Origin: Limnoperna fortunei
Lineage: Eukaryota > Mollusca > Bivalvia > Mytilida > Modiolidae
Reading direction: 5' to 3'
DNA: 64,000 nt
Assembly: GCA_944474755.1 (NCBI GenBank)
Contig: CALYDG010000030.1
Location: 1-64,000, forward strand
Shown: piece by piece, positions 1 through 64,000 of the stretch
Layout of the letters: each line of letters begins with the position of its first letter
Position numbering within the stretch: position 1 is the first letter of the stretch
Notes under the pieces: generated by a model
Database searches by the model: none
The model's input: the letters and a program-made list of their open reading frames with translations, nothing else
Told to the model about the DNA's origin: nothing
Program-made: the position numbers and the translations under genes

Positions 1-1650
1 GACTTTTGTTCTTTTACTGTAGAGGTAGAGGTAGGTTTATTTGCAATAGGCCATTTTCGAGTTAGCGCGGAATGGCAAGTTCCATCCGAGAAAGTTCTTT
101 TTTTACAATTTTTTCTCGGCATGGGAACAAGGAGCAATAGATCACAATAAACATCGATTCTTTAATTTAACTTGATATTCTCTTCAAAATTAAAAAATAC
201 ATCCACACAGGTAGGACATCTTTCCCTTTCAAATGAAGTATTTAAGGTTCAAAGAAATGTTATTGTTTTCATAATCCCGTTTTTGCACTTATTCATAAGT
301 CTACACGGCAGCAAACCAGTATGCTGCAAAATCTGGTAAAGGAAGAATGGAACTATTTCCATTTACATTGCTGTCAATAGTGACATTTTCCAAGTTTTCT
401 ACACAATAAAGCAATGACCAGCATTCTATCTGTGTTTTTTCTGTATCAACTTTCATTCAGAAATGTGAAAATGATGGCAATATTTTTGATGACCGTTAAC
501 TGGGTGAATATTGGACATTGGAGTGAAACCACATGAATTATCCACCCTTTGGCCGCAGAAAATTATGCATTTTTAAAAAATTCCATACACTTTAAAACTG
601 AAAGCACCTAAAATCTATTTTAATTTTTGCATTCTCAATACACTTACAGTTCAGAAAAATTCAAGAGTTTAAAATTTTCAAGCATTATGACCAATGCCAG
701 GCTTTAATTCTATTTATTGAAGTAGGGTACACAAAAGAGCAACCTAGTGGAGTTAATAGTTCCGTTCCCCCTAAAATCACGTGAAGATTTTACTATAATT
801 ACAGAATATTTCCGGAAAAGGAATGAACTCGAAAATGACATATTCTTAAGTGTTCAGCACATCAGAATGTACAATAAATAATGAAGGTTGACATAGAGGT
901 TACTGAGAGCCACAAATGTGCCTTTTCAGCCCTCTCAAATATAAGGACAAAGTGAAACATAAAACAAGGCTTCCGTAAAAGCTATCTGTATCTCTGTAAT
1001 CAGAATATACACAAAGTTTACATAAGTAATGTTTTCATCAATGGTCTCATCAGGTGGGTATTGGTTAATAGGTCAATAAACGTAATACATACTTCTCCAA
1101 AGTCTCTTGTATGCCATCTTTTCTAGATTACTTACTTTTTTTGGACTTGCTTCGCTTTTCACCCTAAAATTGACCTTCAAGACGTTTCTATTGAAACTAA
1201 CATTTTATGGCTATTTTTCTATTAGAAATAATTATACAATTATGACGTTAGAACATGCTGTATCATGTTTTATGGAACAAATCAATGGTATGGAATGAGG
1301 CCAGAGGCCGAGTTTGACATCTGTGAATTGATCCATAAAACATAATATTGCATGATCTGACCTGCCACATTTGTTCATAATATTTAATAATTAACAACAT
1401 ATTTTGTGATAATTGAATTGTGTTTACAAGTGATATTTCTTAAAAAAATATATCTATGAAGCTTTACGAAATCTGTAATTTTTTAGGGAATTTTTCCTCT
1501 TTTCACCTCAAAATTAAAGCTTTTATTATGAAATGCGCATTAAAATTCTAAGATTTGTTTAACATGTGCTCGTTTTACATTTAATTTTATTAAACTGAAC
1601 TTTTGCGTTTGACTATCTTTTGAGCATAATTTATATCTCAAAAACTCTGT
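1..1650. other. Upstream flank or intron, nothing recognised
   Basis: AT-rich sequence with stops in all frames. I found no exon that could lead in phase 0 into the acceptor at 2575, no promoter signal and no clear repeat. Confidence 0.5.
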
Positions 1651-1654
1651 CCTG

Positions 1655-2270
1655 GTTGTGACCTTAGCTGTTGACATGACGTTAAACAGGCAACAATCAA
1701 CAATCAATCTCAAAAACTATAATAGGTAGGATAAATCTGAAGTCACCATCCTTGTTCAGAATCAAAAGCTGTATAAAAGTTTCTATAGGGTCCAAGTTTG
1801 CCAGATGACTCCTTGTAGGCATTTTCTCTCTTTAAAGGTCAAAAATAGCTATTTTTTTAGTTTATTGCCTGTAACTTGAGAACAAAAATAGATAGAGACA
1901 ACATTTCAATTGCTAAAATGTTCAGCTCATTTACCTCTACAAGTCTCCATTGGGATGAAGTTGTCCAATGACTCCTAGTCAGAGTTATCGCCCTTGAAGG
2001 GTCTAATATAGCGATTAAGCTGCGATTTTTGTCGTTTTTTTGCCTGTAACTTGAGAACGATAGTAGATAGAGGAAAAACTTTCAATTGCTGAAATGTTCA
2101 GCTCATTTATCTTTACAAAAGTCTCCATTTGTTGAAGTTCTAGAAATGTCAAAAAAGCGATTTTAGTCTTTTATTTTGCTGATAAATTGTGAATGATATA
2201 TAGTAGAAAGACAAAACTTTTAATTAATGAAATGGTCAGCTCATAAAATCTTAAAGTTTATAATTAATTT
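1655..2270. repeat. SINE-like tail fragment and family A monomers
   Basis: A fragment around 1675-1712 ('gacgttaaac' plus 'caacaatcaacaatcaatc') resembles the tail of molluscan short retroposons. It abuts three diverged family A monomers, recognised by 'gtagatagag', 'gaaatgttcagctca' and 'ctccttgtag'. Confidence 0.6.
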
Positions 2271-2575
2271 TATTAAATTATTCTGATGACCATATGATGT
2301 TTCCAAATATTTGTCTCCAAACCTATAGGGTTTTATCTAAGTTCCATCTTAACCATGTTTACATGAACATCAGTGTTGTAAAATTTTGAATGGCAGGCAA
2401 GCAAAACTACTGGTCCTAGTACAACAAACGTTTGCAGGATGTAGCCAGTTCTTTAGTCTGTGTTAGTCAAACAAGAACAATCATTTTAGTTATGCATGTC
2501 ATGATATCTCAAAGAATTGCCTGACTGTAGATAAATTGTTCAGACTTGTGAAAATAAGTCATTTATTTTTTTCAG

Positions 2576-2663
2576 GCAAAAGCAATGGAAGAGGCCAAGA
2601 AATATATCCTTTGGAAGAGAGATCAGGATGGCCTGGAGGTCAAATTTATTAATTCTACAATTG
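2576..2663 (+). CDS. Exon: N-terminal helix and first strand of the SET domain
   Basis: Acceptor 'ttttttcag' and donor 'gtaaat' bound an 88-nt exon entering in phase 0 and leaving in phase 1. It encodes a basic/acidic helix (EEAKKY...WKRD) followed by 'DGLEVKFI', which resembles the segment just before the SET domain of KMT5A/SET8. The split last codon joins the next exon to give 'STIGKGVFA', the conserved G-x-G-V-F-A opening of SET domains. A Met at codon 4 is unlikely to be the start because the frame is already open at the acceptor. Confidence 0.82.
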
Positions 2664-5600
2664 GTAAATAAACAAAAACTGTCAGCTTTTTTAGCTCACC
2701 TGGACCAAATGACCAAAGGATTGTAAAAAACAAGGATTTTTGTCATCTATACTTTTATTAAAAAATCTTCTCCTCAGAAATGGGTCAGTCAAATGCAACC
2801 AAACTTGGTATGCTTGTTCCTTAGGATGTCCTCTACGAAACTATCTTTTGGATTTTTTATCTATTGAATAACATGGCCGCAGTTGTTAAAAATAGAACAT
2901 AGGGATATCACCACCTTACGAGCATTTTAACTGAAAAACTATAGTAGATAGAAGAAATCTGAAGTCACCTTTCTTGTTCAGAATCAAAAGCTCTACAAAA
3001 GTCATTGGGTCGAAATTGTCAGAGGATTCCTTGTAAGCGTTATCTCTCTTGAACGGCATAAAATAGTGATTTTTGTCTTTTCTTGCCTGTAATTTGAGAA
3101 TGATAGTACTGGTAGATAGAGAAAAACTTCCAATTGCTGGAATGTTCAGCTCATTTAGCTCTACGATGGTCTCCATAGAGTCCAAGTTGACAGATTATTC
3201 TCTGTTAAATGTTCAAAATTAAAGATATTTGACATTTTCTGCCTGTAACATTAGAACAATTGTAGATAGAGAAAAACTTTCAATTGCTTAAATGTTCAGC
3301 TCATTTAGCTCTGCAATAGTCTCTATAGGGTTGAAGTTTTCAGACCATTCCTTGTAGGAGTTATCTCTCTTAAATGGTCAAAATTAGGGATTTTTGAAGT
3401 TTTTTGCCTGTAACTTGAGAACGATAGTAGATAGAAAAAACTTTCAATTGCTGAAATGTACATGTATATCTCATTAAGCTCTAAAATAGTCTCTATGGGA
3501 TCAACGTTGTCAAACATGGACAGCGTTGTTTGACTTCAAATTCAAATTCCGGTACATTCAAGGCTACTGCATGTGACATTAAAAGGTTTTGTTATTATAC
3601 CTCTGCTTCGAAGAAGGGTGGATATACTGTTATACCCGGGTCTGTCTGTCTGTTCTTTTGTTTGTAAGTAATAGAATTTCTGTTACAGGTTTCTAAGCAA
3701 CTAAATAAGATACAGGTCTGATATTTTGCATATAGCTTTGTCCTATAGTACCATATAGTGTATGCTTCAAAGAAGTGTGGATATACTGTTATACCCTTGT
3801 CTGTCTGTCCGTTCTTTCCTTTGTACGTAATAGAATTTCTGTTACAGGTTTCTAAGCAACTAAATAAAACAGGTCTGATATTTTGCATATAGCTTTGTCC
3901 TATAGTACCATATAGTGTATAGCAATTTTATGCTCCTAGGTCTTCTGCTTCCTGTTTGCTAAATACTTAGGATTTTACACACAGTGGACATAGTTGAAAA
4001 TATTTGTCAGTTTTCTAACCAACTACATGAGATACAGGTCTGATATTTTGCATATAGCTTTATCCTGTAGTTCCATATGTTGTATTGCAATTTTATACTC
4101 CTAGGTCACCTACTTCTTGTTTGCCGCATACTTGGATTTTTGCACACAGTGGACATAGATGAAAATTTTCGTCACAGTTTTCTAACCAACTACATTAGAT
4201 ACAGGTCTGATATTTATGCCCCCGTGAAGACAAGTGGGGGGCATTAAGTTTTACCCATGTCAGTCCGTATGTGTGTACGTACGTTCGTACAAATTTTCGT
4301 CACACTTTTCTCAGAAACCATACAGCAGATTGGCTTGATATTTGGTAGGGTGACTTAACATGATGTACTGTATTTTCTAAATGATTTTCAGATGGCTTGG
4401 ATAGCTACTTCCTGTTTTCTGATACTTAGATTTTTGAAATATCAAGCTTGATTGTGTACAAATTTTCGTCATACTTTTCTCAGAAACCTACATCAGATTG
4501 GTTTGATATTTGGTATAGTGACTAACCATGATGTATTATATGTCCTTATCGATTTTCAGATGGCTAAGATAGCTACTTCCTGTTTGCGTAGGGTGACTTA
4601 ACATGATGTACTGTATTTTCTAAATGATTTTCAGATGGCTTGGATAGCTACTTCCTGTTTTCTGATACTTAGATTTTTGAAATATCAAGCTTGATTGTGT
4701 ACAAATTTTCGTCATACTTTTCTCAGAAACCTACATCAGATTGGTTTGATATTTGGTATAGTGACTAACCATGATGTATTATATGTCCTTATCGATTTTC
4801 AGATGGCTAAGATAGCTAATTCCTGTTTGCGGATACTAAGATTTTAGAAATATCAAGCTTAATAGCATACAAATTTTTGTTGCACTTTTCTCAGAAACCG
4901 TACATCAGATTGGTTTTATATTTGGTAGGGTGACTAACCATATGTTGTAACTGCTGAAATGTTCAGCTCAATTTCTTCTAAGAAAGTCTCTATGCTAATG
5001 AAATGGTCAAACCGCTCCTGGTAGGAGTTTCTTGAAATGTCAAAAATGGCATTTTTTGTCGTTTTTTGTCTATAACTTGAAAACGTTACTTTGTAGATAA
5101 GAGAAAAACTTTCAATTACTGAAATGTTCAGCTCATTTAGCGTTATGTAAGGCTTCCTTGGGTCAAAGTTGTCAGACAACTTCTCGTAGGAGTTATCTCA
5201 CTTAAATGGTAAAAAATAGCAATTTTTGTTGTTTTTTGCATGTAACTTTTGAATGATAGCAGATAGAGAAAAACTTTCAGTAGATCAAATGTTCAGCTCA
5301 TTCAGCTCTACAGAACTCTTAATATGAGTGATATTGTCAAACAACTCCTTATAGGAGTTATCTCTCTTAAATGGTGAAATATAGCAATTTTTGTGGGTTT
5401 TTTTATTGTAACTTGAGAACCATAAAAGTTGGACAAAAACTTTCAGTAGCTGAAATTCTTAGCTCATTCAGCTCTACAAAAGTCTTCATAAGTCGAAGTT
5501 GTCAGACCACTCCTTGTAAGAGTTACCTCTCTTAAATTGTCGAAAATAGCAGCTTTTATTGTCTATTGGCTTGAATTGTCATATGACTTTATTTAGTATA

Positions 5601-8600
5601 TATTGCTGCTGAAATGACAAAAAAATTCCAGGTGAGCAATACAGGTCCCCTGGGGCCTTCTTGTTTGTTAAACATGTGAAATAAGGATAATTTTATGAAT
5701 AAATATGTATGAACAATTCAGGCTCCCTGTATCTCTTGTTGATATTTGTTTGCCCTGTAGACAGAAAATAATAGCAGTTAGAGAAATGCTTTTGCTTGCT
5801 GAAATATTCAACAAATTGAGCTATAAGAAACTAAAGGTTAAATGATGATAATTATCAGATATTTATAATTGGCCATTGAGCAGTTCATCCTATTGGGAAA
5901 CTCTTGTTTTCATAGGAAAAGGCGTATTTGCAAGAAAAGAATTCAGAAAAGGAGATTTTATTCTGGAATATCATGGAGAATTTATCCAGAAAAAAGAGGC
6001 TATGAAAAGACTGGAAGAGTATCCAGATGGTATTGGCAGTTATATCTTCTTCTTTAGGAGCAGAGACAACACCATATGGTATAGATACAGTTAAAGATAC
6101 TAAAACTAATTGATTGCCCTGCAATATATTATCAGTAAAGCAATTGATTTTTAATAAGAATGCAAATTTTTTTTGTAGTTGCAGGTTTGCTCATCATTTT
6201 GTAAAAAAAACAAACAAAAACAAAAAACAATGGAAAACTCATCGGCGCTTGACATGCGTTGATCAATGCAGTTTGAAGTCTTCATGTCTCAAGTCACCAA
6301 CAGGTGAATGTGAATACAAGCAGTAACAAGTTACATGTAAACGTATAAACAATTGTAGAATAAATGGTTATATATGTATTTTGACTAGAATTAGAACATG
6401 TAGAAACATGTATATAAAGTTCAGTAATAAATATATTAATTATAGGAAGACAATCAATTTACGACTGATAGACTAATTTTTACAAAAATTTTGCTGTTTT
6501 GACTAATACATCATTATTATCAGAATTAAACAAATGACAAAATTTCAATGTATTAGATAAGTTATCAAGTCAACAGGTAAAAGACTTTCTATTTCATGTT
6601 TAAAGAAGCTACACCGACATTCAAACAGATAATGATATTCATCACCAATAACAGATATGTTACAAAGATCAAATATACAGTTGTCTCTGATAACACCCCA
6701 AAGATGACCTTGTTCTATTGGTAATCTATGGTTTAAACATCTAAAATTACAATAAGATTTCCTTAAGTCATATGGCAATTCAATGAAATATTTTTCAAAA
6801 CTATGCATAGTTTTAAAAATTCTGTAATTAAGATATTTAGGTGTATCCAAAGCATTTTAATTGCCATTTAAACCAATTTAAAATTATCACATTATTTCTT
6901 TTTCACTGGTGTGCAAACTTCAATTTCACATAACTATTTCTATAAGATTCAATGTCAAAACATGAGAAAAATCACTGATTGCAACATAGTAATTCTTATA
7001 ACACTGATGCACATCAAATAATATACATGTAAATGCATTTGTTACCCTTTTCCGTCATGACCAATTCCTGAAACATCACTGGAAAATTCAAGGGAGGGGT
7101 TATAGACAGCACCCTCTCTGTCTCTTAATGTCCTTAAAACTAACATTATGGAACCCCACCCACCCCCACCACCACCACCACCAAAAAAAAAAAAGTACTC
7201 CAATTTCAAAGGATGTTGAGGGGGTTGCTTCACTAAGTAACTACTTATATCTTAAAAATTGTTCAGATCCCAACCCATAAACCATACATATACCAGGGCT
7301 GTACTTGCTTCTTGTAATAAGACAGACTTAATGCCTTAATGGGTGGGGGGGGATGCTTTTGGGGTTTTACTTCACCCAATTAAGTTCAAATTATTTGAGA
7401 TCTAAAAAATCTAAAAAAAAGACAGACTAAAAATACCTATTTTTGTGTTGTAAGTGGAGTTTCAGGGGTAATGACCCACCAAGTGTACAAATGATCTTAC
7501 AATTTAACTTTTATGTTTTGATATGTGCATATTTGAGTCTATAGCAGATTTTGTGTCCAACCTGAATATTCAATATTTGTGTGTCCAAAATGATCTGTGT
7601 GTCCACATCCCACCTCAACATACACAGTTTTGCAATTGCTGCATCTGTATCATCCTGCACTTGGTGTAAATTTATTCCTCAATCTGTAGAAAAGCACTTG
7701 AAAATCTCAGACACTGAAGTGGAAAGATATTTTTTGGTTTCCTACGTGTCAAGAAAAGTACGGTTATTGTTTAGAAAATAGTTTTTTATGGCATTTGATA
7801 TACATGGAAAAAGGGCAACCTTGTGTAGAGCTTTGTTATATGGGAGGGGAGGGGGAAATGTAAATTGGGACATTTTGCAATATGCCAAATAAGTGAAATA
7901 GATAGGGAAAAGACAAATATTTTCTCTTAAGATTTTATCTTTTAATCCGTTTCTCACATATGACTTGGAAAAGAGGTATGCACACGTGACTTGGAAAAGA
8001 GGTATGCACACGTGACTTGGAAAAGAGGTATACAATGGACACATTTTTAGTCATTGACAACCTTACACCTCACAGACAAATCAAGGAAAATGACTGTGCT
8101 GTTATGAGCTATTAAACTGACTGTTAAATAATCTATTAGAAATCATAAGAGAAATAGGTTTCACAGATCGTGACAGTTGAGGATTGCCTAATATCCACTC
8201 TCATTATTTAATAAGATAACCAGGTTGCCACAGGCTTGATAGATATGCTTTTGAAATTAAATATATCTAGTATATACGAGGCCATTCTCAGTTGTTGCTC
8301 ATTATGAAACTAATACTTGTCTTTATTTCAGCATTGATGGAACATTTTCAAACAGAATGGGACGCATGGTAAATGATGGAATAGGACATGAGCAGAATGC
8401 TGCCATGCGATTAGTGGAGGTTGATGAGAGGCCACATCTGGCAATGTTTGCCATAAAAGACATAAAGCCAGGAGATGAAATTAAGTATGACTATGGTGTA
8501 AAGGATTTGCCCTGGAGAAAGAAGAGAACTGTTGATAAAAAAGGTAACAAGTGTTATAATTATTTACATATTTATATCACTTTATAGCTCAAAGGATTGA

Positions 8601-11600
8601 AGGCCATGTTGACTATTGGAATCACTTTGCATCTGTTGATGGCTGTCTTCAGTTATTTGTCTTTCTTTTGTGTAAATATTTATGATGAGTCAGTTTTACT
8701 CATGTCGATCATTCTGTACAAATTTTTTCTCAGAAACCATACATCAGATTTGTTTGATATTTAGTAGGGTGACTTACCATGATGTACTGTATGTTCTAAA
8801 TGATTTTCAAATGGCTTGGATAGCTACTTCCTGTTTGCTGATGCTTAGATTTTTGAAATATCAAGTTTTATAGCGCTCAAATATTCATCGCCCTTTTCTC
8901 ATGAACCGTATATCAGATTTGTTGTGATATTTGATAGGGTGACTTACCATGATGTACTGTATGTCCTAACCAGTTTTCAGATGGCTTCAATAGCTTCTTC
9001 CTGTGTGCTGATACTTAGATTTTTTAAATATCAAGCTTTATAGCGGCGGCATTAGTGTCATATGGACACATTCTCTCTTAATTTATTTGACCATAATTGG
9101 TCCTTGTCAAATACTTCATGCATATAGGCTTTTTGTTCGATAGGGGATTCTGGCTGGATAGACAGAAAAGATGGAAATTTACAAGGGTTACACAAACACT
9201 GTATCATCAACCATGAATGCCAAATGGAATTTTAAACAGATACTGTCATTTGATCTAGATATTTGTCAGGGGGCCATAACAGCCTCTATCTGCGCTTTTT
9301 ATCCCCATGCGACGACATGTCAGGGGACATTAAGTTTAACTCATGTCCGTCCGTCTGTCCGTACCTACGTACGTCCGTCCGTACGAAATTCAGTCAAGCT
9401 TTTCTCAGAAACTGTAAATGGGAATGACTTGAAACTTGGTAGGATGGTTCAGTATGACAAACTATACGTCCTAAAGGAATTTTAGACCTGTCGGACATCT
9501 ACTTCCTGTTTGCCGCTGGATAGATACCAAAATCAACATTAAAATTTCCGTCAAGCTTTTCTCAGAAACCGTACATGGGAATGATTTGAAACTTGGTAGG
9601 ATGGTTCAGTATGATAAACTATGCTTCCTAAGCGACTTTCAGACCTGTCGGATTTAAACTTTTTAGGCCAGCGGGGGCATCCGTGTCCCATGGACACATT
9701 CTTTCTTTATTCTATAATAAAAGTTATAGTCCTTTGAATATGTGATGATCAATGGTAGAAGTTAAAAACCAGACAATTTTTTATTCGCACTTGTTTGCGC
9801 CATACATGTGTGTTTCGTTTGTTTGTTCTAATTTTATACCTGTCAATCCACCTATATCATTAATTTGATTTTAACAAATCTTTCACAGATTTAAAAATAC
9901 AGTCAACATCACAGAAGCAACAGGTAATGTATCTAATTTATGGCAAGATTTAGTTATACACTTGTTAGATTTGTGATTTATCCTATTGGCTTACACACCA
10001 TCCAATATACTACTTAGACATGAAAAAAATGGAACAAATAAAAGATGTACCCTATTTTCTGGAGGATATGACACACCATACTAGAATACGCAAGGCTGAT
10101 TTTTTGGAAATTGTTTTATATTATCCACATATAAGACGCACGTTCTAGTCAATTTTGTCATAACATGTATAGAATTATTGTTTCATTTCAGCACGTGGTA
10201 ATTAACCGGATGTAAATATATGTGTATTTTATTTACATTCTATTTCTTCTCTGCCTATTTGAGTCTCCATCATCACTGATTACTGTGATTATTCTAGTAG
10301 CAACAAGGTATTTATGCCAGAGGGAATGTTGTGATAGGGTGTCTGTTGGTTGGCACTATTAGGTTATGTGTCTGTCCCTGATGATTTCTGGATTATAACT
10401 TGAAAACCTGTTACCTGATTTTGGGAGAACTTTGTAAAGCTGTTGTGAACTATAAAATACAGGTTAAGTGATTGCTCATGTTGTAAGCAGAACCAATTTA
10501 TCAGTATTATTATTGGCATAAAAAGTGTGTAAAAATTTGGTTTGCAAGTGATATCTTGAAAGCATTCCACCTTATTTTGATAATGCTTTTCATAGCTGTT
10601 ATAAACTATCAATAATAGGTCACGTTCAGTTATCAGCAAAATTGGGTTACAGTTTTTTTAGTTAAATCATGCTTTCATAAAAAATTGCAGTCTCAATTTG
10701 GTTTCTGGATGATATCTTGAAAATGTGTCTCCTGATTTTGTACACATCTTAAAATTCACTATATGCTTTCTGATATTTACTATAATGGAACTCAAACATG
10801 GCAGGATGTCATTTAATTTTCATTGGATGCCTTATTTTTATGCCCCAGCGACGATATGTCAGGGGTATTAAGTTTTACTCATGTCTGTCGTGCTGTATGT
10901 ACGTCCGTACAAATTTTTTTTGCACTTTTCTCAGAAACTGTACATCAGATTGGTTTGATATTTGCTAGGGTGACTTACCATGATGTAGTGTATGTCCAAA
11001 GTGATTTACAGATGGCTTGGATAGCTACTTCCTGTTTGCCAATACTTTTATTGTTTGAAAAGGCCTGTAAATAAGAACACATTTTCGTCGCACTTTTCCA
11101 GAAACTGTACATCAGATTGGTTGGATATTTGCTAGGGTGACTATCCATGATAAACTGTATGTCTAAAGCAATTTTCAGATGGCTAGAATAGCTAATTCCT
11201 GTTTGCTGATACTTAGATTTTTGCGGGGGCATCTGTTTTCTATGGACAGATTCTCTCTTTATTTTAGTTTGACTCTACTTTCTTAATTTATTTACAATGC
11301 ATGTTTGTATTTCAGTTAACAAGACCTTGCTTCATTAAATTGCAACGGTTATGTAGAAAACAGCTAAAAGGTATGTGGTAAAAAAAATTTTTAATTCTCA
11401 CCTGTACCAAATTTCCAAGTGAGCTTTTGTTACAAAATAGCATCCATCATCCTCATGGGTCATTGTCTGTTAAAAACTTTCTACTAACATCTTACACATG
11501 ATCTTGAGTAATTGTTGGTGCCTCTTGTGATCTTTATGAAGAGAATAATAAATACTGCTATATAGGGTTGAGTTGGGCTACTGTGTGATGATTCTCAAAA

Positions 11601-14600
11601 TCTGTTAAGATTGCCTCCCTTAGACCCTATATATATTCCATTCTCTTAATGAAATGGGCTCCTTATGATAAGTCAAAGCATTTAGTACTATTAAGGGTAT
11701 GATGTTGGAGTTTTGTTTGGGAGACTTAGTAATAGTTCTCTGTTATAATTATTACTTGTTTTAAAAGTCCTTAGCAAATTTTGTATCCAACATTTGTGTG
11801 TCCTTAATGATCTGTGTGTCCATGTCCAGCCCCAACTTACAATGTTGACTTTCTGTGGTAATATCATGCTTTTGCTTGCATACACATGCTCAGCTGATAG
11901 CTCTTCTAAAATTTTTGGACAAGGTTCTCAGATGACCCTTAAGATGTTAAAGCCTTTTAACATCAACTATATAGCCATTTTCACTGTTAATTAATCTTAA
12001 GAACTACTGTTTTTTTATTTGCAGACTGTAAATTTTACACGGCAAAAAGTAATGAAAAAAGTGTAAGTTGCTAATTTAAGAATTTAAAGGACCAGATTCA
12101 CTAACTATCAAATTTTGCCCTAATATATGGAAAATCTAAAACATTGTTTATGTGGAATAATATTGCTTGCATATTATCTAAAATCCACACATTTAAAAAA
12201 TCTAAAGCAGTTATGTTGCCACTATTACCATATTTTAGGTTATAATGTCAATAAAATGATCAAAATTACAAAATTTGAAGACAATTGTTTTTTTCTTACT
12301 TTTGGCACTTTTAGAGGTGGCACCACCTGTCACCCCAAAAAATTTCAATCTTATTTTATCAAATACGGAAAGATAAATATATTCCAAGTAGAATGTTTTT
12401 GGGCAAAAGGTGGTGTCACCTTCATATCATCCATTAATTATACTAAAACAGATGAATTTTGATGATTTACATCTAATTGTCTAAAATGACCTCTTTTTGT
12501 GATCCCATTATAAAGTCAACTTTGATGAAATTATTGAAAAAGATATGAAAATTAGAAATACAATTATTTAAGACTACTTATAGCCCCAAAACTGGTCAAT
12601 TAAAGCAAACTAAAATTTTTACTCAATTTAGGGTCAAATATGGTAGTTAGTGAACCAAGTCCTTTAATTTATTACAGTGATTAGGCAAAAAATCTAAAGG
12701 TTGGACTTTAAGAATATAGTTGATTATTAATTTTCAGACAAAAACTTGTTGATCTTTGCAAAATGAAGTATATCGATCAAAAGAGGGGGTTTCTGAACTT
12801 TGAAGCTGTTAAATCATAAAGAAAATCAACCTAAAAATCAACATATGGGAAAACAATTAAACCTTAAAATACACAAAGGCACATCATAAAAAAAACAACA
12901 AAACATAGCAAATGAGTCTGCAACATAAATGTCAAAATCAAACATAACTCAAGAGCTCTGAAGTGTTAGAAATCTTTATGTCATGTAGCCAATTGGCAAG
13001 TCACATTCTAAGGAATGAAACTACAAAACTAATATTATCAATTTCAAATCAGCATTCATGTCCAAGAGGGACATGGATTATTTTTCCACAACTACATGAT
13101 GTTTTCCATAGATTGTTTTTGAGGTAATAACCTGCATTAACAATTTATGTGTCAAGCTGGGATTTTTTCTATTGAAATCCAGGTATTTCCCACATGATCT
13201 GGGTAATCGTTCATTTCAGTTACAATTGCATTGTACACAGGGCTGAAAGAATGTTAACCCAGCTCCCTTGAAAAATAAAATAATGTTTGCCATGTTGTTT
13301 GTTCTAGTCCATTGCATTAGAAATCTCAATCGACCTAGATTTGAACACTCAGTATACTAAGATTATTTCAGTCCAATTAAAGATTGTTATAAATTTATTT
13401 TGTGCATGTATGTATGTGTTTTGTTACTTTACCTATAACATTAGACACTTTTAGGTGAGCTAATGCCATCACTTGGAGTCTGTCTTCTGTTGTTGTCTTC
13501 ATCATTATCTTTTTTTAACATCTTCTCCTCTCAAACTAATTGACCAAATATAAACAAACTTGGTCAGATTGTTTTTAGGGTATATCCTTCACAGAACTGA
13601 TGTCGGGATTGTTGTTTTGATGAAAATATGGCCACTGTTGCTAAAAATAGAACAAGGGAAAAGGGGGAGGGTACAACCACCTTTAGGGCATGATAACTCA
13701 AAAACTATAGTAGATAGGAGGAATCCAAAGTGACTTTCCTGTTCAAAATCAAAAGCTCTACAAAAGTCTCTATTGGGTCCAAACGTCAAACCACTCCTTG
13801 TAGCAGTTACCTCTCTTGGAACATCAAAAATTGTGATTTTTGCTGTTTTTGGCTTATAAGTTGAGATTGATTGTAGATCAAGACAAAACTTTCAATTTCT
13901 GAAATGTTCAGCTCAATCTACAAAAGTCTCCATTGGGTTGAAATTGTCAGACCACTCCTTGTAGGAGGTTTCTTAAGTAGTTTCTTTCTTGAAACCTCAA
14001 AAATGGAAATTTTTGCTGTTTTCGGCCTATATGTTGAGAACGATAGTAGATAAAAAAAAACTTTCCAGTGCTGAAATGTTCAGCTGATTTAGCTGTACAA
14101 GTCTCCATTGGGTCAAAGTTGTCAAATGTCAAAAATGGAAGTTTGTGTTGTTTTTAGGCCTATATGTTGAGAATGATAGTAGATAGAAATAAAGAGAGAA
14201 TGTGTCCATAGGACACAGATGCCCCCGCGAATCTCTAAGTATCGGCAAACAGGAAGTAGCTATCCAAGTCATCTGAAAATCGCTTAAGGATGCATTATAC
14301 AGTTTCCCACTGTTTCCTACTAAATCCAAGGGAGTTTTTCCACTGTAATGCAATATGGAGGCTATTTATAGATTAAATTCATTGATAGTTTCAAATAACC
14401 TGGTTTTCAAGCATAAAGTTGGACTGTTCTGAATGAGAAAATTGCAAATTTGGATTGAAATAATAAAAAATAAATTTTTATTTGATATAATTATGCTGGG
14501 GGTGTCCCCAGCTTACTTCCTGTTTTTGGAAGTGCTGAAATTTGAGTTTGGCCTGCAGTGCAATTTTACAGTACTAAAGTTTAGGGAAGCGTACCCGGAA

Positions 14601-17600
14601 AGTCCACTTTTACGAAACTGCTAGTAAAGTGCAACATGTGGGTGAGGGTCTAAATGGGCAACTTTTCCTGTGACATAGTAACAGCAGAGTGAGTGAAAGT
14701 TTGCCAAAACTCCTTGTTTTGACAGAAATCATATAAATATTTTCCCATTTTTTTCCTGATATTTAGGTGCTTATACTGAAATAAAATAATGTAATACTGT
14801 TAAATTAAGTAACAGTCATAAAATGCAGGATTTCAGCTTTCAAATGATATACCCATTGTATGAGTGCAATAAATAATTTTTCTAAAAAGTATGGGTTATC
14901 ACTCATATAGACCCTCACATAATGACGTCATGAAAATAACTGTATAATGCACCCTTAGGACATACAGTACATCATTGTGAGTCACCCTACCAAATAGCAA
15001 ACCAATCTGATGTATGGTTTCTGAGAAAAGTGCGACGAACATTAATTTTACTCATGTTCGTCGGTACCAATTTTCACAGAAACCGTACATCAAATTGGTT
15101 TGATATTTGCTAGGGTGACTTACCATGATGTACTGTATGTCCAAAGTGATTTACAGATGGCTTGGATAGCCACTTCCTGCTGAAAGGTTCAAAGTCGTAA
15201 GACAAATCATTTTGGGAATAATTGTTTTTGAAAGGTCAAAGTTTGCACTTTTGCTGTTTTTATACTATAACTTGAAAACTGTTAATGCTTGAGAAAAGCT
15301 TTCTGATGCTGAAATGTTCAGCTTATTGAGCTCTACATATCTATATAGATAGTAATGTTATTGTATTGTAGATTAAAATTTTAAAATTATTTAAGAAATA
15401 TTCATGGCAAATGATGGTTTGTTGAAGAGATTTTATCATTATGACCATGTGTGTTGCCATTAAATTTAATTATATTTTAGCCCAAGTTTAGGGTCCAAAC
15501 TTTATGTGTGTTTATAATGAAATGTCAATTTTACACCTTGCATTTTGGGAAATTGTTTTTTCAAAGGTTAAAATAATGTTAAAAAATACTTGAAAAAATT
15601 GTGATAAAGCAGGTAAGATTATAATTAGCACATTTCCATGCATCAGGATTAATTACTGTTATTTGCAGTGGGTGAGGACAGATAAATGTCTTCAAGTAAT
15701 TAAAAGTAAAATTGCATTGGGGAAAAGAGCATTTTGTTGGGACTTTCATGATAGTTCAAGTTATCTGGGTTTTCAAGTAATCCAAATTTGACCCATCGAG
15801 ATCAGCTGTACTTATGTTTTCATCTCTGTTTGACTGTTTTTACAAAAACATATTTTTGTACATCTTTTTTTTAGTTGAATTGATTTGTGTTCCAAAACAT
15901 TTTATTTGTTATTTTTCTAAAAATGAAAATTTTGTGCCCTTGGATTTTTTATTTCCATAAAGTTATTCTTAAATAATAAATCATGTTTAATTCATTACAT
16001 TGTAGGTGTCTGAAGTAGATCATATAGATCTTACATGCAGAGAACAGCAGGTAAACATTGTTTTAGAGTTGAAATGATTCATTGACAAATCAAGTTATTC
16101 CTAAAATCTATATAGATAGTAATTTTATTGTATTGTTGATTAAAATTGTAAAATTATTGAAGAAAAATTCATGGCAAATGATGGTTTGTTGAAGAGATTT
16201 TAATATCATTATGACCATGTGTGTTGCCATTATTTTCAATAATATTTTACCCCAAGTTTAGGGTCCAAACTTTTTGTGTCTTTATAATGCAATGTTAATT
16301 TTACATCTTATATTTTGCGAAATTGTTTTTTTTAAAGTTAAATTAATGTTACTAAATACTTGACGAAGTTGCGATAAAGCAGGTAAAATCAAAGATTATA
16401 ATTAGCGCACTTCCACACATCAGGATTAATTGATAATTATTTGAAGAGGGTGAGGACTGATAAATGTCTTCAAGTAATCAAAGGTAAAATTGCATTGGGG
16501 AAATAGGCATTTTGTTGGGACTTTTATAATAGTTCGAGTTATCTGGTTTGTCGAGTAATCCAAGTTTGACCCATCAGGGTTTGACTGTACCTAACTCTTT
16601 TTGACTGTTTCAAAACATTTTAATTGTTATAAATTTTGTGCCCTTGGATTTTTTATTTCCATAAAGTTATTCATAAATAATAAATCATGTTTAATTCATT
16701 ACATTGTAGGTGTCGGAAGTAGATCATATAGATCTTCCATGCACAGAACAGCAGGTAAACATTGTTTTAGACAATCCCCGAAACACAGAGATGGTGAATC
16801 CTACATCAAGACAATATCTCTGCCACACATATTCTTTCATGTTGAATAAGCTCCGCCCCTTTATGGTAATTCCACAATGTCTAATTTCTAAAAATATAAT
16901 GGTTTATAATTTCTGAAATAAAAATGACGTCCTTTTTAAAAATGTTCTGATAATCGACGATTTGCATCATAAAAAACTGCAATGAATATATTTACATTGT
17001 CATTGCTCAGACAACAATGATATGTTAATTTAACCAGAAAGAGCTTCCTCACACTACGTGTGGCAGCTGTCTAGTGATCGACATATGGAGTGATGCGTGA
17101 CTATGTTTTGGAGATTGTGTTTTAGAGTTGAAATGATTCATTGACATATCAAGTTATTCCTCAAATCTGTATATAGATAGTAATGTTATTGTATTGTTGA
17201 TTAAAATTTTAAAATTATTTAAGAAAAGTTCATGGCAATTAATGGTTTGTTGAAGAAATTTTTAATATCATTATGACCATGTGTTGCCATTAATTTTAAT
17301 TATATTTTTCCCCAAGTTTAGGGTCCAGACTTTATGTGTGTTTATAATGCAATGTAAATTTTACACCTTGCATTTTGCGAAATTGTTTTTTCAAAGGTTA
17401 AAATAATGTTAAAAAATACTTGAAAAAATTGTGATACAGCAGGTAAAATCAAAGATTATAATTAGCGCACTTCCATGCATCAGGATTAATTACTGTTATT
17501 TGCAGAGGATGAGGACAGATAAATGTCTTCAAGTAATTCAAAGTAAAATTGCATTGGGGAAATGGGCATTTTGTTGGGACTGGTATGATAGTTCCAGTTA

Positions 17601-20600
17601 TCTGGGTTGTTGAGTAATCCAAGTTTGACCCATTGAGGTCAACTGTACTTATGTTTTCAATTCTGTTTGACTGTTTTTACCAAAACATTTTAATTACATG
17701 AACATATTTTTAGCTCACCTGGACCATTATTTATTTATTTGTTATTTTTCTGAAAATGAAAATTTTGTGCCCTTGGATTTTTTATTTCCATAAAGTTATT
17801 CTTAAATAATAAATCATGTTTAATTCATTACATTGTAGGTGTCTGAAGTAGATCAGGAAGATCTTCCATGCAGAGAACAGCAGGTAAACATTGTTTTAGA
17901 GTTGATATGATTTATTGACAAATCAAGTTATCTGTCACTGCGGTCCAGTGCACGCCAGATGTGGGGAATTAGAATAAGCAATGCACAGAACCCCGATGGC
18001 AAGGGGTTTAAGTCAAGCAATCAGACTTATAAGTACTTGGCAAGGCAGTAGTAAAATTGCATAAGCAGTTTTTACAATTTAATAACAATTAAAAATAAGT
18101 TAATTTGAAATAAAGCAAAAATGTAAAATACAAACCAAATAATAACAAATAAACAATGTTAAATACAAATAAGTCCTAAAAGTTTATAGTGATGCTGAGT
18201 AGATGATACTTCTGAAGTCTGTAATGTGGCAGAATTAAACAGGCTTGACGGTTAGCCCTTTGGCGTCAATATCCTCGAACCAATGAACTCAGTGTCTAGC
18301 ACTGAATGCTAGTTCCAACTAGAATTCTTGGTACCACTACTCTTACAGTTAACAAATAGCTATTACAGTAACTATCGCTATTCTACACTGCTACTTGAAC
18401 TGATTTGAAATAATTTTTAAGGTGTATTTATACCAAAAATGTGAAAAGTACTCTAAAATGACAAAATATTCTAATTAACACTGAGCAATAATTTCAAAGT
18501 ACAATATGTCAAAAAGATTAAAGTTAACAAAAGAACATATGAATATAACAACTTGATGCAATTAGTAACAGGTGTCGCAGAGTGATTATAATTTTGACAT
18601 TTCAATTTACTAATTAGCCTATCGGTGTGTCAAACACTTAATTAATACAACTTGAACATTTACCTTGAATACTAAATATTTCTAAAAATTAATTTTATGA
18701 AAAACCTAATTTAATAAAATTACATTATAATGTGAAAATAACTAAAATACAAAATTTTGACCATTGGGAGCCTATAACATATTCCTCAAAATTAATATAT
18801 ATATTAATGTTATTTTATTGTTGATTGAAATTAAAAAATTATTGAAGAAAAATTCATGGAAAATAATGGTTTGTTGAAGAGATTTTAATATCATTATGAC
18901 CATGTGTGTTGCCATTATTTTCAATAATATTTTACCCCAAGTTTATGGTCAAAACTATATATGTATGGAACGCAGTAACCACTTTAATGAGAAAAACCCA
19001 CTTTAAGTTACTTAATCCTAGATTAACTGAACTTAATCTTGGATTAACTGATGTAACTAACATAAAGCTAGATAAATGCTAGTAAAAGAATAACTGTCAT
19101 TTTCTGAACTTAAACTAAGATTTTCTTGTAACTATCATTAAGCTGAGAAAAACCTAGATTAACTTATTAAAATGGTTACGGCGTACTAAATGTAAGTTAC
19201 AATAAAATAATTTCTCTAACATTAAGCTGAGAAAAACCTAGATTTACTCATTAAAGAGATTACAGCATACTTAATGTAGGTTAGTATAAACATAATGCTA
19301 TAAATTTAAGCGTTTTAATTGGCGAACAATAACCCATCTTTTCATGGAGGAGCTTTTGATTGGCCAAAATCAACAACCCTCATTTTCTCGAAACTATCTT
19401 ATATTAAGCTTGCTAAATGCTAGTTATAGAATAACTGTCATTTTCTGAATTTAAACTAAGATTTTCTCGTAACTATCGTTAAGGTGAGAAAAACCTAGAT
19501 TAACTCATTAAAGTAGTTATGGAGTACTAAATGTAAGTTACAATGGTAGATAGGTCAGTTAATCCTAAATTAAGCTCAGTTAATGATAGTTATGTCAGTT
19601 AATCCTTGATTAAGTTCAGTTAATCAAGGATTAAGTAGCTTAAAGTGGGTTTTTTCTCATTAAAGTGGTTACAGTGTTCCATATAGATGTTTGTTTATAA
19701 TGCATTATCACTTTTACACCTTACATTTTGCAAAATTGTTTTTTCAAAGGTTAAAATAATGTTATTAAATACTTGACAAAATTGCAAAAAGTAGGTAAAT
19801 AAAATTACAACAAAGTTCCAGACAATAAATTTTGCTACGCCTGACACGCGTATCGTCTATTCAAGACTCATCAGAGGCGCTCTAGCCAAAATATTGAAAT
19901 ACACAAACACTATCCTGATTATGAAGAGCATTGAACAATAATACCAAAATTCAAAGATTATATTTAGTGCACTTCCACACATCAGGATTAATTACTGTTA
20001 TTTGAAGAGGGAAAGGACTGATAAATGTCTTCAATTAATCAAAGGTAAAATTGCATTGGGGAAATATGCATTTTGTTGGGAATTTCATAATAGTTCGAGT
20101 TATCTGGGTTGTCGAGTAATCCAAGTTTGACCCATCAAGTCGAATGTCCCTATGTTTTCAACTCTGTTTGACTGTTTTAATTAGATATACTTATTTTTTT
20201 TAATTGAATTGATTTCTGTTCCAAACACATTTTAATTGTTATTTTTCTTGAAATGAAAATTTTGTTCCCTTGGATTTTTTATTTCAATATAGTTTTTTCT
20301 TAAATAATAAATCATGTTAAATTCATGAGGGCTGCGCTGGATAAAAACTTTAGGTACTGCAATACCTTATGGATGCAATGTTAATATCAAAGGAGTGGGC
20401 AATCTGTCTTGTACATACTCAATGTAGTGAAGTGACTGTAATGAACCTGTTTGACACAAATGGTAGGCATAAACTTAGTCATGGTCATAAAGGATACAAG
20501 ACTAGAATTGTAACCAAATCTCTATCAGACTTGTTTGATGATCTACACATAAGTCTACAACAACCACTGGGTGTCCATTACATTCATACCACTCTATTTT

Positions 20601-23600
20601 CACTACAAGTAACGAAACTTACAGACCTACTTGATCTTGGGTTGGAAAAAGGAGGTGCTGATACATTTTCTGCTTCTTACAGACTTTCTAGCATAATTTG
20701 TGACATGGCCCGTTTCCATCTTTTCAAACCTGTAAGAAGTGAACCTCTTTATTATTAGGACAGAAAATTTCTCCACCTTCCATTTAAGAACAAAGGAATA
20801 GATGCTATTTACATCAGCAATATTTTAAATAGTAAAGAAGTAACATCCCAGATTCCTCCTTTATTTTAAGAACCAATCAACACCAATTGTTTTCCTATTG
20901 CTATACCAAGACCATAAGCAGTAAAATTACAATTACAAAAAGACATTGCAGGACCTAAACATTGAAGACTACCTAAAGTGCCCTCTGAAGTGGGATTGTG
21001 CAATTTCTCCCTTTGTCTATGATCCATCTGGTCACGTCATCACGGGTGATCTAAAGATAATTGAAAAAGATTTATTACGAGATGTGGTGTCCCACGTACC
21101 CAAATTCAGGGAGCCACAACGTATTAATTGGAACCATAATTAGGTCATCATTAACTCTGTGGAAGATTATACCAGAGCCTGGATAATGTGAGAGGTGGAC
21201 CAAGAGCCAGAACTTGAATCATTATCAGACTGGGTAAGAACAATTTGATCTCTTCTATGCAGTGGTATAGACAAACTTAGGAAATGTAAAAATTCCCAGC
21301 CTTGTTCCGTACTTAGAGATTGTGAAGCTCTCGATTGTCTCTTCCTTCAACGACAAGTATGTTGTGACACATGCAGAAAAGGCTTCCTACAATATAGTTT
21401 TGTATGTAAAGCACATTATTACCATTGTCTGATAAAAGAGCTAGGCATCAATGGTAATACTTCTGCCAGTGCTACATACACTTTTGATATAGGTGAGATC
21501 ATTGCCAACCATGAACAAGGAACATGAAGAGTTACCATAATTGTACTGGATACCTAAACTTCACAAAAATCCATAAAAAGAAAGGTATATAGCTGGATCT
21601 TCATCATGCTCAACTACAGAGCTGTCCGTTCAATTCACGATCTTGTCTGATGTAAAAGAAGGACAACCAGCATACTGTGACACTATTTATAACTATAGTG
21701 GAATCAATCATATGTGGATCTTGAAGAACTCTAAAGATCTATTGGATAATTTTAAATCTCTGTCTTTTTCTGAGGTCTATTCTTTGAAAACTTTCGATTT
21801 TTCAACTTTGTACATCACCTTGTCACATGATAAATTAAAGTGTCGCCCGGAAAGACCTATTGAAACTGCTTTTTCAAATTCTAGAAACTTTGTTATTTAT
21901 GGTTATAATTCTACATTTTTTTCCAAAACTTCTTACAAAGATATGATTTGTTACACATTTGACCAATTGTGCAGTATGCTTGATTTCATTTATTTATTAA
22001 CAACATATTTGTCACATTTGGAGGATAGATTTTTCATTAAGTTGGCATTCCAATGGGCACACACTGTGCTCCTCTTCTGATGGACTTGTTTTTATATTCT
22101 TACTAGACTGAATTTCTTCTGGAACTTGTAAAAAAAACAAGAAGATGAAGAAGGCAAGATTTTTTAACCTGACTTACAGATATATTGATGATGTCCTCTC
22201 TGTCAACAACACTTCGTTTGGTAGCTGGATTACCTCAATCTATTGTTTAGTAGTTGGATTCCTTCAATTTATCCAACCGGAGTTAGAGATTTAAGAAACC
22301 ACCGATTCTTAAATTTACATCTCGAATTTGTCCAGTGTGATCATCTCAGTACAAAAATTTACAATGAAAGAGATGACTTTAACTTTAAAATTATTAACTT
22401 TCCTAACATGAAAAAGTAACATACCTCCTTCACCTGCTTACAGCATTTATATTTCTCAACTTATTTGGTATGCTAGGGCTTGTACAAGTTTTTAGATTTT
22501 TTTACCTGACACAGCTGTCTTCATGACCGAATGTTAGATAAGAATTATAAAAGAATATGTCTCATACAATCTCTAAAATAAATTTTCCTTCGACATACGT
22601 CACTGGTTGAAAAATTCAAAATTTTGATAGACAATATGGTTAATGATTGTTTTGATTCGTGTTTGGCTGGTTGTTGTAATGAGATGATCACCTCAGTTTC
22701 TCGATTATTTCTCACAACATTGTTGTGTTTTGTTTTAAAACCGGACCTTTGGATCACAATGTAAGAGGGAGGTTTGGCACCATAAAACCTGGTTTAACCC
22801 ACCATTCTTTTGAAATGCTTGTACCAAGTTAGGACCATTGTGTTCTTCGATTACTCTGGTGTGTATTCCCTGTTTTTACTTTTTAAGCCCCCGCATCGAC
22901 ATTTGAAATTTGGTAGGGTGACTCACCATGATATATTGTATGCCCTAAGCAATTTTCAGATGGCTTGGATTGCTCCTTCCTGTTTGCAGATACATACTAG
23001 ATATTTGCAAGGGCATCTGTGTCCTATGGACACATTCTCTCTTTATTTTTCTTTTGAGTTTGATTACCTTTATTCATTACATTGTAGGGGTCTGAAGTAG
23101 ATCATGAAGACCTTCCGTGCAGAGAACAGCAGGTAAACATTGTTTTAGAGTTGAAATGATTTATTGACAAATCAAATTTGACTGTTTTTACCAAAACCTT
23201 TTTTATTACATGTACATAGATTTGTATTCCAAAACATTTTATTTGTTATTTTTGTTGAAATGAAAATTTTGTTTCCTTGGATTTGTTATTTCAATATAGT
23301 TCTTTCTTAAATAATAAATCATGTTTAATTCATTACATTGTAGGTGTCTGAAGTAGATCAGGCAGATCTTCCATGCAGAGAACAGCAGGTAAACATTGCT
23401 TTAGAGTATAAATGATTAATTGAAAAATAAAGTTATTCCTAAAATCTATATAGATAGTAATGTTATTGTATTGTTGATTAAAATTTTAAAATTATTTAAG
23501 AAAAAATTCATGGCTATTGATGGTTTGTTGGAGAGGTTTTATCATTATGACCATTGGTGGCCATTATTTTCAATAATATTTTACCCCAAGTTTATGGTCC

Positions 23601-26600
23601 AAACTGTGTGTGTTTATGATGAAATGTCAATGTTACACCTTACATTTTGCAAAGTTGTTTTTTTTTAAGTTAAAATAATGTTACAAAATGCTTGACGAAA
23701 TTGCAAAAAGCGTGTAAATTGTTTGTATGCCCCCGCTTTGAAGAAGTGGTGGTATACTTTTTTACGGTTGTCAGTCATTGCGTCATGCTGTTTGCACTAG
23801 CTCACAGATTTACTTGCTATGCTTGTTAACAATTTAATTTGTTAAAAAAAAGTTAATTTCCAATTAATTTCATTATTGCTATTCATTTTCCAGGAATCTA
23901 GACGCCATGCATTAGGTATCTGAACCTACTCAGCAATACATTTTCTTAATACATTTCTCAATAAACATTTCTCGATTGATATTTGTTCTAAATAATTTTT
24001 TACTGATCTTTCGAAAACATCTTAAATATTTTTATTTTTCTTGAATTTAAGATTTGTATTCCAAAATATTTTTAAGGTTATTTTTAGTCCCTATCGGCTA
24101 AAGGGGACTATAGGATTGCACTTCATTGATGATGGAGTTCCAGATCAAGTCTAAATTTCACAATTATTGAATCAATTAATAAGAGTAATGGTCCTTTTTA
24201 TATCCTGCCACACAAAAGTTGTGAGGTAGTATGTTATACCCTCCCTTTGGTAATGTGTCTGTCTGTCCATCCTCCAACAGTTTCCAGATGATAAATTGAA
24301 AATGCATCAAGGGATTTGAATGATATTTTGCACTGCTGTAAAGTACAATAAACTACAGGTCATATTCAATTTCTAGGATGATCCAAAAAATGTTTTTATG
24401 CCCCAGTGACGACAAATTGTTTCACTGTTGGTTCTTTTATGTATTTAGTTTTTACAGAGCTTGGATGGTGGGGTGGGTTGAGTACTAAAAAAAAACATAT
24501 TTAAGTCTACCACAAAGGTTTTGCACCTTTCACAAGTTTGGAACTTCAGCCTTTGTAGTCTTTTGCTTTTCAATCTTTTGGTTACTTAAAGGCTTCCATT
24601 GACCTGCATTAGTATACATGTTGGAGGGCCAATTTAAGTATTTCCTAGTGTGTGAGTTCAGCTCTTCGTACATTGAGGAATCTTGGGAAGGCTTACAATG
24701 TCTTTTTAATTTTCTTGTTATTTTATGCATCTTTCGATTAAATTTTAATAATGGACTCGAACTTATTGTAAAATTTTGTAATATACACAAATTGATCCAT
24801 TAATTATTGAAGATTTATCATGCAATTATTTTTAAAGATTGAAGACTGTCCTAGTTCTGACAAGACCCTGCCTATTAAAGCTATGGAGAAGATTCAAAAG
24901 ATAAAAAATAGTTGTACAGAGTACATTAATAGAGTCAAACAGTTTAAAGACTCTAAAGATGACAAGGAATACAGACTGTTAGAAGAAATGTTGATTAGAC
25001 ATTTGGAGGACCTTGATAGTGTTGAGGTTGGAAATTGTGACCTTGCACGACAGCAGCGGAAACGGACAGTTGATGAGATACAATCAGTCTTAGATGAGCA
25101 TATATCCAGGGCATGGGAATTACATGATGAACAGATATCTCAAGAGGTATATTTTAAAACTAATTTTTGTCTCGCCTGCGACGAAAGTCGCGGAAGGCGA
25201 GACATAGGTATTACTTTCCGGCGGCGGCGGCGACGGCGACGGCGGCGTAAACTTTTTGTAAGACTTTTGTGGAAAATGAATTTCTAGAAAAGTATCACCT
25301 AGGCATTTGATATTTAGTATACAGTATTAGTGTACTAGCTCCGAATATAGATTTTATATGGATTCGGCACGAAACTGGGGAAAGGGATCGCAGCGACTCT
25401 GTTAATTTGGGTCTTTTTTTGAGTTATGAATCGTTTTGTAAGACTTTTGTGGAAAATGAATTTCTTGAAAAGTATTATACCTAGGCATCTGATATTTAGT
25501 ATACAGCTACTTCAGATTACAGTCTACGCAACTGTCACCATGCCATGTGCCCCTGACCCCATTTTCACGGTTCATCGACTCTGTTAATTTGGGTCTTTTT
25601 TGGCGTTGTAAACCTTTTTGTAAGACTTTTGTGGAAAATGAATTTCTTGAAAAGTATTATACCTAGGCATTTGATATTTAGTATACAGCTACTTCAGATT
25701 AGGGTCTACACAACTGTCACCATGTCATGTGCCCCTGACCCCATTTTCACAGTTCAACGACTCCGTAAATTTGGGGTTGTAAACCTTTTTGTAAGACTTT
25801 TGTGGAAAATGAATTTCTTAAAAAAGTATGATACCTAGGCTAAGGCTTAGGTAGATGAGTTCAGTGATGGTGCCGGCAGGCGAGACATACTTTTAGTGGC
25901 CACACTTGTTATTTAATTGCATCCCTCAATGACTGGTAATATGGTATGAATGTGGCTTATAGTTTTACTAAATCCTGCACCTCTGTATGAAAATCTGTTT
26001 TGAGTTTTTTTTTACAAAAACCATACATAAAATGTTTTGAGGTTTAGGAGGGTGGTTCAGTATGATGTATTGCACCTTGTACACCATTTTTAAGCCATAT
26101 ATTACATGTCAGTTCACAACTATTGCAGATGAAGGAAGATGATTTGAGAACTGTTGCCTGAGGCTAATTTCTACAGTTCTTGAGTCATTTCAAACACAGA
26201 TGGACAATAGTTAGACTAGTATTGACACATTCTTAATTTTACATACTAAATACAAATACGTGTGTAATAAATAAAATACTGTTTTGTTAGATTCAATACA
26301 GTAAACAAAACATTTTATCCTGCAATTAGTGTATTTTGTGTACTAATAAAGGGGGTCAAATAAAGCACCGTGTTATTTTGGTCAGTGACTGAAATAACTT
26401 AACCCCGCCCACTTCTAGCGCGTAACAATGTAACTACATATTGTTTCTTTAAATTTTCAGTGCACAAGTAATTTAATTGTACTTTAATATGTGTGTTTTT
26501 CACCTCAAATGTTGAAAACTTACCAATAAATTGTAAACAATTTCAGTAATTCTTGTCTCCTTATGAGAACTGTGTTTTTGAACGCAGTGATTTTGCGAAT

Positions 26601-29600
26601 TCCATACTTCAAAGTAATTCGGTTTCAATATTATTACGCAAGAAAGGAGAGGCTCGTTTGAGGGAAATTGAAAAAAAAAATAAAAGTAAATGTTGTTTTC
26701 CCCGCTAAAATTGCAGGATAAACACAATATTAGTGTACTAGCTCCGAATATAGATTTTATATGGATTCGGCACGAAACTGGGGAAAGGGATCGCTGAAGC
26801 TCGCCCTTTCACCCTGTTTCTAAGCCTCATCCATATAAAATCTATATTCGGAGCTAATACACTAATATTGTATATATCTTGTCTGTTCAAATGACCATCA
26901 TTATACTTGTGAACTTTGCAACTTTGTTTGCAAATTGGCAACAATTTAATTTATGAAGTAGGGAAATAGCAAAATTTTCAATTTCTTCCTGTCACAATGG
27001 TTCTCAATATTTTGTATAGTAATAAAAGCTAACCAGTTCCCATCATAATTGTATATCTTGTATATGTTCATAATTGAGCATTAAAACCCTAATTTTTGGG
27101 TTCATGTGATGAATAGGTGGCATGTTGTGTTTCCTAAAGGCCACTTGTGTGAGAGTAACTTCCCTAACTGGGAACCCATTCTCAGGTACAGAGGATTCAT
27201 ATATGCAAAGGCAGTCCGGTTATTAAGATTAATGGAAATCATTGAAAACTTTCTTTGGCACAAGCTGAAGTTGAACACACAGTGTTATAATACCTCAGGA
27301 TTTAAACTTCAGTGCTCTAACATACGTATGTGTACAGTTGGAGTGTTCAATTGTGTCAGTCTTCATTATCAGTTTTTAGATATTGACTGAGGTACTGTTT
27401 GTTATGGTGACATGTGATGTCTTTAACATAAATGAAATATGATCCCAAAATCATTAAATAATCCATGATTTCTGAATAATGCACATGAGACAAAGATAAA
27501 CAATAGTAGTGTTGATATTGACATAAATTTGAACAAAATGAGATAAATATATTAAAATCATGAACTTGCACAATAACTGTTTAACCTCTAAGACAATATT
27601 GAACCTTTATTGTATACTATAAGTTAAATATAACAGTAAAAACTCCTAGAACTCTAAATATTCACAGATTTTTATGCCCTGCCTACGAAAGTAGGGGGGA
27701 AATAGTGTTCAGGTATGTCCGTCCTTCCTGTCCAGTAATATTTACCTTCAGGTTGAAGTTAGTTTTCAATGAAGGAAGTGTTGTATCATGATGAAACTTT
27801 ATACACATATAAGTCAGGGTATGATCTAACAAATATCACCATAAAATTGTGCCTGTCTCATCAACATCATGGCTGATTGATCACACAAAAAAGGGGTGCT
27901 ATATACTTAAGTTTAAATATAGTTTGAAGTTACTTTTCCATGAAGGCGGGTCACTGTGTTTGTTAGACACATTTTCTTGTTCTAGAATTTTACTATGCTT
28001 CTTGAATGGAATCAAGCCATAAAACAAGAATTTGCAGTAAGTTGGACAATTTGTTTCTTTATAAAGTCTTCTGAGTGTGTTTATTTTTTCAGTTATGTAA
28101 AAGAGTGCATTTAAATCGCAATGGAAGAGGGAGGTTTTGTGCCATAAAACCTGGTTTAACCCACCATTTCTTTTGAAATGCCTGTACCAAGTCAGGACCA
28201 TTGTGGTCTTCAATTTCTCTGGTGTGTCTTCCCTGTTTTGCCTTTTTTCTTTTGGATTTTTTAGATTAAATCTTCAAGTTCAGTAATTTTGTTTTTACCT
28301 TAAAAGTTTATTTACAACTTATTTTATATTATTTAAAGACTTACATGTATATCATACGAAAGTTTAATTTTTCTAATTATTTGTGATCTAAACTAAAGCT
28401 TTTTTTTCAGAGAGTTGAAAAAGTAATGACAGATGATTTAGATAGTAAGTATGTTTGAAATGACTAAAATTGAACCAAATGCAGAATGAAAAAAAATAAT
28501 TGTAGTATTATTGTCTCACCTCCAATTGAGACATAGGAATTGCTTTACCGGCGGCTGGGGCATTAACATTTGTGTTAAAGTTTTTTGGGCTACCCCATTT
28601 CTCAAGAACTATAAGTCCTAGGTTGATGAAACTTGGTATGCATATGCCCCAGTACCAGACTAACACAGCAGCATCCCCATTATTTGGCCTTGAATTTCCA
28701 GTTGGGCAACATTGAATTTTAAATGCATTCAACATGTTCAATAGCAACGTTCAAGTTTTTTGGGCTGCATATCTCAAGAAATATAGGTCCTAGTTTAATC
28801 AATCTTTGTATGCATATGCCTAAGTACTAGTTATGCTCCCCGAAGGCAGAGCATATAGTTGTCGCTTTGTCCATCTGTCAGTCCATGGGTCAGCTGTTGT
28901 TGCCTAAATAGCGCTCTCATTTCTTAATGGATTTTTACCAAACTTTGGGAACTTGTTACTAATAGTAAATGCTTAGATGAGACAGATTTTCAGGAAAATT
29001 TCCTGATTTCAATGAAACTTTGGGAAGTTCTTCCACATTAACATAAAGTTTCTTACTGCCACAGTGTTGTAATGGGAACGTGTTGGTATTCTGAGCTTGC
29101 TCACTTTGGTTCTTTAATTTCTAGAAGGGGTAATTGATATTGAAACAATATTAAAATTAGTGACATGATGTAATTTATGGAACTTAATATTTAAATTGGT
29201 GTGAACATTCATTATGTTTTTAAGTTTTCACAAGACAATTACAATGTACTAATTTGGGTAGTAAATAAAATGAAGTCATATAGTATATGTTCATTTTTTT
29301 TGCACTGTTTACAGTTACAGCCTGTCAGTTAGCTAAAATTGAACTTAAGGGGATATACTAAGTTTTTTTAATTATTGTAAACTTAATTTTTCATATATAA
29401 CTTTTAAAGCTGTTAATAACTGAATCGATTGTGCATATGCTAAACATTATTGTTGCATATTCGACCATAACATTAATAATTGTACCAAAAGCCAATGATT
29501 TTAGGATGTCTTGTTAGAATTAAAGAACACTTTTGTCAGTTGTCATTATAAACCTGTTATATATAGTTGTCTACTTTAGTGGGGTGAACAATTTGGCTCC

Positions 29601-32600
29601 AAGGATGCTCTAGTTTTAAATAATATTAAATTTATATTTAATTTACTTTCTTCAAATATAACACTTTAACTTAGTGTTTTCAGTGATGGTAAATAAGTGA
29701 TGAAAGGGGTAAACATGATATTATATCTGGGGTATAAGAATATTTTCCCCTAAATTGGTCGGTTGGACAGTACATTTCCAACTCTTTCATTTTGATATCG
29801 CAAACATTTGCCTCCTCTACATACATGTATCATTATTTTATCCAGTTAGACTATAATTTTCTTTGATCCTGTAATCAAATGAATGAACAACTACAATGTA
29901 TTTAAACAGGTGTCAGCTAAATATGATTGTTAAACAATTTGCAAACTACTGTGTGTCCCATCACAAAGTACAAACAAGCCAGAGATAATGAATTGAATTG
30001 CATGTTTTCTTTCCTATTATACTTTTTTTAATGTATTGAATTATTCAGGAAAGGTTCTTGCTATAACTGTTACATTTCCCCAAAGTCCAGCAGTTGATTT
30101 CACAAAAGGTCGTAAGTGTGAAGTTGATCAAAAGTGTTCAGAAGATCAAAGGAAAATCCATTGTGACATCATTACTTACGACAGGTTTTACACTTACAAC
30201 ATTTTGTGAAATCCACTGCTGATCTCATGGTGAGATAAGACGATGTCATGTTTTTGGATTTTGAGCTTCAAAAACTGGAAATTCATGGCAGATGGTAATT
30301 TAAAAGCAAATTGAAACTGTTGTTTCTGATGATAAACGATAAGCCAACTTTCATATTCATTTATGTTTTATAAAAAATAAAATTAATTGTAAAAAAAAAC
30401 CTTTCCGAATCTGCTGGGACAGTAATTAAACACAGAACATATAAAAACTTGCCAGACCGAGCAGTAAGCTTTATATTTAATAAACTGTCGATATCTGGTC
30501 ATACATTTTAAAAAAATGCAAACATGTGGAAATGGCAAATGTCAGCCCTATCAAATGAATAAATGGACTAATGTCTGCCCAACCTATTAAGGGGGAAGTT
30601 TTCTGGATTCTAAATCTGGTGTGAGATTATACATCAACAGACTTTAAGGTTTTCCTTTAAAATTGAAATCTTCCATCAGTATTTAGTTTTAATGATACGT
30701 ACCAACAGGATTGGTAATATAAGACTTAATCTATATACAAATAAAACATGCTTCTTCTCCATACAGTCATTACACAGATTTGGACTGGTAGGCTGCATTG
30801 GGATGGAGGATATGTTGGTCCCTATAGAATAACAGCCAATTCTTTAATGAGCTTGGCAGATGAATTGACTGATGAGGTAATGTATTGAAGATAGGTATTT
30901 TGTATAATTATATGGAATTTCTGGTTATAGCTAATGCAAAAAGAATCAGATCAAAACAATTACAGTACATTCCACTTAATTTCATTACTTTAAATTGCAT
31001 ATTTCTCTAAATTACATAAGATTTCTAATATCTAACCATTTCCCTTACTTTCAATGCAAAATATTTCTTTTAATTGCCAGTAAAAAAGATTAATTAGAGA
31101 TTTGCAGTTAACAAATGTCATTGAAGTGTGTTTTGATTAAAACTATTAGACCATTTTGTTTTACTGACCAAAATCTGGTTTGAATTTAGTGGGACATAAG
31201 CATAAATGTAGGGCACATTTGCAGTACACCAAATTATTTTTTTCTACCATAAAATTAGCATTACTTTTAGCAACATAATTTTTTTTAAAAGCTAAAATAA
31301 ATATATTATGCTAAATCATACTAAATTTGTATCAGGTTTATATGATATACAGTCATTTAATGGAACCTATTTTATCAAATGTGTTATAGCATGAAATATG
31401 GCATGCTTTTAGCCCCTACCGGCTTCATGGAAGGGGACTGTAGATTTGCACTCTGTCTAACTGTCCATCACACGTCTGTTTTAAGATTTTTTCTAAACTG
31501 CTAGGTAATGAAATTTTGTATGTGGGTTTTTATTGATGACTTACAGATTACTATTGAATTTCATGATTATCAATTTTTGTGAGATTTCATGTGTAGCTTT
31601 GGTGGAACATAGTTATAGTAATTGCCATCTGGGAACAAATCTCATTTGAAACCTCTTGATAGATTTCTTAGATATTTGATAGGTTCCCTAGCTATGATTT
31701 GCATACTGTACTGCCATTTTTGCAGTTGGGGACATACGGCTACATATTCAAGTTATTTTAATTTCTCCAACATTTACCTGCTCTTATCTATGATTATATA
31801 TTAACAAATTTGTCTTGAGCAATAGCTTTATAATTTTTTCAGGGATGGGTTGTTGTAAATTTTGATCTAGTGTCTTATGGTACTTGATTTTCTGTTATGT
31901 ACCAGTAATATTAGGAAGCACTTCATCCAATTTACATTTGCTTAGATATATTTTTTATAATGGTTAAAATATAATACATTAAAGATTCATTTGTACTGTA
32001 CATGTACATCCAAGCATAAACAGTTTCCCATTTAAAACAATTTGGGAAAATTATTTTAAGTAAATCAAAAAATTCAATAAGAAACTTGCTAACATGAGTG
32101 CACTCAAAAAATAAGTGTTCTAAGATGTCATCACAAGTTTTACAAAAAAGTACAAATCTTAGAATTGACCAATCCAATTTTATGTAACGGTTTGTTGGTA
32201 GGTTTAAGTCTGTGTAAAAATTTAGGACCCACAGCTCATAGGGTTCTTTTGGAATGCAAGTGTAACACTTTGATACTAAAAATCTGAAAACTTTTCTCAA
32301 AGCCATACTTTAGTGAACAGAAGAGAAAAGTTCCAATATCCTTCCAGAAGAACTTGTATTCAACTGTGAAGCCATCAGAGCCTGGGCTTTTACCAGTTTC
32401 CATATGTTTTAGAGCTTCGCTGCTCTCTTTCAGGCTCAGCTTTTCCTCACAGGAGTCTTTCATATTATCGTAAGTTTAATATTGTGTTGAAAGAAAGTAC
32501 ATGTATTATCTTTCATGTTATTAGTCTCATATCTTCTAAAAGTATATAATTTTCCATAAACACTTTTCAGCTCATATAAGACTTTAGGCTCACAGTTTTT

Positions 32601-35600
32601 TCTTGTTAATCACTTGGTTAATATTGATATAGAAAGTGAAAGTTGATCATAAACATGCATGTATATTTATTTTAGATTTTGGATGGATATTTCCATATTT
32701 TATCAAGAAACAGAAATATTTATCACATCAACAGTATTCTGATGACATCCATTTTTTATGATAAGCCTGAACTACATGAATATCTTACACAGGTAAGTAT
32801 GTAAACAATTACTGTATTTTTCACAAGAAATGAAATCCCACTAAAAGGGGTGATAATTGATATATCTAGATGCTTATCCAAATTTTGTGCTGGTTTACCA
32901 AAATGACATTTATTGCATCTATAGTGCTGCCTACTTTATTAGTCCCCTACCGGCAAAGCACTCAGTCCGTCTGTCACACTTACGTTTTCTGGACTTTTTT
33001 TTTAACGATGGCAATTATTAAAGCCATTTTTATGCCCATGCGACAACACGTCGGGGAGCATTAAGTTTTACTCATGTCCGTACGAATTTTCATCACACTT
33101 TTCTCAGAAACCGTACATCAGATTGGTTTGATATTTGTAGGGTGACTCACCATGATGTACTGTATATCCTAAGCGATTTTCAGATGGCTTGGGTAGCTAC
33201 TATCTGTTTGCCGATACTTATATTTTTTAAAAACTCCTATACATATGAACAAATTTTCATCGCACTTTTCTCAGAAACCATACATCAGATTGATTTGATA
33301 CTTGGTAGGGTGACTTACCATGATGTACTGTATGTCCTTAGCGATTTTCAGATGGCTTGGATAGCTACTTCCTCTTTGCCGATACTTAGATTTTCACGGG
33401 GGCATCTGTGTCCTATGGACACATTCTCTCTTTATCGGTATAGGAGTCAACCAACAAAAGTTCAAGTTCGAATATTGTTCCAGTTGGCTGATTTTGATGA
33501 AGTTATGGCTCTTTGCAAATTTCTCAAAATTTGCTGTTTTCCTGACTTTTTTTACAAACGGTTGCAGATATAAAAGTCAATTTTGGTATATTAGTCAACC
33601 AACACATGTAACAGATCAAGTTTGAATATTGTTTTTGACGAAAATTATGGTCCTTGGACATTGAAAATCCAATGTAAAACACACCGCTCTAAGTACTCTT
33701 CATCTTCAGCATTAAGACTTCTGATAAAATTAATTATTTTAAGTGTACTTAATTGTACATAACTATACATAATTCATGATATGTTGATTGTAAATTATAG
33801 CCACTCAAGACAAACTTTACCAAGACTTCCACGTATGGTTTGCTTCGATTTATGTGATCTCTCATAAATATATCACCTTTATACCTTTATAAATTGAAAT
33901 AGTGCTAAAACATTTATATACATCTGTCTGGTTATCAATCTATATATAAATAGAATGGAAATGGGGAATGTGTAAAAGGAAAAACAACACAACATAAGAC
34001 CACCCACAAGTTCAGTGAATACCGACTTAGGTTGGCCGTTTGTCAGAAAATTTTTGTAAAACAAGATCTGCTGGGCTTGTCATTTGCCAGTAAGGGACAG
34101 TATTGCCTGAGCAATACTCTCAGAAGGCTTGTTTAACTTGAACATACTATTTTACTGTCTGCTCCCAGGTGAAGTACTTCCCCACAGTTTATTGCAAACC
34201 AGTGGGGGGGCATGTTTCATGCATGCATTCTTATCTATGGTTCCTAGTTAGACTATATATGGTTAGTTGACTTTGTTAAGGTTCTTCAATGTAACTATAA
34301 TTTCCCAACTAGATTTGTAAACTTGCATACTGGTGCATCTATGGTAGTTAGTCCTTGAAACCTAGAATTCACTGTTCCTTTACTTTGTTTAATGGCCGAC
34401 ATGTTAATATACAAGGCAGACATTCTAATCTTGAATAAAATCTTAACTTTTTAAAAATAGGGCCTTTGATTTATTCAGTACTTTGATGGATCTTTACTAA
34501 TTACCATTAATCTTTCCAACACACACAACAGAAACATTGTTGCTTGAGTTGTTTCTCTAGTTAGTTATGTTTTGAATATCTGATTTATTTGATATTATAT
34601 ACATTATTGGATTTTAATTTTCAGATAGTATTAAGTGACTATGACTTCATTTTTGGAGCAATAAATGAAGGGGAAAACCATTGGACTCTCACAGTATGTA
34701 CATTTATTGATTTAATATTTAATAGAATATTGGATATATGCTGGAACACAGCAATCCACTTGACGCAATATATTTAAATGTGTGTGAAGTGCTTTTATTT
34801 ACTGCCTGAAATCAAATTGAAAAAATCAGGTCTTAATAAAAAATATATTTATGATGGGTTTAAATAGTCATTTTCAAGAAGTGACAAACTCTTCTATAGC
34901 CATCTGTCATATTGAACAATTTTTGCCATATCTTCCAGTCAAAATTGTGCAGAAGACTCATGTTGGGTTTCATTTTTAGCTCTACCAACCTCTCCAATGG
35001 GACAAAGTTACCAGATGACCTTCTTTCTTAAAAGGTCAAAAATAGCAAGGAAATACTATCCTGAACCTATGGAGTCTTTTGTACTGCTATATGAGCTGAA
35101 CATTTCAGCAATATAAAGTTTTTCTCTATCTACTTTCCTTCTCAAGTTACAGGCAAAAAACCAACTAAAATCTCTTCTTTTAACCATTGAAGCGAGATAA
35201 CTCCATGTAGGAGTTATCTCTCTTAAATGATGAAAAAAGGAGATTTTAGACATTTTTTAACTGTAACTTGAGACCCAAAGTAGATAGAGAAAAATTATTA
35301 ATTGCTGAAATGTTCTGCTCATGTAACTTGAAAACAATTTTAGATGCATGGAGAAAAACGTTTAAATGCTAAAATGCTCAGCTTATTTAGCAATAAAAGT
35401 TCATTGGGTAGAAGTTATCAGACTACTCCATGTAGGACTTATCTCTCTGAAATGGTCAAAAATAGGGATTTTGTCATTTTTAACAAAATGTTATGTTTTT
35501 GTAACTTTAGATTAAATATATTACTTAATCCAAAATTAGGATAAAAACCGAATCATTTATTGTCGGTACTGAATACAGACCAACAGAATTTACTCGACAT

Positions 35601-38600
35601 TAGCACACAGTCGGACAGCAAAGTCAATAATGGCGGCGATTCTTTTGACAAGGTCACGAGGTTTACCATACAAGAAACATAGTGTCCAAAGTTGTTTCAT
35701 ACTAGCCACGGGAGAATGTTACGAAAACATATTTAATCGGGTTAAATGAGATTAAATCTATATAAAACACTGAAGAAATGATTTATGTACAATATATTTA
35801 GATTATTAAATTTTGTTACCAAGGAATTGTTTGAAAATTGACATGAGAAGGCAGAGTGACGCAGTGTGACCAACATTGACCGGTGATGAAAAATGTTCAA
35901 TTTCTTTTTATAGTCAATATAGAGGCTTGTGGCCAGATTTTTGCTACAAGGAAGAATTCTCATGGAATGCAAAGTTTGTCCTTAAAAATAAAACCTCTGC
36001 ATCCACGGTAACAAAATTGTGTCAACGTTTGGCAACTTGAACTAAAGGACAGGGGACTCCATATTACTGCCAATGGAACAATGTAATGAACCATTAATAA
36101 AACCGTTATACTTAAGAATTGTTGAATAGAAGGGGGTAAAATATTTAAAAAAAAAACTTAACAAAAATAAAACCTTTTGTCTGCATAAATCCATATTGTT
36201 AGCTTATGTGATACCCCCGGCGTCGGCGTCTTACAGAAGAATGGTTATAGTCCATTCCGGCTTACTGACAAATGCCACCTCAATCATATTGGTATGGTAG
36301 GTGCACATAGTGATGCTAAGCACAATGCATGCTTCGGATGCTGGCTGTGACCTATACATGTATTTTAAATGACCACTTACAGAGGAATGGTTAAAGTCCA
36401 TATCAATCATATTGCCATGGATGACCACTTAAAATATTAAAAAGTCCATTCCTGCTAATCGAAAATACTATGTAACGAGGTGAGCTTTGTAATCGATAGA
36501 TTACCTATGTTTAATGGGTTGGACAAAGCCACTGTGATAGTGGTACCCCACTATTAAAGTGTGAATGAATATCTTTTTTTCTGGTTAAAGATTTTCCAAC
36601 AATTCTGAGGGAGTGGTTATACCGAACAATTACCAAAAAGAAATTGTATAAAATATTATTTATTAATAAAAAAAATTCTCGGAAACCATTGTTATAGTGG
36701 TGTATCACCATCATGGTGTTCAGTCACTGTATGTCTCTCCATATCTGATATCTACTACAGTAACTTAACAAGACACCAGTGACCTTCAAAAAGCTGTTTT
36801 TAATTTGGTAAAATATTTTTATTTATTTTGTTTATTATTCAAGTTAACAATATCATATTTTGGTTTTTGTTTCTTATATCTAGACTATTATCAATAAGTG
36901 TGTATTCCTATAAATGCTGTTGATGATATTCTTTGCTTGTTTTCTACTTAGGGTGCTTTGCTGATGTCAAAACACAGATAACTTGATTGCCAAAAAAACT
37001 ACCAAATTCCTTATAAAAATCAAAATTTTTCATTAAAAGAAAAAAAAAAACAGCTAAAAGAAACATTTCAAGATACTCAAAAAAGTGCCTGGAAAGGCCT
37101 AGAATGCACAATTTTACAACATTTACCTCACAGCAGCTGCTGGGGCCTTTGAGCAGGCCCAGATCTCCGGCCATAAAACGCCTTGCTTACATGAGGTGTC
37201 TTCCATGTCTGAAACTTCCATAAACTTTCAGACAAATTGACTGATTCTTTTAGGGGTCTTTAGGACATTGGAGCTGATTATCTTAAAAATGTAGCAGAAA
37301 CGCTGATTGTGGCTATGACACTGCGGTTTTATTGCTATGGTTAAATAAGAACTAACAAATGGTTTTTCAGGAGGAGTACAATTGTTGATATGGGCATCTG
37401 ATCTGTGGTCAGTGGTCACATTTGACAGGTGGTTGCTAATGCCATTGTCATTTTAACAGGAAACATACATATCAAAAATGGTCATTCAAGCTGAGTGGTC
37501 AATCATTAAATTGGTCGCTCAAGTGAGGTCTTACTGTAATCGATTGAATAATTGAATAGTTTTTTTTGTTTATATTAAGATCATAGATCCAAAACAGAAG
37601 AAGATTTTGTACTTCAATCCCCTTGGTGAAACAAGATTATGTGCAAATCAATTGCTGCACAATTGGTAGTAAGTATTTAATACTTTGGAGATATTGTTAA
37701 AACATAGATGTGAAGTATTTAGTTTCTGTTGGCCTCATTATAGTTAAATAGGGCTATTGGAGTAGCCTCTGCTTCAATGTTTATGTTCATAACAATTTTT
37801 TGATAAGGTCACATATCACTATACCTTTTTGTGAGATTATGTCATATCCCATGCTACATTTAATGAAATATGATTGTATGGTCAGCTTTCTCAAAACGTA
37901 ATGCTCTTCAGAATTAAAATCTCTACAAAAGTCTCTAAATAGGTCAAATTTGTGAGACAACAACTTATAGCAGTGATTGCTTTTAAAGGTAAAAAAAATA
38001 TTTTTTTTTTTTTGCTTTATTAGATGAAAACCATTGTAGATAGAGAAAAGTTTCTGTCTTTTTGAATGTACAGCTAATTGAGCTCTATAAATAACTCCAA
38101 TAACCCCTTATAGTCATCTTGTCCCCTTAAACATCATAACTCACCTGGACCGAAAGTCCATGAACGCAGATATGTGAAATTATGCCATTACTTGGCATCT
38201 GTCATCCATCTGTCCATTGTTCTTGTTGTTGATAACAACTTAATTTTAAAAATTCTTTAAGGCCAAATGTATCAAAACTTGATTTTGGTTGTTATCTTGG
38301 GTATCTTTAACAAAACAACCATTTGGATATTTGATTCCTAAAAAAAAAATTACTGCCATTGCTAAAAATAAAACATTTTGGAGCCTTATAATTGAAAAAA
38401 AAACAGTGATAAAGGAAATCTGAAGTGACTTTTCTTGTTTAAGAATCAAACATTAAGTCTCCAGTGGGTTGAAATCTTCTGACCAATCCTTATAAGAGTT
38501 ATTGCCCTTCAAAGGTAAATTTAGCGTTTTTTGTGTTTTTTGTCTATAACTGGAAAACTGTTTACCATAGAAAAAACCTATCTGTTGCTGAAATATTCAG

Positions 38601-41600
38601 CTTTTCGAGCTCTACAAGTCTTGCATTCAGTTTGAAGCTGTCTGTGCAATGGGTCTAGGCGTTATTCCACTTTAAAAGTCAAATTTAATGCTAATTGTCC
38701 TTAGCCCAATAAAATGAAAAGCATTTATTATAGCGATAAACTTCCTGTTGCTGAAATGTTGGAATTTAGTGCTCTAAAAGAAAAAAAAACATCATTTCAT
38801 ATAAATGCTTTTTTAAACAAGAGGCCAAGGAGTCTTGGAATAAATTACTATAAATTTGCTAATTAAACAAAAACCTGTTCACTCAGAAACGTTTTTGATA
38901 ATATACTCCTCGAGTTAAATCAGGGCAAATCTGTCAGAATGTTGAAGGCTACAGTTTGAGCCATCAGAATGGTGAAGGATATAATTTGATTAGTTTACTA
39001 AAAAGGTCATCAAAGCAGAAAGTAGAATGGAATGTCCTCCAGTCCTTCTATGCAGTGACTATAGATAACAATTGGTAGGTCTGATTTTAATCAGATTGAG
39101 CATCCCTCACTACCTATATCATCAAATTCCAATCAGATTGGAAATAGATTACAGATAGACAGACACTCTCATCATTATTAATCAGTGGTTATAATACTGA
39201 AGAATACTTTTTGATAGATTAAACAAAGAAAAGGCTTCCATTGTAATATAAAAATGCTTAAATTGTTTTCAGAAGTTCTTCTCTAAAACACCAACCACGG
39301 TATTTTGCTTTAATGTGTGTTTTTGTTACACTCAAACTTCAAAAGCTCAAGTTCGAAGGGACCAACAAAAGGAATTCGAGCTATTGGTAGTTTTATATAT
39401 CAGGTCCGTCTATGATTTGTTAGTTTGAATGCGGTTTCTTCTATTTTCATTTCCACAAAACATCGCCATTTGATGATTTATTATTGGACTAAATACATAT
39501 TTAATCATTTTGTTGATTGTTATGTAATAATTTCATACCAAGAAATCATTGGGTCACAACAGCAGTCATCAAGATCATTTCACGAAGGGGTTATTTATTC
39601 TGCCAAGACAAGTTGAATGTACCAAATTTCGTTCTTAATTTATATATATATACAGTGAGCCCTCGTTACAACGACATTTAATTTAAAGGAATATTTGACA
39701 TCTGACATATTTTTCCCAGGAACAAACGTGCAAACGTGAAATTTGTACTGGATATAATGGAATATTCAGTTTGGGACTCTTGACAAGCAATATCAGTAAC
39801 AAATATATCAAAACATTTGCACAAAAAATTGGTTTCAATGACAAATTCTCGAGATTTACCTGTTTTGGGTGTAACTAATTATGCATTTTGTTTGGCTGCA
39901 CAGGTGAACACATGTGGCTGTTGTTGTGTAATTAATATTGAATAACATTTCCTTTATAAATTAATTCCTAGAGTGGATATGGCTTCAGAAAAAAGGTGTC
40001 AAAAGCTATTAAAAACTGTAAATGTGTCGGTAATTATGATTGTTTAAAAATAAGTATTATGAAGTTGAAGAGAACATTTCATGAAACAAAGTGCATTATA
40101 GTGTTCATTTTCCTAATTTACAATTAAAAAATAATACCGTAAATTTACGATTTTGGCAAATGTAGGCAACGATTATACAATATTTTGATATTAAAAAATT
40201 GATTCAGAAGTTCTCCTTTAAAACACCAACCGTGGTATTTTGCTTTAATGTGTGTGTTTGTAACACACAACATTCAAAAGCTCAAACTCGAAGGGACCAA
40301 CAAAAGGAATTTGAGCTATTGGTAGTTTTGTATCAGGTCCGTCTATGATTTGTTAGTTTGAATGCGATTACTTCTGTTTTCATTTTCACAAAACATCACC
40401 ATCTGATGATTTATTATTAGACTAAATACATATGCAAGTCTTAACCTAATCAAAGAAAGCTATAAACATTTTCTAATTGTTTGAATTATACAAAACTTAG
40501 TCAAAACATTCAGCGTTCACATTATTCCAATTTTTTTTTATTTATTAAATTCATCGACCGATTGCTATATAATATGGGATAAATGGTTGACATTAAAACT
40601 TTTTGAATCTTGTTGTCATGAAACCTGTATATTTATAATCTTTATAATGATTTTGCGTTAGAATTCTTAAACATTTTTTAAAATATGGCATATCGATTTA
40701 TGATGGGAGACCATCTAGCTTATTTTTTCTATAAATTGGCCGCTATCCCACTGTTAAGCATAATATTTTATTTTTTGTGAGGATAAGATAATTTATTTGG
40801 CTGAATTTAGAGTAAAGTGTATTTGGGATTTTTTTTACCAAAATTGCTAAAACCAGAAACAAGATCAAATTTATTGCTATATTACGAACGAAACAAAACA
40901 GTTTCGTTTCTTGAAATAGCAATTGGTATATGAAATTGCTAAAACCAGAAACAAAACAGTTTCGTGTCGTTTTGTTCCTTGAAATAGAATACTCCTGCAT
41001 GAGACGATTTTAATTTTCTATTGCCATAAGTGCGGAAACGACTTCACATGCAAACTGGGTTACTATTTAAAATTCAAGAACTTCCGTTTATAAATCAACG
41101 ACAAAGAACCAGTAAGAATACTGTTAACATCAATATTTTATTTTCAAAACACCAAGTTGCAAGATATAAAAAGTTTTTTTTTTAAACTTCACCAGCCAGA
41201 CAGGCCTTCAACAACGCACATTTTACATGTCCCCAAAGCCTTTTAACAGCCACAGGAGTCTGGCTGGTGACCAATGTCGAAGACTGGTTTATATATAGCT
41301 TACGAAGATACTTATGCAATAAAACTTCTCTAAATATAATGCTTAACAAACAATCAATTGAAGATGATTTTCGACTGTCAACAGATTAAGGATTAATTGT
41401 GTCAATAATCTTCATACATGGTCCTACGGACAACAAAGACATGTTTATTACCTATATTAATTAGACACCTTGTTAATCTGTAGGGGTTCCACTATTCACA
41501 CCTTTGGTTACCCATGCCAACTGTTTGACCAGTTTGAATTACCCGGTATCAGGCTTTATTTACAGTGTATAATCATAAACGGGACCAACTATTGAGTAAG

Positions 41601-44600
41601 AGTTATCCAAGGTTTTTATCACTGGCATAAAATTGGTACTTCAAGAACAGTTCAAGGCATCCCGGGCTTGAGCCATCCAAGTTCCAGCTATCAACGATTG
41701 ACTGTATTTAAGAAAATGATTCTTAAAATTTTGTTTACATACACTTCAGAGAATTATAAAGTGCCAAATATCTCTGTCTGTTTATTGTGTTGACTGCAGA
41801 GGTATTGTTGGGTGACATGTATAGATATAGATCAATTTAGTCATCATCTGTCACACATTCTGTTTATCCCTGACTCTGTTTTTATTACAACTTGTAGGGC
41901 GTTCATGAAACTTTCACATGTTCATTACATTATGCTTTTGAACAGCTGCTATTAATACTTTCCCATTACTTTACATTTTGAATTCCCAGAACAAAAATTT
42001 TGGTTGGGGGTGAGTCTTGGTTATTTATGAGCTACTATGACTAAAGGACTTGTAGGATTTTCATTAAACTGTCACAGATTGTTTATTACATTTTGTGATA
42101 ATGAATTTTTATTTAGCGTTCTCACTTATTCTATTTTGGTGGGTTTGCCTGATCAAAACATAAACTTTGCCACTTGTTTAATGAATCCAGGTGACACGTC
42201 ATGTCTTCCTTGGAAGACTCAAATATGAGTTTGGTTTAATATACATGTACATGTATGTATTATTATTTAATATAATTAATTTATTTTAGTTGCTTCCTGA
42301 AGGGAAGACAAAATCTTGGTTATGAGGAACCAGAGTTTTGGACCATTAAAACTATGCTTCATTCGAAGCAGCAAGATGGAATATCCTGTGGTGTTTATGT
42401 TTTGAAGGTAACTTATGTTTCAGACTCATCATTTTTTTTTTGGCAATCATGTTTCTCTATTAAAAACATTAAGACCATTATTAATGTCTTGCCTGCATAT
42501 CAGTAGCTAAGCATATCTTTGTCCATCAGCTATAGTGTCAACATTTGTGTTTCTATTTAATTTTTAGAAACACAAATCTGATCATCCAAAAACCTTGAGC
42601 ACAAAATTCCAAGACTACACATCTAAGTGGTGACAAATTTGAATGTATGCAACAATGTCGAAACAAATTTTAAGAGATTTCAATAATTCAATTTGAAAAA
42701 AAAACAATCAGTGTTAACCACTGTTAAAATGTTTGGTAAATAGATAATTTATAGAACATGGAAACAGTTACCCATGATGATTGCAAATGAAATGCTGTAT
42801 AAAAGTTTTATGGTCAAAGATGACTTTTTCAATTATTTGTATTCAGATTGCAGAATGTTTCATTAATGAAGAAACCCTAGAGTTTGCAATGAATAGTGAA
42901 CAGCTTCAAGTTTACAGACGTCAGATCGGTGAAAAACTACTTCTTAATATAGGTATTTAAACAAAGATCTCAATATATTTATTTAAACGAAGAAAGCTAA
43001 AAATTATGTTTACAGATTTAGACTAATGCAGCAAGATCACAAAAGTGCCTTGCATTTAACCTTAACTGGTCAATGGTCACATCTAGTTGACAAAGTCCAG
43101 TCCAGGTGTGGTCTAGGAGGCAACGAACATTTTTGTGCCTAAAGTAATCAAACTTTTTGGCGGATTTTTTGTTTGCAGATTTTTTTGTAATTTGAAGGAA
43201 AAAAATATCAATTTTTGTATTCAATTGCATTAGAATGGAAATAACTGTATTGTATTTCAAGCTTTGACGGAGTAAAACTACGCGTCACCAGGTAAACTAA
43301 ATTTGCGACAGTAAAATCTATGTTTTACGCCGTGAAAGCTTGAAATACAATACAGTTATTCCCTAATTCAGGGGAGGTCAAATTATCATAAAGGGAGGTT
43401 TAAAATCAATTCTTACTTACTGACAAATGTCACACGAACCATATTGGTATGGTAAGTGCACCTACATATGCTAAGCCTTATGTTTGCTTTGGATACTGGC
43501 TGTGACCTACTTTTTCCACATGGATGACCTTTGAAAGAATGGTCCATTCCCGCTTACTGACAAAGTAGCATTACAAGGTGAGCTTTGTAATCGATTGATT
43601 AATATATTTTAATGAAATTTTTTGAACTTGTTAGCAAAAGTATTTGCTTGTATGGGATTGATTATCAGAGACCATCTTTTAGTGAATCATCTACATAGTA
43701 CTTCAGCATGACTTCTAATGCCTCCACAATGAAACAGTGGGAATGGGATATTGTGAGCTTCCTCACTGAAGTTCTTTAATTTATTACATGTTTTTTTTTA
43801 TTTCAGATAAAGATTTGATCATTGATTCAGATGAAACTAGTGGAGCTGTGGTAAGTGGTTCTTTCTTTCTAAGAGATTTCTTTTTGTATATTGGATTGTA
43901 TTTTTGGCCGGATTTCACAAGTGAAAGGCCGGGGTTATAAAATGGTGAATGTTGGGCGGCGGGCTGGCGGGCGGTCGGGTGGGGAAAAACATTTCGTAAC
44001 ACTTTTCTCAGCAACTACTAATCACAGCCTCTTGATATTTGGTATGCAGCATCAACATGGGGTCCCCTGTCGTGGGATTGGATTTCAGGTCTGTCCCTCA
44101 CCTACTTCCTGTTTAACGCAGGTGGGCAGTGAAAAAAATTTGAAAATATTTTCATAACACTTTTCTCAGCAACTACTAATCACAGCATCTTGATATTTGG
44201 TATGCAGCATCTGCATGGGGTCCTATATCGTGGGATTGGATTTCGGGTCTGTTGCTCACCTACTTCCTGTTTAACGGGGGTGGGCGGGGAAAAAAAATTT
44301 GAAAACATTTTTGTAAAACTTTTTTCAGTAACTACTAATCACAGCCTCTTGATATTTGGTATGCAGCATCAGCATGGGGTCCCATACTGTGGGTTTGGAT
44401 TTCAGGTCTGTCGCTCACCTACTTCCTGTTTAACGGGTGTGGGCAGGGACAAAAATTTGAAAATATTTTCGTAACACTTTTCTTAGCGACTACTAATCAC
44501 AGCCTCTTGATATTTGGTATGCAGCATTAGCATGGGGTCCCATATTGTATGATTGGATTTCAGGTCTGTCGCTCACTTACTTCCTGTTTAACGCAGGTGG

Positions 44601-47600
44601 GTGGAGAAAAATTTGAAAAAATTTTATTTTCTTAACACTTTTCTCAGCAACTACTTATCACAGCCTCTTGATATTTGGTATGCAGCAACAGCATGAGGTC
44701 CCATACCGTGCACGTGGGATTTGATTTCAGGTCTGTCGCTCACCTACTTCCTGTTTAACGGGTGGGCAAGGAAAAAATTTTTGTAACACTTTTCTCAGCA
44801 ACTACTAATCACAGCCTCTTGATATTTGGTATGCAGCGTCAGCATGGGGTCCCATGTGGTGGGATTCGATTTCAGGTCTGTCGCTCATCTACTTCCTTTT
44901 TATAGAAATCCGGCCATTTCTGTCTTTGACCCATTTTTTGTATATAATGTGAGGTGATTTTGTTGGCTCACTTGGACAAATCCTGTGAGCTTTTGACATC
45001 ACTTGGTGTCTGTTTTCATCTGTTATATCTTTCTCCAAATATCTTCTCCGAGACCAGTGAACAGAATTCAATTAAAGTTGACTTGAGCCTTCCTTGGGAT
45101 GTCATGCACAAAGTAGCGTTTGGAATTTTTTTATCATTGGAGAAACATAGCTGACATTACTTTAAATAGACCATAGCATCAGTGGTTGCATTTAGCTAAA
45201 ATGTTCCTGAAAATAATATTTTTCAGCATTATGAGAGGGACCTTTCCAAAAAAAAAATCTGTTTACCAACTTTGGAGTTATGGCCCCTGAATCTGATGTT
45301 TTGCCCATTTGTCAAGTTTACAGTTTTAAAAATCTTCTTCTCTGAAACCACTGAGCAGAATTAAATGAAAGTTGGCATAAGTGTTCCTTAGGACATTCTC
45401 CACAAAACATTGTTTTGATCCATTGAACAACATTGCCACGGTTACTATACATAGACCACAGCCTTTTGCTGATACTAATAGAACCATTACATTTAGCTAA
45501 AATTTCCTGTTGGGAAATATTGTTAAGCACGATGAGATGGACCTATGGTGAAAATTTCAAAAAAATCTATTTTACTGATGTAGGAGTTATTTCTGCAAAA
45601 TCAGATTTTTGGTTGTTTTTTTCAAGTTGGCACATTTTAAAAATCTACTGATGTGAAACCACCTAACAAAATTCAACCAATTTAACCAGATTCCTAAGGG
45701 TGTCTTGCATTAATTGCAATGATATGTTTGCTAGCAAGTAACAGCTACCAAGATGGCTGATGATACAAATAAAGATCAAGACTTTTGTAGTTAATGCAAA
45801 CAGTAGTAGTTAAATGATTTCCCAAACTACAGTATCTAAAATTTCAACTTTTATCTCAAATTGCCATGTTATTCAGATGTGTGATTCAAGTCCTGTGTTA
45901 TTACTGCAATATTATGAATTTTCAATGATTACTAATATTGCTTTACTGCCAGACACTATTCCTAAAAGAAATGGGGTTTGGCATATTATAAAACCTAATT
46001 AAAACATAATTTTCTTTGAAATGCATGTACAAGTACCAAGTCAGGACCATTGTACATGTAGTTGTAAACTCTCCTGTAATTTTTTAGCATATATATTTTT
46101 AAATAATTTTGTTATAACCTTCATTTAGAAAAGGGGTTTGACACTAATACTAGTCTGGTAGCCTGGGACTACCATAAAATCCAAGTGGACTGGGATTTAT
46201 TCTAAAGTGGTAGTCCATTAGGGCAAGTAATTTTCACACTTTTGAATCAAATTTCTTTGGCAAAAATACCTTTTTGATTTCATTTGCACTTTAGTCTGAA
46301 CAAACCAATCATCTATACATTTTGATGGCTTTTTCATTTTGAGGTAAAATGTATCAAGTTTTGCAATAGTTTTTTACGTCACCTGCTACGTGTTGCAAAG
46401 CGACATATAGGAGTCATTTTGGCACTATTTGTCGTCTTGCGTCCTTGCGTCCAGCATCCTGCGGCGTCACAAAAACTTTTTTCGCAGTTTTCTCAGCAAC
46501 TACATGCCACAGCCTCTTTATATTTGGTATGTAGTTTTCTCCTGTAGTACTATAAGGTGTAAAGCGATTTTATGCCTGAAAAATTACTACTTCCTGTTTA
46601 CCCAGAACTTTCTTAGTTCTAACTACATGCCACAGCCTTTTGATATTTGGTATGTAGCTTTCTTCTATAGTACTATAAGGTGTAAAGCGATTTTATGCCC
46701 GAAAAGTTGCAACTGCCTGTTTACAGAGAACTTGCGCGTATTTCTTATTGTGGACATATATACAATATTTCCGTCGCAGTTTTCTCAGCATATACATGCC
46801 ACAGCCTATTGATACATGTATTTGGTATGTAGCTTTCTCCTATAGTGCTATCAGATGTAAAGCGATTTTATGCCCGAAAAATTAATACCTCTTTGTTTAC
46901 CGAAAACTTGTGTCACCAAAAACTTTTGTCACAGTTTTCTCAGCAACTACATGCCACAGCCTCTTGATATTTGGTATGTAGCTTTCTCCTAAAGTACTAT
47001 AAGATGTAAAGCGATTTTATGCCAGAAAAATTACTACTTCCTGTTTACCGAAAATGTTTTGTGCTCTTGATTTCATACACTGGACTTATTAGTAGTCCCC
47101 TACCGGCAAAGCCAAAGGGGACTATAGGTTTGCACTCCGTCCGTCTGTTTGTCCGCCACACTTATGTTTTCCAAAATCCTTTTTGATTGCACTAATATCA
47201 ATTCTTATTTTTTGTGAATTTGCACTTAATTTGCAGATGGTCTCATGTTAGCAGATGGATCTTGTCTTTTTAGAATGATAAAATAATATATTTTTTTAAC
47301 AAATAACATACATCTGAAATTTCCCGCATTGATGCAAAGGATTGAAATTCTGTTTGAAAGGTGATTCTTTGTATAAATAAAAAAAAAATTTAGATTGTCT
47401 GTTAACTTTTCATAATACATCTTATCCACTGAGACTACTACACAGAATTTAATGAAAGTTGACATGGTTGTTCCTTAGGATGTACAAAAATTGTGTTTTG
47501 TTCAAATTCAAAAGCTCTACAAAAGTTTCTAATTGGTCCAAGTTGTAAGACGGCTCCTTGTAGGACTTATCTCCTTAAATGGTCAAAATAGTGACTTTTG

Positions 47601-50600
47601 TCATTTTTAGCCAAGTTGCAACGAAATTGCACTCGGCTATTGTAATGCAGATTGAGGGCCGGTGGGCGTTCATCACAATTTGGTTTCCGCATGATAACTT
47701 AAAAAGTTTTCTTCCGATTTGAATAAAACTTTGGGATATTGTTACATACCATATGGGCAAGAACCCTATCGATTTTGGAAAAATTTTGACAAAGGTCAAG
47801 GTAACAGCAGAAAAAAAACGTTAGAAATTTTTTGTAAAATGTGGTTTCTGCGCTATAACTCAAAAGTTTTTAACTGATTTGAATGAAACTTTGGGATATT
47901 GTTACATATTATGTGGGCAACAACCCTATCGATTTTGGAGAAATTTTGTCAAAGATCAAGGTCACAGCAGAACATAAATGTTAGAAATTTTTTGTAAAAT
48001 GTGGTTTCCACACTATAACTCAAAAAGTTTTCAACTGATTTGAATGAAACTTTGGAATATTGTTACATATCATGTGGGCAAGAACCTTATTGATTTTCTT
48101 GAAATTTGATCAAAGTCAAGGTCACAGCAGAAAAAAATGTTAGAATTTTTTTGTATAATGTGGTTTTTGCACCATAACTCAAAAAGTTTTTGACTGGTTT
48201 GAATGAAACTTGGTGACATTGTTACATATCAGATGGACATTAAACCTATTGAATTTGGAGGTATTCCATCAAAGGTCAAGGTCACAGCAGCCAAAAAACT
48301 TTTGAAATTTTGTTTAAAAAGTGGTTTCTGCACGATAACTCAAAAAAATAGCATATTGTTCTGGTTTTCATGGTCTTCTGTTGAAGATGAAGGTCGCAAC
48401 AACTAGAAACATTAATCTTAGTTTTATTATGTTGGAATCGTGTAATAATGTAAAAGTATGATTTGCAACTGGACTCTTGCACACACTCTTTATTTTAGAT
48501 TTTTTACCTGTAACTTCAGAACAATAGTAGATAGAGAAAAACTTCAAATTGCTGAAACGTTCAGCTCATTTAGCTCTACAAAAGTCTCCAAGGTTTGAAG
48601 TTGTAGGAATTATCTCTTTTAAACGGTCAAAAATAGGGATTTGTGTCTTTTTTTACCTGTAACTTGAGAAAAGATAGAGATAAACTGAAATGTTCAGCTC
48701 ACTTAGCTCTACAACAGTCTCCAATGGTCAAAGTTGTCAGACAACTGTTTGTTAGTGTTATCTTTCTTAAAAGGTGAAAAATAGAATAATTTTTGTTAAT
48801 TTTTGCCTGTAACCTCAGAATGGTACTAGATATAGAAAAACTTTCAATTGAAGCAGTCTCAATTGGTTTGATTTGTCATATGACTTTTTGTTGGAACTTT
48901 TACTCATGAAATGGCAAAAATTCCAGGTGAGCAATACAGGCCCCCTGGGACCTCTTGTCCTCAATTCTTCTATTTCTTTTTCAAAACAAGGCATTCATTC
49001 TCTCTTTAACGTTAATAAAACCATAGTAACTAATTTATGTTTGCAAAACATATTTCTCAGTAATAAACATACACATTACATGTTTGGTATTCAGCCTCAG
49101 ATGGTAGTTCCATATTACATTGTGTTACTTTACAATCCTTTTCAAATCACTTTGATATCTGTATCCATTTAAGGGCTTTTAAAAAATTTATATTTTCTGC
49201 TAGGCTCCATATTATTGCATTCTCAAACACATTCAAGCCAGGTGAGCAATTCAGGCTACTGGGAGCCTCTTGTCTTTTAGGACCACAAGTTTTTGCAGTC
49301 ATGTACTTGTATGACAACGTCTTCAACATTGTCATTTTTATACCCCCAGGACGACGAGTCGGGGGCATTAAGTTCTACTCGTGTCCGTACGTACCTCCAG
49401 ACGTACAAATTTTCGTTGCACTTTTTTCAGAAACTGTTCATCAGATTGGTTTGATATTTGGTAGGGTGACTCACCATGATGTACTGTATGTCCTAAGCTT
49501 GGCTTGGATAGCTACTTCCTGTTTGCTGATACTTAGATATTTGCGTGGGCGTCTGTGTCCTATGGACACATTCTCTCTTTATTTTGTTAAATTTGGTTTT
49601 TGTTTACTAATTTTTTGAAATTTCAAAGACATTGTTTTTGACTACTAAAGAAGCTTAAGATTGTAATTAGGGTTTTGGGGTCTTAAAGTTTAAGAAAAAT
49701 GAGGCCAGGGTAAAAATAAGTCCTATACTAAAATTTGGCATAGAACACTTTACACATGTAATGTCTATAAGATGTTCATGGTTTTTGTTTCAATATACAT
49801 CTCATTAGGAAAGAGGTTTTAGATGCATTCAATAATTTTGCCCTAACATTTGGGTTTCTGAGGTGTAAGGAATTCAGAAAGTAGCCTAATAGAGAGTTTT
49901 TGTCAGTTATGCATATGATCTTATTACCTTATGCCATCTCTAGGGATTCGTTGTCAATGTCTTTGTCGTTGTAAACTTTTTTGAAAAAAACCATTAAAAA
50001 CTACCAATTGGACAAATACTTGACAACAAGTATCTGTAGGGTGTCAACTATCAAAATTGATCAGTGCTAAATAAAAAACAGTGGCAATGCTTTTTCCTAA
50101 TGTTTCATTATTTTTTGTCATTTACTAGGCATGAATTTACCAAAAGATCAGACTATATTCTTGTTAAAAATAAACTTGTATCTAACTGAGATTGTAATAT
50201 CATTACTCATCTGATTTCTTTTTTTTCAGATCATGTTGAAATTAATATTCCTGATTATTGTTTTTCGGAGCTTTTACCAGATGAAGCTTTTGATGACAAC
50301 ATACAACAGCAAGAACTCCAAGAAGTAGAAATTGTAGGACATTTTGATTTTGATGAGCTTTTGCAGAATAAGCAACTTACTGTAGTTGATAGAAATGATA
50401 AACAATATGTTTTGTCATATTTGGAAAGTCAAGGTGAAACATTGATTGATACTGTGGATACGGTGGACACAAATGAATCATTGATGGTAGACTCTCAATG
50501 CAACAATGACACAAACACTGACCCAGCTAGTCAGAATATCAGTAACAATATATTACCACAACAGGATGTTTACAACTTCATGGATTCACCAACCATAAGC

Positions 50601-53600
50601 AGTAACATGACAACACGTCCTGACAAAACAGTGACTGGTAAACAGAAAGAAACCAAATATAATGATGGTAATAGATGAAACAGTAACAATAAATTGAAAA
50701 AAATACTTTGCAAAACTCCACAAAATTTCAACTAATACCTATAGAAATTTCAAAATATAAATAATATGTAACGGATTTTACTGTTAACATATTCACTATA
50801 ATATTTTATCTGAAGGAAACGTGTGTTGACTATTTTACCTTTGTTTAATTTCATCAAATTAAGTTTTAAATTGCCACAAAAATTGTGTTTTTATTATGAT
50901 ATGGGTTTTTGCATTTCCCTTTGGTAACATACTTAAATCTTAACAGATTAATTAATGTCTACATAAATTATGTTTCATGTTAGTAGAGCTAGGATCCTTT
51001 TTAAAAAAGATCACTGGCCCATACAGTTTCAAGAAAATAGGGCCAAAAATTAAAGTTTTGATATTATACAGTACACACAGCGACTCTTGGTTCTTTAACA
51101 CTCAAGTCTGTGTTTTTTCTAGGTGAAATGCCGACATTAACTTGAAATTCTTGGGTGGGAGTGAGTGGGTTGCCACTGAACACCGACTAACACAGACATT
51201 CTAATCCCTTTGATCATTAGTGATGTTATCTCCCAACTCCGTGCCATATCTGATTGATTGTTGCCGGTAGACGTGTTTTGTTAATTGCCGGTGTACTATG
51301 TATCGATAATTATTTGATCATTTGATAGATTAATTAAAAATTAAATTACAGTTCACTTTTTACAAAAAACTTTTAATAAAAATTCTTTTTCACAAAGTTC
51401 TATTATTACTACGCTTGAAATAACGATGTTGTTTTGCAATTGATTTATGCTTCATTCATATTCTAAAAATAGCCAATTACACCTGTTGACCGATAAACAA
51501 CATGTACATAGCGTGATGGGGAACAAGCAATGTCTTGACCAGAATATCGTAGTTATTCGAAATAATATCACAGATTAAGTATTGAAGTACTGTTTTGGAG
51601 TATTATTTTTCTTTTCGATTGTGGTTCTAGTCTGATACGTTCTTTTTGCTGTGCGATTTTGTTCACTTTTATCTACAGCACGTGGACAAATCCGTCATAT
51701 TCGACATTGTTAAATTTCGTTTTTTTTCTTGCGTTGTTTTAATCCGTAGACATAAATTATAGAACTACACGATGTTGCGTCTTTAGACAAAAAGTACACA
51801 AATCCCGTAAATAATTATAATTGTTTCTGATTGAACTATAATCATTGAAATTTGTTATGTACTCGTGACGGTTTTTCATGAAATGGCCAATTACGCAGTT
51901 GAAACAAATGAATTCGTATGGCTTCTTTGAGTAAAATGTAAAAAAAATATGTTTTTAAAACTAATGATCACTAAAACAACAATAGACTTAGCTTGGGAAC
52001 CTGAATTGCCGTGTCTTCAACATGAAATAATCGGCTTTGATAATGCATTAATTAAAAATCTGTCAAGACAAAATATCTGCATAAAAAGAAAAACATTACA
52101 AACAAAAAAACAAGTATAAATAATTACGATGTAGGAATGTATTCTAATATTAATGTTGTCAATATATTATTAAAAAACAGACATTCTTCTTAAAACTGCA
52201 ACCCTACAAAATTAAAAAAATAACATAACAATTCATTAAATAATTCCAATAACCCAACCGTTAAAACCAAGTATGTGTACAATATACTGTCACAGATGAA
52301 CAATTTTTGTTGATTCACCTCATTTCATTTCCAATATACAGCAAGTCGGTGGGTTTAGGGTGTGAACTCTGAGAATGCTGTTGAAACACCGACAAACACT
52401 GACAACGGACCTTGTTGTTAGAGAACCAAAAGTCGATGTGTGTACTGTATATTTGGTTTTCTTTTAATGAGTGCCAGAAATTGTCAGAAATAATGTTTCT
52501 TACCAGTCTGTAGTGAAGTTCCTATTTAAAATGCCTACTGTTGTAGAAAACAGGGTCAATATTCAATATTTGGTTTTGGTGCTCCAACTTGAGTTGTACC
52601 AGATCGAAGTTTTTAAATATTTTTTTTTGTTTTGTGTGCACATAGTGTAGGGTGACATAAAGGAATTACTAAATGTGGAAGGTAAACCTTCTTTTGTGTC
52701 AAAATAGGACATAAGTCATCCTTGTAGCTGCATGTGAAAAAGTTATTTTACCACAGCCTGTCTAGAGGTAGCTGAAATACTATAGAATATACATATACAT
52801 TTTTGTTCCCTATCATACATGTTTTGTGTATCATCAAGCGGAAGTGCATTTGGATTGGTATATATTTGATTGCCAAAAACTCAGAAATTTGCTTGTAGTT
52901 ACCAAAAAACTCAGTTATAAGAGACTATGAAACTTTGGATTGTGTGTTGATTTTTTTGTCTCAACGAAATAATCATCAAATGTGACAGTAGGTAACTTCT
53001 TTTCAGTGAATGGTGGAAAGAAATCTTCCAGACCTTACAGACCTTGTCCATTTTGTGGTGAACTAAAGTCTCGACTGACAGATCATTTAAAGGCAAAACA
53101 CAGAGATGAAGATGAAGTAAAGGAGGCTCTTTCATTACCTAAAGGTTTACAGGATAAAGCATTTAACAATTTGAAGAAAAAGGGAATATTTAAGGCTAAC
53201 CAAGAAGTAATGAAAAATGAACTTGATCAGTCTAAACTCCATAGAGAGAGAAAACAAGGGGAAAACAAAATGAAGATATGCTCCTTTTGTCAAGGGTTTT
53301 TCAGTGCTGATGCATTCTATAAGCACAAACAGTATTGTTCTGAGGCTGGAGTCACAGGAATGAAACCTTCTGGCCTTTCTGTATTTCTTGTAACTCCTGA
53401 CCCAGCATTTGAGAAAGCCTACAAGGAAGACATTTTGAATAGTTTTAGAGACACTGATTATGGAAATTTAATACGCAGCGACAGTTGGATCAAAACATAT
53501 GGTTCTATTCTTTATCAGAACACTGAAGGCAGTGTTAAGAAAATTGAGAAAAGATTAAGCTTGATGTCAAAGCTTAGAAGACTTGCACACCTCTTTTTAG

Positions 53601-56600
53601 AATTTCAGAAAATTGCTAAAAAATCAGACAGTCAAACATCATTTGAAAGTTGTAGTCAAATGTTTGACAGGAGACTAATTCCTTTGATGCAACAAGCCAT
53701 TGCTGGACTTACCATAGATGAAGAAACAGGGCAAGTAAAGAATGGATTAAAAGTATCCCTGAGGTATTTACTTGCTGATGTTTGTAATGTCATGCAAGCA
53801 CATTATTTAATTCTAATGGAGGATAGGAAAGCGGAGGAGATTCAAAAATTTATGCACATCTTGAAAACTATATTTCCATCATTTTTTAAAGAGGCAGAGG
53901 AAACAATTATAACCAAAAGGCAGGCTGAGCTGCGTGTACCAATTAAGCTACCTGACAGAGACAGTATCACTAAACTAAGAAATGTCAACAAAAAAGTCAT
54001 CAAAGAGCTCTCGTCAGACATACAGTCTAAGTTGAGTCAGAATGATTTTTGTCGACTTCGAGATGCTCTTGTTTGCAGACTCACTTTATATAATGGAAGG
54101 AGAGGCGGAGAAACTTGTAGAATGAGACTGACAGAGTTTAAGGATGCTTTAGAAGATAAGTGGGTCGATCAGCGAAAAATTCAAGAATTTTCTGAAATGG
54201 ATAAAATGCTTCTTAGAGAATCCAAAATTGCTTACATTAGGGCATCTAAATTAGCTAAGTTGGTACCTGTAATTATTCCAAATGATTGTTGGCATGCATT
54301 GAGTTTATTATCAAGAACTGATGCAAGACAAGATGCTGGGGTAAATCCACAAAATGAATTTTTGTTTCCCAACACTCAAAACTCGATGAATCATGTTATT
54401 GGTTTTGACTGTATTGCCAGGATATGCGAGGAAGCTGGTCTGGAAAAACATTTAAATGCAACATCTATGAGACATTATGTTGCCACCGAATATGCATTGG
54501 AAGATGCCTCCAAAGCGGACAGAGAACTTTTTTACAAGCATATGGGACACTCTGAGGCAATCAATGAAAATGTGTATCAGTGTCCACCTGCACTGAGGGA
54601 AATCACAAGAGTGGGAAAAGTTTTGAGGCAGTTTGATGAAGCTAATAATGGTGAGTCTTTATTTAAATGACTGATCCAATGGCTTCAGGTGTCCTTCCAA
54701 CGTCCAGCAAAAATCTTCTACCCTTAAACCCCTTGGCAAAATGCCTCTGCAAAAGTCCATTTTTTTTTTATTTGTCTCTATGGTACTTTAAGGGGCAAAG
54801 TGTTTTTATGGTCCTCACACATCTTCTTGTTTAACAACTTTAAGTTAGCCAGTGAAATGTTGATACTATTTGTCACCTCTTATTGAGCTAATTGAAATCG
54901 ACAAAAAGGTCCAATTTGTCAGAAAACCCCTAATAACAATTATGGTCCCTCTAATGTCAAAAGTGATTGTTTCAGTATGTGTTTTGCCATAAAGATTGAA
55001 AACCATAGAAGGTTTTGCATGTATAAATGTTAGACAAATTGAGATTTACATAAAACTTCCCTTAAACATAATTGCCATTTTCAAGGTTTTTGCCAAATAT
55101 ACTGTAAACGTATAATTGAACATTTGACATGAATAGTCTATACATGACGTTAAACCTATCAAATGCTGTGTTGGATAAATATTGCACTAGAATATGTGAT
55201 GAACCTACAGAAAAAATAAGAGTCTGTTTCCTGTCTGTCCTATGATCATCATAAGATGATAGAAGGTTTGCACGGCATTTTTTTTTGAAAATTTGCTCAG
55301 TATTGCATGTACACTTAAGTGTACTTTTTTTATTTCAGATGAGATGATTGAAACTGAGTCAAAAGAGGAAGAACTTGTGCAGACAGAAAATATAGAGGGT
55401 AAGTTAAAAATGATTTGAACTCTCTATATATATTAATAGTTCTTAAAAGCTTTGCAGACTCTAAAATTATAATTAGGGTTTCAGAATGATTGTGGATGCC
55501 CTATTGTTTTCACTTTGTCTGAACATCCACAATTTCTTAGTTAACATAAAATCCTTTTAACTGACATGACTGAGGAATACTTCAAATAAGAAAGTTTTTT
55601 CTTTTAGCAAATAGTAAATGAATATATAATGTACATGCAGACATGTATACATACATGTACATTATCATGATTTGTGCATTTGGTTATAATTTTTTACATA
55701 CATATACATTATTGTTTTGTGCATTTGGTTATGTGTTTTTTTTTAAACAAATCCCTAATCCTGGCTTAGACTGTTTCGTATTATTGCTTAAAAGTAAAAT
55801 TTAAATAATATTAATACTGCCTGTAATTAGGAATTGTCAATTTGATATTAAGACTATGATGGAGATGAAGTCAGGTCTGACCTAGGCATATTTCATGTTT
55901 GGCATGCTACATGTATTTTGAGTAATTTATTAGCCCCCTACCCAACAATTCTGCTTATTTGCTCAAGAAGTGGCTGCGATACCTGGAACAAGAGGTCTTG
56001 ATTTGATAGTTCAATATTTTTGATTGTACATACACCTGATGTTCTTTCGTGGATGTTGTTACATATTGTTTCATGGTATTCATATCATGTTCATTTCTTG
56101 CTAATTCATGTCTCGCTTTCATATGCTTTCTCTTCTTTTTGGCTCACCTGCACCATATCTCTTAGTACACTTTCCTCTTTTCTTTAACTATTTTTTATAC
56201 TGACATTATACCACTGTTTCACTGATTGAAGCCATTATTATTCAATTGTCTCATACAATATTGTTATTTCAACTAAGCAACTAAATAATTTATAGAATTA
56301 TAAGGAGATTCCAAGATTCCTAGATGGCTGCACACAGCAAAGTGTCACCATCACTAAATCCTTTCAATCAAATGATGATTTCTACAAAATATGTTTATAC
56401 CAATTTGATTTTTTGATAATAGCATTTATAAAATATTGTACATATATCCATTTCAAATAATTATATGCTTCCAATGACTTGAAAATCAATTCATGATAAA
56501 ACTAGATTTAAGAAAACATATTTCACTGAGAAAAAATTCAATACTCTGTGTTTACAAGTTTACATTTTGTTATGCTTGGCTAATTATTATAAAACTTTCT

Positions 56601-59600
56601 GCCCTTTGACAGTAAAATAACAGGTTTCAGACTTTTTAGATCACCTGATTGAAGGCCAGGTGAGATATTGTCATCACTTTGCGTCCATCGTCAAAACTAT
56701 TTCAAATGTCTGATTGGATTTTATCCAAATTTAGCATGTTTGTTTGTTATCCATTAAAACAACTGGCCTATTACTTGAAAACGGTTTATGATACCAAAAA
56801 AAACTGTCTTTTGCTGGAATGTTGAGCTTATTGAGCTCTACATAACTTAAATAAGTTTCCAAGTACTCAGCCAAACCCTTACATGGTTATTGCCCATGGT
56901 CTCCATTGGTCCATCACGATTTTGTGGGTGCAAATCCTCTGAGCCATTGAATAGATTTTTTTGCTGAAATTTTGTAGGATTGTTTGTCCCTATATGTAGT
57001 TGATCGTAACACAGTGTCATTTGGATTTGACAAGCTTTGTCTTAGGAGTTGCAGGACTTTATCGACTTTGTGCATTTACATTCATAGTAGCACTTTGTTG
57101 GCGCAACTTTATGAAACCGATGAATGGATTTTGCTTAAATTTTATGTGATTGTTTTCTACCATATCAGTTTAATCATTTCCTACCGTTATTTTCATTTAA
57201 TTTTGATTATAGTTATTGACTTTTTCAACTTTGACATTTTTCAATTTTTATGCAGTGGCTATGTGTAGCATCCTTGTGTTTCATTGAGCATGATTGATTT
57301 TTATGAAAATTATGGGAACATTTTAAATAAATAACTATTGGGCATTTGGTATGTGGGGCATAATATTTGTCTCCTTGACACAGTAACGTAACACTTCTTT
57401 AAACACAACTGCACTAAAATGTTGTGCAGTGGCATACCTTTCCCAAGTTTTAAGTTTATTATTGTTTAATATTAGTATAACCAAAGCTGACTACAGGTCA
57501 ACTCTGTCTAGCTGTCTGTAGGTTGCAGAATCAGTGTACTTAAAGATTCATGGTTGGATCCTATGATTGGTTGTAAATTTCATGTAGTTTTTTCTGACTT
57601 TTTCTCTCTAGACACATTTTCTAGGATGGTTTTGACAAATGACACTATCCTTCGAAAAAGACAAAAAAAAGGCTGTTTAGTTGAAAGGTAGAATAATGCC
57701 ATTTAGTACCCCTATGTAGAGTTCTTTATGAGTAGGCTCCTCAGTGTCCCTACGAAGGCTACACTTGTACCTTGCCAACAGGGGAGCTTAAGCTTGTTTC
57801 CCAATCCAGTGTCAATAAATATGTTAAGAACAGGAGGTGGTATGCCGATTAGCATTAAACATGGTAAAATGAATGGCACACATAATCATGCACATAAACA
57901 CAGAAAAATTATAGGCCTGCATTTTTTTAAATGCAGATTTTTGTCAACCTAGCGCAACCTCTGGATAAGGAACTTAAGTTCTTTTATTGGGAGGGTTTAA
58001 TTGAGAAAAAAAAAACAAAATAAGTTTGCAATACTTCTGCAGTGGATTTCACAAAAAGTCGTAAGTAAAAAACCTGTGGTAAGTAATGACGTCATAATGG
58101 ATTTTTCTTTGATCTTCTGAACACTTACGATGGATTTTACACTTAAGACTCTTTGTGAAATCCACTCCTGTTATGTAAAAAATACTTATTGATATCAATA
58201 CAATGCATAAAGCATGATGAGGATTAAGCCCTCTTAGTCTTGAACAATATGAAAACCTAAACAGCAATGTCTAAGGCTAGATTTATGATGTGTGATGATA
58301 CAACGTTCATTGCCATTTTTGGAAGGAAAATATATTCTGATTTGAGAACTTTACATTTCAGAGTTCATTTCAAATTTTGTCACTGACATCTCCCTTTATG
58401 AGCTAATTGACAACTCAAAGGTGATTGAAGAAGAAGATGTAACAGTTAAACCAGAGGACATAAAGAGTTCTAGAGATTTGCTTCTGAATGTAAGAGTTCA
58501 AAATGCTGTGAAGCAGTACTTCTCCAGTGATGCTTGGCTTGCTGTTAAGAACACTCTAAAAATGATTGAAGGTTTGTATATATTGAACTCTCAAAATGAT
58601 CTTTAGCTCATTTTCACCAAAGCATGCAAAGGTCTATATGAGCTATTGTTATAACTTGGCTTGGTATTCACTGTCACTCCACAATATCAGTGGTTAGGGC
58701 TTCAGTCTTGTCTGTTAAACATTTTCTTCAAACATCTACTTCACTGAAACCACTTACATAATTCAATGAAACTTTGCCTTGGTGTTTCTAAGAATGTACT
58801 CCACAAATGTAGTATTTTTATACTGTGGTTGCTTAATACTGCGCTTTACAGTAACAGTGCCGACACTGTTAAAATTAGAAGCGTCGAAAAGATGATGGTG
58901 TTAAAAAAATGTCAACACAACAAAACCCTGCGATTTCTTTTGCTGACTTGTGAATGATAAATAAAGAACCATAACGAGATGAGAAAGAAATGTTAAGGGG
59001 TGGGCAAATGCATGGGTTTTTCAACTTTCCGGAACTTTGAGGATGTCTTTCCAATGGGTACTAATGCCTAAAAACTGACTTTCCCATTGGGGAAACTCAC
59101 CACTCCTAGAACACTGTTACCATTAATTTAAATAGATCATAGGAGTCTGAGAACAAATTCCTACTAATATCTTACTGAAAACTGTTGATTTAGCTTTAAT
59201 ATGCCAGCAGATAAAATTGTTAAGCATGATTAGAAAAATCCATAGCTAATGTTTCAAAATAGTCTGTTAATGACACTGTTTTTGCTCCATAATTGGATTG
59301 TTTTTCAAGTTTGCACCTCTAAAAATCTACTTCTTTTAAACCATTGAAAAGAATTCAAGGAAAGGATGGAGCATTGTTCCTTAGGATATCAGGCTTGCCA
59401 ACTTTTCAAAATGCTGATGGGGGATTTTTTGCGGGAAATTTTTGTGGATGTAATTTGAGGTGTTTTTTTCATGGGTTACAGCGAAAGAAACAACTTAAAG
59501 TATAACAACATTTTATATTAAAATGATTCTGCACTGTATGTATGATAAGCACTACATATACTTTCTGATGTGAAACTTCAAAAACATTAATTGATCATGT

Positions 59601-62600
59601 CACAAAGTATAATGTAAGTGATCACTATCCTGTATGTATTTCTAGGAAAGAAATTATGAATACAGAGAAAAATTCCCATAACCATATTAACATATAGAAA
59701 TTTCAATAATTTTTATGAAAAAACTTTCTTGGATGACCTCACTGCAGCCTCGTTTTATACTATTGAATTTGAAAGTGATACCTCAAAATGTTTAAGCTTG
59801 TTTTATAAAATATTTAATGAAGTAATTAACAAACATGTCCCAGTTGTTACAAAAAGAGTCAAAAGAGATAAACAACCTGAATGGTACACTAAAGATGTAA
59901 TAAATGCAAGAAAAATGAGAGATAAATATAAAAATCATGGTATGTGGCCTGAATATAAAATATGGAGAAATAAAGGTCACCCAATTAACTGATAAAGCTA
60001 AAAAGAAATATTATGAAAATATGGTAAAAAATTCTAAGGATCCAAGATGTCTTTGGAAATGTATTCATAGCTTAAACCCATCAAATCATGTAAAACCATA
60101 TGAACTAACTGAAGGAGATGACATCAGTACACAGGATGTTACTAAAATGACAAATATATTTAATGAATTTTTCACAACATGTGTTCAAAATCTGAGAGAT
60201 ACATAAACAAGTACAACTCCAAAGTTACCAAATTTTGATAAACTGAGAGATTTTGTACAAAACAAAGTGTCTAACAATCAGTTTTCTATTCCACACATAA
60301 CAACACCAGATCTATTACTACAAATGAGTAAACTTGATGTGAATAAGTCATCTGGAACTGACAATATAGGACCTAAACTGCTTAAATTAAGTGCACCCAT
60401 CATTGCATCCCCTTTAACATATATTTTTAACAGAATGATTGACACTGGCACCTTTCCAAAAGAATTTAAAAATGCCATGGTCACACCAATCTACAAATCA
60501 GGAAATCGTACATTCCCAACCAATTACAGACCAATTTCAGTATTACCAACAATATCAAAACTAATTGAAAGCCATGTACACACTCCACTCATCTCTATAA
60601 ATATCTTTCAAAACTTAATCTGCTACATCCTGCCCAATCAGGTTTCAGACCTGGTCACTCATGCCAAACAGCACTTATTAACATTGTTGATAAATTTATA
60701 GAAGAAATGAATAATGGAAACATCAATATTGCCATTTTCCTAGACTTAAAAAAAAGCATTGGATGTTGTAGATCCCTCTATCCTCTGTCAAAAATTAGAG
60801 ATGTATGGCATCGATAAAAACAGCATACATTTTTTCCAGTCTTATTTAGAAGATAGATCTCAGCAAATTCAAATACAAAATGTTCAATCTAAAAAATGTT
60901 CTATTAAATATGGTGTTCCTCAGGGGTCAATCCTTGGACCCCTTTTGTTTTTATTGTATATCAAAAATTACTATTTTCGAAAACTTGTGTCACAAAAACT
61001 TTCGTTGCAGTTTTTTTTGCAACTACATGCTACAGCCTCTTGATATTTGGTATGTAGCTTTTTCCTGTAGTACAATAAGATGTAAAGCGATTTTATGACA
61101 GAAAAATTACTACTTCCTGTTTACCGAAAACTTGCCTTACACAGGCGACATGTCTTCAATGGAAGACTGCAATTCCAGTTTTTTAGGTGCATTTTTACCT
61201 TTCCTAACAATAGCACATATAGGGATAACTATTAGTCTCCTTGCATCATCGTCATCCATGTCTTAGTTGTCATAAGAACTTCCATCACAGTTTTCTAAGC
61301 AACAGCTTGCAGTGGGCTCCTGCTATTTGGCTGACAGCTTCATCCTATGTTATACTGTTGGCAGTTATTGTTCTTACTAATCTTATTCCTGTTTAGCGAC
61401 CAAATTTAGTGAATTGGGCAATAGGCACACAAGTTTTTATCACATTTTTCTTAGCAACTACATACAGTGATCCTTGATGTTTGCCTTACAGTTTTATGCT
61501 AAGGTATTGTAAAGTGTAGCAATTTCATGGGGGGCCAGCCCTCTTCTTAAAGACTTAATGAATTGTAGCAACTAACATGTGTCTTCCTCTTAAGCAGATG
61601 CCATTCTAGTTTTAGATTAATATTAACAATTTGTACAAATCTGTTAAAACTGATTTTTATTATCCAGGAACTCCAAGAAACATTGAAGATGAAACTACTG
61701 AGCCAAAGGTATGTTGCAAGAAGATAACAAAACAATCATGTCCTTAATAATGAAAAGGCTCATTCAAACGCAACCAAACTTGATGTGGTTGGTCATTTTG
61801 GTGTCCTTTACAAAACTATTGTTTGGATTTTTGATCCATTGAATAATATGGTCTCATAGGGGGTAAGACCACCTTTAGAGCATTATAACTCAAAAACTAT
61901 AATAGATAGGAGAAATCTGAAGTCACCATCCTTGTTCAGAATGAAAAGCTCTACAAAAGTCTCCATAATGAGTTGAACTTGTCAGACAGCTCCTTGTAGG
62001 AGTTATCTCTTGAAAGGTAAAAAATTGCATTTTTCTGTTTTTTACCTGTAACTTAAGAACAATATAGTAGAAAGAGAAAAACTTTTAATTGCTAAAATGT
62101 TCAGCTCATCAATCTCTACAAAAGTCTCCAATGGATCAAAGTTGTCAGACCACTCCTTATAAGAGTTATCTCTCTTAAATGGTAATTGGATTTTTTGTGG
62201 CTTTTTCACCTGGAACTGGAAAACAATAGTAAATGAAAAAAAAATTAATTGGTTTGAATTGTCATATGACTTTTTGCATGAGCAAATTGCCTCATTATGG
62301 CAAAAATTGCCAGTTACTTGAAAGCAATTGTAGATAGAGAAAAACTTTTAATTGCTGAAATGTTCAGCTGCATTGGCTCTATAAAAGTCTCCATTTGGAA
62401 GTTGTCAGATGACTCCTTGTAGGAGTTATCTCTCTTTAATGGTCAAAAAAGGGATTTTTGTCGTTTTTTGCCTGTAACTTGAGAACGAAAGTAGATAGAG
62501 AAAAGACTTCATATTGCTGAAATGTTCAGCACATTTAGCTTTTCATTGAGTGGAAGTTGTCACACGACCCCTTGTAGGAGTTATCTCTTTTTAATCGTCT

Positions 62601-63903
62601 AAAAGGGCAATTTTTGTTGTTTTTGGTCTGCAACTTGAGTACCACTGTAGATAGAGAAAAACTTTCAAATGCTGAAATGTTCAATTCAATAAGCTCCACA
62701 AAAGGTTTGAAGTTGTCAGATAGCTCCTAATTGTAGGAGTTATCTCTCTCTAATTTTTGAAAAAAGGGGCTACTTTTTTTTTTACCTGTAACTTGCAAAT
62801 CATAGTAGATAGAGAAAAACTTTAAATTGCTGAAATGTTCAGCTCAATTAGCTATACAAGTCTTTTTATAGGTTTCAAGTTGTCAGATGACTCTTTCTCT
62901 TAAATATTGACAAAAAAATCCAGGTGAGTGATACAGGCCCCCCTGTGGGCTTCTTGCTTATATTAAGCCTCTCTTTGTCATCTATTAAACCCTTACAAAA
63001 TAATTTTCCTGCAATTTTGACAGAAATTGACAGCTTTTCCCCTCTCCTTGCAAGGATATATTTTCCAGTGATGTTGCCCCGTCGTAAAAGGCGACTAAAA
63101 GTGCCAATACCCTGGCTGGCATGTTAGGCCGGTTTGCCTAAAGACCGTCTGGGATGTGCGCCCAGGTGGCTGAATGGGGTACCCCTGGCAAGCTGGGGTT
63201 GTCAGGAAATAATACCGAAAACCTGACCGCAAACCATATTAGTGCACCATGTTGGGAAAATTGCCATGTTCCCCGCACGTTAAAGAACACTGCTGTAGTT
63301 TTCACTATGAGTAGGGATTGAGATCCTGCTACAGGAGGCTAAATTGCCTGACCCTACCCATCCTCCCATTTTCCAGTGGCATTCTAAAGTTTGTTGCCCC
63401 TATTTTTCATTGTTACCCATCCCATTTTCATTCATCATTTCATGTTCTTTTTATCATCCATTTCATGTTCATCGCCTGAATATAGCTGAAAAATTGCTGC
63501 TCGGGCGTTAAACACAAACAATCAATCAATAAATCCAGTGATGTCAGTGTGCGATTCTGGCTCCTTGATGCCCCTAGTTCTTTTCTAAATTTAGTTTTAC
63601 TGATCTTTTAAAGTTTTTTTCTGAAATTTTCAAAACTTTACTAAAATAATTCTTTATGTTTTTATGCTAAAAATGAATTGGTAGCATACAAACATAGTAC
63701 TTATAAAATTTGATGTACATTTACTGATTTTTTACTATTGTAGAATATAGTGTTGCCAGAAAGTGATATAAGGAGGCAGTGCAAAGATTCTAGAAAGTAT
63801 AAAGTTGATGAAAATGAATCTGATTATAAACCTTCTGAAGTGGGCTCCAGTGAAAATGATTATTTTGAAGATATGGAGATTGAAGAAGAAATACCAATGA
63901 AAG
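2576..63903 (+). CDS. Giant multi-exon gene: SET + Ulp1-type protease + zinc fingers + tyrosine recombinase (partial at both ends)
   Basis: Chained + strand exons: 2576-2663, 5916-6078, 8332-8543, 9889-9923, 11316-11370, 12025-12062, five 45-nt exons (16006-16050, 16710-16754, 17839-17883, 23088-23132, 23344-23388), 24838-25146, 28411-28444, 30767-30876, 32676-32792, 34625-34693, 37580-37668, 42290-42407, 42847-42952, 50230-50667, 53007-54650, 55339-55398, 58362-58571, 61668-61708, 63744-63903. Every border is AG/GT and every junction keeps frame, giving about 1,440 codons (residue numbers in other entries count from the first codon seen here). Domain order: SET (about 19-146), helical segment (273-375), C48 protease (about 387-590), C2H2/C2HC fingers (749-846), tyrosine recombinase (to about 1275), acidic tail. 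No stop, polyadenylation region or new start is evident between domains, so I infer one transcript. Two or three adjacent same-strand genes cannot be excluded without RNA data. The start codon and end lie outside the window. Confidence 0.72.
3595..4215. repeat. Family C tandem repeat, nested in family A
   Basis: Two monomers begin 'gcttcgaagaagggtgga' and 'gcttcaaagaagtgtgga' about 165 bp apart. Each carries 'ggtctgatattttgcata' and 'tatagtaccatatagtgta'. Two further shorter copies follow at about 3950-4215. Confidence 0.7.
4213..4935 (+). repeat. Family B repeat with a 243-bp internal tandem duplication
   Basis: Head 'gcccccgtgaagac...ggggggcattaagtttta' followed by monomers with 'tttctcagaaacc', 'gatatttggta' and 'ctacttcctgttt'. 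The block starting at 4348 is repeated at 4591 almost identically, a recent local tandem duplication of two monomers. The element lacks the normal 'gggggcatctgtgtcc' end. Confidence 0.75.
5916..6078 (+). CDS. Exon: SET domain N-half (GKGVFA, GDFILEYHGE)
   Basis: 163-nt exon, acceptor 'gttttcatag', donor 'gtatag', phase 1 in and phase 2 out. It encodes G-K-G-V-F-A, then 'KGDFILEYHGEFI' and 'YIFFF', which match in order the SAM-binding G-x-G, the 'FVVEYHGDL' strand and the 'YMYYF' segment of the KMT5A/SET8 family. SET proteins of this class transfer methyl groups from S-adenosylmethionine to lysine, and SET8 itself monomethylates histone H4 K20. The substrate here is unknown. A longer read-through frame extends past 6078, but the homology ends exactly at the donor. 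Confidence 0.88.
6545..6850 (-). pseudogene. Non-LTR retrotransposon 3' end fragment
   Basis: A 101-codon minus-strand frame contains 'YCNFRCLNHRLPIEQG' and a C-x2-C...I-G-D-E-Y-H-Y-L-F-E-C motif. This pattern of a C-terminal zinc knuckle and 'GDE-x-H-(F/Y)-L-F-x-C' follows the reverse transcriptase in many invertebrate non-LTR retrotransposons. Only the tail remains. Confidence 0.7.
7156..7194. repeat. Low-complexity CCACC/poly-A tract
   Basis: A run of C-rich triplets (ccaccacc) followed by about 12 A. Simple sequence only. Confidence 0.9.
7560..7660. repeat. Dispersed repeat, also at 11775-11880
   Basis: 'tgtgtgtcc' / 'atgatctgtgtgtcca' and following bases occur in both places with moderate divergence, within otherwise unrelated introns. 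Confidence 0.6.
7962..8033. repeat. 26-bp minisatellite, about 2.8 copies
   Basis: Unit 'gacttggaaaagaggtat' + 'gcacacgt' repeats at 7962, 7988 and 8014 almost without change. Confidence 0.92.
8332..8543 (+). CDS. Exon: SET domain C-half with N-D-G in place of N-H-S
   Basis: 212-nt exon, acceptor 'ctttatttcag', donor 'gtaaca', phase 2 in and phase 1 out. The junction codon gives 'TICIDGT', aligning with the 'YCVDAT' of SET8. Next come R-M-G-R-M-V-N-D-G (residues 92-100), 'PHLAMFAIKDI' and 'GDEIKYDYG' (131-139), the last containing the Y-D-Y-G motif that forms the methyl-transfer channel. The usual N-H-S knot is N-D-G: the Asn is kept and the His is lost. I recall similar N-D variants in KMT5A-like proteins of fish and invertebrates. 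This supports an intact fold, but activity needs testing. Confidence 0.88.
8690..9100 (+). repeat. Family B element
   Basis: Two monomers (about 169 bp apart) with 'ttttactcatgtc' at the head and 'ggcattagtgtcatatggacacattctctct' type end. One translated frame, 8682-8873, reads F-S-E-T-I-H-Q-I...M-A-W-I-A-T-S-C-L, shared with other copies. Confidence 0.75.
9295..9712 (+). repeat. Family B-related element with full head and tail
   Basis: Head 'gcgacgacatgtcagggg' plus a 'cgtccgtc' simple run, two diverged monomers ('aagcttttctcagaaac' twice, 160 bp apart), tail 'gcgggggcatccgtgtcc' and 'tggacacattctt'. Confidence 0.78.
9889..9923 (+). CDS. Exon: 35-nt linker
   Basis: A small exon bounded by 'tctttcacag' and 'gtaatg', phase 1 in and phase 0 out. 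It encodes a polar Q/S/K-rich linker (D-L-K-I-Q-S...) after the SET domain. It is called on splice signals and phase match only, with no domain recognised. Confidence 0.6.
10318..10770. repeat. Three diverged tandem monomers of about 160 bp
   Basis: 'tataacttgaaaacctg', 'gatatcttgaaagcatt' and 'gatatcttgaaaatgtg' recur at about 10395, 10552 and 10711, each followed by 'ctgattttg' or 'cttattttg'. Non-coding. Confidence 0.65.
10838..11268 (+). repeat. Family B element, two monomers
   Basis: Head 'atgccccagcgacgatatg', two monomers with 'agaaactgtacatcagattgg', tail 'gcgggggcatctgttttc' and 'tggacagattctctcttt'. Confidence 0.8.
11316..11370 (+). CDS. Exon: 55-nt basic linker
   Basis: Bounded by 'tgtatttcag' and the strong donor 'gtatgt', phase 0 in and phase 1 out. 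It encodes a basic stretch rich in R, K, L and C (including C-F-I-K-L-Q-R-L-C-R-K). No known domain. The phase continues correctly on both sides. Confidence 0.62.
12025..12062 (+). CDS. Exon: 38-nt linker
   Basis: Bounded by 'ttatttgcag' and the consensus donor 'gtaagt', phase 1 in and phase 0 out. It encodes a short polar segment beginning D-C-K-F-Y. No domain recognised. A TIR transposon is inserted only 23 bp downstream. Confidence 0.6.
12086..12665. mobile_element. TIR transposon (580 bp) with AATTT target duplication
   Basis: Left end starts 'aaaggaccagattcac' and right end is the near inverse, '...gtgaaccaagtccttt', over about 38 bp. It is flanked by 'aattt' at 12081-12085 and 12666-12670. 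A 111-codon frame inside has no recognisable domain, so it is a non-autonomous DNA element. Confidence 0.82.
12671..13450. other. Intron, nothing recognised
   Basis: AT-rich with stops in all frames and no clear repeat match within the window. Confidence 0.4.
14191..15180. repeat. Family B element, minus then plus oriented
   Basis: 14191-14286 and 14955-15040 read as family B in reverse ('ggacacagatgcccccgcg', 'gaagtagctatccaag'). From about 15045 the copy turns to plus orientation ('ttttactcatg...cttggatagccacttcctg'), giving a head-to-head arrangement. The minus part is itself interrupted by the TIR element 14287-14954. Confidence 0.72.
14287..14954. mobile_element. TIR transposon (668 bp), TTA target duplication
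   Basis: Ends 'agg(a)tgcattatacagtt' and 'aactgtataatgca(ccc)' are inverted copies. Flanking TTA at 14284-14286 and 14955-14957 restores the family B sequence when the insert is removed. A 3-bp TTA-type duplication would suit PIF/Harbinger-like elements, but no transposase is present. Confidence 0.85.
16006..16050 (+). CDS. Duplicated 45-nt exon, copy 1
   Basis: Acceptor 'acattgtag', donor 'gtaaac'. The exon has exactly 15 codons, phase 0 in and out. It encodes V-S-E-V-D-H-I-D-L-T-C-R-E-Q-Q. It sits at the end of a repeated intronic unit beginning near 15340. Because it is a symmetric 0-0 exon, any number of copies could be included without frame change. Function unknown: short, acidic, one cysteine. 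Confidence 0.7.
16710..16754 (+). CDS. Duplicated 45-nt exon, copy 2 (possible longer form to 16865)
   Basis: Same acceptor and donor as copy 1. It differs in L-P-C-T versus L-T-C-R. Uniquely, the frame stays open through the donor and on to 16865, where another donor ('gtaatt') occurs, so a 156-nt phase 0-0 exon is also possible. A separate exon 16771-16865 (acceptor 'attgttttag') is another option, but its 95-nt length would break phase. Confidence 0.68.
16771..17116. other. Segment unique to unit 2, flanked by 'attg(tg)ttttag'
   Basis: In other units 'attgttttag' runs straight into 'agttgaaatg'. Here 346 bp lie between, ending 'attgtgttttag'. Its first 95 bp keep an open frame with the copy 2 exon. 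It could be ancestral exon sequence lost elsewhere or an insertion with a short flanking duplication. Confidence 0.6.
17839..17883 (+). CDS. Duplicated 45-nt exon, copy 3
   Basis: Acceptor 'acattgtag', donor 'gtaaac', 15 codons, phase 0-0. It reads V-S-E-V-D-Q-E-D-L-P-C-R-E-Q-Q. The flanking intron is a further copy of the repeated unit (17117-17883). Confidence 0.7.
17930..18780. other. Insertion in unit 4, unidentified
   Basis: The repeated unit breaks off at 'caaatcaagttat' near 17930 and resumes at 'tattcctcaaaatta' near 18780. The inserted about 850 bp starts 'ctgtcactgcggtcc' and shows no coding frame or clear terminal repeats. Confidence 0.55.
18964..19683. mobile_element. TIR element (720 bp) with terminal repeats of about 75 bp
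   Basis: Left 'tatggaacgcagtaacc' and right 'ggttacagtgttccata' are inverted copies, with the match continuing through 'actttaatgagaaaaaccc' and 'ttaagttacttaatcc'. The interior holds three copies of a block with 'gctgagaaaaacctag'. Non-coding. Confidence 0.85.
19807..19945 (-). mobile_element. Short insertion carrying a ribozyme-like relic
   Basis: Interrupts the repeated unit between 'gtaggtaaat' and 'caaagattat', flanked by 'aaaatt' at 19801-19806 and 19946-19951. Penelope-like elements and retrozymes carry hammerhead motifs, which fits the fold described for 19837-19880. Confidence 0.6.
19837..19880 (-). ncRNA. Hammerhead-ribozyme-like motif, probably inactive
   Basis: On the minus strand: stem I 'gcgcct' pairing with 'aggcgt', core 'ctgatga', stem II 'gtct'/'agac' with a 5-nt loop, then 'gatac' where the consensus is 'gaaac', a minimal stem III, and the cleavage triplet 'gtc'. 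Everything fits a type I hammerhead with short stem III except the A-to-U change in the invariant GAAA, expected to reduce or abolish cleavage. Confidence 0.7.
20327..23071 (+). mobile_element. Insertion: decayed Penelope-like retroelement plus family B fragment
   Basis: The insertion is flanked by 'attcat' at 20321-20326 and 23072-23077 and splits the repeated intron unit. The first about 2.4 kb is a frameshifted reverse-transcriptase-type ORF. The end (22885-23050) is a truncated family B copy with the usual 'ctatggacacattctctct' tail. The part 22755-22860 ('gtttggcaccataaaacc', 'accattctttt') recurs at 28127-28230. Confidence 0.72.
20369..22760 (+). pseudogene. Penelope-like reverse transcriptase, multiply frameshifted
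   Basis: Frames in order show 'LHLPFKNKGIDAI' (about 20770), 'HVITGDLKIIEKD' and 'PKFREPQRINWNHN' (21030-21140), 'AYCDTIYNYSGINHMWILKN' (21670-21730), 'FDFSTLYITLSHDKL' (RT motif A, about 21790-21835), 'YIDDVLS' (motif C, about 22180-22200) and 'NERDDFNFKIINFPNM' (about 22360-22410). The order matches a reverse-transcriptase family common in bivalves that I take to be Penelope-like. Stops and frameshifts rule out function. The 129-codon frame at 20369 is likely its N-terminal part but is not recognised. Confidence 0.72.
23088..23132 (+). CDS. Duplicated 45-nt exon, copy 4
   Basis: Same borders. The first codon is GGG rather than GTG, giving G-S-E-V-D-H-E-D-L-P-C-R-E-Q-Q. Its upstream intron was split by the 2.7-kb insertion at 20327-23071, which ends only 16 bp before the exon and leaves the 'ttcattacattgtag' acceptor but a new branch-point region. 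Splicing of this copy may therefore be altered. Confidence 0.65.
23344..23388 (+). CDS. Duplicated 45-nt exon, copy 5
   Basis: Acceptor 'acattgtag', donor 'gtaaac', phase 0-0. It reads V-S-E-V-D-Q-A-D-L-P-C-R-E-Q-Q. Only 211 bp separate it from copy 4, because this unit lost most of its intronic part. Confidence 0.7.
23728..24430. repeat. Mixed repeat heads and unremarkable intron
   Basis: Heads of three repeat families occur: 'atgcccccgctttgaagaag' (23729), 'agtccctatcggctaaagg' (24086) and 'tcctgccacacaaaagttg' (24203), and 'atgccccagtgacgac' at 24398. Each is followed by a diverged or truncated body. Confidence 0.55.
24838..25146 (+). CDS. Exon: 103-codon charged helical segment, probable coiled coil
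   Basis: Acceptor 'tatttttaaag', donor 'gtatat', phase 0-0, 309 nt. The product is almost entirely charged and helical: A-M-E-K-I-Q-K-I-K, 'EYINRVKQFKDSKDDKEY', 'LLEEMLIRHLEDLDSV', 'RQQRKRTVDEIQSVLDEHI', 'RAWELHDEQISQE'. Leu/Ile spacing suggests coiled-coil or helical-bundle dimerisation. No named domain is recognised. A TIR element starts 23 bp beyond the donor. An ATG 18 bp before the acceptor gives a read-through frame that could serve as an alternative start. Confidence 0.75.
25169..25886. mobile_element. TIR element with GC-rich head and three to four 180-bp monomers
   Basis: Ends 'gtctcgcctgc' (25169-25179) and 'gcaggcgagac' (25876-25886) are a perfect 11-bp inverted repeat. After a 'cggcggcgg' head, monomers start at about 25251, 25431, 25611 and 25785 with 'gtaagacttttgtggaaaat'. 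One monomer contains half of the fold-back sequence found at 26728. It starts 23 bp after the exon donor at 25147. Confidence 0.85.
26314..26722. mobile_element. Possible TIR element (about 410 bp)
   Basis: 'tttatcctgcaatta' at the left and 'aattgcaggataaa' at the right are inverted. Target duplication is unclear, and no coding frame of note. Confidence 0.55.
26728..26871. mobile_element. Fold-back MITE, near-perfect palindrome
   Basis: The first 39 bp ('atattagtgtactagctccg...') are inverted at the end with one mismatch, and complementarity continues inward through 'cccttt'/'aaaggg'. This would form a long hairpin. A half copy sits at about 25327-25395. Confidence 0.88.
27670..28250. repeat. 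Repeat heads and Penelope-associated 3' fragment
   Basis: 'atgccctgcctacgaaagta' head at 27672. 28127-28230 repeats the 'ccataaaacctggtttaacc' and 'ccaagtcaggaccattgtgg' sequence seen after the reverse transcriptase relic at 22770-22850; a weaker copy is at 45975-46060. Confidence 0.6.
28411..28444 (+). CDS. Exon: 34-nt lead-in to the protease domain
   Basis: Acceptor 'tttttttcag' and consensus donor 'gtaagt', phase 0 in and phase 1 out. It encodes R-V-E-K-V-M-T-D-D-L-D. Phase and strong splice sites support it; no domain by itself. Confidence 0.6.
28508..29110. repeat. Two truncated repeat elements
   Basis: 'gtctcacctccaattgagac' (28513) heads a diverged pair of monomers with 'tttttgggct' and 'aactataagtcctagg'. 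'atgctccccgaaggcagag' (28834) heads another. Confidence 0.55.
30090..30219. mobile_element. Palindromic MITE, copy 1
   Basis: Ends 'gatttcacaaaaggtcgt' and 'acaacattttgtgaaatc' are inverted. Same family as 58039-58168, which lies in the opposite orientation. Confidence 0.85.
30767..30876 (+). CDS. Exon: N-terminal part of Ulp1/SENP-like protease
   Basis: 110-nt exon, acceptor 'ctccatacag', donor 'gtaatg', phase 1 in and phase 0 out. It encodes 'ITQIWTGRL' through 'ITANSLMSLADELTDE'. The L-x-D-E just before the next exon's 'ILDGYF' matches the 'L(N/S)DE-x-I-x-x-Y' opening of the C48 peptidase family. Confidence 0.75.
31410..31640. repeat. Repeat with 'cccctaccggc' head
   Basis: 'agcccctaccggcttcatgg' and 'gggactgtagatttgcactc' match heads at 24086, 32938 and 47093. 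The body is short and diverged. Confidence 0.6.
31932..32463 (-). pseudogene. L1-like non-LTR retrotransposon with internal deletion
   Basis: Minus strand first shows the RT entry motif 'HMETGKSPGSDGFTVEY' and 'FFWKDIG' (32380-32320), then jumps in another frame to a C-terminal C-x2-C...H-L-F-F-E-C motif ('FCKTCDDILEHLFFEC', about 32150-32095). Most of the polymerase core is missing, so this is a deleted dead copy. Confidence 0.75.
32676..32792 (+). CDS. Exon: Ulp1/SENP-like protease, substrate-groove segment
   Basis: 117 nt, acceptor 'tttattttag', donor 'gtaagt', phase 0-0. It encodes 'ILDGYFHIL' followed by a segment ending 'PELHEYLTQ'. In C48 proteases the 'D-E-x-I-x-x-Y-(F/L)' helix precedes the central core. 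Match is by motif order and spacing relative to the following catalytic exons. Confidence 0.78.
33029..33437 (+). repeat. Family B element, complete, with simple 'tagtcccctaccgg' repeat just upstream
   Basis: Head 'atgcccatgcgacaacacg', two monomers 169 bp apart, tail 'cgggggcatctgtgtccta' and 'tggacacattctctcttta'. A 143-codon frame spans both monomers without a stop. A separate family G head lies at 32938. Confidence 0.8.
34625..34693 (+). CDS. Exon: Ulp1/SENP-like protease, catalytic His (H-W-T-L)
   Basis: 69 nt, acceptor 'tttaattttcag', donor 'gtatgt', phase 0-0. It encodes 'YDFIFGAINEGENHWTLT'. The H-W-x-L motif (His at residue 481) carries the catalytic histidine in Ulp1/SENP peptidases, which cleave SUMO or related modifiers. 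Confidence 0.85.
34925..35540. repeat. Family A monomers with an inverted segment
   Basis: Family A motifs occur on the plus strand, then inverted at about 35070-35205 ('gaacatttcagcaatataaagtttttc'-type), then plus again with 'gtaggagttatctctctt'. Confidence 0.6.
36190..36490. repeat. Dispersed repeat, second copy at 43390-43605
   Basis: Shared 'catattggtatggta', 'ctggctgtgacct', 'cattcc(g/c)gcttactgacaaa' and 'aggtgagctttgtaatcg'. Non-coding. Confidence 0.75.
37580..37668 (+). CDS. Exon: Ulp1/SENP-like protease, catalytic Asp (I-I-D-P)
   Basis: 89 nt, acceptor 'tatattaag', phase 0 in and phase 2 out. It encodes 'IIDPKQKKILYFNPLG' then 'TRLCANQLLHNW'. Asp 488 is the expected second triad member. 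Two donors are possible: 'gtagta' after 37665 or the consensus 'gtaagt' after 37668. I prefer the latter because it restores an N-W-Y junction. Both keep the frame. Confidence 0.8.
37890..38860. repeat. Family A cluster
   Basis: Several diverged monomers ('gtctctaaataggtcaaa', 'gctgaaatattcagctt'). A second head 'actcacctggaccgaaag' is at 38141. Confidence 0.6.
39259..40437. repeat. Pair of direct repeats about 240 bp each, 0.94 kb apart
   Basis: 39259-39500 and 40203-40437 share 'agaagttct', 'aaaacaccaacc', 'cgaagggaccaacaaaagga' and 'caggtccgtctatgatttgt' in the same order. The segment between is AT-rich with no gene. Confidence 0.82.
40438..42289. other. Intron, mostly unrecognised
   Basis: Contains a local 90-bp duplication near 40842/40935 ('attgctaaaaccagaaac'), but no gene or complete element that I can identify. 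Confidence 0.4.
42290..42407 (+). CDS. Exon: Ulp1/SENP-like protease, catalytic Gln and Cys
   Basis: 118 nt, acceptor 'ttattttag', donor 'gtaact', phase 2 in and phase 0 out. It encodes 'KQQDGISCGVYVLK'. The catalytic Cys (548) lies six residues after Gln 542, the same spacing as the oxyanion Gln and Cys of yeast Ulp1. With His 481 and Asp 488 the H-D-Q-C set is complete, so the protease is predicted active. The modifier it acts on is unknown. Confidence 0.87.
42847..42952 (+). CDS. Exon: C-terminal helix of the protease domain
   Basis: 106 nt, acceptor 'tgtattcag', donor 'gtattt', phase 0 in and phase 1 out. It encodes 'IAECFINEETLEF' and 'VYRRQIGEKLLLNI', the helix typical of the end of C48 domains (…R-R-x-I-x-x-x-L-L). 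Its phase 1 exit fits directly to 50230. Confidence 0.8.
43807..43850 (+). CDS. Possible alternative 44-nt exon (frame conflict)
   Basis: Good acceptor 'ttttatttcag' and strong donor 'gtaagt' enclose codons for D-K-D-L-I-I-D-S-D-E-T. It accepts the phase 1 exit of 42952 but leaves in phase 0, whereas the next exon (50230) needs phase 1 and would hit a stop if joined directly. A weaker donor at 43858 would make it a 51-nt exon that keeps frame. It may instead be an alternative-end exon, or an intermediate exon may be missing. Confidence 0.45.
43905..44916. mobile_element. Family E TIR element with six monomers of about 160 bp
   Basis: 'tggccggatttc' (43905-43916) and 'gaaatccggcca' (44905-44916) form a perfect 12-bp inverted repeat. 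Inside, 'aactactaatcacag', 'gatatttggtatgcagc' and 'ctacttcctgttta' repeat six times with high similarity. It starts 55 bp after the donor at 43851. Confidence 0.9.
44940..45770. repeat. Family A-type element, diverged
   Basis: Starts 'ggctcacttggacaaatcc' and 'gacatcacttggtgtc'. Monomers carry 'ttagctaaaat' and 'tcctt(a/g)ggacatt'. No coding frame. Confidence 0.55.
46376..47065. repeat. Family D tandem element, four monomers
   Basis: 'ctcagcaactacatgccaca', 'tatttggtatgtag', 'gtaaagcgattttatg' and 'ctacttcctgttta' repeat four times about every 150-160 bp. A truncated copy at 60970-61130 interrupts a retrotransposon. Confidence 0.85.
47093..47220. repeat. Family G fragment
   Basis: Head 'agtcccctaccggcaaagcc' and 'ggggactataggtttgcac' with a truncated body. 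Confidence 0.65.
47470..48950. mobile_element. Family A element interrupted by family F tandem array
   Basis: Family A monomers at 47490-47612 and 48495-48930 end with 'ccaggtgagcaatacagg'. The middle (about 47612-48420) is a separate array: 'ttgcaacgaaattgcactcg' head, then five monomers at about 160-bp spacing with 'actttgggatattgttacat' and 'tcaaggtcacagcag'. Confidence 0.72.
49340..49585 (+). repeat. Family B element, single monomer
   Basis: Head 'acccccaggacgacgagtcg', one monomer, tail 'gtgtcctatggacacattct'. A small internal deletion removes the 'gattttcagat' part. Confidence 0.8.
50230..50667 (+). CDS. Exon: 438-nt acidic low-complexity linker
   Basis: Acceptor 'ttttttcag', donor 'gtaata', phase 1-1. 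The product is rich in D, E, Q, N, T and S (for example 'DFDFDEL', 'DTVDTVDT', 'NNDTNTDPASQNISNN'), and looks intrinsically disordered. It joins the protease to the recombinase half. The sequence 'VEIVGHFDFDEL' could be a short interaction motif. No domain recognised. Confidence 0.75.
51066..52450. mobile_element. TIR transposon (1,385 bp), non-coding
   Basis: Left 'atacagtacacaca' and right 'tgtgtgtactgtat' begin inverted repeats that extend about 35 bp with three mismatches. Flanked by ATT on both sides (51063-51065, 52451-52453). No transposase frame, so a non-autonomous element. Confidence 0.85.
53007..54650 (+). CDS. Exon: two zinc fingers plus tyrosine-recombinase domain
   Basis: A single 1,644-nt open exon, acceptor 'cttcttttcag', donor 'gtgagt', phase 1-1. 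The upstream in-frame ATG at 52982 precedes the acceptor and is probably not used. Finger 1 is C-x2-C-x9-H-x4-H (residues 749-767). Finger 2 is C-x2-C-x11-H-x3-C (827-846). The C-terminal half has tyrosine-recombinase boxes: Arg 1101 in 'YNGRRGGE', a Lys-rich strand 'SKLAKLVPVIIP', 'TSMRHYVAT' (Arg 1224; the usual box II His is Thr 1221), 'KHMGHS' (His 1250) and Tyr 1259 in 'ENVYQ', nine residues after that His as in XerD. Such enzymes cut and rejoin DNA through a 3'-phosphotyrosine link. Crypton/DIRS-type transposons and domesticated relatives carry them. The exon fits a former mobile recombinase captured by a host gene, or a still-mobile one. Confidence 0.85.
55339..55398 (+). CDS. Exon: 60-nt acidic tail segment
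   Basis: Acceptor 'tttatttcag', donor 'gtaagt', phase 1-1. It encodes 'DEMIETESKEEELVQTENIE', strongly acidic. It follows the recombinase domain directly. No domain. Confidence 0.68.
58039..58168. mobile_element. Palindromic MITE, copy 2 (inverted relative to 30090-30219)
   Basis: 'gcagtggatttcacaaaaag' and 'ctttgtgaaatccact' are inverted ends. The reverse complement aligns with 30090-30219 along its length. Confidence 0.85.
58362..58571 (+). CDS. Exon: 210-nt helical segment after the recombinase
   Basis: Acceptor 'ttacatttcag', donor 'gtttgt', phase 1-1. It encodes an acidic start ('SLYELIDNSKVIEEED') then 'VQNAVKQYFSSDAWLAVKNTL', an amphipathic helical stretch that looks folded. Not recognised; it could be a protein-interaction module. 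Confidence 0.7.
59585..60962 (+). pseudogene. Jockey-like non-LTR retrotransposon, broken
   Basis: Order of motifs: 'SDHYPV' (endonuclease end, about 59620), 'KQPEWYTKDVINARKMRDK' (59870-59925), 'LDVNKSSGTDNIGPKLLK' (60335-60385), 'FKNAMVTPIYKSGN' and 'NYRPISVLPTISKLIE' (60465-60570), and 'YGVPQGSILGPLLFLLYI' (60908-60962). Several frameshifts and stops. It ends abruptly where a family D copy begins, before the catalytic Y-x-D-D. Confidence 0.82.
60963..61500. repeat. Family D copy and related monomers
   Basis: 'aactacatgctacagcctc', 'gatatttggtatgtag' and 'ctacttcctgttta' at 60963-61130. A more diverged related repeat continues to about 61500. It truncates the retrotransposon reading frame. 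Confidence 0.75.
61668..61708 (+). CDS. Exon: 41-nt tail segment
   Basis: Acceptor 'tttattatccag', donor 'gtatgt', phase 1 in and phase 0 out. It encodes G-T-P-R-N-I-E-D-E-T-T-E-P-K. Short and polar, and supported by splice signals and phase continuity. Confidence 0.62.
61745..62945. mobile_element. Family A element, six to seven monomers
   Basis: Monomer motif 'gctgaaatgttcagc' occurs at 62354, 62516, 62671 and 62829 (spacing 155-162 bp) with diverged copies before. Ends 'ccaggtgagtgatacagg' at about 62920. Confidence 0.75.
63075..63533 (+). mobile_element. SINE-like retroposon with 11-bp target duplication
   Basis: Flanked by 'tccagtgatgt' at 63064-63074 and 63534-63544. The body begins 'tgccccgtcgtaaaagg', has an A-box-like 'gtggctgaatgg' near 63166 and ends in 'gggcgttaaac' plus 'aatcaatcaat'. 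The tail is common in mollusc genomes. The B-box-like 'ggattgagatcc' near 63315 is only approximate. Confidence 0.8.
63744..63903 (+). CDS. Exon: 160-nt acidic tail segment, last exon in window
   Basis: Acceptor 'actattgtag', donor 'gtaatt', phase 0 in and phase 1 out. It encodes 'RRQCKDSRKYKVDENESDY' then an acidic run ('ENDYFEDMEIEEEIP'). The basic patch followed by acidic clusters resembles a nuclear-protein tail. The gene continues past the window. Confidence 0.68.
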
Positions 63904-64000
63904 GTAATTTTCAAGAAATACATGAACTTAAAGTTGGCTGTTTTAAACTATATGTACTATTCAATCTTGTATTAAATAACCTTTAAACAGTATTAAATCA

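Follow-up and report, generated by a model that had tools for sequence, protein, structure and literature searches.

SET methyltransferase, Ulp1-type protease and tyrosine recombinase exons in series at a Limnoperna fortunei locus: apparently an undescribed family of chromatin-linked recombinases

The window analyzed here, a stretch of 64,000 nucleotides of Limnoperna fortunei DNA, carries on its + strand 23 exons that could be placed between 2576 and 63903, with exons for a SET domain, a C48 (Ulp1-type) protease and a tyrosine recombinase following one another in that order. The preliminary description had counted about 25 exons on one strand, with consistent phases and no stop between; 19 junctions are indeed in phase and free of stops, but 23 exons were placed and the phases misfit at three places. 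Its claim of three domains with recognizable motifs was borne out by Pfam, by PDB matches and by a structure model, all on the + strand and in the order given. The BAG exon, the five 45-nt linker repeats and the replacement of Asp by Asn in the C48 triad, all listed below, do not figure in that description. The placed exons are as follows.

2576..2663, + strand: SET exon 1, AKAMEEAKKYILWKRDQDGLEVKFINSTI; phase 0>1; aligns to relatives P0034, P0037 and P0027
5916..6078, + strand: SET exon 2 (GKGVFA...SRDNTI); phase 1>2; Pfam SET 1.9e-06 on the open reading frame (ORF)
8332..8543, + strand: SET exon 3, CIDGTFSNRMGRMVNDG...KYDYG; phase 2>1; Pfam SET 1.6e-08 on the ORF
11316..11370, + strand: weak post-SET exon, LTRPCFIKLQRLCRKQLK; phase 0>1; HMM of three relatives' post-SET block, E 0.009
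16006..16050, + strand: 45-nt linker exon, copy 1, VSEVDHIDLTCREQQ; phase 0>0
16710..16754, + strand: 45-nt linker exon, copy 2, a repeat of copy 1
17839..17883, + strand: 45-nt linker exon, copy 3, a repeat also called by the codon-plus-splice scan
23088..23132, + strand: 45-nt linker exon, copy 4, a repeat of copy 1
23344..23388, + strand: 45-nt linker exon, copy 5, a repeat of copy 1
24838..25146, + strand: BAG-domain exon, BAG4/SODD-like; phase 0>0; Pfam BAG 4.5e-13 on the ORF; PDB BAG4/SODD 1.8e-12
30778..30876, + strand: C48 exon 1 (IWTG...LTDE); phase 0>0
32676..32792, + strand: C48 exon 2 (ILDGYFHIL...); phase 0>0
34625..34693, + strand: C48 exon 3, with the catalytic His (NHWTLT); phase 0>0
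37580..37668, + strand: C48 exon 4, with Asn replacing the catalytic Asp (YFNPLGE); phase 0>2
42290..42407, + strand: C48 exon 5, with Gln and the catalytic Cys (QQDGISCGVY); phase 2>0
42847..42952, + strand: C48 exon 6 (IAECFINEE...); phase 0>1
43807..43850, + strand: linker exon, DKDLIIDSDETSGAV; phase 1>0; codon-plus-splice scan
50230..50667, + strand: acidic exon preceding the recombinase; phase 1>1; codon-plus-splice scan
53007..54650, + strand: recombinase exon, with two zinc fingers (by eye), core-binding and catalytic domains; phase 1>1
55339..55398, + strand: acidic linker exon; phase 1>1; codon-plus-splice scan
58362..58571, + strand: conserved block 3′ of the recombinase, LLLNVRVQNAVKQYFSSDAWLAVKNTLKMIE; phase 1>1; about 48% identical to the block in P0003 and in P0006
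61668..61708, + strand: small linker exon, TPRNIEDETTEPK; phase 1>0; present already in the phase-blind candidate list
63744..63903, + strand: acidic exon, the last placed; phase 0>1; the relatives' C-terminal domain would come after it, past the window end

The in-phase junctions comprise 2 in the SET block, 12 across 16006–43850 and 5 across 50230–63903. At 8543>11316, 11370>16006 and 43850>50230 there is a direct phase mismatch, which means either that a small exon has been missed or that one of the boundaries is misplaced; the best phase-fitting candidates for such exons, 10935-10969 and 49350-49386, have low scores and sit within or next to dispersed repeats, and they were dropped. The 19 agreements are not all independent, since motif and phase were used jointly to choose exon 30778 and the boundaries of the weak exons were set by reading frame. 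A codon-plus-splice scan at one threshold returned 13 candidates on the + strand versus 2 on the − strand, which serves as the chance control, the codon table having been trained on 5 of those 13; among the other 8, the candidate at 59844 is false, sitting in a retrotransposon fragment. No start exon was found in the window, the 5′ end of the gene lying outside it, and the C-terminal domain known from the relatives falls beyond the window along with the 3′ end.

Spliced together, the three SET exons (phases 0>1>2>1) yield a full SET domain (Pfam SET 8.7e-20), for which KMT5A/SETD8 is the best solved-structure match in the PDB by sequence. The GKG, EYxG and YDYG motifs are kept. Unlike KMT5A/SETD8, the window lacks the NHS motif and has NDG instead, and seven aligned relatives read NDS or NDA at this place (ND for NH). 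Downstream, the five 45-nt exons have nearly identical flanks, encode VSEVDxxDLPCREQQ-like peptides, and represent exon multiplication within the linker; in copy 3, at least, a stop is met in both other phases. Long repeats between SET and recombinase also occur in P0037, P0028 and P0051, and they differ by species (KDAKEQP-type, a Pfam beta-roll match, DKDTNEVEKN-type). The BAG exon fits the phase on both sides, its acceptor is weak, and none of the 51 fetched proteins matched BAG significantly (best E 0.33); we list it as a phase-compatible candidate part of the gene, unproven as such. One further candidate exon, 28411-28444 (score 7.6), lies between the BAG exon and the C48 block and is unplaced.

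The six spliced C48 exons match Pfam Peptidase_C48 at 1.9e-13, with 51.2 bits against a cut-off of 20.7 and coverage of profile positions 79-206 of 217, the strongest stretch being the exons from 34625 onward. By sequence, the best solved-structure match is SENP1/Ulp1, with SENP1 covering residues 28-189 of the 199 in the spliced product, and nearly the whole length is matched by P0037 (BLASTP 1e-29) and P0034 (1e-23). The His-Asp-Cys triad with its Gln is incomplete: His, Gln and Cys are there, and the catalytic Asp, which P0034 and P0037 keep, is Asn in the window, a difference from SENP1/Ulp1 as well. Near 39009, a further C48-like piece (AVTIDNNW) was set aside as being out of order; 37580 joins 42290 in phase. 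A purpose-built HMM for Herpes_teg_N, the protease domain found in some relatives, gave no evidence of that domain in the window (best E 0.93, on the − strand). KMT5A/SETD8 and SENP1/Ulp1 are separate cellular enzymes.

A full tyrosine recombinase (YR) is encoded by the single 1,644-nt recombinase exon. Its Pfam Phage_integrase match (4.1e-06) is exactly at the curated cut-off, and its predicted structure has a core-binding and a catalytic fold like those of integron integrase, XerH and Cre. In an alignment of the window with 27 relatives (A1, 28 rows), and with the usual box names and motif assignment, the box I Arg is present in 28 of 28 rows, and the box II Arg, the box III His and the Tyr (residue 523 of the window's recombinase, numbered along 53009-54646) each in 27, with 1 gap; the box II His position (HxxR) is occupied by Thr in 27 of 28, again with 1 gap. 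Cryptons, according to Kojima and Jurka (PMC3212892), have an R-H-R-Y tetrad, whereas the window family has Thr at the position read as the tetrad His. A search for both box motifs matched 46 of 51 proteins, the misses being P0012, P0020, P0024, P0025 and P0026, with P0020 missed solely because Gly comes after HMGH. The recombinase profile returned 7 matches up to E 1 among PDB sequences, none a recombinase (MBP fusions at 0.0098 and 0.063, zinc fingers and an envelope protein). Scans of viral contigs and genome contigs, at one short pattern per scan and thus weak evidence, confirmed no viral or bacterial relatives among 10 and 6 pattern stretches.

The window has an AT-rich composition, and short repeats abound in it. 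Open frames at 59660-61043 on the + strand, within the intron that precedes the final exons, resemble a non-LTR retrotransposon. With regard to a DIRS/Ngaro retroelement, which would have a reverse transcriptase of its own, an RVT_1 fragment among these frames, at 60750-61040 (1.5e-06, just under the Pfam cut-off), is the only reverse transcriptase family match in the window, and Pfam lists no such family for any of 23 scanned relatives. By eye, an open-frame run at 20354-22500 has what we take to be the look of a decayed Penelope-type reverse transcriptase, and the minus-strand open frames at 6548-6856 and 31935-32309 are presumably akin to non-LTR C-terminal ends; Pfam found no match in 21577-22077, a piece of the former run, or in either minus-strand frame. 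Tandem arrays lie at 43984-44902, 47677-48345, 3604-5562 and 62316-62859, with units mostly of about 155-170 bp and also of 243 and 75 bp, and related copies of these units are dispersed over the window.

Oysters supply the nearest named proteins to the longest open frame of the window, and among them the domains are linked in single proteins. O. edulis LOC125662490 (P0034) has SET at 64-175, C48 at 258-426 and the integrase at 994-1120, which is the order of the window, and C. virginica LOC111112653 (P0035-P0037) has SET–C48–recombinase in one protein. A protein-database check for linked domains had been set beforehand, and these models support the preliminary description in its claim of one gene. 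In S. cucullata LOC134268369 (P0027), the arrangement is SET–Herpes_teg_N–recombinase, with SET N-terminal. By precomputed domains, SET and recombinase occur together in 11 of the 29 proteins found (P0027-P0031, P0033-P0038), from S. cucullata, C. virginica, S. echinata, C. gigas (= M. gigas), O. edulis and A. irradians. To these may be added P0051 from Clytia, labelled “SET domain-containing protein” by its source, in which SET is matched in part (phmmer 0.0014); SET is listed for none of the remaining 17. C48 is present in 4 of the 29 (P0034-P0037, two loci), Herpes_teg_N in 5 (P0003, P0004, P0027, P0032, P0033), and the full set of SET, protease and recombinase in 6 from three species (four models with C48, representing two loci, and two with Herpes_teg_N). 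The first composite-domain search had produced 1 protein among 330 candidates, which matched SET without C48. Several of the relatives' gene models carry numbered isoforms, which we take to mean RNA support. The family comprises several paralogous oyster lineages, a SET-bearing scallop member and a hydrozoan member in which SET is partial; the gastropod and sea urchin relatives of the recombinase lack SET. The clusters of P0017, P0008 and P0032 hold 167, 82 and 58 member sequences, which could reflect many copies or just many samples.

Resemblance in domain content and resemblance in recombinase sequence point to different relatives. P0034 and P0037 have in one protein the series proposed for the window gene, SET, Peptidase_C48, tyrosine recombinase and C-terminal domain; both are named “uncharacterized”, have no BAG, and differ in a C48 that has the Asp and in recombinases that are 42% and 40% identical and belong to another clade. 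P0027 and S. echinata LOC133175710 (P0003), by contrast, have recombinases 56% and 58% identical to that of the window and belong to its clade, but have a Herpes_teg_N cysteine protease where the window has C48. The first recombinase tree took the 51 fetched proteins minus P0001 (the window), P0035 and P0036 (models of the P0037 locus), and the far P0024, P0025 and P0026; a 19-row tree combined the window with 18 relatives out of those 45. In the latter, the window and two environmental sequences (98/98) fall inside an 8-row clade (100/99) whose five oyster proteins include three with Herpes_teg_N (P0003, P0004, P0027) and two, P0028 and P0015, in which no protease was found. Forcing the window into the C48 clade (P0034, P0037 and the environmental P0017, which is recombinase only) was rejected (AU p 0.0004), as was forcing it there with its two sisters (AU p 0.0014), these p-values being somewhat favorable, with groups named after the first tree had been seen. 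The SET tree, with 9 relatives (P0035, P0036, P0051 and P0019 left out), is weak, 2 of its 7 inner branches being starred; on it, the window with P0034 and P0037 was not rejected (p 0.44), and the window with P0027 was rejected (p 0.026). Protease type and recombinase lineage therefore disagree, and the protease slot changed at least once, whether through loss of one protease and gain of the other or through recombination among paralogues. Compared with PDB sequences, the Herpes_teg_N domain of P0027 gave one weak match, to a deubiquitinase (E 0.83).

We hold it very probable that the SET, C48 and recombinase exons form one gene, which would be read as one transcript in this species. The distances are long (8.5 to 30.8 kb and 43.9 to 50.2 kb), three phases are unmatched, and a BAG exon of another family stands in between, all of which would suit three or four neighboring genes on one strand (SET; BAG; C48; recombinase) that join by chance phase. 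Such an arrangement is nonetheless highly improbable, as the order recurs within one protein in O. edulis and in C. virginica, the S. cucullata protein has SET, Herpes_teg_N and recombinase together, SET accompanies the recombinase in 11 of 29 matches, and the window itself has 12 stop-free, in-phase junctions across 16006–43850 and 5 more across 50230–63903.

For the nature of that gene, the best reading, and a probable one, is a vertically kept, chromatin-acting recombinase family, here encoded by one intron-rich gene and presumably maintained by the host rather than still mobile. The preliminary description had likewise proposed a chromatin-acting recombinase, either a captured mobile-element gene or a new host system, and that proposal stays an inference. 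Rather unlikely, to our mind, is a still mobile Crypton-like element (a YR transposon) whose transposase gene has captured SET and C48, the window copy being an intron-bearing or decaying insertion. According to Kojima and Jurka (PMC3212892), animal Cryptons lack terminal repeats, and a C48 peptidase is encoded beside the YR in some CryptonF and CryptonS elements of oomycetes, a likeness to the window family; there are several loci per oyster species (four in C. virginica), the sisters of the window's recombinase come from environmental contigs, and the catalytic residues are mostly kept, unlike those of domesticated DUF3504 genes. Against mobility, the gene exceeds 61 kb and 20 exons with introns full of repeats, no element ends were recognized (there was no dedicated search), and the paralogues are diverged, one clade having only a few members from each species. 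Another fate, domestication of the recombinase as a noncatalytic DNA-binding scaffold like ZMYM2/QRICH1, with SET and protease doing the work, we likewise judge unlikely. It is a known fate of animal Crypton genes: ZMYM2/3/4, QRICH1, KCTD1, KIAA1958 and WOC are host genes with a YR-derived domain, as is proposed for the window gene, and the box II His is replaced throughout the present family. However, none of the domesticated DUF3504 domains reported by Kojima and Jurka (PMC3212892) retains the YR catalytic site, whereas the window family largely keeps it, with both Arg, the His and the Tyr of the active site found in 27-28 of the 28 rows and 46 of 51 proteins matching the search for both boxes.

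The favored reading, a vertically kept family, suggests how the protein might work. It would be a nuclear protein in the order SET (KMT5A-like), repetitive linker, Ulp1/SENP-type protease, two zinc fingers, tyrosine recombinase and C-terminal conserved domain, with DNA binding by the zinc fingers, core-binding domain and C-terminal domain. The recombinase, if catalytic, would cut and rejoin strands via a covalent tyrosine intermediate, and SET and protease may alter methylation and SUMO/ubiquitin marks, be it in chromatin or within their own complex, such that the reaction or silencing could go ahead at the site. The recombinase may derive from a Crypton-like mobile element, with the N-terminal half added and one slot swapped between C48 and Herpes_teg_N proteases. 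A bolder proposal is that catalytically competent bivalve host recombinases carry out programmed or regulated DNA rearrangement, their built-in methyltransferase and exchangeable SUMO/ubiquitin protease opening or marking the chromatin of the site; this we consider decidedly doubtful.

No paper on SET-protease-recombinase proteins was found in open-licence PMC full text, the scope of the search (subscription papers and preprints lie outside it), and the six family loci searched by name are in no paper there; the words “SET domain” are absent from PMC3212892. The earlier statement that no described protein has this exact order holds for the papers searched but not for databases, where unnamed models (P0034, P0035-P0037) have that order. 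What lies in the window looks like part of a real, if apparently undescribed, recombinase family with ties to chromatin. A family of many-exon animal genes in which most of the YR site is retained and coupled to a histone-type methyltransferase and a SUMO/ubiquitin-type protease would amount to an animal DNA recombinase that brings its chromatin tools along. That C48 is swapped for an unrelated protease while SET and recombinase stay suggests that the protein needs a ubiquitin-like modifier to be taken off in order to work, and for farmed oysters this yields testable predictions as to the modifier in question and the sites of DNA cutting.
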